Positions 1 through 64,000 of a stretch of 64,000 nt of DNA are shown here, one piece after another. Where the stretch lies: positions 4,960,001-5,024,000 of the forward strand of contig NC_088317.1 of assembly GCF_910592395.1 (NCBI RefSeq), read 5' to 3'. The position numbers and the translations under genes were made by a program. The notes below the pieces were generated by a model. It saw only the letters and a program-made list of their open reading frames with translations. It did no database searches and was not told the origin of the DNA. The stretch is from Lineus longissimus. Taxonomy: Eukaryota > Nemertea > Pilidiophora > Heteronemertea > Lineidae. Positions within the stretch are counted from its first letter, which is position 1. The number at the start of each line of letters is the position of its first letter.

Positions 1-3000
1 ATCAGAATGGTCTACAACGTCGTTCAAACATATTGTGAAAGCCATGTTTCAAAATCGCCAACCATCTCGGAAATATCGACAGTTTTAGATTTGACCTGGA
101 CTTGAAATTATACCAGTACGACGAATCCTTTATTTGCTGTCAATGTGATTTTACCGGAAGGGGGAAATTGCCCAAAAATCAGTTGTACAATACCAAAAGA
201 ATACCATCCACAAAGTCAATTATAGTGAATCACACGCATTACACTTCAATAAGACCATCCGCGATTGTTCAGTATATTCTTACGTATCAATATCGAAATT
301 TGCCAAGACGTATTGAAGAGGTGAAAACTTAACTGTTTGTCATTAGAAAGAGCGGCGCTTCCACGGGATACATATCACCACCGGAGGGCCGATTCCTTTA
401 AGTGTGACGTTGGATCAGTTTCTGTTAGGGTCAGATGTCCCTTTAAAGGTTTTAATAAGAAACTGGATAGCCGACCTTTGCTCATTAAGGGGCTGATGGG
501 ACGTGGCACAAATTTAATTGCACCTTCAATTATCTGTGATTAGGAACAAAACGGTTTTTGCTGTAGGTTGCGTGATGATACCGCCAGTGATTTGAGACGA
601 AGGCGCCATCATGGTTGTCGGTGAAGGCCATGGATAAATGTCGTCAGGAGGAAGGTACAAAATCCCGATTAACTACATGTACATGTAAAGTGTTTTTCAT
701 ATCGTTAGGGCCAAAGGTACTCAGTTGAACTCGGGAATGTGACTAGATCACTTTTACCAAAATAAAAGCTGGTCAACTATTGACACCGGCTGCCCAGGCT
801 GTGTAACATTACAATTGTGATCACACTATTACAGTTTAGTGACAAGGGGTCAACCAAGTACCCTTGGCCAGATCTGTCTGAAAAACACTTCAGTTCCGAA
901 GCATTAGGTTCCGGAAGGGTCAGAAGGGGAAACAATTAGACCCACACAGTGAACAAAGTGAAATAGCAACTGAGCCCAGTGGAAAACGGCGAAACATGTC
1001 CTTGCCTTATGCTGTTTGGTCATTCACTGGTAACCTCATCTCCCTTGTCGACATTTCCTCTGTTGACAGTTGTATGAGTGAAACATACCAAGAATAGCAC
1101 ATTCGATCGCCGAAAATGAGAATGCCCCTGTCCACTTCCGGCTCCGACGTGAACGCGACTGGAAGGACGGGTTCGTAAGATACCAATTTGAAAGAACGCG
1201 CGTGTGGGTTGGGATATCAACAAATCGAATATCACTATTGGCTGAAGAAGTATAGAATGGTTATGAAGGCTGTCTTGCTGAATTGCATATTGACAAGTAG
1301 GTTTCAGGGATTTCCAAAAGCAAAATTTGGTAGACTTCCGGTAATACTATCCTGTCAGAAGTGTTAAGAGTGTGCCTCTATAGCAATTGAGCCAATCACA
1401 ACGCGTCATTGGGGGAGGGGGGGGGTTGTGGGAAGCATTATGCGATGGTTGTAAGTTCGCATATACGAGTAAATACGCAGAACTCGTACCACGTGATCGG
1501 GTTAGGTGACCTGGCGTACCTCAAGAAAGATGTACCCAATGTAGCAGAACGCAAGAACATGACCAATTAGCCAGAGGAATCGCTCCTTAATAGGGTAATG
1601 CGTGACCAGTTCAATTTCCACGCTATTAACCGCCCGGCCTCCACACACTAACAGGAAATTATTACTTTAAACATGCACACGGTGAAGAAGACGCCATTGT
1701 TTCTGAAATGTTACTAGTTCCCGGAGGTCGATTTCAGATGCGTTTAAACTGGCTGCGGATCACGGCGCGCTGAGTACAAAGCTCGGGACTGTTTGTCTTG
1801 GGTTTGCGCTGTCGTCTGCTATTATCTCGAGCCGTGTTGATGGAGAAGTCACCTCCGTGATCCCACATGACTCAGCCGTCCATTCGACCAAGAACACGCC
1901 GCTGCCAAGGCTTTCATTTCCTTTTTCCTGATGACTACGCGCCGATATCAGGATCTGGGAGAAATTCTTGGATGTTAAATTTGATTTTGAGGCATGTTTT
2001 ACTGCGAGGGTTGTCGGGATTGTTTTCTTTGTCGGTTGTCATGTGATGTTCTACTCTGGTGACACGCATTGGAAATATCGGTCGCGGTAAATCAAACGAT
2101 GACGTCACGTTTTGCCTGCGCAGGATTCCAGCGGGAATCAAAGACGGATGCTGATGTGTTCATCTCGGTCTTCCAAGGGGTGGTGGGATCTTATATGGAC
2201 AAGCATGTCCAGTAAACGAGAGAATTTACAGATTAAATCCCACAGTGTTTCATGCAGCTTCCAACAAATTAGGTTATACCTGGTATTGTGACAGATTCGG
2301 TTGAATTCAGTTCAGCTCCGATGCTGGGCATGCGCAATTTTGTGTGTTTGAAAGTGTGTGTGGTGAGATTCGGGAGTAAAACTACCCATGAATGTCTCTT
2401 TTCGAAGCAGTTTCCCTTATATGAGTATGCAGGGAGATCTGCAAGAAGGGATTTTGATTGTTAATTTTGCCAGTAGGCTCTACATACGTGTCATACTAGT
2501 ATTGGAGCCACCCAATCAAAAAATGAAGGATGACGTCACGTCACGCAATCGCTGCTGATGTACCGTTGCTGCAGAGTGTCTCCTCAATCAGTCTATTCGA
2601 GGCATAAAATCAAACAGAATGAGGCCACTTCATGATTAAAATCAGCTTCAAGTCACTCGAAATTAGCACCAAATATTCTCTCGACATTTCAATGCTAAGC
2701 ACATCATAAGATTGCGGATTATTCAGTGCGCGCTACTCGATTACGTCGCCAAGATACGTCGCACGCGCTCCCAAGGACCGTGCCGTCAACGTAGGGGCAA
2801 TAACGTATCGACGCGGAAACAAAGATAGATTAAATCTCAAAGTTTCACTAGGTGGTCTTTCTCTTCGTGATAGTTAATCGTCTTTACTGTGAAATCAAGT
2901 GTGTTGAATCCTCAGAGTCAGAGAGGCCACGTGTGGTTCCTATCCCCGGGCAGGGCCGCTGAAGCTAATGGAAACAAGGACGACGGATATTGGTTTGCGC

Positions 3001-5435
3001 GCTGCTGTCCTCGAGACATCATTAGCTGGAGATGCTGTAATGGGATTAGCAGCTTTAAGGCTTAGCTTTGTTCCAAGATCTTTGATTTGGGCGGAAGTGG
3101 ACGAGACGGAGAGGGTTAAGGAAAAAACTCAAAAAGGGACCAGACGACCGTCCGCGGTGACGTCATTCGCAGCGAGAATTTGAAAGCACCATAAATGAAT
3201 AAACCCCAAAGGTTTGACTAAACGTTCTGTAATTTTCACTCTTTTTTGACGATTATTAGGCAATTAGTCAAATTCCTCAAACCACCGTGAAACTAAAACG
3301 ACGACTTTAATCATTAAACTCGTCGAAAATGTCGAATGATCATTATGGTGGTTTGACATTCGCCGTCATCTGCGACTCTAACCACTCTGCAGTCCAACTA
3401 CATTGTATAACCCACGCGGGCATTTGCAATAAAAGTTTGATTTGTGTCATTTTACACTATTTGATGCCCTCGCCATTTTCGTTTCAAGTGTGAACAAGAT
3501 TTAAGTAAATATAGCCTCACAGAATTTGTGGTTACTTACAATTCCGCCGAAGGATTTCAAGATAGCAGTGAACGGTTAAGTGGCGCTCTCAAAGGGGCAT
3601 AGCTCACAGTCCTGACGAAAACAGCCATCATGTGCACGTGTTTAATTACTAAGTCACATCAAGCCACTCGGGCGCGCTACAGCCTGGCTCTCCAAACGAA
3701 CCAACACGTGCGCGCATGTGCGGCATGACAGATGACGGCCATGATGAATGGCGCGCGCACGTGCGCGCGCGATCCGTACGTCTGCTTCCAGGGAACTCTT
3801 TGTCTTCAAATAATGCTTCTAGTCTAGCGTGAATCTGTTTGTCTAACTTAAAACATAACTGAATCATGATAAACAGTAAACGTCCCAGTCTTACCACAAT
3901 TTGAAAGAGTTAGTCAACTTTTCTACCCGGTGAGCGCGCGCGCGGGGCCAACATGAGTACTCGCAAGCGGACTCCACGTGGTCGTGACGTATCTTTTTCA
4001 CCGAACTCCATGGACGAGTTATAACTTTGTGATTTAGAGCTAATTGTCTGATTATAGGGAGCTGTGTGATTATCGGATGTAGCTCCACAGTGAAATTCTT
4101 AACATTTTATTAAAGGATACAATTTCTGCGTGGCTTCCTTGTTATGTGATGAAGGGTGTCTGTACAAGTGGTGGGTGTCGCACTACCACCACAAAGCAGG
4201 CGCTGAAATAATAGGGAAACTGTTGAGCCCTTTGAAACATGATATTGGACCACCGATAGTGTTCATTATTGAAAGTTTCGACTGCGAAGACACTGGCCGG
4301 GTGTCAGGTGCCCGTCTGACACAAGGAAGTGGGCAAGATCTGGGCGCATGAAGTCACAACATGGAGGGAATAAATGAGTTAGAGTGTCTGAGCTGTCGAA
4401 TCGCATAATAGGCAGGTTCCGCAAGCTTTACGATGGCCTACGAACGCCAAAGTATGAACGGTTCAAAGTGCGTCAATTCAAGCGCAATTCTTGATGCGAC
4501 AAACGTAGTCGGCCTACAGGGGTAGTATAGGGGTTGCGAAACCGATCTGTTATCAGTGTTGGGATAAAAGACAAAGTACGCTGTGTCCATTTTTTAAACC
4601 GTTTCACGGACGGCAATTTTCAACCATCGTCTAATTGATGGGCAGTTAATCGACACATATTTGATCAATTTTCAAAACATCGTCGCAATGACAGAGTGAC
4701 AATTTTTCATTGAAGATACCCACGTACCAGAACCACTAATGATGTATATTTTTGCGATGGAAACTGGATGAAAAATCAGAAAGCCGTGAGTTACGCTGGT
4801 GGAACTATAATATCGCGGCGAGCGCGAGTGATGAAGTCAGTTTTCCGCCGGGTCGCCCCCTGTTACACCGCTACGCTGGCTGTGCCCACTGGCCCGGCAG
4901 AGAAATGAGAATCTGATCGAACCCGACATCAATAATTGTTTGGTATTGAACATGCTCCAATTGGCTATTCCAGCAGAATGGGCAAACATAATACAGACTC
5001 GTGCATCCCGGTATGGGCTCTTTGTGGTGACGATTTGCTGTGTTTTCTTGCTGGTCACGTGACATTACTTGGCTTATTTCGCATTAGGTGAATTTAGACG
5101 AGGCGACATATTCATTATTCGTCCATATTCGCCATCGCATGCCGGCTCTCATTCGCATCCGGCCGCCTTGAAAATGTAAAATTGATAAATGCGATGGCTA
5201 ATTGCGGGATTGTTTGTGAATGGTTCACTAGCTATCAACCTGGAAACGCTTTCAGAATCATCGACCAGCTAGCGCTAGTCGCGGGTCATGCTGGGCCACC
5301 TCAATGGCTGTTTAGAAAAAGGTGTTGGGAACAATCTTTCACTTTTACCGACCACTTTCCCAGTAGTATTTTCAAAACTACGTTGTACTGTAGTTTGATC
5401 ATAACAGGCTATTTCGGTCATCTATCATGTTTAGA
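1..5435. other. No gene recognised (intergenic or distal flank)
   Basis: Only short open frames without family resemblance are present on either strand. Notable local features are a G-run near 1411-1426, perfect cAMP-response-element octamers TGACGTCA at 2100-2107, 2531-2538 and 3158-3165, and alternating CG/CA tracts at about 3705-3775 and 3934-3942. Composition near 2.7-3.2 kb is CpG-richer than the surroundings, so a regulatory role is possible but not shown. Confidence 0.5.
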
Positions 5436-5690
5436 CCAATGGCATAGTGGTTAGAGTTTCTGACTCAAAATCAGGTGGTCGTGGGTTCGACTCTCAAAAG
5501 GATCACCGCTGTATAGTGTCTGTGTCCTTGAACAAGGCCTACCTTTCTGGCCTGAAAATGTGGCGTGAAACCAATGTTTTATGCATCTGGTTTGACTAAA
5601 GGAATTGATGCCAATCCGGGGTACCGATGTCTCACCTGACATCGCCAGTGTGAAGCTAAATTTCAGGTCAAAACCGAGGCCGCAGCCGAC
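5436..5690 (+). repeat. tRNA-derived SINE-like element
   Basis: The first 75 bases resemble a tRNA. There is an A-box-like TGGCATAGTGG, an anticodon arm CTGA/TCAG around a seven-base loop (CTCAAAA, anticodon CAA if read as tRNA-Leu), and a B box GGTTCGACTCT. The acceptor ends do not pair well and no CCA-compatible end is seen, so I call a SINE head, not a working tRNA gene. A roughly 180-base unrelated body follows; its 3' limit is uncertain. Confidence 0.55.
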
Positions 5691-6990
5691 GTTTTTGGGG
5701 GAATTGAAAGCTCTACCCCAGCAGTGTTCGGTGAGGCGATGAACATAAGCGACGAGGTATCAATTTCTATTCTCAAACACCCCAAACTTCAATTCACATT
5801 ATTCTCGCCAACGGAATGTGACAAGTGTCGCCACCTACGCTAAGGCGGCTGAAGCTCAATGGAATTGGGTACAGCATTGTGGATATGAATTCGCATCACA
5901 AATAAGATGCATATAAAGTCTTCCTATCAAGAGACCGAAATTAAATATATTGCCTTTATTGTATTTCTATACCCTATAAAAGGCAGGTAGGCCTAAAAAA
6001 ACCTATCTTGCCTTGCAACATTGGTTTAATTGAGCGGGTTTTTCCGAATAGTATGGGTTGAATTCATGGCGAGTCGGGAAGATCTAGACTCCTGCGGCAG
6101 TCCATTCTGTTATCCTTATTGGATGTCCTCAGGGTGAGGGACGAGGCCGGTCAACTGCGTCCGGAGAGTAGAAAGATCACGATTAGTTTTTGACAGCTTT
6201 TATTGGAATAAAATTATTCACAAGGACATGTCTGCAAATAATGCAGTTAATTGAGTGCGTCGGCAAAATTGACGAAAACTTCCCTCTGTGCGTATTAATC
6301 ACCATAAGGAAACTTTTTATGACTAATTCCGGAATATTAAAATGAATTTACACCAACTAACGGCAGCAATAATGAAATAATAAGCCATTTCTGTCTCGGA
6401 CCGGCCGCGCTCGCATCGTTGCTCTCCGCTCATATCCTGCCTCGGCAATGTCTTCTCGCAGCGCCTTTCTCCGACCAATTATTACCATTAGAGCAACGCC
6501 GCTTGGCCGTATTGCCGTGGTGTACATTTCTCTCAGCGCCTTTGTCTTCGCATCCGGCCTAGGGTGTGAAACAAGTCGAGAAATTAAAGCGATATTGAAA
6601 TATGATGCTTTTCCATAAGCTTGCCACAGAATTACTTAAGTGGCCTTGTATGCACGATTCGGACACGGATACGCAATGTTTAAGACACAGTGCAAGACGA
6701 AATGAAAAATTGGTTTGTATCTGGCGGGTGTGCTTAGTGCCGAGGTATTTATTTGACCGATTATTATAATACGATGTTGGTGATAATCACATTGATTGAA
6801 AACAGTGGAGTGACGAACGGCATTTGAATCTAACGTGTTTTGTGAGCTGTGAAATGATACTCTCTAAATCCTGTTTCTTAAAATCATATGCAGTAGTTGG
6901 GCCCAAGACCATCCCTGTTGTGATAAAAACACATGTCAAACCATCCTTACTACTACTTTTGGTTGATTATAATTTCTATTCGTCCCAAAT
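5691..6990. other. No gene recognised
   Basis: Nothing coding is visible. The stretch at about 6082-6170 is recognisably similar to 28236-28330 (shared pattern of GACTCCT..CAGTCCATT..GTCATCCT and GATGAGGCC..TCAACTGCGT), so it is probably a fragment of a dispersed repeat. Confidence 0.4.
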
Positions 6991-6994
6991 TTGT

Positions 6995-7400
6995 CTCTTG
7001 AGGATAACGTCACAACCAAGAGGCCGGGATGATATCACTTTTAATAAAGATGATGTCACAAGCAGACACCCAAGATCCCCTTTGAGGGCAATGTCACAAC
7101 CAGAATGAAGTTGTAATATCACTTTAAATGTCCGTAACAATCCATGGAAATGGTCACAACCATACACCCAAATGTCCCTCTGAGGACGAAGTCACAACCA
7201 GAATGATGTAGTAAGATCACTTTAAATGTTTATAACATTCCATGGCAGTAGTCGCAACCAGACACACTCGTTCCAGTTTGAGGACAAAGTTACAACCAGA
7301 ATGGAAATGGTCACAACCAGACACCCAAGTTTCCCTTAAAGGACAAAGTCACAACCAGAATGTCGAGGCAAGATCACATTTAACCAACTTTCTTACCACA
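6995..7400. repeat. Diverged tandem repeat (about 110-120 bp unit)
   Basis: Units carry the recurring phrases GTCACAACCAGAATG, ATCACTTTAAATGT, ATTCCATGG and CCCTCTGAGGAC. At least three imperfect copies are visible. Open frames across it are repeat by-products. Confidence 0.6.
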
Positions 7401-8519
7401 AAAATATCCACCGCAGTCAGACAAAAAGCATGTTTATCATTAGAAAACCGGCTTCAAATTTATTTGGTTCAGTTTCTCCCCCGACTGTACAGCCAAGTTA
7501 TCAGAACGCGCAGGAAACTCGGGCTCTACGCCAGGAGCACCCCAGGCGTAAGGACCCAGCCGTATAGCTCCCCGATTAGACCCGTAGTAAATCCAGCGTG
7601 CGGACCCTGTTCAAGATCTCTAATGACCCTTATAGCCAGATACCAGAGTTTTTCACGCTCTGGTTTCTACTGATGATGCTGAGTGCATCTTCTGAAACAT
7701 CTATTCCTGGTTGACAATGGCGGCGTTATAAGGAGCTCTGCGCAATGACTTGACTGATACCTGTCAATCACCGCTATCAATTGAATCTTCAAGAAGGATG
7801 CGTTTCTCAAATGCTTGGGCGACACAACTTCTGGGACCATGGTAACGGCGCGTGAAATACATGTGTCGCATATTTCACTTCGTTAATTGATCTGAAATTG
7901 ATCCATGTTTTATCAAATCATTTTATGCGGCAAATTCGCGATAAGCACATTTTAAACATATTTCGGATGAAAGGTGTGTTTTTTTTCTTTTCAACTTGAC
8001 TCTGGAGTGAAAACCAAATTGATTGAAAGTTCGCTTTAAAATCGCATAGCCAAGAAGCAAAAAAGTTTCGATTTTCGTTTTCAATTCAGACGACCTTCCC
8101 CCAGTGCGCAGTGAAATGTCCTTGATACCACTCATTGTGACTTCTTTCTCGCCGAGTGTTGTCACAGCCCATGAACTGGAGACATCTGAGTCTCATTTGT
8201 CGCAACCCTCCTGCGGAGACAGAACAACCAGTGACTTAGTCTTCGGAGAAACCTTATGTGCCAAGAAAGAATCCCACTCAAATTCCAACTGGGAATCGTG
8301 TACGGTAACGCCAACGTTGATGAGGTAGTCGGTTCGCGAAAACGATTCGGAGTCGGGCCGGTCTTAACCTCCCCATTAACCAGAAGACAGATGAGACAGT
8401 TGGACAACCAGGGGAAAAAACTAAAAAACCCAGCTTTAACCTTTTAAACTTTTTTAACCGTGCCTTAATCCGTCATCATAGAATATAACACCAATAGAGA
8501 TATGAAAACAGCTTTCGGA
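7401..8519. other. No gene recognised
   Basis: Short open frames on both strands overlap each other and show no domain signature or plausible splice pattern. I see no repeat structure either. Confidence 0.4.
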
Positions 8520-8935
8520 GGGGAGGGCATTTAAGAATGGTAGAATATCGGATAAGACCAGTACTCAACACTCCCCTTTAACAAAACTACATTTACTTAT
8601 ATAACTCTGACGTGTCTGTGCATAAAGGAACTATTACATATCAAATTGGCAGATGCAATATTGATGATATTCCCAAAGGTTCCCCCAGCTTGATTGACGC
8701 CATAATTACTCCAGGGGAAGCTGAAAGGACCGAAAGAAAATATTGTTCCGCAGTGCTTAGTGATGTTGAAGACATTATAACGCTAGAGCTGTCATTTGCG
8801 TCGTTGTTATTTGCGTCACTTGGCGGTGTCGTTTCTTTCAGGCTGAAATCGACTCGCATTGGGACATTCTTGGTGTCATCTGATATAAGGTTAAGTAACC
8901 CTTTTCCAGTCTAGCATTCTTAAATGCCCCCCGTC
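8520..8935. mobile_element. Inverted-repeat element (MITE-like), about 415 bp
   Basis: The left end GGGAGGGCATTTAAGAATG is matched in inverted orientation by the right end CATTCTTAAATGCCCCCCG. Internal sequence has no transposase-like frame. Non-autonomous DNA element is the simplest reading; target-site duplication was not resolved. Confidence 0.5.
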
Positions 8936-9359
8936 TTATACTAGACGAGAGTAAGAGCCACTAGGCCATTGCGGCGTGGTTCTCTCAAGACCCATGATTA
9001 CCCTCCCCATGACACTGTATCCCAGGACATTTAAAGCTGTTACACCGGCATTCAGGTTGTGACGTTGTCCTCATAAGATCATTTCGGCATGATGATGGGT
9101 GACACCCGGTGTCGGGGGAGGCACAATTTACCTATCTTTCATTTGCCTCATGGCTGCGTCTTCGGTCAGGCAGGGGAAGTTTCCATCGCAGCACACGTTT
9201 TACGCTTGATGGGTGTTTTGGAATGACTTTTACTTGCCCTGGCAAAGTCACCGTGTTGGAGCCTCAGTTTTGCGAATCATTCGAAGGAGAAGCATTTTAG
9301 GGTGGGGCGTCTCGCTCGCTTCACAAGACGAAACAGCAGTAATCCTTCAGAGATTTTGC

Positions 9360-11300
9360 CTTTCGTAATACCTTGATGTGACAATGTCCGTACGTCTGGC
9401 CCCATGAGGTCAAACTGCCCTCAGTGCTGTCCGGTTGCAAGCGCGTACTGATGGAATGTTTACCCCTGGGCAACACTCCGTTGAGGACAGATTGTGATTG
9501 TATGGACCGTCTTGGCCGGCTGGATCTCAGCTACGAAACGGTCCTCAGGAATTTATAGCAGTTTCTGCTGTAAACTCCTCAGGACAGATCCTGCACGGAC
9601 AGAAGTTGTAGAATCTGACTCAACTTAAGATCTCAACAGATTCGACTTTAGATCCTAGACGTTTAGCAGACATTGTCACAATCTGATTAAATGTAGAGTC
9701 TAAAAACTTGGGAATGCAACTTCAAACACCAGAGGTATCTGAGTTGAGTCTCAACATTTTGGGAGATTGGACTACAGGCAATGTTCGTACACCTGAACCT
9801 CTTAAGTTATCATTATTCTCTGTCCTCAGTACCTTCTGATTGTGAACGCGTGCTGAAGGAATGTGGATATCTGGACATCATTTAGTTGAGGCCTGATTAT
9901 GACTGTATGGACTGTACTGTATGGACTGTCTTAGACCCGGGTCTTACCTACGAAACTGTACCAGGATTACCTAGCAGTAGATCGCACCAAAAGCTGCTCG
10001 AGTTATCACAACCACGAATTACTTGTCTTCAGTGTGGTCATGATAGATTCTAAGGATAACTGCACAGTCTGTCTGCTCAAAACTTGCACTAAATATTGGC
10101 GTCATCCTTTCTCGGAGGATCGTTATTGTAGTCTTGGTTTGTTTCATTGAGGACAGATTCAGACTTGACGTTTCTATGGATAACGTTCTTCCAGCCATAG
10201 ATTTACTGTGGACAAGGAAAGCATACTTCACCATCCAAGACTGCGATCCAGCGCAAAAAAGCCTGGCCGGAGGAATAATGCATCCCCCAAAACCAACCTC
10301 AAGCTGTGTCGAGACCGAGGAGCCGCACCCGATTCGTCGCATCCACAGAAAAAAGGACTCGATGCGCTATGCTATCCAAGAACGTGAAAAAGACCTCTTG
10401 GTGTAACGTGTACAATGATCCTTCATGCAATAGTGAGGACAATCTCATGGATGCTCCATTGATGCCTGGTGGCAATGTTGAGAACCATTTCGCAGCCGTT
10501 TGGTCGGTGTATCAGTTTAACGTATCCCTCTTGTAATGTGACGGATTGAGATGTGGCTTCACAGTGACCCATCCGTTCAAACTACAGATCCTACATGCAC
10601 AAGAGGCATTGTTATAATCTGATTGAATGTTGAATCTCAACAATTTGGGAGGTGCGACCTCAGATCCTAGACGGGAGACACTGTCACAATTTGTTGGATC
10701 TCAACGATTTGGGAGGTGTGACTTCAAATCCTAGATGGGAGACATTGGGTGATATGAATAAAGACTAGCAAATGCTTTTACTTCAATTTTGTACAGAAAA
10801 GCCTAGTGTATATGAACATGAAGTTTTAGATAAAAGCATTTGCTAGTCTTTATTCATATCACCCATTGTCACAATCTGATTAAATGTTTCATGTAAAACT
10901 TTTCAGAGATTGGAAAACTGATCCCAGACGCACAAAAGACATTGCCATAGTGTCTTAACATAGAAGTTGAGACTACAGAACTTAGACACACACTATCTCA
11001 GTCTGATCGAATGTTAGGTGTCAAAACTTTGGCAGATATAATTTCATTTCCTTTAATGACAATAAAAACAGACATTGTCACAATTTGATTGAGTGTGAGG
11101 TCTTAAAACTTTGAGATTTCAAATCCTGTACGCTTAGGATGCACTGTCACAATCTGATTGAATGTTGGGTCTCAGAAAATTTGGGAGTTGTGATTGGAGT
11201 GGCACAATTACAAGTGACATTGTCACAATTGTGACAATTTGATGGAATGTCGGGTCGCAAAACTTTGAGATCCAACTTCACATCCTGTATTTCATTGATA
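9360..11300. repeat. Old, diverged repeat block
   Basis: Two related segments (about 9425-9600 and 9835-9990) share GCGTACTGATGGAATGT-type and ACTGTATGGAC..CTACGAAAC phrases. From about 9600 to 11300 a roughly 90-110-base motif recurs: GACATTGTCACAATCTGATT, GAATGTTGGGTCTCA, and a phrase like AACTTTGGGAGAT. Copies are strongly diverged, suggesting an old satellite-like expansion. Open frames here (for example 10019-10342 on the minus strand) look incidental. Confidence 0.5.
10748..10866. mobile_element. Palindromic MITE, copy 1 (GGGTGATATGAATAAAG family)
   Basis: Nearly the whole element is an inverted repeat. The left arm begins GGTGATATGAATAAAGAC and runs through TAGCAAATGCTTTTA; the right arm is its reverse complement. 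The loop is about 45 bases. A second copy lies at 23145-23262 inside the LRR gene. Confidence 0.75.
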
Positions 11301-11451
11301 ATTCTGTAGTATATCCTCACTGATGATGGTGTTTGGCTTACTTAATAATAGATATCACAACTGGCATATTGCAGGACATCCAGTGTACAGTATAGTGCAT
11401 CCAGATGTCCTAAGGACAATGTCACAACCACATCATTGGAGTAGTAATAGT

Positions 11452-11577
11452 GAGTTTTCGAAACCACCCGGTTAGGCCCTATGACGACATTTATCTACTG
11501 TTCGGGTGAACTCACACAATAGATAAACGTCGTCGTAGGGCCTAACGTGGTGGTTGCGAAACCTCACTAATGGCCCG
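11452..11577. repeat. Imperfect hairpin (about 125 bp)
   Basis: Left arm TAGTGAG..TTCG..AACCACC..GTTAGGCCCTA..GACGAC pairs with the right arm GTCGTCGTAGGGCCTAAC..GGTGGTT..CGAAACCTCACTA. The loop is short. It resembles a small fold-back element; only one copy was noticed in the window. Confidence 0.65.
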
Positions 11578-11754
11578 ATTTCACCACTTTTCTTTTAGCA
11601 CCCAATGTCAACCATGGAATGAAACAGAGCAGGTACTCATTGCTAACAAGTTAAACCTGGTCCGTGTTTATATAATAAGGTATTTTCTTCCTTTTACATA
11701 AAACCCCAGCTGCCAAGTCAGACCCCACTTTATAGACACACAACTCTTTTTAAA

Positions 11755-12405
11755 AAGACATCCCCAGCCATGTAGTAGCCTAGTCAAGAGAACACACCCC
11801 AGCCATGTAGGTGCCTAGTCAAGAGAACACACCCCAGCCATGTAGTAGCCTAGTCAAGAGAACACACCCCAGCCATGTAGGAGCCTAGTCAGAAACACAC
11901 CCCAGCCATGTAGGAGCATAGTCAGAGAACACACCCCAGCCATGTAGGAGCATAGTCAGAGAACACACCCCAGCCATGTAGGAGGATAGTCAGAGAACAC
12001 ACCCCAGCCATGTAGGAGCATAGTCAGAGAACACACCCCAGCCATGTAGGAGCATAGTCAGAGAACACACCCCAGCCATGTAGGAGCATAGTCAGAAACA
12101 CACCCCAGCCATGTAGGAGCATAGTCAGAGAACACACCCCAGCCATGTAGGAGCATAGTCAGAGAACACACCCCAGCCATGTAGGAGCATAGTCAGAGAA
12201 CACACCCCAGCCATGTAGGAGGATAGTCAGAGAACACACCCCAGCCATGTAGGAGCCTAGTCAGAAACACACCCCAGCCATGTAGGAGCATAGTCAGAGA
12301 ACACACCCCAGCCATGTAGGAGCATAGTCAGAGAACACACCCCAGCCATGTAGGAGCATAGTCAGAGAACACACCCCAGCCATGTAGGAGCATAGTCAGA
12401 GAACA
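11755..12405. repeat. 34-bp minisatellite, about 19 copies
   Basis: The unit contains CCCCAGCCATGTAGGAGCAT followed by AGTCAGAGAACACA. The first copies (to about 11885) differ by AGTAGCC and TCAAGAG variants; later copies are nearly identical, with some lacking two bases. No open reading frame of interest runs through it. Confidence 0.9.
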
Positions 12406-12585
12406 CTGCTTATATCCCAGCAACTCACTCACATGCTGTTGGATTTGAAATGGGAGGAAAGCTATTTTTCATTTCCCTGAGTTGGCTTTGGAAAGCACTG
12501 CATACAGTAAATATGAAGGACCCACTCTTCATGGGGAGTGATTTCAGCTTTACAAAAGATGGCGTTGGATTGAGATCACTCCATT

Positions 12586-12639
12586 TTTAGCTCACCTCTT
12601 AGGAGAGGTGAGCTTATCCCATACCGTGGCGTCCGTCGT

Positions 12640-12672
<33 letters not shown>

Positions 12673-13735
12673 GCGTCGTCGGCGTCGTCGTCGTCGTCCG
12701 TCGTCCGTTAGCAGGGCACGTTTCGTAACTGTTAGAGCTATTGAGTTGAAACTTGGTACACATGTACCCTTATGTAATGACACCTGGGAGACCAAGTTTC
12801 GGTCCGATTCGTTTCATGGTTTGGCCACCAGGGGGCCAAACGTTAAAAGTGAAAATATGCAATATCTCCCTCAATAGTAGTCGGGAAATTTTGAAGAAAA
12901 TATGGTAGGTACTTCTAGCAAAGGTGCATCATATATCCTCCGAGTTTTTGATTTGACCTCCTTTTCAAGGTCACAGAGGTCAAATGGTGTAAATTGGCCG
13001 TTAGGATGTAACGATGGCACGTTTCTAAACTGCAATGACTATTGATACCAAATTTGGTACACATTTACCCCTTAGTCAGCTGATCTCAGGGACCGAAGTT
13101 TGGTCCAATATGATTCACCACTTGACCACCAGGGGGCAAAATCCAAAAACCTTAAAAATGTGATTATTCCTTAACTTCTTGCCCGATTGCCACCAATTTG
13201 ATATCATGGGTACATCTAACCACCATACAGTATATGTCACACAGGTTTTTAATTTGACCTTCTTGTCAAGGTCACAGAGGTCAAATGGCGTAAATTCGCC
13301 GTCAGGCCGTAACAATGGCACGTTTCTTAACTGCAATGACTATTGATCACAAATTAAGTACACATGTACCCCTTGGTCAGGTGATCTCAGGTACCGAAGT
13401 TTGGTGCGATCTGATTTGCCGTTTGGCCTCCAGGGAGGGGGCCAAATCCTAAATTCTTCAAAATGCCATTATTCCTAGTAATGACTTGCCCGATTGGCAC
13501 CAATTTTATATCATAGGTACATCTAATTCTAACAACCATTCAATGTGTCACCCGGGTCTTCTTTGATTTGACCTACTTTTCAAGGTCACAGAGGTCGAAT
13601 GTACTGTAAATTGGCCATTTTGGGGAAATTGTAATTGCTTGGACCTACATCAAACCTAACACTACATGACACAAGACCATGCTCTTTATCCATCTTTCCT
13701 CCACATGAGGTGAGCACAATGGCCCTGGCCATTTC
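12586..13735 (+). mobile_element. Modular repetitive element with (CGT)n tract
   Basis: It opens with TTTTAGCTCACCTC and the mirrored GAGGTGAGCTTATC, then a CGT-rich tract (12630-12710). Three successive modules of about 300 bp follow, each with an AACT..TTGGTACACATGTACCC-like phrase, GACCACCAGGGGGC, and TCAAGGTCACAGAGGTCA. It closes with GAGGTGAGCACAATGGCCCT. Similar AGCTCACC/GGTGAGC-bounded repeats are, from general knowledge, common in lophotrochozoan and other invertebrate genomes. No transposase frame was seen. The Arg-rich open frames at 12592-12877 are only the CGT tract read as codons. Confidence 0.65.
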
Positions 13736-13929
13736 ATTATGTAAATACAAGCATTCAGAGATGGATTACAGACAAGATTGTACAATATGGCATTCATTAT
13801 AATTACTTTAACATAACAATCAAATTACATTTGCATGTTATTTTCAACACTGTGCATAACAAAGAATTATTTTTTTTTACAAGACATAACTATTTTCACA
13901 ACTGTGGCTTTTTTCATCAACAAACAGCC

Positions 13930-14046
13930 GTCTCTTACAGGACACCTTTGTAAGCAGAACCTCTCTAAAAATTGGTCATTTTCATTCAAGTTGAACTCCG
14001 TCATCAGAATATCTCAGTACCAAGGGTGTCCTTAATAGGGAGCTAT
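13930..14046 (+). mobile_element. Partial copy of the TACAGTGGAACCTC MITE family
   Basis: It carries the family's GGACACC, AGAACCTCTCT and GGGTGTCCTTAATAGGGAG phrases but lacks a clear left terminus. It sits directly beside a fuller copy (14053-14216). Confidence 0.5.
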
Positions 14047-14052
14047 AACGAT

Positions 14053-14216
14053 GAGTAGAACCTCCCTTAGTGGACACCTCTCTATCAAGGACACCCTCTC
14101 TATGAAGGATACATGTTTTGGTCCAAAATTGGCTGTTTCCATTCAATTTGTCCTCTCTAATCAGGACACAACTTGTCAGTCCCGAGGGTGTCCTTAATAG
14201 GGAGCCTATACCGTAC
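14053..14216 (+). mobile_element. MITE of the TACAGTGGAACCTC family (pogo-like ends)
   Basis: The left end is GTAGAACCTCCCTTAGTGG and the right end GTGTCCTTAATAGGGAGCCT. Family terminal repeats (best seen at 15510-15691) read TA-CAGTGGAACCTC..GAGGTTCTACTG-TA, which fits Tc1/mariner-pogo type ends with TA target duplication. That assignment is inference from the ends only. Confidence 0.65.
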
Positions 14217-14574
14217 TTTTGATGAGCGTAAAGTCACACACATCACAAGCGGTCAGAGCTCCATAAACAACCCTGTTTCACCAAAGAAATAGATGAAGTA
14301 TCACTGAGAATACTCGAAACCCATCCTGAAATGATAAGGGACTCGCCAAAAATAGTCATCCTGGAAGAAACGTCAAGGATCAAACTTCAAGCTTTTTGAA
14401 ATATTGGCAGTTCTAGATTCCATACCTGACCGAGGAGGACGGGCCTTTACAGTTATTCTAGGCGAGTTACTCTCAATTCAGATGATAAATCACGAGTGAC
14501 CCATTGCAAGTGACACAAAAATATACCTAGATGAAACAGAAGAATAATTTAACACCCATAACACAGTTTTTACA

Positions 14575-14815
14575 GTCGGAAACAAGAAACAAATAACCAC
14601 AGATGAAGAACAGGTAAATAAAATGTTGCAATTCCAACATAGTTGAAATTAATCTTCACAAGAAACCAGAAACCATAGATGAAGAACAGGTAAATGAACT
14701 ATCGCAATTCCAACATTGTTGAAAATAATCTTTACAAGAAACCAGAAACCACAGATGAAGAACAGGTAAATGAAATATTGCAATTCCAACAAAGTTAAAA
14801 ATAATCTTTAAAATT
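14575..14815. repeat. About 80-bp tandem repeat, three copies
   Basis: The recurring phrases are AGATGAAGAACAGGTAAAT, GCAATTCCAACA and ACAAGAAACCAGAAACCA. The minus-strand open frame 14656-14922 is formed by the repeat. Confidence 0.75.
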
Positions 14816-14819
14816 GATG

Positions 14820-15505
14820 TTCGCGCTTTCTGTTTGACTGATAGCTCATTTTTGGCACCATTAGCACAGGATGTGGCGAAAAAAAATGCCCTGCTCATTA
14901 AAATACGTAATCTCAATCTCATTTAACGTTTATGATCAACTTAACATTGCATCTTTTGAACACCCTGAAGGAAATAAATACTAGACTTCACCAAGTATCA
15001 TTTCCGAGATCGAGATTTCAAGATTTTTAAAACATTGTATCAGAGTTTAAAATATTTGTACGCTGGAGACAACAAACAACCCTGTGAACTAATCATGCGT
15101 ATGAATGATTGGCATCATTCATGTACAGGTTGTGGAAAGTATCACACTCGACAACTTTAAAACCATTTTCATGGAATAATGATATGTTTGATTAGTCAAA
15201 AAAGATAAGTCTGCACCAAGCAGTTTTATAAGTAATCTCATTTTAAGATCTATCTTGGGTAACCAATCAAATGTCCTCCAGACAAAATACCATTTTCAAA
15301 TTATAAAAGCGAGGACATTTTTACCCCAGCTGACTTGGGACAATTTGACTGGAGGACGTTTCGACTGGACACCCAAACTGGCAGGCACAACATTAATCTC
15401 ACTGCAAACATCACATTTCCTTCTATTCAAGAATTACATTTGTGAGAAATAAGGCCAAAAAAGATGTGCCCATGCAATATTCATGAAATATCAGTACAGA
15501 AGAGG
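14820..15505. other. No gene recognised
   Basis: AT-rich sequence without a supported exon or repeat. Confidence 0.4.
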
Positions 15506-15509
15506 AACA

Positions 15510-15691
15510 TACAGTGGAACCTCCCTTAGCGGACACCTCACTATCAAGGACAACCTCTCTATTAAGGACAGTAGTTTCGGTCCCAAATTGGTTGTTTCCA
15601 TTGAATTCGACCTCTCTAATGAGGACACCTCTCTATTAAGGACACCATATGTCAGTCCAGAAGGTGTCCTTAATAGAGAGGTTCTACTGTA
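15510..15691 (+). mobile_element. Full-length MITE of the TACAGTGGAACCTC family
   Basis: TA at 15510-15511 and 15690-15691 flanks the inverted ends CAGTGGAACCTC and GAGGTTCTACTG. The internal body is itself partly palindromic, with the recurring phrases CTATTAAGGACA and TGTCCTTAATAGAGAGG. It is the clearest copy in the window. Other copies or fragments lie at 14053, 17580, 27648, 28088, 30072, 35720, 58335 and 61030/61385. Confidence 0.8.
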
Positions 15692-16600
15692 CTTGTAATG
15701 ATGTTGACTTCAACTTCAGAATAAGAGGCACTCTGTGGTAAACAGACAGGTAGTGCATTCGATTACTGGCACAGCGCTTGACGAAATCCCTATCTCGTGG
15801 CTTGATATATATGCCCAGTTCGATTACATATGCCCAGTTCGATTACATAGCGCTTTGAGAGATCCCTATCTCGCGCCTTGATAAGCCTCGATGCCCAGTT
15901 GGAGCGAGAATGTCAGCGACAAACATTTTTCGCTGACCTTATTGACAACATTTTCCACTTGTTTATTTTAAACATCTTCCAGTGTCCTTTTTATTTTTGT
16001 CAAAGAACTGCATCAAGCAAAAGATTGTCTGCGCGTAAAATGGACAATAATGAACACTGTTAAGGCTGACAATAAATTTTCACTTAGTCACAGAGGTCAA
16101 TTTTTAAATGTTTTATGGTAATTTTCGTAGTATTTTCCCCAATTGTACTGTGGCTAGTGCTGGCAGAAATCCTGTAACAGTTTTATTGCAAATATTTCTT
16201 ACTTTTTCATTTGATGGTAAAACTTTTAAGGGTTATCTGGACATGGTTTTTCCTGATTAATTTTGGGTATTGCCAATAATGAAAACACCACTTATGCTTT
16301 TTAAGGGTTTTTGTATGTGTTCCAAGAACAAGAACCTTGACATTCGTGTGACGTCAAATGACCAAAAAATTTCGCTGTACATGTTGGACAACCTCCACGG
16401 AGACTGAAATTGTGACGTCATTCTCGACATAACATCATTTGAGCTCAATTAATAGGTCATGACTGACGTCACATTTTTTGGATCCCTTTCTTAGGAATTG
16501 TGGTAGCAACCTAACTTTTGACAAGTTTGATGTAAAAACTTTGGAAAATGTGTGGCAATATCACAAATAATGTTTGGCATTTGATAAAATTGACATTAAA
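15692..16600. other. 3' flank of the MPDU1-like gene; no gene
   Basis: A short duplicated phrase (ATGCCCAGTTCGATTACATA) sits at 15812-15850 between two related CCCTATCTCG segments. Three perfect TGACGTCA octamers lie at 16349-16356, 16413-16420 and 16464-16471. A possible minus-strand polyadenylation signal (AATAAA read on the minus strand) is at 16604-16609, about 55 bases past the MPDU1 stop, and another at 16182-16187. Confidence 0.4.
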
Positions 16601-16663
16601 ATATTTATTGATTCAGGTTTCTCTGTCCACATAACCCCTTTAGCTATCACCCTGTATAATGAA

Positions 16664-18829
16664 TTACTCTGCTTTTGTTTTGGCTGTTTTTCCCCAGTAG
16701 TATAACAGTTGAGCAACTAAGATACCATTACATGTCGTCGCCACGACATAGGTGAGGATGATTAGTGTGTCACCCGTCTCCTGGATCGAGGTGAAGATTC
16801 TTGCAAACGCACCGAGGAAGAGGAGCATGAGAGTTATGGCCGAGAGCTGACCAGTGCTGCCTTGCTGGAAGTTCTGGAATGCCTGGATTAACTGCAAGAA
16901 AGAGAAAATACGTTAAGTGGGAAGGTAGTGCAAAAGGGTACTAAACACAAAAATCTTTGCGGCCATTTTAGTTTGTGGTTTTGTAAAATTTCACTTTTCG
17001 CGTACTCTTAATTTAGCATTTTGACAAACCATAACAGTTATTTCATTTTCAATTAGTTTTTCACAGCCAGATTTTTTTTATTTTTTCATATGGTGTCCCT
17101 TATCTCTCTCTGGAGGAAACACTGCTTGTACATATAATTCTTTGGACTTCCTGGTTTAAAATAGAAATCTGCAGAACTTGAAAATGTAACAAAATGTAAG
17201 GCTTTTCCCCTCATTGAGGCTTTTGGATTGTTTCTAGTGTACACTAGCACCAGGATCGATACACACCCCTGCTAGGTGACAATGGAAAGGCTCGACTTTA
17301 ATGATAAAAAATGATACATGACATTATCATTTTATCATTATAACTTACTTTACTAACGACAATAACAGGCACATTGCCTGCTTGCAGGAGCGCCAGCATC
17401 TTGACGGGTACAGCGGGGGACAACAGAAATGCCATGACAGCCGATATCACCGCCGAGAAGACAAGACTTAGGCCTAGCTGGTCACTAAACACAAGGACGA
17501 GGAACCCTATGGTGGCCGTCTGGATAATGAGGAAGAAACCCTCACCATAGGAACTGCAAGAGATAACATATTTACATTATTACTGAGGAACCGCCCTTAG
17601 CGGACGCCCTCTCTATCAAGGACACTGCATTTGGTAACTAAACCATCCATTCCATTGAAATTTTCCTCTCTAATCAGGACGCCTCTCTAGTAAGGACAGC
17701 ATTTGTCAGTCCCAATAATTTGTCCCTCTAATAGAGAGGTTTTACTTCATTTGACTTTAATTTCATTCTTGCTGTACATTACTGCCAATACCAGTTTGAG
17801 TCCTTATTGAAATGATTTATCATGCACCTCATCATAAAGAGGTTTGGGTACTTTCCTTAAACCTTTATCAGACTCAACTGGACTTGTGATATTGTCCGTA
17901 AAACAAAATCTATTGATGAATCGGTGTGGCTTTCAAGGAACTCAAATTCCTGGTAGTTAGCAACAAATTTGACGGGTAACTCTGATGAGACTTAAAGGGA
18001 CAACACAGGCAGCAGCTCGGCAAGCAAGATAAAGTCACACATAGTCACCAATAGGGGTCTCTCATATCTCACTGTACGTCGAAATGATTCACGATTGTAC
18101 AAGGAATATATCTAGTGCCGAGTCTGCATGACCACGGCAAGGCCCCTTACTGTGTTTACCAGTCACTTGAAGATAGCCAAATTAGCCCCTCTGCTGTTGT
18201 CTACAGTGCCCCTTTAAAGCATGATCGCTTGTTACGAAGTGTCTATGCCAGGGCAAGTAAATGATCCCACACAGACTGTGGACAGTACCCTATAGTGGAC
18301 TCGCACACCTCTGGCAAAAATCAACTACAGCTAAGATGCCGGTAATGATCATCAAATGATGATGAGCCAACAAGAGAACTGACATTACCTGAATGGATAG
18401 CCTTGGGCAAAACCGTATGCAGCATTTCCTGAAATTGCCACCAACTCCAGAATAACACTTGTCATGCTAATTCCTTGTCCACTCTTCGCCACAAAAATCT
18501 TTATGATTTGTGGTAATTTTACTGGGAAAGAGACAAATGATTGCATTTAAAGAATTTCATTTCAAAACATGACATGATCGACAGACATGTACATGTACAC
18601 TCTGGTGGTAAGAAGGTCGATAATTTTTCAATAGAAAAACAATATGTTCTGAACAGCTGTTAGTTTTAATGGTCTGGTGGTCAAGTAAAAATCTAATCTG
18701 ACATGGACTCAGGTTTTCTTAGCTAGGAAAAGGAGTGCACACCACATTCACTGGACAACTTACCTAGAATTGATCCAAGAATGATCCCAAAGCCAAGACA
18801 TTTGCTTATGAAGATTTTCAGGCATGCAA
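16664..18829 (-). CDS. MPDU1: MPDU1-like (mannose-P-dolichol utilization defect 1) gene, 5' exon missing
   Basis: Four joined minus-strand coding exons are readable: 18829-18764, 18521-18389, 17553-17349 and 16891-16664 (TAA). All have GT donors and AG acceptors, and the phases agree throughout. They encode about 209 residues against roughly 247 in vertebrate MPDU1, so about 35-40 N-terminal residues, on one or more exons upstream of 18829, were not found. Family hallmarks seen include [43 protein letters not shown], and GQLSAIT followed by [12 protein letters not shown] and LLYYW. Predicted segments are strongly hydrophobic, as expected for a multi-pass PQ-loop membrane protein. The family is needed in the ER for use of dolichol-phosphate-mannose and -glucose in glycosylation and GPI anchors; that role is known for the family and inferred here. 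Introns contain a MITE (17580-17752) and another short inverted-repeat element (17991-18216). It is divergent from the LRR gene. Confidence 0.92.
17580..17752 (-). mobile_element. MITE of the TACAGTGGAACCTC family in an MPDU1 intron
   Basis: The ends GAGGAACCGCCCTTAGCGG and CTAATAGAGAGGTTTTACTT match the family, with more divergence than the 15510 copy. It lies just upstream (in gene sense) of exon 17553-17349. Its orientation is not meaningful because the element is near-palindromic. Confidence 0.6.
17991..18216 (-). mobile_element. About 220-bp inverted-repeat element (AAGGGGACTATAGGCAG family)
   Basis: Reverse-complement relative of copies at 32575-32785 and 46552-46770. Shared phrases (on this strand reversed) are GGGTCTCTCATATC, AATGATTCACG and GATAAAGTCACACATAGTC. 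Ends read TTAAAGGGACA..TGCCCCTTTAA. It lies in an MPDU1 intron. Confidence 0.6.
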
Positions 18830-19409
18830 CTGAAAAAAAACAACAAAATAAAGCAGGTGATTTCAATCACCGGTTTCCAACTATTATAACTATTCACTCA
18901 GTCGCTGTACTCTTTACTTGCGAGGGGGAGTGACTCGGTCACTATCAGTTATCATCCGATAAATAGAAATTATAAAACCCCTGTACTGGCTGTAGGCCTA
19001 CATCTACATCTACATAGTACATCTACATGCATACGTGAAGTGTCCGAAATTAGGTAGAGACATTGTTTCATTTCGTATTCTGGAGGCACATCATGCCATG
19101 AAACATCAAAAGGGTAATAATACAATTCTAAAACATATGGTACCATGAAAGAAGTTGAATTCCACCAAAACTTCATTGTAACAAGGTTGTGGAAGTAGGA
19201 TTTGAATCCACGGAACCAAAAAATTCGTGCTGTTGCCGGCCATTTTGGCGATTTGTTACATCCTCGATCTGCACATTGAGGTATGCCGGAGTTCTTCTTG
19301 TAATAACAGGTGACGCCACGGTGGCGTAATAACAGATGATGCCACGCCAGGCCGTCTCGCAGCAAAAACCGGCCACACATGCTGCAACATTGCCTGATGC
19401 CGTTTACAC

Positions 19410-20460
19410 GCGTGTCACTTGTTGCAGGCAAATTTGCACCGTGTGGTGCAGGCTTTGGGTTGGTGAGTTTTTCTCAAATGTACGCGATGATGAATTCCCC
19501 CATTAACAGGACGTAACATCTATTTTAAAATCCGTTTCCAAAGTGATTCAATCAATCAATCAACAATGTCTTATAGAGCGCCAAACTCCAGGTAAACCTG
19601 CTCAAGGCGCTACCTCCCCACCAAGAAATGCTTCCTCGAACAGCCAGGATTTTAGGAGTCGTTTAAAAGCAAGCAGCGCGTCCGCCCCCCTGATGTGCTC
19701 CGGTAGGGCATTCCACAACCGGGGACCACATGATGAGAAGCAGCGGTCACCGAATCTTGATATTGTGATTGCATGAGGACAATCCATTTGTGTCGTATAT
19801 CACTGGAAACGCCCGATTCCCCTGATTCTGCAGGATGTTAAATCGGGCATTTTATTTTTTTAAATAAATCATAAGCGTCGTATTTGCTCCTAGCTCTGTT
19901 CACCATCCCTAATGGCAATATTGCCAATTGGTCCGGACAATCACGGAAAAAACCCAAATATTATACATTTCTTCCAAAATAATTCTTACAGTGACCATTC
20001 TCCCGCGAAAGACAGTTGCTTACGCTACACAAAAATCAAAAAAAATCGAGGGTCAACCATTGAACTTTTGAGATATGCTGAATTTTGTACAAATCAGCGA
20101 AAAACGCACCAACTGGCACTGGACGGCACTTCAACACGGGGCCGACGCACATCCCAAGTTCACTGTACATGCACATACATCGGCAACAACAGTAAAATGC
20201 GTAGTTTCTTGTTAGTAGAGCTCCAGGTTTCAGAAACTCCAACAGCAGTTGTTTTGGCAAAGACATGTCTTTTTTAAAATTTAGAAATAAAATGCCTGAT
20301 TTAACATCCTGCAGAATCAGGGCAATCGGGCGTTTCCAGTGATATACGACACAAATGGGTTGTTCTCATGCAATCAATTTGGAAACGGATTTTAAAATAG
20401 ATGTTACGTCCTGTTAATGGCATTTGGGAAAAACTCCCTAACGAGACCTGTGACACGTGT
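19410..20460. mobile_element. Fold-back element interrupted by a LINE fragment
   Basis: Two pairs of inverted arms are present. Outer arms are 19501-19546 and 20375-20420 (ATTAACAGGACGTAACATC..CCGTTTCCAAA and its reverse complement). Inner arms are 19769-19862 and 20281-20378 (containing TGTGTCGTATATCACTGG and GCCCGATT..CCTGATTCTGCAGG). Weaker similarity may extend the arms outward to about 19410 and 20460. The left arm is split by the non-LTR fragment 19541-19770. Enclosed open frames show no known domain. Confidence 0.7.
19541..19770 (-). mobile_element. 5'-truncated non-LTR retrotransposon 3' end
   Basis: On the minus strand the sequence encodes the typical C-terminal tail of LINE reverse transcriptases: FGDRCFSSCGPRLWNALPEH, followed by FKRLLKSWLFEEAF. 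It is followed by a short ATTG-repeat tail (plus-strand CAATCAATCAATCAA at 19549-19563). The fragment is flanked by GTGATT on both sides, a likely six-base target-site duplication, and interrupts one arm of the surrounding fold-back element. Clade (CR1/L2/jockey-like) cannot be fixed from so short a piece. Confidence 0.8.
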
Positions 20461-20849
20461 GACGAAATGGGATTCCCATAACCTCATTCGTATGAATAAA
20501 TTATGAAGCGTGTGCCAAATATGGGAAACAAAAAGGCGTCGCCTGGTGTGAAAAAAAGAAATCGCGTTGCCAACACTGCAGAAAGATGCACGGCGGAGTA
20601 AATATTTGCGATTGTCACCAGAAGGATCGGTCAGCAAAACAATACTTTTGCAAAACTAAATAGGTTTGTGGTCATTGCAATCATAAAAATAATGTTTTAA
20701 ACCATACATTTAGGTTATTAAGTCATGTTAATGACTTGGGTTCTTTCAAGTTAAGGCCTAAATCTCTGCGGCGCTTTATCGTTTTAATGGTCTGTAGCTA
20801 TTGTAATCAGAGAAGCGCAAAAGAGGCTGCGCACCCGTCTATCTGTCTA

Positions 20850-20863
20850 TTGTTATGGCAACA
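20850..20863 (+). promoter_or_regulatory. RFX X-box-like motif before the LRR gene start codon
   Basis: ATTGTTATGGCAAC fits the RFX X-box (typical GTTGCCATGGCAAC) with a perfect right half-site. It ends eight bases before the ATG at 20872. X-boxes near transcription starts commonly mark ciliary genes. Function here is inference. Confidence 0.45.
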
Positions 20864-20871
20864 GCGTCAAA

Positions 20872-23800
20872 ATGGCTTCCGGGGTGCAGGTTCGCCCAGA
20901 ACCGGTGAGAAAACACTGAATAAAGCTTACGCAGGGCCATAACTTCGGATGAATGGTTGAATTGAGGACTGGCATGTATCCTCTGTTACCCGTCACCATT
21001 TGGACAAAGACTGACATCCCAAACCTCAGTCAAATAATGAAATAAGTGAAATTATATTGAAAAAATTGGTAGGCCTATTCCTAGTTCCTAAACCAGATCC
21101 ACCCCCAGGTCCAGAAATAATCATGTGACGTGTCATGACTCATGTTCAATGATGATGTTGGGGGGGAGGGTGACTTTAGTCTTTCAGCTTTCAAACCATA
21201 AAACGATGGCCTGCATGCTTGGCGGTGGGTCCTCTGGCTCTGTACTGTATCAGAGTGTATGCTGATTCATGCGGATTGCCACACGACTGAGGACCCCACG
21301 TCCAGAGGAAGGGCTGTTTTATTCAGCGGTGGGCAACTGTATCACCTGACATTGCTGAAAAATGTGTTTTTCATGCAGATTTGATTGGGCAAAAGTTGTG
21401 TTCGCCCACCCCCCCCCCCCCCCAGATCAAAAAGTTATGGCCCTGGAAGTTGAACCCCTTCCCTTGCCCTGCTGCACTTCGAAAAAACCGAAACATTGTC
21501 ACTTGCCGTCTTTGCGAACTGTCACATGACTGTCCAATTAATGAATTTTTATTCTTGTCAATTTATTCGATACTGTTATTATTTTGTTAGGTGAACATGC
21601 AAGACCTCCCAGGACTGAAAACCAAGAAAGGGGCAGCTGCAGGACGACTGTTACGAAAACCAAGAGCACCAACGCATTCCTTCTCCACAAGTCAGCAGTC
21701 AGCACATCCGTTTCTAAACCCTAAGGAAGTTCTCAACAATGCTGAGCTTCCAGATGACTGGGACTGTCTTTCACAATTCACGCCAAGCGTTGTCCCAAGT
21801 TTGGCATCGCCACCTCCTTCTGAGTATAACAGAAGGAACCAATCCGGACCCGGACTATCCCCGAATAGACTCAAGCAAAATGACTTGACACTCAGTCCCG
21901 TAGTGTCGCCACTCGCCAGAAGACGCATCCAAAAAAATGACCAAAAATACATTCTCGATCCTGTGTATAGTAACAGCAGGGAAAGATCGAGTCAGTCAAA
22001 TACACTGCAGGATGCTACTGGACCAGGATATGTTGAGGGCGAAAATCTTGTGAAACCTTTCAAGCCAAGAGGGCCTGAGGGATTCCCAATGCGTGTGCAT
22101 AGACAGCCTCCCGATCTTCATTACGATCTTCTATGGGACGAAGACGACTTGAAATACTTTCCTACACCACTTTTCACTCTCAACGAGTTTCTTCTGCACG
22201 TGTCGCAAGTTCAAAGTCTTCCGCTAAAACAACTTCAGAAGGTTGTCCTCTCTCGGCACAATTATAAGAAACTCACCAAGTTATTAGCGAAGAAGCATTT
22301 GCCAAAGTCGAAACATGTTACGAGTGTAAACTTTAATGAACAATGTAAGTATCACATCTCGACCCATCAAGGGTTAAAGAGTCAATAGAAAGCATTTAAA
22401 ATCATTCAAAATACAGTTTACCTGTTAGACACCAGCGATATAATTTAAAACTGACTAAATTTTTGTGCAGAATGATTGCCATATTACATCAGGCATTTTA
22501 ATCAGCCGTTCAAGGGAAAAACATCTTGGCGCCAAAAACAGACGTCGGCCATGTTGGCAAAAATGACGTCATACCAAGTAAATCCAAGAAAGACATCAAG
22601 GAGACGCCGACGGTCAGGCACCTTAAAAAATTACGCACTTTGTCGCAACAGATGTCGTTATGATGTAATATACAATCTCGTCATAACATGGAAATGACGG
22701 TCTCCTTTCAGTACGTGTGTGTTGGGCTGCGACCTTGTAATCTCTCGCTCGTTGTGTAGCTAACAGCTAGGATACTATAGGAAGAAAACCAACTCGTCAA
22801 TATTCAAAACACCCTCCTAAAATCGCACTAAAAGAATTAAGTTTATTTGTGTGAAACACCTTCTATTTTCAAGTGGAGGACATCCCCGCAGTCCATCCCC
22901 GGGTACCCAACCAACAGCTACTGATAGAGATGGCATCTCTGGTCAAAGAGCAGCTTAAAGAAGCATTGAATACAGATGTGAGGGCCGTCATTAAGCCGCT
23001 ACCGAAGTACAAATCACCGTATAAACCTGGTGAAGGACCTCATACGGAAATTGTAATATTTGAAGAAGGAAAAGAGGGAAGGGTGGTCCGATTCAGCGGG
23101 TGAGTGCAAAAAATAGAATATTGTGTTGACAGCATACTGATGATTACATATGAATAAAGACTAGCAAATGCTTTTACTCCGGTTTTGTACAGGAAGGCCT
23201 AGTGTAAATGTACATGGAGATTTAGATAAAAGCATTTCCTAGTCTTTATTCATATCACCCATTATTAACTCTATAATTTGATGAACAATTTTTAGAAATT
23301 TGTGATTGGGGTAGTGCAGTTGGCCTATTGGTCTATAGAAGTGAAGTACCAGACCTTTAGTACTTGCTACTGTCCGCCTGTGCAGGGTCTTTTAGAGCCC
23401 TGGCTGAGGCACTAGATAAAACAGACCACAACAATGTCCCAGCCGAATGGAGCTTTCGCTGGTTTGGTGAAGGGAATAACAGTTAGGCAATCGCAGCTCT
23501 CCGATATTCTGACACGAGTCATTTTATAGCGATATATTGTGACTGCATGTAATTTTTCTGTTGTAGGAGTGAGAGCCAAAGCGATGTCTTGCGTAAGAGC
23601 CAAAGTAGGGACAATCTGTTCAATGCAGCGACAGCACGGTTCTTCCAAGGTGGTCCAAGGAGTAACTCACCTTTTGGTAAGTATCAAGTTTATATCGTGT
23701 TAAATTATCAAAATCACTAGCAAATTACCCGTTGATGTGTGGTTTGCATTTGGCTCAAGTTTTGTCACTAACGCTGGCATTAACTTAACAAGATGTTAAG

Positions 23801-26553
23801 TCGAAGGGCTTAACTAAAGAGATAACGCTAAGTTAAGTCAAAGGGCTTAACTGAAGGAGATAATGCTAAGTTAAGTCAAGGGGCTTAACTAAAGGAGATA
23901 ACGCTAAGTTAAGTCAATGCCAGCGTTAGGGACAAAACTGGTTTCGAGCAACTGGACCCAATGATTAGCCCGATGTTTGCAATGTTCGATGTTAATTTGG
24001 CGAGAGTACTTCTGGGTAAACAACAAAAATTTCACCGAGACCACTGGCTGAACAGATGGCGAGGGTGTGGCTGGTCGTTGAAGCTCTACCGCCCCCATCA
24101 ATGCTCATAGGCTTTGTTAGGACTTGACGTCTTAGAGGCAGTTACGAAGTGATGTTGTGACGTCATTTACGTCATAGCCGATCGTGATCAGCTGTTACGA
24201 TGATGTCATAGACAATCACTGACAGGAAAATCTTGCCTCTCCTTTAATACTATAGATTTATTGGAACTATAGCAGAGGTGACAAGTTTTCACATGTGTGC
24301 TACCCTGTTGTGAGAGGTTGACATTAGATTTTTTACACAACCTCTAACAGTTATGTACGGAGGCTTTTGGATGTGTTTTTAACAACAGTACATTTCCATT
24401 ATTCTTACCTTCCAGTTGGCGATGACAAAGACATCTCGCCATCCGAGCTGGCGATATTGGACGCGCTAATGAGTGGCGGGACGGCACTCAGTCTCAAGGC
24501 ACATTTTATAACCTTCCTCCCAGATATCAGTCCAGTAGCGAAAACTGTCACATATCTGAATCTTTCCTTCAATGATTTAAGGGTGAGTTTCTGGCAGCAG
24601 ACGCATAAAATGTTTTGAGGGAAAGCTCTTGTAAATTGTTGCTATGCAATATCTAAAGTATGTGAGTCATGACGGCCAAAATGATGTCACATCTCAGAAA
24701 AAATTTACCTCATGTCTCTGTCCCACATTGCACAAATTCTTCTGATATCCGGGTAACCCTCTATTATTACGTCACGTTATTATAAACTTGTGCAACTCAT
24801 CGTAATTTCAGTGTGTGCCATCTGAACTGTTTGACATGCAACAGTTGGAGGTGTTGAAGTTACGTGACAACCCAATCCGAGATATTCCAATGCAGATTGT
24901 TTTACTGAAAAATCTCCGGACTCTCACGCTGTCGTTTTGTCTCATTTCATCTGTGCCAATCAGGTAGGTCAAACACTTGAAACGTCCAGTCAACTCACGT
25001 TACGCCAAATCTGCGGGAGAGAAGGTTCAGCAAAACGGTTTTCATCTCCGACGTCCTTTCTGCTGCGTTTAGTCTTGATATAATCCTGATTACCTTGATT
25101 GCTCGAGAAATCTTCTTAGGCTGTTGTATACATTAGGTCTAATTTGTGGTCTTAAAAGTTAAAGTCGACTAATTAATATTCATAAATCGGGGTCTGAGTC
25201 AGGTTTGATTCAGGGAATAATATTCATTCCTTATTCATGCATGAATAGTTTCGATGTGAGAGATTTGAGAATCTCCTGCTGGCTGCTGTGTAATTCAATT
25301 GACCACCTGGCTCCTATTAGGGGAGTCACTCAACCAGTCTGAGCATGCACCTCCGTGTCCCAATTTTAGCCGACAGAAGCCTTATCCAAAAATACAATTC
25401 TCACCCTGATGAAAGGTTTATTGATTAAGAATCGGTTCCCTGTCGGTGCCTCTTTCAGTATACCACAGTAACCACTCAAAAGAAATCCTTATAATGGACA
25501 CGATTGGGCTTATCCCTTCTTTGGGAGTGACCCCCCCCCCAGGCTCCTACCCTGTAATGTAGTCTCCCTTAAATTGGCATAAAAGTCACTGGCATTTTCT
25601 TTCAGTCTATTTAGTTTACCGGAACTGCGACACTTGGATTTGTCCTACAACAGATTGGTGTTTATACCCAATGAGATCAGGAACGCTCTGAAGTTGAGGG
25701 AGCTGAATCTGGAAGGGAACCAGCTGCCGGCAATGCCATGTGGTGCCCTCAAACTGAAACTCCGGTATTTGAGGGTGGCGAACAATTTCATGCACCCGTT
25801 GTTCTGGGAGGAGAACACGAAGAATAATCCACAGGTGAGCTTCTGAAGAGAAAAATTTCCTCCAAAGAATCAAAAGTTACGATTTTGGACGATCTCGGCA
25901 AGTGTTGCATTTTTGAGTCTCATTCGCTGGCCAAAGACGGAGTTACAAGGCTAATAAACCCAATTGGCACCTAACCGTTGTTGCACGCAAAAACGCGCAT
26001 CCTGCCTTAGAGGTAGAATACTCTCTGAGGAATAATACCTCCAAGGACTGAGATGTGTTCGATCATTAATCTTTGAAAATATTTCTGTCTTATTTTACAG
26101 CGTCTCCTAGACTTATCAGCCCTTGCCTTCTCCAATGCTGGCCTCTTCAGACTCTATAAGAATATACCAGAGGGTGATATGAAAATATTAAATAGGTAAG
26201 CCGTACAGTGGAGAAAAAGACATCTATGTTCAGTTCTTAACATGTATGTTGTAAAATCACTCAGAATATCAAATTATTTGGCACTTCCCAAATTATTTGT
26301 CTCACAAGTTTGATCCCTAAAATTAAAAAGGTTGTCCTTTAATTTCAGTTATTCAACGTGTGACTGCTGTAGTGGGCCAAGATACGGTCCAGGAATCCGA
26401 TTAATCCGTCCCTGCAACAAGATCTTCGGTGTGAAGAACCTTCCGTTTCTGTTCCGATCTTGTTCGCCATATTGCGCCAAGGTATTTTCAAGCAGTACAG
26501 ACACTATCATGGATATTATCTACGGGGACGATGATGGTGGACCATCGCAATGA
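20872..26553 (+). CDS. LRRC63: Leucine-rich repeat protein, LRRC63-like
   Basis: Nine coding exons: 20872-20904, 21591-22344, 22874-23099, 23567-23676, 24416-24582, 24812-24963, 25606-25834, 26101-26195 and 26349-26553 (TGA). All borders are GT..AG and phases agree, giving 656 residues. The tiny first exon (MASGVQVRPEP) joins in phase 0 to the large second exon. The first half is low-complexity, polar and probably disordered. About residues 390-540 form LRRs, for example VTYLNLSFNDLR, LEVLKLRDNPIRDIP, LRHLDLSYNRLVFIP and LRELNLEGNQLPAMP. The C-terminus has a Cys-rich module, CDCCSGP then LIRPCNKIFGVKNLPFLF and RSCSPYC, which recalls the tail of LRRC63 and related LRR proteins (LRRC28/58). I recognise the family better than the exact orthologue. 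The protein lacks a signal peptide or membrane segment, so a cytoplasmic scaffold is likely. The X-box-like motif before exon 1 would suit a ciliary or sperm role. The gene is divergent from MPDU1. Confidence 0.8.
23145..23262. mobile_element. Palindromic MITE, copy 2 (GGGTGATATGAATAAAG family)
   Basis: It lies in the intron after LRR-gene exon 3, about 45 bases past the donor at 23100. It has the same arms and central AGGCCTAGTGTA region as the copy at 10748-10866, with few differences, indicating related recent insertions. Confidence 0.75.
23757..23940. repeat. Inverted repeat enclosing a 37-bp tandem repeat
   Basis: Outer arms TTTTGTCACTAACGCTGGCA and TGCCAGCGTTAGGGACAAAA are inverted. 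Between them are about four copies of a unit containing GGGCTTAACTAAAGGAGATA and ACGCTAAGTTAAGTCAA. It lies in an LRR-gene intron. It could be a TIR transposon relic with an expanded core. Confidence 0.7.
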
Positions 26554-27230
26554 GTGACTATAGGATTGGTTACCCTATTGTGCTTAAATACTTTAACAAG
26601 ACGTAACCATTGTCCTCATCTGGGGCTAGGGTGTCCTCGGTCCTACACCTTTAAAAGTCTTGCAAGGGAGACTCCACAGCAGTTGCTATCCATTGAGGTG
26701 TATCCTTGTAGAGTTGTGGTATACAAATCTACCATCTATCCTAAGATACCATCTGTCCAGAAAGAGATAGGCAATTTGGGTGCATAGATCAAATTTGGGA
26801 CAAAAGTTTGATTTTAATTTGTAACAGGTTTTGCTATTGTCAAGGCCGTTCAACCATATGGCTTGTCCTCTAAATACTCAGTAATTGTGTTAATACTGTA
26901 CTCTGTCAGGTGCCCGCATCGACTTTCAAGATATTTTGAATGGAGTATTAGTATGTTATTGGTGGTTCCATGTAGAAAGTCATGACAGCACCTGGCTGAT
27001 TTACAGTGTGATAATCCTGTCTGTGATAAAAGTCTTGTAATACAGTTGGACTGTTGTTTTAACGACCAATTTTATGCTGACACTCATCAGATTAGCCTGA
27101 ATTGTGCCATATTTTAGAATATAATGTTAACATTGTATACTTTGGTGGTGACTTTCATGAGTGTCTCTGACATTGGAGTAATGGATATCTGATAAAACTA
27201 AATAAACTTTAAATGGAGTGGTTTTTAATG
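26554..27230 (+). other. Probable 3' UTR of the LRR gene
   Basis: There is no open frame of interest after the TGA. The first canonical AATAAA on this strand that I noticed is at 27201-27206, which would give a UTR of roughly 670 bases. Inference from signal position only. Confidence 0.4.
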
Positions 27231-27647
27231 CAAATGGACTACAACCAAAACGATTCGAGTTGTGGAATTCTTTTTATTGTTAACAGATTCTGCTGAAGTT
27301 GCACATGGCCTCAGATTTCTTTGACTCATCTGATCTTACCACGGCGAAAATGGAGAAAGATCTAGCAGAGACAGAAAATGACTCTTCCAAAGTGACCTTT
27401 GAGAAAAACCATGTCTCATCTGATGATGCGACCATAAAATTATCGAGTAGGCGTATCAATGTGGCAGATACAAGAACAAGCAAAGAAAATCATGGTGTAC
27501 ATTTCCGAATTTCATGACTGTGTGTATCGTTCTGTATTATTCTCTTTTGAACAATTTGTACATATCATCTTCAATAAAAATGATTGTGATATATTTATAT
27601 ATGATAGTGTTGAATTCATCATTATGCAGATTGACAGTAATTCATGA

Positions 27648-27815
27648 CACCCTTGGGACTGACCTCTGCTGTCCTTAATAGAGAAGTGTCCTGATTACAG
27701 AGGTCAGTTTGAATGGAAATGACAGGTTTTGGACCAAAACGAGTGTACTTATTACAGAGGGTGTCGTTATTGGAGAGGACGCACGTCTTCTAATCCAAGG
27801 GAGGTTCCACTCTAG
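27648..27815 (-). mobile_element. MITE of the TACAGTGGAACCTC family
   Basis: Reverse-oriented copy: GGGACTGACCTCTGCTGTCC, TTTGAATGGAAATGACAGG, and the end GGGAGGTTCCACTCTAG. Diverged from the 15510 copy. Confidence 0.65.
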
Positions 27816-28087
27816 TTGCAAATGGGTCGAGATATTTTTGTCCTCCAACAGAATGTTTCCTCATAGCAATGAATGGACATGTTAGGACCAGAATAAGATA
27901 TGTCCTAAGAGCTGTGACATGTATGCCCTATCCGAGCAAAGGTTGGTACGGTGGAACTTTTTGCTTTATAACAATCTACAAATGTATCTTTGTACCTATT
28001 TTCTGGTGTCCTTGACACATGCATGGTGATATTGAATTGAGAAAGTGTAGACAGATGAGAAGAATTTCAGTATGAGCCTAACCAATA

Positions 28088-28235
28088 TACAGTAGAACCT
28101 CTCTATTAAGGAAACCCTCAGGACTGACAACTGCTGTCCTGAATATAGAGGTTTCCTGATTAGAGGGGTCAATTTGAATGGAAACAACCAATTTGAGTCC
28201 AAAACTAGTGTCCTTAATAGAGAGGTTCCACTGTA
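28088..28235 (-). mobile_element. MITE of the TACAGTGGAACCTC family
   Basis: TACAGTAGAACCTC at the left and GAGGTTCCACTGTA at the right are perfect family ends with TA flanks. The core is slightly shorter than in the 15510 copy. Confidence 0.75.
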
Positions 28236-28640
28236 ATCCTAGACTCCTATGCAGTCCATTTTGTCATCCTGATCGTCCTTCCTCTCGAGACAGGATGAGG
28301 CCAGTCCACTGCGTTATCCGGAGCATATATAATCCTGGCTCATTGTCACAGTGTTCAATGGGAGGTAGCACCTGGAGCTGCTGAGTATGGACAAAGTGTC
28401 TCTAGATCTTTGCACTGTTCTTCATTCAATATTCTTCTTATTGCCATGATAAGTGTGTTGTCCTTTCATTTATTGGTGAGCTCGGATGTCCAAATTTCAT
28501 TCTAGCCAAGATGTGACTGCTCTCTCTGTGCACCTCCAATTAGGCATATGGTTATTTTATCTAACGTTTTTTATGTACATGTAATTCCATTATTTTGCCC
28601 AATCATGGGGGTTAATAAATTATCTTATCTTATCTTATAT
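28236..28640 (+). mobile_element. Probable non-LTR retroelement 3' end with TTATC tail
   Basis: The sequence ends GTTAATAAATTATCTTATC plus further TTATC units (28609-28639), a pentamer tail typical of LINE/SINE 3' ends. The first 95 bases resemble 6082-6170. No coding remnant is visible, so it may be a SINE or a UTR fragment. Boundaries are approximate. Confidence 0.45.
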
Positions 28641-29750
28641 GCATATAAACTCTATGATGTCAAAGATATCAGCAGGGATGGGTGATTGTGCCATTGTCTC
28701 TGTTCTTGGTTTATGAATTATGTAAGTGCGCTCACTCTGGTTCTGTCCTTGGTTATGGTGGGTTGAGTATCCCTCTCCTAGCCTCTGTTCGCAGAGAATT
28801 CAAATCAGAAAGACAGTCAGGAGACAAGACGTCTGTGGTTGTGACTTTGTCTCAGTCTTACCAATGAAGTGTGACATCTAGTGGCAAATAATGAAACTAA
28901 TTCATCATATTATTGCTCTTCAATTTGAAATACCCACTCCAAGTTATAGGTGTTTGATATATATCAAAAACATCCAGATAAAGAGTGAAATTGATGTATT
29001 ATTTGTTTTGGGTATAAATATATTTATATATTTGTATTCATGACAACCTCAGAAAATGAATAAAACTGGCTAAATTATTTCCTAGCGCCACTTCGTTGTC
29101 GTCCTCTGAGGGGGTATGTGCACAAGTTGGAAGAGCCGGTGATTAGGCGTTGAGAATTTTGATTGAAATTGCTTCGCTTGGATACCAGCCTTGTTTATCA
29201 ATTTCCGAGCCGGTATGTGATACAATAATTATTTTCTCATATTCTTTCAACATACTGCGTAGATTGCAATACGATTAGGTGATTTTAAGGGCCTAAAACA
29301 ACAGAACAGGGAGGGAGGGAGTGTCCCTTTCCTAATGCTAACACTATCGAGTACTACCAGTGTACATTGTATACACATGTGTACAGGGTGTAGTCTAGCA
29401 CTCAATCGTGCTATAGCAGTGTATAGAAAGTGTAGCACAGTAGTACAGCATAGCACTATTTAGGTAGAGCTATTGCACAGATAGAGCAGGGGCGAAGCTA
29501 CGTATTTTGTCTGTGGGGGGTGGGGGGGGGGGGGGGTTAGCAACGCCCCCTGGATGGAGAGGCTTGTGGTAATATAGGACACTACCGAACTTCGGTCCCG
29601 TATATGACGATGCTATGGTTTGCAAGGAACTGACAATGACGTTACCTCTAGCGCATATCTGATTCTCCTTCAAAGAAAACACTGCTTTGCGCTCAACTGC
29701 AAATCAGGAGAAAAACACCCTGATCTTTGTCTCAAATCTTTTTTCTCCAG
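28641..29750. other. Upstream region of the scramblase gene; no exon recognised
   Basis: The stretch includes a poly-G tract (29513-29536) and several short direct repeats. A non-coding first exon of the scramblase gene is expected somewhere upstream because a strong acceptor precedes its start codon, but I cannot place it. Confidence 0.35.
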
Positions 29751-29773
29751 ATTTTGTGTATTGAACCTTGAAG

Positions 29774-29798
29774 ATGGCAGTCCAGATGCAACAACCCG
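29774..29798 (+). CDS. PLSCR: Scramblase start exon (coding part)
   Basis: ATG GCA GTC CAG..CCC G then GTGAGT. It encodes MAVQMQQP and one base of the next Gly codon. The exon probably begins at 29751 after TTTTTTCTCCAG. Joining to 32443 gives Gln/Pro-rich sequence continuing into the family core. Confidence 0.75.
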
Positions 29799-32700
29799 GT
29801 GAGTAAACATGTGCATGTTGGCCTACATGTACAACAAACGAATTCGAAGAAGTTTGTTTTGGCGCTGACCAGTCATGCGTTTCAACTTTAACAAAGGATC
29901 GCTGTGTCTCTAGGCATTATCCGAAGTCGGCATAGGCCTGAGTGTGCGCATTTGATTTGTTTTGGGGCTGATTCGTCTTATTCGAAAAGCCCTATGATGT
30001 AAGTGCAGGAATTTAACGTGTTATTAAAATCGGGGACTAAATCTCTTACTCGTGATACATACCAAGAGTCATACTGTGGAACTTCCCTTAGCGGACACCT
30101 CTCTATTAAGGACACCCTCTCTATTAAGGATACTAGTTTGGGTCACAATTTGGTCGTTTCCAATCAATTTGACCGTTTCCAATCAATTTGACCACTCTAA
30201 TCAGGACACCTCTCTATTAAGGACAGCACTTGTCAGTCCCGAGGGTGTCCTTAATAAAGAGGTTCTACTGTCCATTTTTTCATCCATATTGGTGTATTCC
30301 CAGGCACTGTTGATCTTTTTATTTGTGTAGTATTATTTTACAGTTATGACATCAAATTGCAGGTGAATTTACAAAATTAAATCCCAACAGTGCTGGCTAT
30401 TCGACAGCTGGTAGGATTATCATAAATAATACACCCTAACTGTTATTTGGTCTAACAAACATGTTGTCGGATGCACAATTTGACGTTGACATTTTCGGTT
30501 TCACTTGACACATGAATGCATGGTAATATAAATAACCGATGTCAGTGCAGAGACGCACCCAGTTTAATACTGCACACCATTCCTCAATAAAAGATAGACA
30601 AACAAGATTCCTCACACAATTTAAATTTTCATTTACTCTTTCATGTCATAATCTCTGCAACCTTATACAAAAGGTTAACATAAGTTCACATTCTATTACA
30701 ATTATATAACTAAATAATTCAGCAGGCTATAATTGGGGTATTGGTAATCATGGAGGTTGCATCAGTTACAGTATTCCAACTCTGGTTGACAGGACTTCAC
30801 AGGCCTGTTGATAGAACAGAGTGCACACTGGGATTTTCCTGAAAACAATCTGATGGGGAATCCAGTTGCCAATATCCACCGGTTTATGCCTGTTTCGCCT
30901 ATTCCTGTTTCGCCTATTCCTGTTTCGCCTACAAAATTCCTGTTTCGCCTATTCCTGATTCGCCTATTCCTGTTCCGCCTATTCCTGTTCCGCCTATTCC
31001 TTTTTCGCCTATTTCCTGTTTGGCCTATTTCCTGTTTGGCCTATTTCCTGTTTGGCCTATTCCTGTTTGGCCTACTTTCCAGTACCCCTACAATAAATCG
31101 ACTCTCCCACGGGGAACCTTAGGGATGCATGTCCATTTTATGGGGAAAATGTGAGGGGACAATTGGATGATGTTAACGATGTGATGACAATTTGACGAAT
31201 CAAATGCCATCAACTTTGTTAACAAACCATGCCATGACCGTTTTGAAAGAGTCACCTTGAAAGCGGGGACAGTCCGGGACTTATTTGACCATAGGACCAT
31301 AGGACCATACTGACACACAGTAAAAACTAATAGATTAAGTAGAGTAAAGCAGTCGTTTATTTTATGAAAACTGAATTCATGAGTTTTTGATAAAAATACA
31401 TAATATTGTACATTCTCATAATTATTTGATCAAAATCAGCTGTAAAACCCATGTCATAATATACATGTAGGTACAGCACATATAAAGTCAAACAAGGTGG
31501 AAAATACATATCATGATATTATGTCAGACAAGGTAACTGATGGCATCAACGTAACTCATTATGTCCCTCTCTCCATTGACGTATTGTTTTTTGAGGCGTA
31601 ACATGCGTTCGTCAATGCGTACATATGTGTCTCTCCTCGGGTTTGGTCGGTCAGTAAGGGGCGGTTCATATTCCTACGTCTGTGGGGAGGTTAGCAATAC
31701 ATTTGAATAGGCGAAACAGGAATAGGCTAAACAGGAATTAGGCAAAACAGGAATAGGCGAAACAGGAATTAGGCAAAACAGGAATTAGGCGAAACAGGAA
31801 TAGGCGAAACAGGAATAGGCGGAACAGGAATAGGCGAAACAGGAATACACCTATCCACCAGCTGCCATTACATAACATTGCCGACTGCCTGAGTCAGAAC
31901 CCTCACCAGAGCAACACAGCAGAAGTTCTGCCAGTTCTACAATAAACGTGACGTGACACCAGAAGAGAAGTCTTCCTTGAGTTGTGTGTTGCAGACGAAG
32001 ATGAAGCAGCCCTGCTGTGTATTAAACCTAACAATAACCATTCCTGCATGCCCACATTTGACTAAACGGTACCCAGTTTCTAAAACAAGGGTTGCACCAT
32101 GAGTTACACACAATTATCCTACCTAAACAAGGCATTGACATGTCTGTCTTTTGTGTGGCCAGCAAAAAGAAGTTGAACTAGGCGCCAACTGGGATAATGT
32201 CTCTAAAAAGCTTTTGTCTAGGGAATATACTGAAGGAAACCTAGTATGCTGTCATAAGATATGGTAGTCCCCATCTCACTTCTTGAGGAAGTGATCAGAC
32301 TGCTGTGTAGAAACCAGCTGGCAGTACGCATCATTGTACACAGGGGCTATGATTGTACCAGGGCCATAATTGTACTACCTTACCTTACGTGTTGTCGATT
32401 CTGAGGTTGGTCTCATATAATTTCTATTTGTCTGATTTTCAGGTCAGGGCACCCAGTGGATGCAGCCGCCACAAGCTCCAGCCAACTGTCCACCCGGCCT
32501 CGAGTATCTCGCACAGATCGATCAACTCCTCGTCCACCAGCAGGTAGAGTTACTGGAAGGTAAGATGCTGCTGCTTAAGAGGGGTCTATCGGAGCACCGG
32601 GGTAAAATCGGCCATCTTGGGGTCAATAATGTGCTCAGTAATGGCAACGGCACTTGTCATTTATGATTCAGCACTAGATATTCCTCGTGCAAGTATGAAT

Positions 32701-35700
32701 AGTTTTGACGTTCTGTGATATGGGAGAGACCCCTATTGGCGACTTTGTGTAACTTTATCTTGCCTATCTAGCTGCTGCCTATACTTAGACTTATACTAGA
32801 CTTTGGACGTATCTCAAATGGAAATGATATATCAAATTGGCAACTTATGTGATTAAGCTCATCGAGGTATTTTTAGCTCAACCAGCCTCATTTTGGGCAA
32901 TAATGAAATCATCCATATTATCTTTGGCTGTTGTTTTTGCCACTAACTGCCTCTGCATTGGTGCAGTGCAAGAGTGCCTGCTGCATCATTGAGAAGGTGT
33001 TGGGTTCAACTTCGAGCTGTCGATTACTTGATTCCAGTGATGTATTGGTCCAACGAATCCGCCAGGGGGCACTGTCTGTCTTGTTCCGTTTTCGGCATCA
33101 TGAGTAGGCTTGTTTCTACCAGGAAAACACCAGTGAGATGAAACTCATCATAAGCCTTGTATGCCAGCTTCTGGGTTCAGTACCACAACAGCAAGAGAAT
33201 ATTCAGGATACCAAACTGCGGCGAGAGGTCTTGCGTTAAATCATTACAACTGATGATGTGACATCATCTGATGCAGCTGTTGGCGTTGTTCATTGTTTGA
33301 ACAGACCTTGAAAGAATACCCAACACACTGCGCCTTCGACAGGGTATTTTTCACAGTCATCGTCCTCATTATAGTAGCGAGAGTTGAAGCGAGTTATGTG
33401 ACGACTATTGCTGATGCTAATGACCACAAGGACATAAAATGTACAGTAGCTAGCACACTTCAGACGTTCAGTACTACAGTATGATATGCCTTTGTTAGGT
33501 TATTTATGGGGTGCTTTAAATAGAAATAAAGACCTGTTTACCTATCATGGCCATGAAGTTCTATATTTAGCACATTAACCAGCTGTACAACATGGAAATA
33601 GGAAGGTACTATTGATGGGTTTTACTAGTTTTGATGATCAGTAGGTCTCTGGGTCATCCCATTATATCAGTGGTGTAGGGGGAGACTTCTGATGCACAAC
33701 GCCAAAAAACGACAGCTTTCACTACATTGTTTGCCAAAGATTTATGAATGTGCATCTGACAGATTTCCATCCGGATCTCATCGTCACACAATGCCAAAAA
33801 ATCGGCATTTATCTGGGTATGAATGGCCAGATCAGTAGCAGTCGACATGATTGATGGACTTGGGTAGAATGGTCAATACGCTTAAAAAGGGAACTGGATG
33901 CAAGGCTCGAGACAACCCCCGAAAAGTGTCTTGGCATGAAACTTGGCCCAGGACCCTAAATTTTCAAAGTATGAACTTTAAAACCTGTGGCAGGACTCCC
34001 AAGATCTTGCCAAAACTTTGGTCTGACTCCTGATCAAGAAAGTCTAGCGCAAGCCCTAGATGTCAAACTTGCGTATTTTCCATTAGATTGTCCTGTGCGT
34101 CTAGAGGTCAGCTTGATGTTGTGCAGTGTCCTGGACATGGGTGTATGTTGTAATGGTAGAAGTTAAAGTCTAATACCGTAACTGTAGTTTACAAGAAGTT
34201 CCACTGGTCCCTATTGTTGGGGTGTTCCGTTGCTCCACCTACGCTCGTTTCTGCCCCTCTGGGCTTCATCAGGCGTGGCTGTGGTTGACCTGCATCTGTG
34301 ATCTGTCTTGTTAGAAGTTCACAGTCCCTGTAATTAGTCTACAGTTGTCTGTAACAGCTTTTTGTTGTAGCCTAGTGGTAAATCATGATCATGATTATTT
34401 TTTATCGTAGTATTGATAAGCTTTACAAAGTTTGTGAAAAAAATGGCTGCCAGGTGCTCTGTGAATAGAGTCTGAATTGCAAGGCCCATTAATGCCATAT
34501 TTAATTGTGGGTTTGATAATCAGTTGGATCTCTGGCTGGTATGAATGATCATCACTTGCAGACGACATGATTAATGAAGCTGGGTAAGATTTATGGTCCC
34601 ATACTTTGTCTGGATACTGTCTGCAATTGTCTGCAACAGCTTTTGCCTCAGTAGTGGTATCATATAAATTGCAATGCGTATAAATTAGTTTATCAGATGA
34701 GATCACATGTGATACTCATCGTCATCATAGTAAATTTCTAACCATCAAATGATTATTTCCGCATACAGCTTGACTTAATTGTTGCCGCAGATTCTTCGAT
34801 TTATGCGCAAAAATAAGAATTGGCTTATATTTTTCCGTCTTAAAAGATTAGTTATGAAACAAAGCACTTTTCAATTGGCGTATCCGATGAATTGTCAATC
34901 AGAAGTAATTGATAATAAGGCCAATTACCATGATACTTGTTATTATGATTGTGTGGTGATCATTGCAATTCAATAGGACTATTGGTTCTGCAGTCGTAAC
35001 TCTGTGACACATCAGCTTTGTCGCTTTACAAAATAGAGTGGCATAGACACCTTGTTGTTTTGAGCCACTTCTTCCCTTGAAAACCCGGCCGATTTTGGGC
35101 AGAAATCGTCGAGAGCACGGCAGTCAAATTCAGAAACAGGCCTGGAATTGAACCTGATCTGTTCAGCACATGCTATTGTTGTGAAGTGCTTGATTGGAGA
35201 AGCCATTATGAGCACCAATTTCCTCGACAACATGTGCGGAATGTTTAATTGGTGTGGATGATATAATGTCTCTCTGTGTCTTTCAATCGATAAGTTCGCA
35301 ATTTGATCGCTATCCACTGGTCATGAAACGATGAGTGCTTTTCTCAATATTTTAAAATATGTGTCATTGAAGAACCTTATGACCCGATGATGAATCAACA
35401 CTACATGTATTTTGTTGAAAGAACTCCAACAAAACAGATTCCAGTACTGAATCTCTCTACTCCTGTCCCAGGACAGGCAAGCCTGACAAGTTGGACAGCC
35501 TGTCTGATTCTCGGCAAGCTGGGGAATCAGTTGTTCAGGGTGTGTACATTCGCTGTACGGAAATCATTATATCTGCTTTTAATTTCTATTCATGAAGAGA
35601 AGCATCCTGGGTGTGTCCCTACGTTTGATGTGATGAATCGCACTTCGTCTGACAGCGCCCATAAAAAAAGTTAATGAGAGCAGCAGACTAATAGCACTGA

Positions 35701-38700
35701 GTGTGCCAATTTCATATACTGACAGCCTTTGTCAGTCCCGAGCGGGTCCTTGATATAGGGGTTCTTTTGTATCAAATTGTGAGTTTAGTCGGTGGAGTAT
35801 TGGCTGGGATATGAGTCCCATCTGACATGCCTAATCCACAAGTCTTAAAAAATTGATAATTTGTGACCCACCACGACAAAATGAGTCGCATGTCGCACAG
35901 ATGATGAGCCTAAAATAACACCAGGAAATGATAGAAGAAATTGATGTTCTCAGATTTCACAAAAGTCAGACAACAGTGAAATGAACAACCAGTCCATCTC
36001 AACCTGTCAAGCTTGGAGCGATATGCGACTCATTTTGTCGTGGTGGGTCACATAAGGAATGGTGGAGATCACCTTGACACAGATTATTACATAATCGGCC
36101 TCCCCTTGCTCTTGCTCATGAAGTGGCATTGATCCTCCACAAAAAGGCCTGAAAGAGAATAACATTTGTGACTCGCTCTCCAAAAACTAGGCGCTTGTCG
36201 TATCTGAACTTGACAGGTTGATACGGACTTGTTGTTCATTTCCCTATTGTAGACCTTTTGTGAAATCTATTACAAACTGATTTGGTCACATTTCACAAAA
36301 GGTCTACAATAGGGAAATGAACAACAAGTCCGTACCAACCTGTCAAGTTCAGATGCGACAAGCGCCTAGTTTTGGTAGAGCGGGTCACATTTTCACAACT
36401 TTTGGTTTGGTGAGATAGCTAGCTGCTTTCAACACTTGTTCTTTGTGACCATTTAGTAACTGATGTCTGACAGATCTGATAAAATGGGAGATATATAGAG
36501 ATTCCCCAGTCTAGACCTGCCATTTGAATATGCCAGGTTCGGTTACAGGAAAATTCGTCCCCGGATAATTCGTCCCAGGAAAATTCGTCCCCGCAAATTC
36601 GTCCCCGGATAATTCGTCCCCAAGGAAAATTCGTCCCCGGAAAATTCGTCCCCGAGGATAATTCGTCCCCGAGGATAGTTCGTCCCCAGAAAATTTGTCC
36701 CCGAGGATAATTCGTCCCTGGAAAGTTTGTCCCCGAGGATAATTCGTCCCCAGTAAATTTTACAAAGTTGAAAGTTTCTGACTTTACTTTCCAAGACTCT
36801 TAAGTCTTGTCGAATGGACTGTAGCAATAATACTACTTTCGATGTTTCTCATTCAGTCTAGCATCGCTCTTTACTACCCTACTAGCTAGTTACCTACCCC
36901 ACTATTTTCATAGGTAGAGGTAGGCAGGCGAAATATTTTATTGAAGAATTTAGAGTTATTCTTTCATTCTGACCAGTAAAAATACTTATTTGTAAAAAAA
37001 TAAATTATTTCGCCTGCCTACCTCTACCTACTATGAAAAGAGTGGAGTAGGTAACTAACTAGTAGGGTAGTAACTAGAGATATAACACTGAATGTGAAAA
37101 GTCGAAAGTAGTAAGTAGTAGTTACTACTAGAAAGTAATGTCAGAAACTTTCAACTTTTGTTTAATTTTCCGGGTACGAATTATCCTCGGGCACGAATTT
37201 CCCAGGGACGAATTATCCTAGGGGACATATTTTCCGGGGACAAATATTCTGGGGACGAAATTTTCCTCAGGGACGAATTTTCCAGGGACGAATTATCCTC
37301 GGGGACGAATTTTCCTCAGGGACAAATTTTCCAGGGACGAATTATCCTCGGGGACAAATTTTCTGGGGACGAATTTTCCTAGGGGACGAATTTTCCGGGG
37401 ACGAGTTTTCCGGGGACGAATTTTCCGGGGACGAATTTTCATATTTTTCCTACGTTTTCTCACTGAGGCTGAAGGGGTTATTGTCGTCCTGGGTGATGCA
37501 CAATATCACCCAGGTTCTATCTGGCGATGCATAACATCACCCTGGGTGACATTGTGCATGCACAACATCACCCAGGGTGATCTTGTGCATTCGTTTCGCG
37601 ATTGGTGACGAGGTTGTCAAATCGTAGCATGGTACTTCTGCTATATACAGTAGACGACCACGCACGGCGAATAAATCCTCGGCACCTTTCTCATGTTTAT
37701 TTGTTAAACGCACATATTTTTGTTTGATTTCCCGTCCTTTGGCAACTAAAGATGCCCTTTCGACTTCGGGAATAGCTGCCAAATGATGTTTCAAGTCGCG
37801 CTGGTGAACCAGATGAACGGCCGCCATTTATTTTTTTTTGGCCGTGAACATTTCTTCCACGTCCGCCGATTCGACAACCCCGTCACCAATAGCGAAACGA
37901 ATGCACAAGATCACCCTGGGTGATGTTGTGCGTGCACAATGTCACCCGGGGTGATGTTATGCATCACCCAGATAGAGGCTGGGTGATATTGTGCATTACC
38001 CAGGACGACAATTACCCTTTTGGCCTCACTGAGCATGTATCGACAATCGCTGCATCAAAATTACATTCTGACATGGTGTATCCTAGCGACCATTGTTTAT
38101 GGTGTTTGATCAGAAAAAAAAATTACCTGAACCCCTAGAGACCATTTTAGTTTTTAAAAATCGAATCATCAACAAAAGTATTCAAAATACCATGAACATT
38201 GGAAGAGATGGACAACTTCAAGTAAATTGCTACAATAAGCTTGTCTGTTGTTACTTTTAGGCCATAGTAAACATACGTTGTCTGTGAAAAGGCCTTTTCA
38301 AAATGGCCGAAATTTATTTTCACAGGATGTTTACTTTGGGTGTGGTTCATATACAGGTGTGTGGGATTGATTGAAAATATGATTTAGAATATTTTTATTT
38401 GCATTATATATGAGACATTCATCCCTGTAACAGAAACTTTATTAGTGCAATGCAGCGGGCCTGCTGTGGTATGGCCTGCGTAAAGAATGACTTGAAACAA
38501 CCCACATTCATCAAGTTTATTGATTGATTGTATTGATTGCTCCCTGGTTACAGCTTGGTCAACAGTTTTCCAATTGTGATGTACATGTAATTGGTTCAAT
38601 GGTTTAGTCATAGCAGGATACTGGCTGTCATGTTTTATGAGGGGGAAAGGGGGGTACCTCACCTGATGTCCTGTTCTAAAAAGACCCCTTCCCAAATTTT

Positions 38701-41700
38701 GACAGGCAATTTTTGTCCCTCCCAAATATTCACGAGTCCCGCTAGAATAAAGGTAATTAATCTCGAAAATCATTCCCGTTTTTTGGTCTGTCTTGGTGTC
38801 CCGAAAAAAAATACCATTCCCCCTTCTTTTAGTTCATAAAAGCTAGCTCATACAATATTCAAACGTCTTCACTGATTTTGATGAGATGATGCGTTGTTAC
38901 GTAAAATAGAATCCCCTAAGCGCGCAGTTGTGCCAGCTGAGTCACATGTTGACACGACTAATCTGGGACCTTTTAAAAATGAATAGGCTGGAATGAGGGC
39001 AATCCCATTGCCATTGATTATTACATAATCAGCCTGCTCCCCTGTGCTCTCGCTCACGAAATATTGACTTGTGACATAATGGCCAACTTATTGCAATGAT
39101 TTGAAATCAATCATTTGCAACAGCGCATGAGTCACGAAAGGGCAGCCTATAAAATCGACAGCAGGGACATCCTTGTCCAAAACATGCTTTGCTGACATTG
39201 GGTTTGACACTGATTGTAGGTCGCTGTGATCTCCCATTCTTGTCACAGGTGCTCGGGATGATCACCGCTAACGAGCGATTATTGTCAACTGCGATTGAGA
39301 TCACCGGTGCCTGTGTTTTTAGTCCCTTGTTCATGGTGTGCCATCGACAGAAGACTCAACTATCATGTGATGTCCATCAGTCCAAATTTGAAGGTCAATA
39401 TTTTTCAAGCTAGCTGTATGCTCCTGATATAGTTGAGGCAAGGCGTGAAGGACAGATACACTGTTTAGACGTTCTTAAGAACACATGCTGGCCTACATGT
39501 AGAATTCAAGGTCAACAAGTGAATTGAAAGGTATATTGAAATCTTCATATCGAGTAGCAGGACCTCCTTTTCAGGCTGTGTTTGCCTAAAGCAGGCCAAG
39601 CATTTCTTTGGAAAGTTGTCCCTGTTCAGTTGTGTTCGAATCGATCGGCAAATATGCTCAAGGTCGTATTTGCAGAAGGTGGGGCAGGCTTCTCTCCCCC
39701 AAGATTGACTATGAATTCCTGGCGGGCCTCTCCCCCCAAGATCATGATAACTATGAAGACCTGCATCACATCTCTAACCAAAGATTGACTATGAATTCCT
39801 GGCTGGCCTGTCCCCCAAGATCATAATAACTATGAAGACCTGCATCACATCTCTAACCAAAGATTGACTATGAATTTTTACCATCTTATGTAATTTCAAA
39901 ATCTTCTATCAATAAAACGGTCTAGACTCTCTGCCATGGAGGTCAATGCAAACAGGGGCGGAAACGGCCTTGTCAGTTATCAGAGTTTCGTAATGCGTGA
40001 GGAGATTGCGGCAATGGATGGGGACAAAATTTACAATAATGAGGCTTATCAGTGCAATCTCAAATCATAGGTCATAATATTTTGAAATCAGTCACTCGAA
40101 ACTGTTCTTATCATTTTCAGCTTCATGTGCAGTGGATGGGAACAAACTTGACAGTACGGATGCCTAACAACTGCAACCGTTCCACAATATTCAAATTTTC
40201 CGTCATAACATTTTGAAATCGCTCAAAATTATTCTTATCATTTTCAGCTTTCACCGGCTTTGAGACCAACAACAAATATGAAATTAAGAATTCGATGGGA
40301 CAGCGGGTCTATTTCGCAGCTGAAGGTGAGTGTAGTGCGGGAGAGGATATTCTGGGGGGGGGGGGGAGGTGTTCTCGTCAACCCTGAGAGTCTGGACGTT
40401 AAGCGAGGGGGAGAGGATGACAGAAAAGTCTCCCGCTGTAAAGCATTGACCATAGGCACCACCATTTTGGCTAGAACTTGAAATCTTAAAGCTATCAGAC
40501 CTCTTTCAAAACAAAGTGAATGCCCACTTCAAGGGTGGGAGTTAGTTCTTTGCTTTCCAGGGATCAGACTCCATGCAAGCCTTGAAAATGTTCCAACTCA
40601 TCCAATTGGCCACAGTTCACTGTTTGGGGTACTTGTTTGACTGGAGACTTTGGCCAATTATTCAGTACCCCACATATGTATCGGTTCTAATCTTTCCATC
40701 AATTTTCAATAGAGCAGATCCACGAGTGTGTCTGTGATATTTTTGTATGCACTTCTCCAGCATGTCTAATGTATTCACTTTGATCCCAGACACTGAATGT
40801 TGTACAAGGAACTGCTGTGGCCCTGGACGACCGTTTGACATGAAAATTATGGACAACTCGGGCCGGGAAGTCGTCCATCTCAAGCGTCCACTCCGCTGCA
40901 GCACATGCTGGTGTCCGTGTTGTCTCCAGGTAGTAACCGTTGCCATAGAAACAATAGGTTGCTATAGCGATTGCTGGTTGCTGTGGTAACAGCTAGGTAT
41001 CATAGCAACCGTCGAGCTGCGCGTAGCAACAGTGTGGAGATCCAGCCTGGCTTTGTTTATGGTGCATTTCTATCCTTTCGAAAATGTCTCAGAAGGCGTG
41101 GACCATTCTATAGCACTGATTTGCGTTGTTTATGTCAGTTTGTGTTTTTCATTTTCAAAAGACAAAAATTCGGGAAAGTATGAGAAAGAGTTAATTTTGA
41201 CCTTTGCCACTCGCCTTCTGAATCAGTTTGGTCTATCATCCATTTCATGAAAAAATGGAACTCAGAATTTTCACACAGAATACAAAGCAGTTGTTTCATC
41301 TGAAACTTAAAAGTCTGAATTTTCTAAAAGTATTCACTTTGACAGAATCTGACTAGAAATCAACAAGAGTGAGTCTTCTGAAGCAAAATCCTGGCAAATT
41401 TTTCCAGCCATTTTATGTTGGAAACATCTGGGAATATAACTGAAGAAAATGTCTGGGAAGATTTGCTGGTATTTTGCTTTAGAAGACTATTTCCTTGTGA
41501 TTTCTAGTCCGATTTTGTAAAAGTGTTAATTTCTAGGCAGCTCAGACTTCGAAGTTTTAGTTGAAATATAAAATTCTGTTCATCATTTTTAAACTGCTTC
41601 GTTTTCTGTTCTGCAGTGCCAAGTTTTCATGAAATGGGCTCAAGCGTGGTAGACAAAAAACGATTTTGTATGAACAGTATTGAATAGCTCTAGATATTCT

Positions 41701-44700
41701 TGCTAATAACAGCTTACAATAATCTTTTATTGCAGCTTAAAAATAACAAATAGATATTTTTAATCTGTGAAATATTATACCGCGGGATATTCCTCATTGT
41801 GAGGTATGTGGTACAATTAATAGCTCCTACCATGTCGAAAACAGCTCATTGTACACGTTAATGTACACCAAGGCAATGATTGTAATGGGGTAATAATTGT
41901 ATCACATTACCTTACCTATATGAAATTCTTCCAGGAGGACGCACCCCATAAAACAGTAGAGTTTCCATTGAATTTGACATCGTAATCAGAGCATCTCTCG
42001 AACAAAAAAGCAAAATATTGTCATTACCAATGATGTCCTCAGTTGAGGGATTCTTATGAATTTAAGGGCTGACCAAAGGTACCAACATTATGGCTAGAAC
42101 TTGAAATCCTAGAGCAGTAAGAACACCGTGAAAGTGAAGTGAATGGCAATTTTAAACCTAGGAGGCTTTTCTCTGGAAAACAAAGAACAGACTCCCAATC
42201 TTGAAATTGGCTTTCACTTCATTTTGAAAGAATTTTAATTGCTTTAGGATTGCAAGTTCTGGCCAACATGGTGGTGGTGGATATGGCCAAGACTTGAATT
42301 CATAAGATAGGTCAGCTCATGTGGCTCAGGGCGATTTTAGTGTTGGGCATGGAGATACTGCTTATGGAATCCTAGCCTTTATCATGTTTATGTGATTACC
42401 CAAACAAACATTTTTGAAATATTAGACCCATCTCTAAAATGTCATCAATGACTCACATGAACACATCTTGTGTTTGAAGTTCTGGTTTCATGGCCTATTT
42501 TATCTTGTGGACATGAAAAATCAACATTCGCCTGTCTGCTAGTGCTATCAGCACAATTCATTCGTCCCACACCTTTGTGGACAAACTTTATTTGTTTTAG
42601 TTCCAGTTGTGGATTTTTTTTTCAACATCACTATGCATTGCCAAAAAAAAGAAGATTTCAGATGATAATTTAAGGCCGAAGGAGTTTTGCAAAGTCCTAA
42701 ATATAAAATGGAAACTTTTGTTGTCTATGAATATTTTCAGTTGAACACTGTTCCAGTTAAACAGGAGACCAGGGCTAGATAAAAATACAAAGTCGGATTA
42801 TAGCTTCTGCTGTTGTTGATATCAGACTGTAAACCCAAAACTTCAACTTTTGGACTTCATGTTTAGTATATCATCAACTGGAAATTGAATATCTTACCCC
42901 AACAAGTCCAGTCCCCATCCCCTCAGGCAGTAAGAGATCATAGGAGGGACGTTGTGATCGCAGAACTTCGTGTGTCAGGGTTGGAATTGAACCCCAGACC
43001 TTGCTCCTTTGACGTGACCAGCCCTCATGATGATTTGAGAAAAGTCCGACCCTCTTTTCACAACTTTGACCCAAAACATGACCCTTTCTTTCATAATTTT
43101 ATCCTTAATTCCAGAATCAGATTAGTGCATTGTAAATAATCTATTCAGGGTGATCGCACATCACGTGTCCCATCGAATTTATCCATTTGTTTTGATTATT
43201 TCTTCCACCAGACAATGACTGTTGCACCCGACAGTGCTGCGGCCCCTCCCGTCCCTTCGGTATGAAAATCATGGACAACACCAATCGGGAAGTTGTGCAC
43301 TTGCAGCGCCCCCTACGCTGCACCACCTGCTGGTGTCCATGTTGTTTACAGGTAGACGCCCAACTCTCAGCATGGTTTTATGTCTTTTCCATGTCTTGTC
43401 CAATCTAATGCAAGTATCAATTCGTTTCTTGTACCCCCCCTCCTCAAGGGTTGTTAAGCTATCACCACTAATCTTTGCCGATGCTTGAGTAGTATTTATT
43501 TTTCCTTTAGTGAAAATTTGGCGAAGCTGGAAAGAATAAGGATGCTAATGTGTCGATGTCTTGTCGAACATACAGCCTTACCCAGTAAAATTAGTTCGGT
43601 TACTTTATATGACGGTGATAACTGATATATTGTTGATGGTGATGTCTTGATGAAAGAAAAAGTAGCATTGGTGAAAAAAGGGTGATGCTTGAGCCTTAAG
43701 ATGTCGTTATAGGGTGATAAGGTGTCGTACCCTTGAGGAGGGGGGGGTACAAGACACGAATTGATACTTGCATAATCTACCTATAGTGCTGGGTTTACAT
43801 AGTGCCCGGTCGCTCAAAAGCACATAAGTCACGTTGTCTTTAACGGTTACATTTCAAAAGTGTCCTTAAGGACGTCATCTCTTTCTGTTTAAAGGGAACT
43901 GACACCTGCCAGCGGTTTAGCCAATTTTTCGACTTTCACCGCCCGAGAAAGTCAAACATCCGACTTCCTGTTCGAGTTCAGATTTGTAGCTCGAGCCCGA
44001 GCATGCGCAGTTCAATTTGTTATTGAAAATATTTGACTCGCTCTACCAAAACTAGGCGCTTGTCGCATCTGAACTCGACAGGTTGATACGGACTTGTTGT
44101 TCATTTCCCTATTGTAGACCTTTTGTGAAATCTATTACAAACTGATTTGGTCACATTTCACAAATGGTCTACAATAGGGAAATGAACAACAAGTCCGTAT
44201 CAACCTGTCAAGTTCAGATGCGACAAGCGCCTAGTTTTGGTAGAGCGGGTCACATATTGAGAATCATGTCGAAAGTTCGCGTAATGGGGCGACCAAAAAA
44301 GGTCTCAAAAGCCGATCAGCGGCTGTGGATTTCGCATAAGACGCTGGCGATATGGAAAGTAATACAGAAGGAGTTGAATTTGAAGACAAATGATGAAGTT
44401 GCCCAAGGCCTCGTGCTTTTGACATCTGTCAAACAGCCATGAGTCATGCGATCTTTCATTCATGAGTTTTCGTAGTAAATTCCATAGCAGTGATGTCGCT
44501 CAATGATTGACAGCTAGGCGCCATGTTTCATTCATGCCTCGTTCTGATCAATCGATACGTGGGAAATGAAAACGAGGTCATACGAAGTGGCGGGCCGGTG
44601 TCAGTTCCCTTTAACCAATTAACATTTTCACATAAGATTTAACAATTCTGTTGACGTCGTTTTGAACAGCCGAGCTCAGCTCCGTGTCACTGTCTCAAGC

Positions 44701-47700
44701 ATGTTCGCTAATTGACTTCGAAGATTGAAAATTTGGCATGAAATGACACAAGATGAAAATGACCCGCCAATGACATCGTGAATTATGTCATAGCTGCTTA
44801 TGGAAATGACTTGTTTGTTCGTAAAGTGACATCGTGCACTTGACATTTCGAACTCTATGTCAACCCAGCCTGATAAAATGTTCATCTTCTGATTTCTTTC
44901 TATCTTGTCCTATTTCGTTCCCTAATCTGTTGTGACATTTTCATTGTGTTCAACTCAAACTAGAACTATAAACAATCTAGTCTTTGCATGCGTTTTATCT
45001 TGGTGTATTTCGCGAATAACCTCAATTCGCGAAAATAAAAATTGGCAAAATCTTTTTTGATTTGAAAAATCATCATGACTTCCTTAACCCAACAAAAAAT
45101 AATTCTCTCACAAATGTAATCTTGTGCAATGACTACTTCTTTGTCTTCTCGATCCCTTCCTTCGTCTTTTTCAGTCTAAAGTTCATATCTGTCTTGTCCT
45201 TGTAAAATGGACAAAATGGCCAGACATTATGTTGACAAATCATCCCTAAAAATTCTTTAAATGAATGTTGTCCTCTTCATTGCTCAGCTGGGTAAATGAT
45301 AAAACAGGCATTGAAGATTGCCTTTGATCACCCTGGAGAATCAGGTCCCAGCAGACCGAGAATCGGATCTTGATCTTGGGTATTCAAGGCAGGCCCTCCA
45401 ACTTACGGAGCAGCCAGTCCTAATGGTGCCTGGAAGGGAAGGCATGGGAAAATGTGTGCATCACAAGGCTCCAGCGACACAGATTTTTCAACATCTTTGA
45501 AAAACTTCCTCCTTTCCCAAGTCGAGCCAACTCGGCATGTTGGAAGGCCTGCCTGATTCTCGGCAAGCTGGGGAACGGATTCTCCAGGGTGAAGATGCCT
45601 TTTACTTCAAATTCTCATAACATAAGCAGCTTTATTTGCAATTCTGATATGCATCGCTTATAGCTTTCATAACACGTTTTATCTAATCCTTGTATCGTGT
45701 ATAATTGACATGTTTTGTACATAATTCGATAGATAGCAATTAATCCTTAATAATGAAACAAATCCTCACCAGGTTAAATAAATCTCAATTTATTTCTGTT
45801 TACAAAACATTCATGTATCCGATTGTGCCTGTGTTATATTCCAGATCAGGATACTTCTTACAAGGAAAAAACCCAGGTGTTTTTCCAATCTTTGGAGAGA
45901 AAAAACTTGGAACAGTGTTTTCAGTCTTTGTACAGTGCCCTAGCTAATATAAGCTTACGAGGCACTTGATATAGAATATCTTAACTTGATACAGTTAATT
46001 CCCACTTGAAAACTGAACGTAACTTTGACTTTATTGGTGGTTAAGATGTGGTTAATGTCCTTCTTGATAATACACAATTTTGTAGACACAACTTTACGAA
46101 AGATTTTCTGATAGGTAATGTCGATAACTTGACTTAGATTGTTGGTTGATATGTAATGTCGATAACTTGACTTAGATTTTTGGTTGATATGTAATGTCGA
46201 TAACTTGACTTAGATTGTTGGTTGATATGTAATGTCGATAATTTGACTTAGATTGTTGGTTTTGAGAATATGAGTTTGGATACAAATTGAATGCGCTGTA
46301 CCAGCAGAGCAAACAACTCATCCTCAAATTTCCTTATAGGGGGACTGAAGGCAGAGTCTAGGGGGTCAAAACTGGAAGTATTCAGGTTACACAGTCATAA
46401 AACTGGGTTGCGTTTCAATTCATTCAGGCATGATTACATATATATTCATCATACAAGCCTGAATACTTTCCATGTACTGTTAGACAGGAGGGACACCTAT
46501 TGGTGACATTTGTAACTTCATCTGACCTCAGTTCGTGCCTATAGTCTCTCTCAAAAGGGGACTATAGGCAGGACCAAGGTGGTTAAATTGGCCATCTTCG
46601 GGTGATTAATATACACAGTTTGGGCACTGGGTCATGTTTGATTCAGCACTAAGTATGCTCCTCCTACAAGCGTGAATAGTTTCCTCGCTCTGTGAGATAG
46701 GAAAGGCCCCTATTGGCGACTTTGTCTAACTTTATCTTGCCTACCTAGATGCTGCCTATAGTCCCCCTTTGAATGTGTAAAATCTAAATTCGTTTCTTTT
46801 CCGTTTTAGAAAGTTGAAGTTAGCGCCCCGCCTGGTAATGTCATCGGCTATGTGAAGCAAGCGTGGAGTGTATGCGTGCCGAAATTTAAGATCCAGAATG
46901 CCCAAGAGGAGACCGTGTTAACAATAGAAGGGCCTTGCTTTACGTGTAGTATCTGTGGAGATGTCGAATTTCAGGTTAGTAACCATAGCAACAGAAATCT
47001 GTTAAAGGGACTTTTGGTCAAGCGATGCCATTCGATGAAATCGTAATTGTCTGCTATCCCCAGTGGTAGTATCAGCCTTACTATTAAACTGTAGAACGGA
47101 AATTTTTCGATAATCGCAAACGATGGATATATTTGAGGCAGTATACTTTCACAGGTCAAGGCAATATTTCATCGAAATAAAATTTGTCGATTTCAAAGTG
47201 CTCTTATAGTGAATATGTGTTGTCCTGTCAACTGCATTCACTAAGAGTGATAAACCTTATGCCGAGACTGCTGACATAGGACAGGAAAATTTAGTGTAGT
47301 AGAGCATGTTCCAAAAAATTCCAGTGCTGCGTCATCCTTTCGTGAAAATTCTTGTAAGCGATCAAATGTCTGAATGACAGTTTTTTTCAGTTCAACCCAC
47401 GTGTAATTAATGACTGTTCGTTATCATAGCTGCTCATTACCATTGCGTGGAAGACTCTCAGAAGACGAAAAGGGCTCCATAATAAATGAACTTTTATTTA
47501 TCAAACTTCTCTCATTCCAACGTCTGTAGTTGTGTAGTACATAGCTGATAGTTTAAAAACGTCACTTGAAAGCTTACAGTCCTAATCACAAATGACATCC
47601 ATCCTGCTTTGCGTCATTGATGCGCAACATATGTGACCCACCACGGCGAAATGAGTCGCATGTCGCACAGAAGATGAGCCTAAAATGACACCTGGACATA

Positions 47701-50700
47701 ATAGAAGAAATTGATATGCTCAGATTTCACAAAAGGCAGACAATAGTGAAATGAACAACCAGTCCGTCTCAACCTGTCAAGCTCAGAGCGACATGCCACT
47801 CATTTTGTCATGGCGGATCACATATGTGACCCTCTCTGAGAAAACCCAGCTAAAGTTGCCTTGAACTTGGCATGTTGACACAGACTTGAGTGTTCATTTC
47901 CTTCTGTGGTCCTATTGTGAAATCGAAGTTGATCAATTTTGACTCGGATTTCATAAAAGGCCTACAATAGAGAAATAAAACAACAAGTCTGTTTCAACCT
48001 GCCAAGTTCACAGCGACTTTAGCTGGGTTTTCTCAGAGAGGGTCACATATGTGCGTGTTGCGCGCAGAGTTGTGGGTCCATGACGCACCAGTGACCAGAG
48101 AAGCAAACATTAACCCCTAATTTCCTTAGTACGCTCTGCTTCTAACATTGCTGTAACAATCGTCTGCTTGGCTGTCTCACCCTGTAGGTCATGTCTGCTG
48201 ATGGTGGCACGAACGTGGGCAAAATCTCTAAACAATGGACGGGCCTAGCGAAAGAGTTGTTTACGGACGCTGACAACTTCGGTATGACCTTCCCTATGGA
48301 TCTGGATGTCAATATCAAGGCCGTACTTCTCGGAGCCGTGTTCCTTATTGTAAGTATAGACGGAGCTGGTTTTCGCGTGATTTCATGTTTTTGTCCTTTG
48401 TAAGTTGTGGTGAAATGTGAAAATCTGAACTTAAGGTGATTTGGTTGTGATTTAGAACAGAAGTGACTATGAAAAATAAAATTTGTGAAAAATCTCAAGT
48501 TGCAAACATATAAGACCAACAAGTTATAACAATTCAGATGAGTATTTTACCACAACTTACCAAGGAATCAAAAGGAAAGACTAATTCGTAGTTTATCCAT
48601 TTCAGAAACTCTTCAGGGAATTCATGAGCCGTGCGGATCCATAATTTCAGAAATTATTCCGGAAATAATCTTATTTTGTTGGTAATCCACAGGTGTATTC
48701 TTCAGACGGTCAAACCCAGGTTGGCCGCATTTCCAAACAGTGGTCAGGTCTCATTAAGGAATTGTTCACAGACGCCGATAACTTTGGCATCACTTTCCCC
48801 GCCGACTTGGATGTCAATATAAAGGCAGTCATGCTTGGCGCGGTGTTTTTGATCGTGAGTATTGCGCTCATAGACAAATGAAGCCACGCCTATTTAGATA
48901 ACGATGATAATAAATGGCAGCGCCTATAGATCCTGATACTGTAAACCGCCAATTTTTTGCCTCTTTATTTTTCCGATTCACGAAAATTTCTGGGAAAAAA
49001 AATTTCACGATTTTTATTTTGGCTAATTACAAAATATATTCCCATTCTTCGCATGAAAAGATATTTTTGTAGTTTTTAATTCAATGAATCGCGATTATTC
49101 GCGAAATCAGGGAGAAAAAACGCCCGTGAAAATTTGGCGGTTTATCACATCTGGCAGACAGTAGCAGTACCATGTACATAACTGCTTTATCAAATGCTAA
49201 TACTTGCATTTACTTATCTGCTGTAGTCATCAGAATAACTGTGTGGGTACTGGTTACCTTTAAAATGCTGGGGCTTCAAAGAAACAAGGCAATGTGTGGG
49301 TACTGGTTACCTTTAAAACGCTGGGGCTTCAAAGAAACAAGGCAATGTGTGGGTTACTGGTTACCTTTAAAATGCTGGGGCTTCAAAGAAACAAGGCAAT
49401 GTGTGGGTACTGGTTACCTTTAAAACGCTGGGGCTTCAAAGAAACAAGGCAATGTGTGGGTACTGGTTACCTTTAAAATGCTGGGGCTTCAAAGAAACAA
49501 GGCAATGTGTGGGTACTGGTTACCTTTAAAACGCTGGGGCTTCAAAGAAACAAGGCAACGTGTGGGTTACTGGTTACCTTTAAAATGCTGGGGCTTCAAA
49601 GAAACAAGGCAATGTGTGGGTTACTGTTGCCTTCAGAATGCTGGGGCTTCAAAGAAACAAGGCAACATGTGGGTTACTGGTTACCTTTAAAATGCTGGGG
49701 CTTCAAAGAAACAAGGCAATGTGTGGGTACTGGTTACCTTTAAAACGCTGGGGCTTCAAAGAAACAAGGCAATGTGTGGGTACTGGTTACCTTTAAAATG
49801 CTGGGGCTTCAAAGAAACAAGGCAATGTGTTGGTTACTGTTGCCTTCAGAATGCTGGGGCTTCAAAGAAACAAGGCAACATGTGGGTTACTGGTTACCTT
49901 TAAAATGCTGGGGCTTCAAAGAAACAAGGCAATGTGTGGGTTACTGGTATCCTTCAGAATGCTTGGGCTTCAAAGAAACAAGGCAACGTGTGGATTACTG
50001 GCTTCCTTCAGAATGCTGGGGCTTCAAAGAAACAAGGCAACGTGTGGATTACTGGTATCCTTCAGAATGCTAGGGCTTTAAAGAAACAAGGCAATGTGTG
50101 GGTTACTGGTATCCTTCAGGATGATGGGGCTTCAAAGAAACAAGGCAACGTGTGGATTACTGGCTTCCTTCAGAATGCTGGGGCTTCAAAGAAACAAGGC
50201 AACGTGTGGATTACTGGTATCCTTCAGAATGCTGGGGCTTCTAAGAAACAAGGCAACGTGTGGGTTACTGGTATCCTTCAGAATGCTTGGGCATCTAAGA
50301 AATAAGGCAACGTGTGGGTACTGGTTGCCTTCAGAATGCTTGGGCATCTAAGAAACAAGGCAACGTGTGGGTTTAATACTGGTATCCTTCAGAGTGCTTG
50401 GGCTTCTCTGCACATAAAATAACATAACAAGCTTCTTTTTTTTCCAGGTTTGAAACAAGACGTTATAAATTTCTTGTCCTTTTCGCAGAATTTTGTCAGA
50501 AATAACCTGACATTATAACTGCACGATTGTTTTTGACATGTTTGTAATATGACCTTGTTTGTTCAGGATATGTTATACTTTGAGAAGAAGCAAGAACAAA
50601 ATTAAATGGGTGAGGAAAAATACGATGCAGCTATAAACGTCACCGGGCACAATACTAACAAGGGCATGACCTGTATTTTCCTAATATCATGTTACCACAT

Positions 50701-53700
50701 CTTGTCACGATTTTATATTGAGTTTACTGTGCACCCCTTTAGTCTTTTAGCATCCTCAGGGACCCCTTGTGTCTTGCGAGGATTGGGTGCGAGATCAGAA
50801 GGAAAGACACCAGGAATAGGAGCCAAGAGATAGTGGGCTAAATTCATAAAGGGCGTTTAAGGGTTAGACGTGTGTAACTTCTCCCTAATCAGTTTCAGGG
50901 CCTATTCATATTCTGTGAAGATTTACATAAAGGACCTGAGTATGTCTATTCAGTAGTTAAACACTGTTTTAAGCTAAACGCCCTTTATGAATTTGGCCCA
51001 GTGTCTTTTGGTGTAGAATATAAGGAGTCAAGGGTGGGCGTGGGGGTGTCCTTTGGTTGTGATCTGTCATCCTAACGTGCATGTATGTTTGGATAGGATC
51101 CAAGGATGGGCAGGTCTTCATTGGTGGAGTATGACTCCATTCCTAGACACTGGCAAAAACGTAAATGGCCACAAAGTGAAACGCTCTGCTGGTTTTATAG
51201 GTCGCTTCAACAATAGAGGTCACTGAGGGTGCTCCAGATCAGACTTTTTCCTCCAATAAAACAGCAAACTTCCCTGTTGGTCAACGTGTCTCACCCTGAC
51301 TCTCATGTTTTGTCATCCCCTTGAATATACTGTATAAACCCATGACTTTTATCAAGAATTAGTAAAGACGATTCTTTATTAAATCTTGCATGTATGTACT
51401 ACATTACCACTCATTTGAAAGGTGTCGATGAGCATTTTCTTATGATGCCATATATACCGATTGATTTTATTTTGGGGGTAAAGTAAAAAGACTTTGATAT
51501 TTTCTCAAACTTCCCCCCCCCCCGAGCTGTTCTTCAAGAGTAAATATTAATATATCTCATTCCTTCACTTTTCATTCAGGACTTCATGTTTTTCGAGGAG
51601 ACTACCAAAGATGATAATCCGATCGATTAACTGTAACATACCAATAAGGTCTAATATATAATTTTTTGGGGTACTTGGCTTTGGAAGACTGAGGAAGTCA
51701 GCAGGACTTTCAATTTGGTGTATAACTATTGTACTTGCTTAAAACTTGAGTTTTGTTCAAAAACAACATCCAAAATGACTCGAAAATAAAATCCTTAGTA
51801 ATTGCCTTCCTCAGAGTTCATTCCATGGCCACGTGTGGTTAACTCCCTCTTAATTTTTTTGGTGATCTGTGAAAATCTATTTGAGTTTGGCACAGGAGTG
51901 AAGAGATTTTACACATTTTAGTCGGTGTGGTGATGCATTTTATTAGTAGTTGGTGGAATTAGGGTGGTGATTTTTTGGTAGTGTGCACCTTTCTACCAAT
52001 GTTTATTTCTGTTAACCTGTGGGACAGATGAAAACAAGGTACACTGATGAACAATGGTATCATACATATTTCATATCCATTCCATCTCTTCTCTCCCCAG
52101 GATTATCTATATTTCGAAAAATCTGATGACAAAAATTCAGGTCCCGGTTCCCAATATCAACACTAAAGGTAGAAGACAGCGGAATACAAAATCTTGACAG
52201 TCGAGGCAAAGAATATCTTTTTTGTCAAGTGAAATTTGAAATTATTTTACATGAAAGAAAACATATGTTACCTTTAAAAAAATGCTCCACATACTTGTGA
52301 TTTTTGTCAACGTGACCCACGATCGAGATTGCATATGACAAAAATCATGGGTGCCTGCAACAAGAATCGATGATCGCCACAACCTGCAATCAATATTAAT
52401 CCGGCGCTTACCGGTTTTTCCGCAGATGAGTGATAGTTTTATCGCTCATTGCAACCATAATTGTTACAGGTTACAGCAACAAAAATCACTTGTTTGCAGG
52501 TTTGTGTCGGTGTTGCAAGTCGTGATTTGTGGTGAAAAATAAAAAAATAGATACAGTATGCCAAAAAGATATACTTTGCCGAAGGTCATGTTAAAAATAA
52601 TCCTGAAATCTAATTCTCTCTTTCTAAATATTGACTCTTACTGTTGGCCAAGTCTCTGACTATAATAATTGGTTAAAAAATATTACATCTTACACTCTGT
52701 GTTAATCTTTGTGTGACATCACCGTATCATGACTCAAGAATTTCTTCAAGGTACTATATATAATACAGTTTTATAGTGTTTCAGTTAGAAATCAGAAAAG
52801 GCAGGGCATAGACTGAAACAGGTTTGGTGCAATGCCCTGCTTCAAATGAAGATGCATTAGCCATTTCTGAAAAAAGGCAAGGCAAATAAGAAAAAAGATG
52901 GGACGCATGGTTTGCCCTGCTTAAACTCTAGCTGAAACACTGTAACTGTAATCCATGTAATGTTTGCCAAGCTAAAAATTGGCAAATTAGGTGTCCGCTA
53001 TGGGAGGTTTGTGAAAATAATCCTGTCTAATTGTTTTCATCTTTGCACACATTCCCAATCAACTACACCCATCGTAACCTAATCTTCCTCACGCACCAAT
53101 CTCTCCTCACTCTCCCCCTCTAGGACTTCATGTTCTTTGAGAAGAAAGCCGAAGATGACGATAAGGATAAGAACGACCACCATTAGGTGGCGCCACCGGT
53201 CTGCTAGGTAACACGTACCTCATGGATGCAGACCCCCATACTAAATCGCAGCTTTAGAAATTGCTTGCTTCGATTTATGACTATGGGTCGTCTTAAGCTC
53301 ATGTAAAGATTTCGACGATTGGGCACTACTAGCAAATTTGCAATCACAAAATCCAATTTCTTGAGTGTTCTCGGATTCCATTTCCATTGATTTGGTAATG
53401 TTGCAAAAAAATATGAGTTGATTTCAAGCAAGCATTTTCTAAAGCCCAGGGCCTTGACGTTTTCACTTAATTGCAATACTCCAATTTCTTTTCAATTTCT
53501 TGATATTTTGAGCACCTCTCAGATTATAATCCCTTAGTAAGACTTTGATGAACGGGTGAAATGTCTCACTGAAATCTGTATCCTCTGGAGAATGATCACT
53601 GCTGATGTCAAATAGGCCCGATGGCTCATTCGGCATTTGTGCTAACGCCAGCATTAAATCAGGTCTCACATGGCACTAACTATTCTTGGGTTGTTCAATC

Positions 53701-55754
53701 AGTGTTAGGCACAGACCATCATTTACTTTGGCGTTAAATTTAAAGTACCTCCCCGGCCCATATGTTCAACCCAGGCTTTGGGGATTTCTGACGTGAGCAG
53801 CAAATCCAACATGGCCCCGAACAAAATACTTCTCACTTCAGCCACAAATACGTTGCTCTCCCAAACCAGGTCTTATAAAAAATCCTCCTCGCTTGCTTTT
53901 GGGAGGTAGTACTGATTGACATGCTCTGAGAAGTCATGAATGAGTTGTCCCCTGTACCTTGTCGATTCCCTATTCTATAAATAGGACATCATGACTGCTC
54001 CTGGCCGATTTTGCAGTAATTGGGAGACAATAGATGGAGTGTCCCTTTCTTATGAATGAGAGGTGCTAAAAATATCAGCCGCCATATTTCTTATCAGTTG
54101 CCATCGATTCTAACCGCTTGCCTCTCCATCCTCCCTCCTCCATTACTCACGTACAGGACTTCATGTTCTTCGAGAAGAAGGTCGAAAAAGATGATAAACA
54201 TGGTCACCACTAGGTGTCTCTAGCTGTATAGGTAACGCAACAACAAGGGTGTCGACTTCTATGTGGTGTTCACGCATGCTGTTACTCTGTCGTCCATTGA
54301 AATAATTTGGTACAGTCCAGGTCACAATTGACCTCCTTTCTGATTCGCGTCCGTTACGTGCGCCGAGTTACGCGTCACTGGCACGCCAGTACTTGCGACC
54401 TATGCGCTGGGTGGCACGTCAGTATCGCGCCACTGACGCGATTTAAGGGATGTCAATTGTGATTTGGACTGTACTGAATGATAGTATCCTTAGCGTTCAG
54501 TCCCTTGGCAATGCATGATAATTAAGTCAACTCACTGAGTACAAGCATACCGGGCTATACTCTGAAGGAGAAGAGTCTTTGTTGTGCAGGGTATTTCAAT
54601 ATCTCTTGAGCTATACACTGGTGGCACCTAACTTCTTGTCTGTATAGCACGGTATGCCAGTGACGGGCTTGTCCACATTGAAATTGTGATTAGTGGTTCA
54701 CACAAGTTTCTATTGTGCAGTCGGTCAATTTGTACCACCATAGAGAGAGAGTGTAGTGGTGCATTCGTAAAGGTATACGTTTTGAACTCATTGCACACAA
54801 GTGAGTTTTATCGCTAAGTGTTGCAATGTAGCCAAAACAACATTTAATACACCTACCAATCAGTGGCTACTTTTCAATCACCATTGTCAGTTGTCATGGC
54901 AACAACATAGCGACAAAAATCACTAGTGTGCAGAGCGCTTTAGAGTGGAAATCGTCTGTCGGTGATTAGCAATTTTGTAACTGCATGTCCCTATTGTCGA
55001 GATTTCAAGTAAATATATTTCAAAATGTATCGTAGGTATTGAAGTTAAGTTTTGCAAGATTTAATCCAATTATGTTGTGAGATTTAGTTTTATATCAATC
55101 GCTAACATTTCACATTAACCCTCGTGCGCCTTCATTTTCAGTCTTCAGGTATTGAATAAACTCCTCACAATTTGAGTTGCTTTTCCAAATCTTGTCCCTT
55201 TTTGATTTAGGAAAAGAAACCTTAAAAGTCAACTGATAATTTACTTTGATACGGCTTTCCTTTGATGCGGCTGTTTGTGTTTGATGTATTTGATATTCAA
55301 ATAATTTCACCGGGCGCCAAAAATCAAGGCGGCTGCTGATAATCGGAATCAAATTAATAACTTTATGGATCAAGCCTAATTGTTTATGGATCAAGCCTAA
55401 TTGTTTATGGATCAAGCCTAATTGTTCATCGATCAAGCCTAATTGGAATTATTATGAAATACAAAGAAAGTCATAGAGTAATACAGAAGATGGAAAGAAA
55501 TTTTGATGAGGGAAATTAGTGTACTTCTGCCTGAATTTGTGGGCCAATAATTTCAACATAAATGTAAGTGCAATGACAGTTTCAAGTTTTATTACTCCTA
55601 ATTTGTACCCTAGTAGAAGGGGTTTAGGGCGGCCTTACTCAAGAAAAGGTTTTTACTCATCAAATCGTTACCATGGTAATGTTTTCTATTTCAGGATTTC
55701 ATGTTCTTCGAGAAGGAAGACAACAAAGAGGAAGCTAGTGTCACCATGATGTAA
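29774..55754 (+). CDS. PLSCR: Phospholipid scramblase gene with alternative Cys-rich, Ca-motif/TM and last exons
   Basis: Constant coding exons: 29774-29798, 32443-32559, 40248-40325 and 46810-46974. Alternative exons: C1 40790-40929 or C2 43212-43351; E1 48188-48349 or E2 48693-48854; last exons at 50567, 51580, 52101, 53124, 54157 and 55695. Phases agree for every combination, giving proteins of 241-250 residues. The N-terminus is short and Pro/Gln-rich, then reads [38 protein letters not shown], a Cys cluster Cxx[20 protein letters not shown] and [25 protein letters not shown] follows (the EF-hand-like Ca motif), then a C-terminal transmembrane helix ending FLI-DFMFFE. Scramblases are single-pass proteins linked to Ca-dependent lipid movement; PLSCR1 is palmitoylated at its CCCPCC cluster, so the CWCPCC here may be too. 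The ATG is preceded by a strong acceptor (ag at 29749-29750), implying an upstream untranslated exon. Up to 24 isoforms are possible; actual use is unknown. Confidence 0.93.
30072..30272 (+). mobile_element. MITE of the TACAGTGGAACCTC family in scramblase intron 1
   Basis: Starts TACTGTGGAACTTCCCTTAG and ends GAGGTTCTACTG. The core phrase TTTCCAATCAATTTGACC is duplicated here, making it about 20 bases longer than the 15510 copy. Confidence 0.75.
30885..31075 (+). repeat. 15-bp minisatellite, arm 1 of an inverted pair
   Basis: Units are TTTCGCCTATTCCTG and variants (TTCCGCC, TTTGGCC). The reverse complement array is at 31703-31846. The open frame through it (Leu/Phe/Arg-rich) is a by-product. 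Confidence 0.85.
31703..31846 (-). repeat. 15-bp minisatellite, arm 2 of an inverted pair
   Basis: Units GAATAGGCGAAACAG and variants, reverse complement of the 30885-31075 array. About 630 bases of unrelated sequence lie between the arms. Confidence 0.85.
32443..32559 (+). CDS. PLSCR: Scramblase constant exon A
   Basis: Acceptor TGATTTTCAG and donor GGTAAGATG. It encodes [18 protein letters not shown] and the following [11 protein letters not shown]. This matches the start of the conserved core of PLSCR proteins ([12 protein letters not shown]). Phase 1 at both ends. Confidence 0.93.
32575..32785 (+). mobile_element. About 210-bp inverted-repeat element just after exon A
   Basis: Relative of 46552-46770: AGGGGTCTATC..GGCCATCTTGGGGTCAAT..GATTCAGCACTA..CCCCTATTGGCGACTTTGT..CTTTATCTTGCCTA. 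It starts about 15 bases beyond the exon A donor. Confidence 0.65.
32786..35719. other. Scramblase intron interior; no exon recognised
   Basis: No additional scramblase-like exon was seen. The segments 33815-33890 and 34515-34600 are distantly similar (TGGTATGAATG, GACATGATT, GGGTAAGAT), and 35455-35545 resembles 45495-45590 (GCCTGATTCTCGGCAAGC and TGGGGAA), which suggests more dispersed repeats. A remnant of the TACAGTGGAACCTC MITE is at about 35720-35771. Confidence 0.4.
35862..36053. mobile_element. Hairpin element, TGTGACCCACCACGACAAAA family
   Basis: Arms TGTGACCCACCACGACAAAA and its complement TTTTGTCGTGGTGGGTCACA enclose a second inverted core (GTTGTTCATTTC-type, with ATTTCACAAAAG). 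A related copy is at 47632-47823. The core is shared with the TGTGACTCGCTCTACC hairpin family. Confidence 0.8.
36167..36389. mobile_element. Near-perfect hairpin element, TGTGACTCGCTCTACC family, copy 1
   Basis: About 100-base arms. The left arm contains AACTAGGCGCTTGTCG, TGACAGGTTGATACGGACTT, GTTCATTTCCCTATTGTAGA and CCTTTTGTGAAAT; the right arm is its reverse complement. The loop is about 20 bases. Copies 2 and 3 are at 44034-44253 and 57465-57676 and are nearly identical. Confidence 0.9.
36545..36760 (-). repeat. Minisatellite AATTCGTCCCCGG, arm 1 of an inverted pair
   Basis: Units such as GGATAATTCGTCCCC and GGAAAATTCGTCCCC. Reverse-complement units fill 37165-37440. Between them lies a second inverted pair (about 36868-36945 and 37003-37075, containing GGTAGAGGTAGGCAGGCGAA). 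Confidence 0.85.
37165..37440 (+). repeat. Minisatellite CCGGGGACGAATT, arm 2 of an inverted pair
   Basis: Units such as GGGGACGAATTTTCC and GGACGAATTATCCTC, complementary to 36545-36760. The Asp/Glu/Phe-rich open frames in both arms are by-products. Confidence 0.85.
37458..38033. mobile_element. Fold-back element with about 165-bp arms and an internal ORF
   Basis: Arms run from CTCACTGAGGCTGAAGGGG (left) to its complement CTTTTGGCCTCACTGAG (right). Each arm has several inner inverted phrases (GGGTGATGCACAATATCACC, CATCACCCTGGGTGA). The core encodes a minus-strand frame starting at 37827. Confidence 0.85.
37537..37827 (-). CDS. Unidentified ORF inside a fold-back element
   Basis: A 96-residue frame: an N-terminal part rich in Lys/Arg/Glu ([25 protein letters not shown]) in the unique core, and a C-terminal tail from the inverted arm. 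The unique part is charged and looks helical, unlike the surrounding noise, so it may be a captured or eroded transposon gene fragment. I recognise no domain. The start ATG (GCGGCC follows) is the first in frame; there is no sign of splicing. Confidence 0.3.
   Translation of the reverse strand: MAAVHLVHQRDLKHHLAAIPEVERASLVAKGREIKQKYVRLTNKHEKGAEDLFAVRGRLLYIAEVPCYDLTTSSPIAKRMHKITLGDVVHAQCHPG
39670..39880. repeat. About 78-bp tandem repeat, 2.5 copies
   Basis: The unit contains AAGATTGACTATGAATTCCT, CCCAAGATCAT, and AACTATGAAGACCTGCATCA. Confidence 0.8.
40248..40325 (+). CDS. PLSCR: Scramblase constant exon B
   Basis: Acceptor TTATCATTTTCAG, donor GGTGAGTG. It encodes [19 protein letters not shown] and VYFAAE, nearly the vertebrate PLSCR sequence at this place. 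Phase 1 at both ends. A G-run (40354-40369) lies shortly after the donor, and a look-alike acceptor lies about 117 bases upstream. Confidence 0.95.
40790..40929 (+). CDS. PLSCR: Scramblase alternative Cys-rich exon C1
   Basis: 140 nt, phase 1 in and 0 out. It encodes [16 protein letters not shown], then the basic/hydrophobic stretch, and ends [12 protein letters not shown]. It differs from C2 at nine of 47 residues, mostly mild changes (E/D, N/Q, S/T) plus G/S, D/G, G/N and K/Q. The Cys pattern is intact in both. The donor is followed by a dense cluster of GTTGC/GTAAC motifs. Confidence 0.93.
40930..41015 (+). promoter_or_regulatory. Cluster of X-box-like half sites beside exon C1
   Basis: Contains GTTGCCATAGAAAC (40939-40952), GTTGCTGTGGTAAC (40977-40990) and further GGTTGC/GCAACC halves. 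They could be RFX-type sites or intronic splice signals; the location directly after an alternative exon leaves both open. Confidence 0.35.
41020..43205. other. Intron between C1 and C2; no further exon
   Basis: No third Cys-rich exon was found. One segment (42940-43010) has a tRNA-like B box on the minus strand (GGGTTCAATTCC) and could be a SINE relic. Confidence 0.35.
43212..43351 (+). CDS. PLSCR: Scramblase alternative Cys-rich exon C2
   Basis: 140 nt with the same phases as C1. It encodes [16 protein letters not shown] and ends [12 protein letters not shown]. If spliced after C1 instead of in place of it, the frame shifts and reaches TGA after 17 codons, so the two can only work as alternatives. 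Confidence 0.93.
43410..43771. mobile_element. About 362-bp TIR element (GCAAGTATCAATTCGT), copy 1
   Basis: Inverted ends GCAAGTATCAATTCGT.. and ..ACGAATTGATACTTGC, continuing into CCCCCCCTCCTCAAGGG on one side and its complement on the other (about 45-bp TIRs). Nearly identical copy 2 is at 57850-58212. It begins 58 bases after the C2 donor. Confidence 0.88.
44034..44253. mobile_element. Near-perfect hairpin element, TGTGACTCGCTCTACC family, copy 2
   Basis: Same arms as 36167-36389. It is nested in the TTAA-flanked element 43888-44614 and shows that family inserting into another repeat. Confidence 0.9.
44266..44442 (+). CDS. Small ORF in a TIR element; AT-hook-like start
   Basis: 58 residues starting [15 protein letters not shown], then [20 protein letters not shown] and [17 protein letters not shown] resembles an AT-hook core. 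The helix-forming tail looks like the short N-terminal segment found before zinc fingers in some invertebrate repeat-encoded proteins, a loose impression only. It may be a transposon gene fragment; no catalytic motif. Confidence 0.35.
   Translation: MSKVRVMGRPKKVSKADQRLWISHKTLAIWKVIQKELNLKTNDEVAQGLVLLTSVKQP
46110..46265. repeat. 38-bp tandem repeat, about four copies
   Basis: The unit is TAATGTCGATAACTTGACTT plus AGATTGTTGGTTGATATG, nearly identical in each copy. Confidence 0.9.
46335..46770. mobile_element. Two head-to-tail inverted-repeat elements (AAGGGGACTATAGGCAG family)
   Basis: The better copy is 46552-46770, with ends AAAAGGGGACTATAGGCAG and CTGCCTATAGTCCCCCTTT. A more diverged copy is at 46335-46549. 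They end 40 bases before exon D. Confidence 0.7.
46810..46974 (+). CDS. PLSCR: Scramblase constant exon D
   Basis: 165 nt, phase 0 at both ends. It encodes [28 protein letters not shown] and [15 protein letters not shown], matching the PLSCR middle region (APPG..IGYV..W, GPC..CSCCGDVDFE). The donor is followed by GTAACCATAGCAAC. Confidence 0.95.
46979..46992 (+). promoter_or_regulatory. Perfect X-box-like palindrome after exon D
   Basis: GTAACCATAGCAAC matches the RFX X-box pattern GTNRCCATNGYAAC. The same 14-mer recurs at 59450-59463. Confidence 0.4.
47632..47823. mobile_element. Hairpin element, TGTGACCCACCACG family, copy 2
   Basis: Ends TGTGACCCACCACGGCGAAA and TTTTGTCATGGCGGATCACA. Similar throughout to 35862-36053. 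It abuts the next hairpin with a shared CATATGTGAC. Confidence 0.8.
47824..48050. mobile_element. Hairpin element, TGTGACCCTCTCTGAGAAAA type
   Basis: Arms TGTGACCCTCTCTGAGAAAA and TTTTCTCAGAGAGGGTCACA with a core related to the other two hairpin families (GTTCATTTCC, ACAACAAGTC). It ends 137 bases before exon E1. Confidence 0.85.
48188..48349 (+). CDS. PLSCR: Scramblase alternative Ca-motif/TM exon E1
   Basis: 162 nt, phase 0 at both ends. It encodes [37 protein letters not shown] and [13 protein letters not shown]. Motif residues D-A-D-N-F-G..D-L-D (EF-hand-like) are kept. The first two-thirds of the transmembrane helix is here and the remainder in the last exon. Confidence 0.95.
48693..48854 (+). 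CDS. PLSCR: Scramblase alternative Ca-motif/TM exon E2
   Basis: 162 nt, same phases as E1. It encodes [37 protein letters not shown] and [13 protein letters not shown]. It differs from E1 at 10 of 54 residues. Two changes flank the Ca motif (M/I and M/A). Only a 343-nt intron separates E1 and E2. Confidence 0.95.
48938..49147. mobile_element. About 210-bp inverted-repeat element
   Basis: Ends GTAAACCGCCAATTTTTTGC and AAAATTTGGCGGTTTATC, with an AT-rich inner inverted region (TTCGCGAA-like). A related fragment is at about 45010-45050 (TTCGCGAATAACC). Confidence 0.65.
49243..50405. repeat. 53-bp minisatellite, about 22 copies
   Basis: The unit contains GGGGCTTCAAAGAAACAAGG, CAATGTGTGGGTACTGG and TTACCTTTAAAATGCT. 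Early copies carry TTACCTTTAAAA; later copies carry TATCCTTCAGAATG. Because 53 is not a multiple of three, open frames run through all three registers; none is a gene. It occupies the intron between E2 and the first alternative last exon. Confidence 0.92.
50567..50605 (+). CDS. PLSCR: Scramblase alternative last exon T1
   Basis: Acceptor TTGTTTGTTCAG. It encodes [12 protein letters not shown] and stop TAA. It is the shortest tail, and its helix residues D-M-L-Y-F-E differ from the usual DFMFFE. Confidence 0.8.
   Translation, partial: DMLYFEKKQEQN
50838..51000. mobile_element. About 163-bp inverted-repeat element
   Basis: Ends GGGCTAAATTCATAAAGGGC and GCCCTTTATGAATTTGGCCC. The interior is unrelated. 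It lies between T1 and T2. Confidence 0.75.
51580..51630 (+). CDS. PLSCR: Scramblase alternative last exon T2
   Basis: Acceptor CTTTTCATTCAG. It encodes [16 protein letters not shown] and stop TAA, a purely acidic/polar tail. A possible polyadenylation signal AATAAA is at 51785-51790. Confidence 0.88.
   Translation, partial: DFMFFEETTKDDNPID
52101..52166 (+). CDS. PLSCR: Scramblase alternative last exon T3
   Basis: Acceptor TCTTCTCTCCCCAG. It encodes [17 protein letters not shown] then QYQH and stop TAA, the longest tail. AATAAA is at 52538-52543. Confidence 0.85.
   Translation, partial: DYLYFEKSDDKNSGPGSQYQH
52763..52951. mobile_element. About 190-bp inverted-repeat element
   Basis: Ends TACAGTTTTATAGTGTTTCAG and CTGAAACACTGTAACTGTA, with inverted GGCAGGGCAT/ATGCCCTGC phrases inside. 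Confidence 0.55.
53124..53186 (+). CDS. PLSCR: Scramblase alternative last exon T4
   Basis: Acceptor CTCTCCCCCTCTAG. It encodes [20 protein letters not shown] and stop TAG: mixed charge with a double-His end, like T5, suggesting T4 and T5 are the most closely related pair. Confidence 0.9.
   Translation, partial: DFMFFEKKAEDDDKDKNDHH
54157..54213 (+). CDS. PLSCR: Scramblase alternative last exon T5
   Basis: Acceptor ACTCACGTACAG. It encodes [18 protein letters not shown] and stop TAG. The bases after the stop (TAGGTG..TAGGTAAC) resemble those after T4, supporting exon duplication. Confidence 0.9.
   Translation, partial: DFMFFEKKVEKDDKHGHH
54311..54479. mobile_element. About 168-bp inverted-repeat element
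   Basis: Ends TACAGTCCAGGTCACAATTGA and GTCAATTGTGATTTGGACTGTA, with TA flanks. The interior is GC-rich and itself partly inverted (CGCGTCACTGGC/GCGCCACTGACGCG). Confidence 0.7.
55358..55445. repeat. 21-bp tandem repeat, four copies
   Basis: The unit is TTTATGGATCAAGCCTAATTG; the last copy is TTCATCGATCAAGCCTAATTG. Confidence 0.92.
55695..55754 (+). CDS. PLSCR: Scramblase alternative last exon T6
   Basis: Acceptor GTTTTCTATTTCAG. It encodes [19 protein letters not shown] and stop TAA. The end V-T-M-M fits a class I PDZ-binding C-terminus (T at -2, hydrophobic last residue), unlike the other tails. The stop codon lies in the first unit of a short tandem repeat (55745-55830, GATGTAACGTATGGGA-like). 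AATAAA is at 56400-56405. Confidence 0.9.
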   Translation, partial: DFMFFEKEDNKEEASVTMM

Positions 55755-57464
55755 CGTATAGGAAGATGTAACGTATGGGAGGATGTAACATATGGGGGAG
55801 ATGTAACGATCAGGGAGATGTAACGATTATTCGATGTCCAAATGCTGCATAAAATCAATTCTTCTTATACCACAATACGGGAATATACCAGCAGGATTAT
55901 TGAATGACTCATTGTCTGACTTTGGCAGTTAATTAGAAGCAGTAGACATCTGGCCTATCATCCCTTTCATCATTTTCAGTGCCTGCTTTAAGGATAGTAT
56001 TGCATAGTTATATCTGGTTATCCCGAGGTTCTGTATTATAAAAATAGATGCTGCTTGATCACGTTGATTGTGAGTTCTGTTTGGTGCGTGGCGATCAACT
56101 GTTTTGGGTTTATAAATAGACTGATCAGGAGATAGTGTTGATCAGGTATAGGCCAGATGCGTACTACCTCTTATTAACTGCTGCTTACATGTAGAGGTCT
56201 GGCGACGCTATGTCACCCGAGTGTATTTGCAGTATTGTGTGTTGTGATGCACAGTATGGGCTTCTACATCACGCTGTACATTGGCATGCACTGCATCTTG
56301 ACATCATAAACCACTTAATGCATCCTTGTAGAGAACTTGATGTCATCAAGAACTCGTAACGAGTTTTTTGTGTCGTGCAGAGATGATCTTGCAAGATTGA
56401 ATAAAGACTAGGGTTTACCTTATTTTGATAATACCAAGTATGGATTAAATCTAATCTTGATGATACTGACACCTGAATAAATCATGTTTAACCCTGCCTG
56501 TGTAGGCAGGGATGCACAGGTATCTTTGTACCGATAGCTTTGGATAAAATAGCCTAGGCGAGGGAATTTCAACATATCTTTTGAATGCTGCTTTGAAAAT
56601 GATTATGCATTAGTCAAACCGAAGAAATGTGCAATGGCCAGTTTATGGACTTTTTCAGAAGCATATGTCAACATCCTTTTGTTTTGCTGGGCTGATTTCT
56701 TCAAAGTTTGGTTCTAGTTCTACGAAATTTCCAGCGGCACAAAACGATTGTGATGGTTACTTATGAGACGCCTACTGATATAACGCCAGTAGCTTTTTTC
56801 CCCACTGAAACGTAGTCCGACACTGGTGATTTGTTTTTCGTTTGGTTCTTGCATTCTGAGGTTTTTGGAATCCTCTCCGGTGATGCCAAAACAATAGCGG
56901 TACCAATGAAGGGAGAGTATGTACACGTCTAAATTTTTCCGCGATTGGGAATGGTTTTGAAAGTGTGCACACTCTGACTTCATACTTGGCATTCTCTGTG
57001 ATTTTTTTAGGACTCCATAATAAGATTTAATGTTGCATGTTTGTAGTGTGTGTATTTAGCATAAGAGCACGACTGTAGGTTTTTGGAAAGGGATTATTTT
57101 ACACTATAGTCCATTTCACAAGAAAAAAACGCTAGCACGGTAGTTGAACAAAATATTATATTTCACCAGTAAGTATCTCACTCTTATCTGAAAAGCGGCC
57201 AAGAAATGACCAAAAGCGAGCCATTTGAACATGCTGAAGTGAAATACCGACAGCTTTTCCAAGTAATTTTAGGCTTTAGTGCCATTTTCCGGTGAAATGG
57301 ACTTACTGGTGATGGCCATTTTCTGGTGAAATGTACGCAAGGGGACAGAGAACATAGAAGGTACTTTTTGAAATTATTGCCTGTGATGAATTTTCACGGC
57401 AGAATTACTCTTTCGAGGATTAGCAATCCCCCAGTTCTAGTCCAACCAACAATTTGTGACTCGC
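55755..57464. other. 3' side of the scramblase gene; no further exon seen
   Basis: Contains the GATGTAACG repeat to about 55830 and AATAAA at 56400-56405. The remainder has no repeat or coding signal I can support. Confidence 0.4.
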
Positions 57465-57676
57465 TCTACCAAAACTAGGCGCTTGTCGCATCTGAACTTG
57501 ACCGGTTGATACGGACTTGTTGTTCATTTCCCTATTGTAGACCTTTTGTGAAATCTATTACAAACTGATTTGGTCACATTTCACAAAAGGTCTACAATAG
57601 GGAAATGAACAACAAGTCCGTATCAACCTGTCAAGTTCAGATGCGACCAGCGCCTAGTTTTGGTAGAGCGGGTCAC
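57465..57676. mobile_element. Near-perfect hairpin element, TGTGACTCGCTCTACC family, copy 3
   Basis: Almost identical to 36167-36389 and 44034-44253. The two arms differ at only a few bases. Confidence 0.9.
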
Positions 57677-57849
57677 ATTTGTGGTGCATGAACCTAAAAA
57701 CACGAATTGGTTGATGTAGCTCTGAGAATTGTTATAAAGTCGAGCTGTCGTTGGATTCGTAGCTTGGGGTTGTTAGCTTAGTGTCTCTTGGCAACACTGT
57801 CAAGTCTTGTTTTGCTATAACGGTAGAAACTCTTTTAAGGAGACCTTGT

Positions 57850-58212
57850 GCAAGTATCAATTCGTTTCTTGTACCCCCCCCCCTCCTCAAGGGTAGTTAA
57901 GCTATCACCACTAATCTTTGCCGATGCTTGAGTAGTATTTATTTTTCCTTTAGTGAAAATTTGGCGAAGCTGGAAAGAATAAGGATGCTAATGTGTCGAT
58001 GTCTTGTCGAACATACAGCCTTACCAAGTAAAATTAGTTCGGTTACTGTATATGACGGTGATAACTGATATATTGTTGATGGTGATGTCTTGACGAAAGA
58101 AAAAGCATTGGTGAAAAAAGGGTGATGCTTGAGCCTTAAGATGTCGTTATAGGGTGATAAGGTGTCGTACCCTTGAGGAGGGGGGGGGGTACAAGACACG
58201 AATTGATACTTG
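57850..58212. mobile_element. About 362-bp TIR element (GCAAGTATCAATTCGT), copy 2
   Basis: Nearly identical to 43410-43771, with a longer C/G run in the ends and a small deletion (AAAAAGCATTGG versus AAAAAGTAGCATTGG). Minus-strand frames through it are repeat-derived. Confidence 0.88.
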
Positions 58213-58334
58213 TATTGGTACACACAAGTGCTGTCCTTGGCAGGGTGGTGTCCTGAATACAGATATCAAATTGTGTAAAAACAACCCATCACTGTCCCTG
58301 ATGCAGAGGATGTCCGTTTAGGTAGGTTTCACTC

Positions 58335-58515
58335 TACAGTTGAACGTCCCTCAGCGGACACCTCTCTATTAAGGACAACCTCTCTATTAAGGACACCAAT
58401 TTTGGTCCCAACTTGGTTATTTCCCTTGAATTTGACCTCTCATATCAGGACACCTTTCATAAAGGACATCTCTTGTCAGCGCTGAGGGTGTCCGTAATAC
58501 AGAGGTTCTACTGTA
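58335..58515 (+). mobile_element. MITE of the TACAGTGGAACCTC family
   Basis: TACAGTTGAACGTCCCTCAG on the left, CAGAGGTTCTACTGTA on the right. A diverged partner in reverse orientation seems to sit at 58220-58330. Confidence 0.75.
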
Positions 58516-58640
58516 TATTTTGTTAATTTTTTCTTCTTGTTAGAGATAATGATGTCTCTCTGTCATATGTTATTTCTGACCTTTGTACTTACATCAATTT
58601 TTGTATAAGACTGTTTTTTGAATTTTTTAATCGTTAAAAG

Positions 58641-58712
58641 GACCCGAAGGATCTGTTGAAACCACGAGTGTATGATGATTATTGTCCACCCAACACTAAT
58701 CAGTTTGTCGAG
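58641..58712 (+). CDS. Candidate internal exon of an unidentified gene
   Basis: 72 nt, phase 0 at both ends, with acceptor AAAAG and donor GAGGTCAGTG. It encodes DPKDLLKPRVYDDYCPPNTN then QFVE, which reads like conserved protein (DDYCPPNTNQ). It is not part of any scramblase I know. I do not recognise the family; the other exons are unplaced except the possible pair near 62 kb. Confidence 0.45.
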
Positions 58713-61000
58713 GTCAGTGTGAGTGGGTGGGGCCGGTGTTTTCAACCAGGGATACCAACCACCAACGAAGGCAAAAGTCGGACATTTTTTTACTTGAAAA
58801 AGTGTTGTCAGCGCTCACATGAACAAAAACGCGTCTAAAATGCTTATTTTTGGTCCGATTTTGAAAATTCAAAGATCCACAGAGAGTGGAGACGAGTTAT
58901 TTCTGCTTCAGCTGTCAAATTTAGCATTTTGTGAGAGGAAAAAGTCTGAACTCTGCCTAAAATTGGAAAATTTACATCGCTGATTCAACCTAGTTCTATC
59001 AATGATGATCATTGTGATGCATTTGAAATGGAAGACTCGGACAAAAACACACTGACTTTGTGAAAACAAGTCCATGACAAGCTGAAGAAAAATGAAGCAG
59101 ACAGACGTGTCAGCAGTTGGTTTTCTCCTTGGCCCAGCCATCTCGAATCGCAACGCTCCTTTTGCAGTGCAGTGAATAGCTGATTTGAGAATTCAAACTT
59201 AAATTGATTATTGACACCGGTAACTAAATGTGACCAATTCAGTGGGTCAACCTTTTTGGGATCTGATGAATGAAGAACAAACAGTATTTCCTAATGTATA
59301 TGTATCCGTATTTAAAACTCAATTCTATATTCTTTCTTATCTTAAAAACATTTATTTTTGTATATTTTGTCTCCTGCATATTTGATGATATAATTTTAAT
59401 TATTAGATTATGGTTGTTCCCGCTGCCATAATTGGTATTGGCTGCCATTGTAACCATAGCAACGCGCAAGCAATTCCCTCTGGTCTCGTTTACCACTATC
59501 AAATTAAAGGCCTACGCCGTACGTTGAATATTTGAAATTTGTAATTGAAATTGAAAATGTCAAAATGTCAAAATGTGTAGATACGCACTGGATATGAATC
59601 TTGGCAACAGATATACATGTACAAATAAGTATGTGTACAAATAACTACATGTACATTGTACCAAGTTTCAGGAAATTTGTATGAAAACTGCATTACAGCA
59701 TTGTGTATAACTGCATTTCTATTTTCCTGCACCACCAGTATAAATTACGAACGGCGTTCTCCTTTAAGCGTCCTAAAGTTGTCACTGAATGATTGTACGA
59801 GGGGCTGTTCATATAGAGATTTCAAATCATGTGTGTGAGGAGTGATGTACAGCCAATTGTGTTTTTTGTTCGAACAATATTAGCCCCCTTGCCAGTATGG
59901 GCATGTACCCAAAATGAGCCTGCCCCCAGCCTAAAAACAGGCTGTAAAATGGCAGCCAACACTGATTGCCTCATTTCTGCGGCTGCATTGAGAACTAACA
60001 TGTTAAAATGGAATAGGCCTATATAAATGCCTACATTAGCAGTAAATTAGTAGCAGTATTTGCTTGGAATATACCTGCAGATGTGCCTTTAGTAGCACTG
60101 TCTACCTGATCAGACGTTTTATAAACCCCACTTACTTGATTGCAGTGCAGTGTCTGATCTTATATTGAACTTGGTAAGAACCGGGTAAATCTATGTAATA
60201 CTGTCCTTTAGCTCATTGCTCATAAGGACGTATGGGGTGATAGGCCTGATGTATACTGCCGCTAATTAACTGTTACTTACATGTACAGTGTTTGTAGTAC
60301 ATTGTATTTTCAGTAAGAGCTTTTCAATGTGAATGTGAGCAATAAGAATTGCCTGTAGCACAAAATCACTTGTGTACTGCAAGTCAGAGCACAATCTTAT
60401 CCTGGCCTGAGTGTGTGACATCTCTAGCCAGGCAAAAAATGGATAATTGAGCAATGTGTCAATAAGTGTGTCATAGACCAACAGTCATAATAGTGTATTT
60501 GAGGTGTGTGCAAGCTCTTCAGAGCCAAAGAATGCCCATAGGCCTATATTGCCAAAATGTTGGGTACTTCGCCAAAATTTACTCGCTTAAAAATAAGAGG
60601 AAAACCGCTCATAAACTCTTGGGTAGTACACAAAATATTGTATGGCATCCCTGACAGCCAAAAGGTTCTCTAAACTCTCCTTTCAGAATCCCTAAATGTG
60701 GACTTTACCTGTTGTAACTGACAGATGTTCTGATGTGTGCATGTGCACATGGCTAGCTACATTGTATTGAATTAATTTTGTACGTAGCATAATGTTATGA
60801 TGTGAACCTTCTCTGGATGCAGTGTCTTCATTAAATAATTTACACTGAATTTATGAGCTTTGCGTGCATTTGTTCAGCAGTCTATAGCGACTCGATAACC
60901 AGCTGGTAGTCGGCAATCTAGGGCAACTTGATAACCAGCTGGTCCATGGAACATCCTGGAGATGAATTGGAATGAAATTGTTTATGTCCTGTGTCTGTCT
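58713..61000. other. No gene recognised
   Basis: Mostly AT-rich. A perfect X-box-like 14-mer GTAACCATAGCAAC is at 59450-59463. Short repeats of ATAACCAGCTGGT occur near 60895-60945. No supported exon. Confidence 0.4.
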
Positions 61001-61029
61001 TTATATGACACAACGAGCTTGTCAGAGGC

Positions 61030-61480
61030 TGATAGAAACTATGGAACCTACCTTAGCAGATGCCTCGCTGTTAAAGACACCCTCTCCATTACAAACTCCC
61101 TCTCTATTAAGGACACCCTCTGTAAAGTCAAGTTTGTTTATTATAGTGTCACCCCCAATGAAGGGGCCAGCCAGCTTTTGGATTATGAGACACTCTTTAC
61201 TCCCTATCTCCTATCTCTGATGCCAGGCGCCTAGCAAGGAGGCAGTTTGTACCCTATATATAACTACCTTCCAGCTAACCAACAGCCGCATTGGAACAAG
61301 GTTACCAGCGGGCTTCGAACCATCGACCTTCCGTTTACAAAGGGGTTACCTTAACCACTAGGCCATCAAGATCGGGATCTGTATGAAGGAATCTTCTCTG
61401 TTAAAGACGCTAGTTTTTGACGGAAACTCATTAACTTTCGATTTTGACCTCTCTAATGAGGCCACCTCCTGAATAATGGG
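61030..61480. mobile_element. TACAGTGGAACCTC MITE split by a tRNA-derived SINE-like insert
   Basis: Family sequence at 61030-61130 (TAAAGACACCCTCTCC, CTATTAAGGACACCCTC) resumes at about 61385-61475 (TCTGTTAAAGACGCTAG, TTTGACCTCTCTAATGAGG). Between them the minus strand shows a tRNA-like unit (about 61300-61375: A box TGGCCTAGTGG, B box GGTTCGAAGCC, a pairable anticodon arm). Confidence 0.6.
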
Positions 61481-61486
61481 TTTACA

Positions 61487-61815
61487 GTATTGATTCCCCA
61501 GGCTCTCAGGCTGCTTGACTTGCCATGTAGTCTTGAGGATAGTATTGATTCCCCAGGCTCTCAAGCTGCTTGACTTGCCATGTAGTCTTGAGGCTAGTAT
61601 TGATTCCCCAGGCTCTCAAGCTGCTTGACTTGTCATGTAGTCTTGAGGCTAGTATTGATTCCCCAGGCTCTCAAGCTGCTTGACTTGCCATGTAGTCTTG
61701 AGGCTAGTATTGATTCCCCAGGCTCTCAAGCTGCTTGACTTGCCATGTAGTCTTGAGGCTAGTATTGATTCCCCAGGCTCTCAAGCTGCTTGACTTGCCA
61801 TGTAGTCTTGAGGCT
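61487..61815. repeat. 55-bp tandem repeat, six copies
   Basis: The unit contains AGTATTGATTCCCCAGGCTC, TCAAGCTGCTTGACTTGCCA and TGTAGTCTTGAGGCT; copies are nearly identical. Confidence 0.93.
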
Positions 61816-61835
61816 GTCTTCAAGACAACAGTGAG

Positions 61836-62231
61836 GTGGTAGCTCTACCAGGAGTAAAACAAACGGTCCTGATGTGGTCAGGAACATGAGGTACCTTAGG
61901 GACCCCTACCCAAGTCAGGTAGGCACTAAGATTTTGGGTTCAACACCAAAAGAATCACGGCTCTTTCAACCCTATGCCTGGGCAAACAAGAAACCTCATT
62001 CAGGTGACCCCTGGCTTGAATGGACTCTCCCTTGCCAAAGATGCTCGAAATGGTCTCCTCTCCCTTGCTAAAAACGGGATGGCAAAAAGCTTACTGGTAT
62101 CCAAAAACACCCATGCAGCGGTGAATGTTAACCCTGCACCCCAAGCTCAGGGGTCACCAGAAAAATTTAGTGTGGAGTTCCAAGCAAAAACTGTCGGTCA
62201 ACCAGAAAAATTTGTTAAGTCCTATCAGTAA
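61836..62231 (+). CDS. Candidate last two exons of an unidentified gene
   Basis: A possible exon ends at 61918 (..NMRYLRDPYPSQ then GTAGGCAC) and a possible terminal exon begins at 62004 after CCTCATTCAG, running in frame to TAA at 62229-62231: VTPGLNGLSLAKDARNG, NGMAKSLLVSKN, PEKFSVEF, QPEKFVKSYQ. Phases agree (0) and would also fit the candidate exon at 58641. The intron would be only 85 nt and its pyrimidine tract is weak. The first exon's start is ambiguous (acceptors near 61835 or 61851). Function unknown; flanking tandem arrays make chance or repeat origin possible. Confidence 0.35.
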
Positions 62232-62384
62232 AAGAATATGTGGAAAATGTGTTGAGCCCCTGATTTCACTGACCACTGCATCATTTCCATGATAGTGTAG
62301 GACTCTATGGAGATGGTTCCTCACATGCAGCTCCCTGCAGACCCAGCCCAGTGTAAAGGCAGACATAAAAAGAGGCAAGTCCCG

Positions 62385-63290
62385 CACTCTTGCAGCAGAA
62401 ATGACTGGAAGAAAATATGCCAAGACAGGCCTGTGACATCTTGACCACCAAGGCTTTCGCATTTTATCAACCTGGCTGCAGTTCAAGGGGATATATATAT
62501 AGACCAGGAGGTTAGGAATGGACTTGCTATGGCCCAATGTGATATGTGAAGCCATAACACTCTACAAACAGAAATGACTGGAAGAAAACCCAGGGAATGT
62601 ACTACACCAAGACAGGCCTGTGACATCTTGACCACAAAGGTTTTTACATCTTATCAACCTTGCTACACTTCAAGGGGATATATATATAGACCAGGAGGTT
62701 AGGAATGGACCTGCTATGGCCCAATGTGATATGTGAAACAGCCATTACGCTCTACAAGCAGAAATGACTGGAAGAAAACCGAGGGCATGTACTACACCAA
62801 GACAGGCCTGTGACATCTTGACCACAAAGGTTTTTACATCTTATCAACCTTGCTACACTTCAAGGGGATATATATATAGACCAGGAGGTTAGGAATGGAC
62901 CTGCTATGGCCCAATGTGATATGTGAAGCAGCCATAACACTCTACAAGCAGAAATGACTGGAAGAAAACTGAGGGAATGTACTACACCAAGACAGGCCTG
63001 TGACATCTTGACCACCAAGGTTTTTGCATCTTATCAACCAGGCTACATTTAAAGGAGATGTCATAGACCACGAGGTTCAGCAAGTAGCTGCTATTGGTCC
63101 AATGTGATATGTGTAGCAGTCGTAAGGAGAGGCAACACTCTACAAGCTGGAAGAAAACCCAAGGGAGACTACTGTGCCAAGACAGCCCTGTGACATCTTG
63201 ACCACCAAGGTTTTTGTATCTTATGAACCTGCCTTCATTTAAAGGAGGTATCATAGACCATGAGGATGGACAAGCTATGGCTACCAGACA
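62385..63290. repeat. About 188-bp tandem repeat, five copies
   Basis: Units share GCAGAAATGACTGGAAGAAA, CCAAGACAGGCCTGTGACAT, CTTGACCACAAAGGTTTTT, and GGATATATATATAGACCAGG. The third copy is almost identical to the second; the last two are more diverged. Minus-strand frames over it are incidental. Confidence 0.9.
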
Positions 63291-64000
63291 GAATAAACAC
63301 TACATATGGCCGTAGGAATGGGGGGGGGGCAATCTCTCTCAAATATTTGGCATGAAATGCAAGTTTGCATCGTGTGACTCACAAGGTGGTCTATGACACC
63401 ATACTCACCTCCGAGTGGGATGAGCTCAATCCTGCCTTGGAGGAGGAATACTCCCTGGAGAAAATCACCTCCAAGTGCTGAGCGAACGCTGAAGAAGAAA
63501 TACCCGCTTCTGCTGCAATGGGATGATCCCTGTTGATGCAGTGCCCTGCAGTCAGTGACACAATGATTTCTACTTGGGATTTTACATCGTGTGATGTCAC
63601 TTTTGTCAACAAAATTTGGCCTACGGCTTTTTCGGTGCCAAGACGTATTTGTCCTTTAAACGGCTGATTTGAATGCCCGATTTGCGATTTATCTGGTTGG
63701 CGTCATAGGTTAGCTTAATTTGGAAAGATTCTTAATGGAATCTACCAACTCTTCTGTTGAAAGCTCCAGAATCATGCCACGAGAGAAAGTAAATAAACAA
63801 AACAAATACAAGTTCAATTTTCTCAAGAAATTTTTTATTTTCAAATTCATTATGCTAATTTTCAGTTGTACAATTCATGATTTTAAACGTTCAAACGTTC
63901 TAGGTCAACAATGCATAGGAATAGATAGGATGCAAAAACTAATGGTACATTTTGGTACCATAAACTGACAAATGGTATATTTTGGTACCATAAACTGACA
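63291..64000. other. No gene recognised; short tandem repeat at the window end
   Basis: The last 60 bases contain two copies of a 31-base unit (GGTA..ATTTTGGTACCATAAACTG), cut by the window edge. Confidence 0.5.

Follow-up and report, generated by a model that had tools for sequence, protein, structure and literature searches.

Introduction

Tandem exon duplication with alternative splicing is a well-known principle. In OGDH, for instance, the exon 4a/4b forms include calcium-sensitive and calcium-insensitive ones (PMC7969005). Among phospholipid scramblases of the PLSCR1 type, the elements described for human PLSCR1 are the palmitoylated cluster CCCPCC, the import motif GKISKHWTGI, the calcium loop D[A/S]DNFGIQFPLD, for which positions 1, 3, 5, 7, 9 and 12 are proposed to coordinate the ion, and a C-terminal helix (PMC8202325). 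The corresponding account of Drosophila scramb1 states that palmitoylation and putative calcium sites matter for its function (PMC11335299).

Here we describe a PLSCR-type gene of the ribbon worm Lineus longissimus (NCBI RefSeq assembly GCF_910592395.1) that is apparently a clean, undescribed example of the above principle, partly visible in database annotation. A first-pass annotation, made by a model from the DNA letters, had stated that it knew of no described scramblase locus of this design; our literature search, which covered open-licence papers, agrees with it in that we found no paper describing such a scramblase exon arrangement.

A PLSCR-type gene with two duplicated internal exons and six last exons

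The window, i.e., the whole 64,000-nucleotide stretch that was analysed (contig NC_088317.1, positions 4,960,001 to 5,024,000), contains a single PLSCR-type gene on its plus strand, with the coding exons spanning positions 29774-55754 (Table 1). The two spliced isoforms scanned with the Pfam Scramblase profile (PF03803) matched it with e-values of 1e-93 and 3.5e-95 (313.2 and 317.9 bits vs. a cut-off of 25.4). Exon 5 and exon 7 are each present in two copies of equal length and phase, and there are six last exons, 8a-8f; each of these follows an AG acceptor, begins with D..[FY]FE and carries its own stop. GT donors and AG acceptors are found at all exons, with the boundaries checked by a script. 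Exon 5 carries the Cys cluster and exon 7 the import motif, the calcium loop and the C-terminal hydrophobic helix; by sequence, the Cys cluster, loop and helix are present in both copies of the respective exons. The first-pass annotation's set of 2 x 2 x 6 phase-compatible exons at one locus is thereby confirmed, all of them having been located with splice sites and matching phases. Upstream of exon 1 an acceptor-like CTCCAG, noted by eye and ending at 29750, suggests a further, 5'UTR exon.

Table 1. Exons of the L. longissimus scramblase gene and an intronic inverted repeat, in window coordinates
Feature	Position	Strand	Remarks
Exon 1, coding part (MAVQMQQP + G)	29774..29798	+	phase 0 to 1; matches the start of protein P0001
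Exon 2, candidate 16-aa cassette	30363..30410	+	phase 1-1; weak acceptor; absent from NCBI isoform X5
Exon 3, constant	32443..32559	+	single copy in window
Exon 4, constant	40248..40325	+	single copy in window
Alternative exon 5a, Cys-rich, palmitoylation-type cluster	40790..40929	+	140 nt, phase 1 to 0
Alternative exon 5b, Cys-rich	43212..43351	+	140 nt, phase 1 to 0; present in NCBI isoform X5
Exon 6, constant	46810..46974	+	phase 0-0; single copy in window
Alternative exon 7a, import-motif-like stretch, Ca loop, hydrophobic helix	48188..48349	+	162 nt, phase 0-0; present in NCBI isoform X5
Inverted repeat, 23-nt arms, 91% complementary	48394..48566	+	within the 7a-7b intron (343 nt)
Alternative exon 7b, import-motif-like stretch, Ca loop, hydrophobic helix	48693..48854	+	162 nt, phase 0-0
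Last exon 8a	50567..50605	+	acceptor, start motif, stop
Last exon 8b	51580..51630	+	acceptor, start motif, stop; strict genome-wide pattern
Last exon 8c	52101..52166	+	acceptor, start motif, stop
Last exon 8d	53124..53186	+	acceptor, start motif, stop; strict genome-wide pattern
Last exon 8e	54157..54213	+	best DNA match 8d, then 8f; strict genome-wide pattern
Last exon 8f	55695..55754	+	tail type most like other phyla; in NCBI isoform X5; strict genome-wide pattern

All 24 combinations of 5a or 5b, 7a or 7b and one of 8a-8f, spliced to exons 1-4 and 6, read through to a single terminal stop. The two duplicated exons differ in what the frame permits. The length of exon 5 is 2 modulo 3, and the frame ends after residue 153 when 5a and 5b are joined and after residue 91 when neither is included; because both copies or none thus lead to an early stop, a full-length protein takes one or the other. 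The length of exon 7 is a multiple of 3, such that the frame survives whether both copies are joined or both are skipped (giving 319 or 211 residues in the combinations tried), and exclusivity at this exon would therefore need splicing control. If the 7b donor is left unused, the frame ends in VSIALIDK and a stop, and such a read-through may possibly provide a further C-terminus. Because the three choices may or may not be independent, 24 proteins is a ceiling on the isoforms, which would rise to 48 should exon 2 be a cassette.

The NCBI protein 'phospholipid scramblase 1-like isoform X5' of L. longissimus has 248 residues that are identical to the product of exons 1-3-4-5b-6-7a-8f. This means that NCBI treats the locus as one gene and already lists multiple isoforms for it, at least five to judge by the number X5. 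Its 90% cluster holds eight member sequences; we dropped the idea that this cluster excludes certain combinations, the copies being too alike for a 90% cluster to distinguish them. Because X5 skips exon 2, whose acceptor is weak (10 pyrimidines out of 20), this exon is at most a cassette, and probably an optional one. As a lead only, the oyster isoform P0031 has an insert, DGFTNLFPVHPA, that is somewhat like exon 2, and the oyster isoform P0030 is without it.

Constraint on the internal exon pairs and their age

Exons 5a and 5b are identical at 103 of 141 nucleotides and 38 of 47 residues, and 7a and 7b at 107 of 162 nucleotides and 44 of 54 residues. The differences at codon positions 1, 2 and 3 number 8/5/25 for the exon 5 pair and 11/5/39 for the exon 7 pair; in terms of sites, 24.0 of 29.3 synonymous sites differ in the former and 34.8 of 37.0 in the latter, with 0.125 and 0.161 differences per nonsynonymous site, respectively. 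Since synonymous sites are saturated while the protein is conserved, both pairs look like exons under purifying selection. When the copies were compared together with 400-nt flanks, they were similar over the exons and the few adjoining splice-signal bases, but not beyond. Thus, 5a/5b and 7a/7b resemble recognized tandem duplicated exons in being adjacent, homologous, equal in length and phase and, by their substitution patterns, constrained.

The exon 5 copies share 40 (5a) and 36 (5b) of 47 residues with the protein of the nemertean Tubulanus polymorphus, compared with 38 of 47 between themselves; likewise, 7a and 7b each share 44 of 54 residues with Tubulanus, the same count as with each other. 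Because the copies differ from each other about as much as from other phyla, both duplications look old at the protein level. In trees of 29 rows, with 47 columns for exon 5 and 54 for exon 7, the copies could not be placed for dating: a grouping of 5a with 5b or of 7a with 7b is not rejected (p-AU 0.683 and 0.536), and neither is one of 5a or 7a with Tubulanus (p-AU 0.651 and 0.427).

Residues changed by the internal exons

According to the first-pass annotation, the alternative exons would, if all were used, sample the acylation cluster, the calcium site and the membrane end independently. For the internal exons this was not supported. All nine cysteines are kept at the same places in 5a and 5b, and among the proposed coordinating positions of the calcium loop only position 7 differs, being M in 7a and I in 7b. 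The hydrophobic helix of exon 7 differs between the copies by one L/M exchange. The tails supplied by the last exons are the parts that change most among the alternative exons.

Certain residues of the copies are rare among the 119 homologues that make up the other matches listed from our first search. The M at loop position 7 of 7a is found in one of them, and the A at loop position 11 of 7b and the G at exon 5 position 17 of 5b in none. Comparable states occur where there is no named motif, viz., at exon 5 position 32 (K of 5a in 0/119, Q of 5b in 1/119), exon 5 position 3 (E of 5a in 2/119) and exon 7 position 9 (N of 7a in 1/119). Because the cysteines are kept, changes in the loop and helix are few and rare states also lie outside the motifs, we read the internal swaps, as judged from the aligned residues, as conservative. 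A tuning of the calcium loop by the choice of exon 7 is possible, and these counts do not single it out.

The Tubby-like superfamily fold is a beta barrel around a C-terminal helix. An AlphaFold model of isoform X5 built on a 49-row alignment has a mean pLDDT of 80.6 and contains a helix at residues 216-234 that spans the exon 7/8 junction (229/230), with pLDDT below 50 in the tail (238-248) and in residues 196-201 just before the calcium loop. The best PDB matches of this model are human Tub and TULP1 (ranks 1-3); they are weak, with a best e-value of 5.8e-3 and a TM score of 0.46, and none of the 783 matches reached an e-value of 0.001 or less. The protein would be expected to keep the same barrel in every form, with the internal swaps tuning it conservatively.

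Six last exons and their tails

We searched for the last exons with an AG-plus-motif pattern written from the six themselves and hence fitted to them. It has six matches on the plus strand of the window, which are 8a-8f, none on the minus strand and none in 200 Markov simulations of the region. A strict FMFFE-type pattern, YAGGAYTTYATGTTYTTYGARRAR, which was not designed to match 8a or 8c, has four matches in the 391 Mb genome, namely 8b, 8d, 8e and 8f, and its reversed control has none. The genome-wide control weighs more than the simulations, because the first pattern was fitted to the six exons; taken together, these counts led us to reject chance matches as an account of the last exons.

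Exons 8a and 8c form a second type, with DMLYFE and DYLYFE starts. At the DNA level the closest pair is 8d/8e (86% over 43 nt, e-value 2.9e-9), followed by 8e/8f (83% over 41 nt); over the first 21 nt, 8d and 8e have 20 in common, and likewise 8e and 8f. The last exons being short, constraint on 8a-8c is weakly tested.

Among the same 119 homologues, 64 end in [GT][MVI][FMLIVWY] followed by no more than two residues, and 8f is the only one of the six tails with such an end. The 8d and 8e tails end in acidic and His residues, as does the oyster isoform P0026 (KKDDKMKHDHH). An AATAAA or ATTAAA precedes the next last exon in all six cases (for 8f, within 1.5 kb), with a density close to the window average of about 1.1 per kb, so that this is weak evidence. 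Each last exon would probably have its own poly(A) site. The choice of last exon would swap a short C-terminal tail, which probably sets the partners or the location of the protein.

Intron features and repeats

Upstream of 5b the AG-free stretch measures 63 nt and upstream of 7b 42 nt, both within the range of the constant exons 3, 4 and 6 (37 to 93 nt); distant branch points of the kind found in OGDH are thus not supported. The 343-nt intron between 7a and 7b, the only one that was folded, folds better than all of 100 shuffles (z -2.68). Its inverted repeat may be a splicing structure or a relic of a mobile element and is offered as a lead only, given that two stretches of the gene region contain 21 pairs of inverted repeats.

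The window has further repeats, some of them tandem repeats in the introns. Between 7b and 8a there is a minisatellite (49240-50373) with a 54-bp unit in about 21 copies and a 107-bp higher-order unit. Palindromic elements of about 230 bp, alike by eye, lie at 36160-36400, 44028-44258 and 57455-57680, with the arms of the second 96% complementary; they may belong to a single MITE-like family. A different element, at 43408-43773 and starting about 60 bp past the end of exon 5b, also has inverted ends, and a second copy of it seems to lie near 57850-58215. There are also two pairs of minisatellites with 15-bp units (30885-31074 with 31705-31847, and 36546-36759 with 37164-37440), in each of which the second array is the reverse complement of the first.

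Predicted use of the alternative exons

The above observations can be brought together in one explanation, which we hold with high confidence, namely that this is a PLSCR1-type gene grown by tandem exon duplication, from which a transcript takes one of two exons 5, one of two exons 7 and one of up to six last exons, with exon 2 probably optional. Under this proposal, tandem exon duplication would have enlarged one ribbon-worm gene; each transcript would take a single Cys exon, 5a or 5b, by a choice that the frame enforces, and a single exon with the import motif, calcium loop and helix, 7a or 7b, by a choice left to splicing, and would end in one of the several last exons. The one isoform in hand, X5, uses 5b, 7a and 8f; for 5a, 7b and 8a-8e we infer use by the animal from conservation and splice signals.

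A narrower form of this explanation has a little less than an even chance: the choices may be coupled, with the alternative exons used in a few fixed sets (e.g., by tissue or poly(A) site) to give a handful of proteins. Tandem duplicated exons of human genes are described as highly tissue-specific (PMC9741552), and the one isoform in hand is a single set, 5b-7a-8f; on the other hand, frame and phase permit free combination. Less likely, and equally compatible with the preferred explanation, is partial decay, in which some copies (most likely 8a and 8c, possibly also exon 2) see little use or are being lost, leaving a working set of, e.g., 2 x 2 x 3 or 4. The deviation of 8a and 8c from the FMFFE form, the shortness of 8a, the shortest of the last exons, and the weak acceptor of exon 2 together with its skipping in X5 point in this direction, but in 8a and 8c the acceptor, the stop and the D..[YF]FE start are all retained. 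At the opposite extreme, the three choices could be independent and amount to a combinatorial code by which the gene yields as many as 24 scramblases of distinct function, or 48 with exon 2, and in which the exon 5 copies would tune membrane tethering, the exon 7 copies would provide calcium loops and import motifs of differing strength and the six tails would lead to different partners or places; we regard this as doubtful, somewhat more so than decay.

That the locus instead comprises several tandem PLSCR genes or pseudogene remnants is very improbable. The first-pass annotation had named separate tandem genes with their own start exons as the case that would overturn its reading, and on contig C12 (about 12.77-12.79 Mb) this genome does have a close group of other PLSCR-like genes. 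However, TBLASTN searches of the window with exons 1, 3, 4 and 6 (exon 2 was not among the queries) recovered one copy of each at an e-value below 0.01, and the alternative copies are all free of internal stops, none of them having lost its AG or GT; in view of the single copies of exons 1, 3, 4 and 6 we rejected this reading, and the one-gene reading is upheld. An assembly artefact from mis-joined haplotypes, for which tandem repeats in the introns might be cited, has a negligible chance of being correct, the internal copies being saturated at synonymous sites, far past haplotype divergence, and their flanks unrelated.

Scramblases elsewhere in the genome and in other species

A Pfam search of the genome (391,118,348 bases in 30 contigs; match counts are lower bounds) recovered at least 15 Scramblase matches, six of them in the window gene and nine on contig C12. 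On the latter, PLSCR-like exon sets are present in each of five 10-kb stretches (L013-L017); in these sets introns cut the Cys region and the calcium region, and the window gene is without these introns. The first-pass annotation had contrasted this locus with vertebrates, which it said have several PLSCR genes instead; that contrast fails, because the same genome has further PLSCR-like genes. If the alternative copies are used, scramblases in one genome would diversify both by exon duplication, as in the window gene, and by gene duplication, as in the C12 loci.

Three of these sets, L014-L016, are the ones close together, and L017 is at about 56 kb on C12; L015 has an additional stray Scramblase match on the other strand. 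Some of the sets have diverged calcium loops (SDADKFG). At L013 (about 12.082 Mb) exon 4 is duplicated in tandem: 75 nt after the first copy (3968-4045) comes a second (4121-4189), which matches it in phase, both lengths being multiples of 3, and is flanked by an AG and a GT of its own. L013 also has a degenerate exon 3 copy, containing a stop, at 3083-3148.

Our homologue searches covered the best 120 of 2754 matches (first search), all 21 of 21 (exon 5b alone) and the best 120 of 881 (7b+8e). Pairwise comparison of isoforms was made over the 120 from the first search. In no other species among the matches listed did we recognize alternative versions of exon 5 or exon 7, in a set where 90% clustering would hide most such isoform pairs. 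Similarly, no evident orthologue of 5b or 7b was among the matches listed when scoring was restricted to exon 5b or to 7b+8e; in the latter search, the Lineus 7a protein itself ranked eighth. One pair from the best 120 of 2754, P0019/P0028, was flagged for a nearly shared exon 6 with differing exons 5 and 7; we rejected it as a pair of alternative-exon isoforms and read it as two species, exons 3 and 4 differing too (0.87 and 0.88) and one of the proteins being from Bugula.

At the 3' end, two proteins of the shrimp Penaeus vannamei (P0053 and P0110) are identical over exons 3-7 and have two tails that part exactly at the exon 7/8 junction (one being DAIYFEKWDTD), which suggests, at the level of these protein sequences, alternative last exons in the shrimp too. 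The isoforms of Magallana (oyster) and Mytilus (mussel) also have differing tails, which part slightly downstream of this junction. In the nemertean T. polymorphus the protein of this type (P0004), seen in one form, ends in an 8f-like tail; a further protein of this species, P0167, is PLSCR2-like.

Comparison with known systems

Like other PLSCR1-type scramblases (PF03803), the worm gene encodes a full-length domain, with the Cys cluster, import motif, calcium loop and helix in the order described for human PLSCR1 (PMC8202325). What sets it apart are its six last exons and its two copies each of exons 5 and 7, the latter duplication being one that we did not recognize elsewhere among the matches examined. 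Drosophila scramb1 similarly gives rise to several scramblase isoforms from one gene; however, these come from two promoters and differ at the N-terminus (PMC11335299). If the worm's copies are used, they would provide natural matched pairs of the Cys cluster, of the calcium loop with the helix, and of the tail, whose roles in PLSCR proteins are still discussed. The internal pairs, apparently long kept under constraint, would be a ready experiment on what may vary at the Cys cluster and at the calcium loop and helix.

Beyond scramblases, the multiplication of isoforms from one locus by tandem exon arrays is shared with Dscam and the 5' cassettes of chelicerate Dscam genes, as these are presented in PMC4835542, but the worm gene has far fewer copies and a scramblase is not an adhesion or recognition protein. 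In insect Mhc with its mutually exclusive exons, the alternative exons of one gene act as a gene family does elsewhere (PMC2257972); the worm differs in having other scramblase genes too, and its largest set of alternative exons is that of the last exons. Close parallels to exon 7 are exons 4a/4b of OGDH and the EF-hand exon pairs of ACTN1 and ACTN4, in which tandem exons likewise swap a calcium-binding stretch (PMC7969005, PMC9741552). In those systems one form is without calcium binding or sensitivity, whereas 7a and 7b of the worm gene both keep the Asp and Phe coordinating positions.
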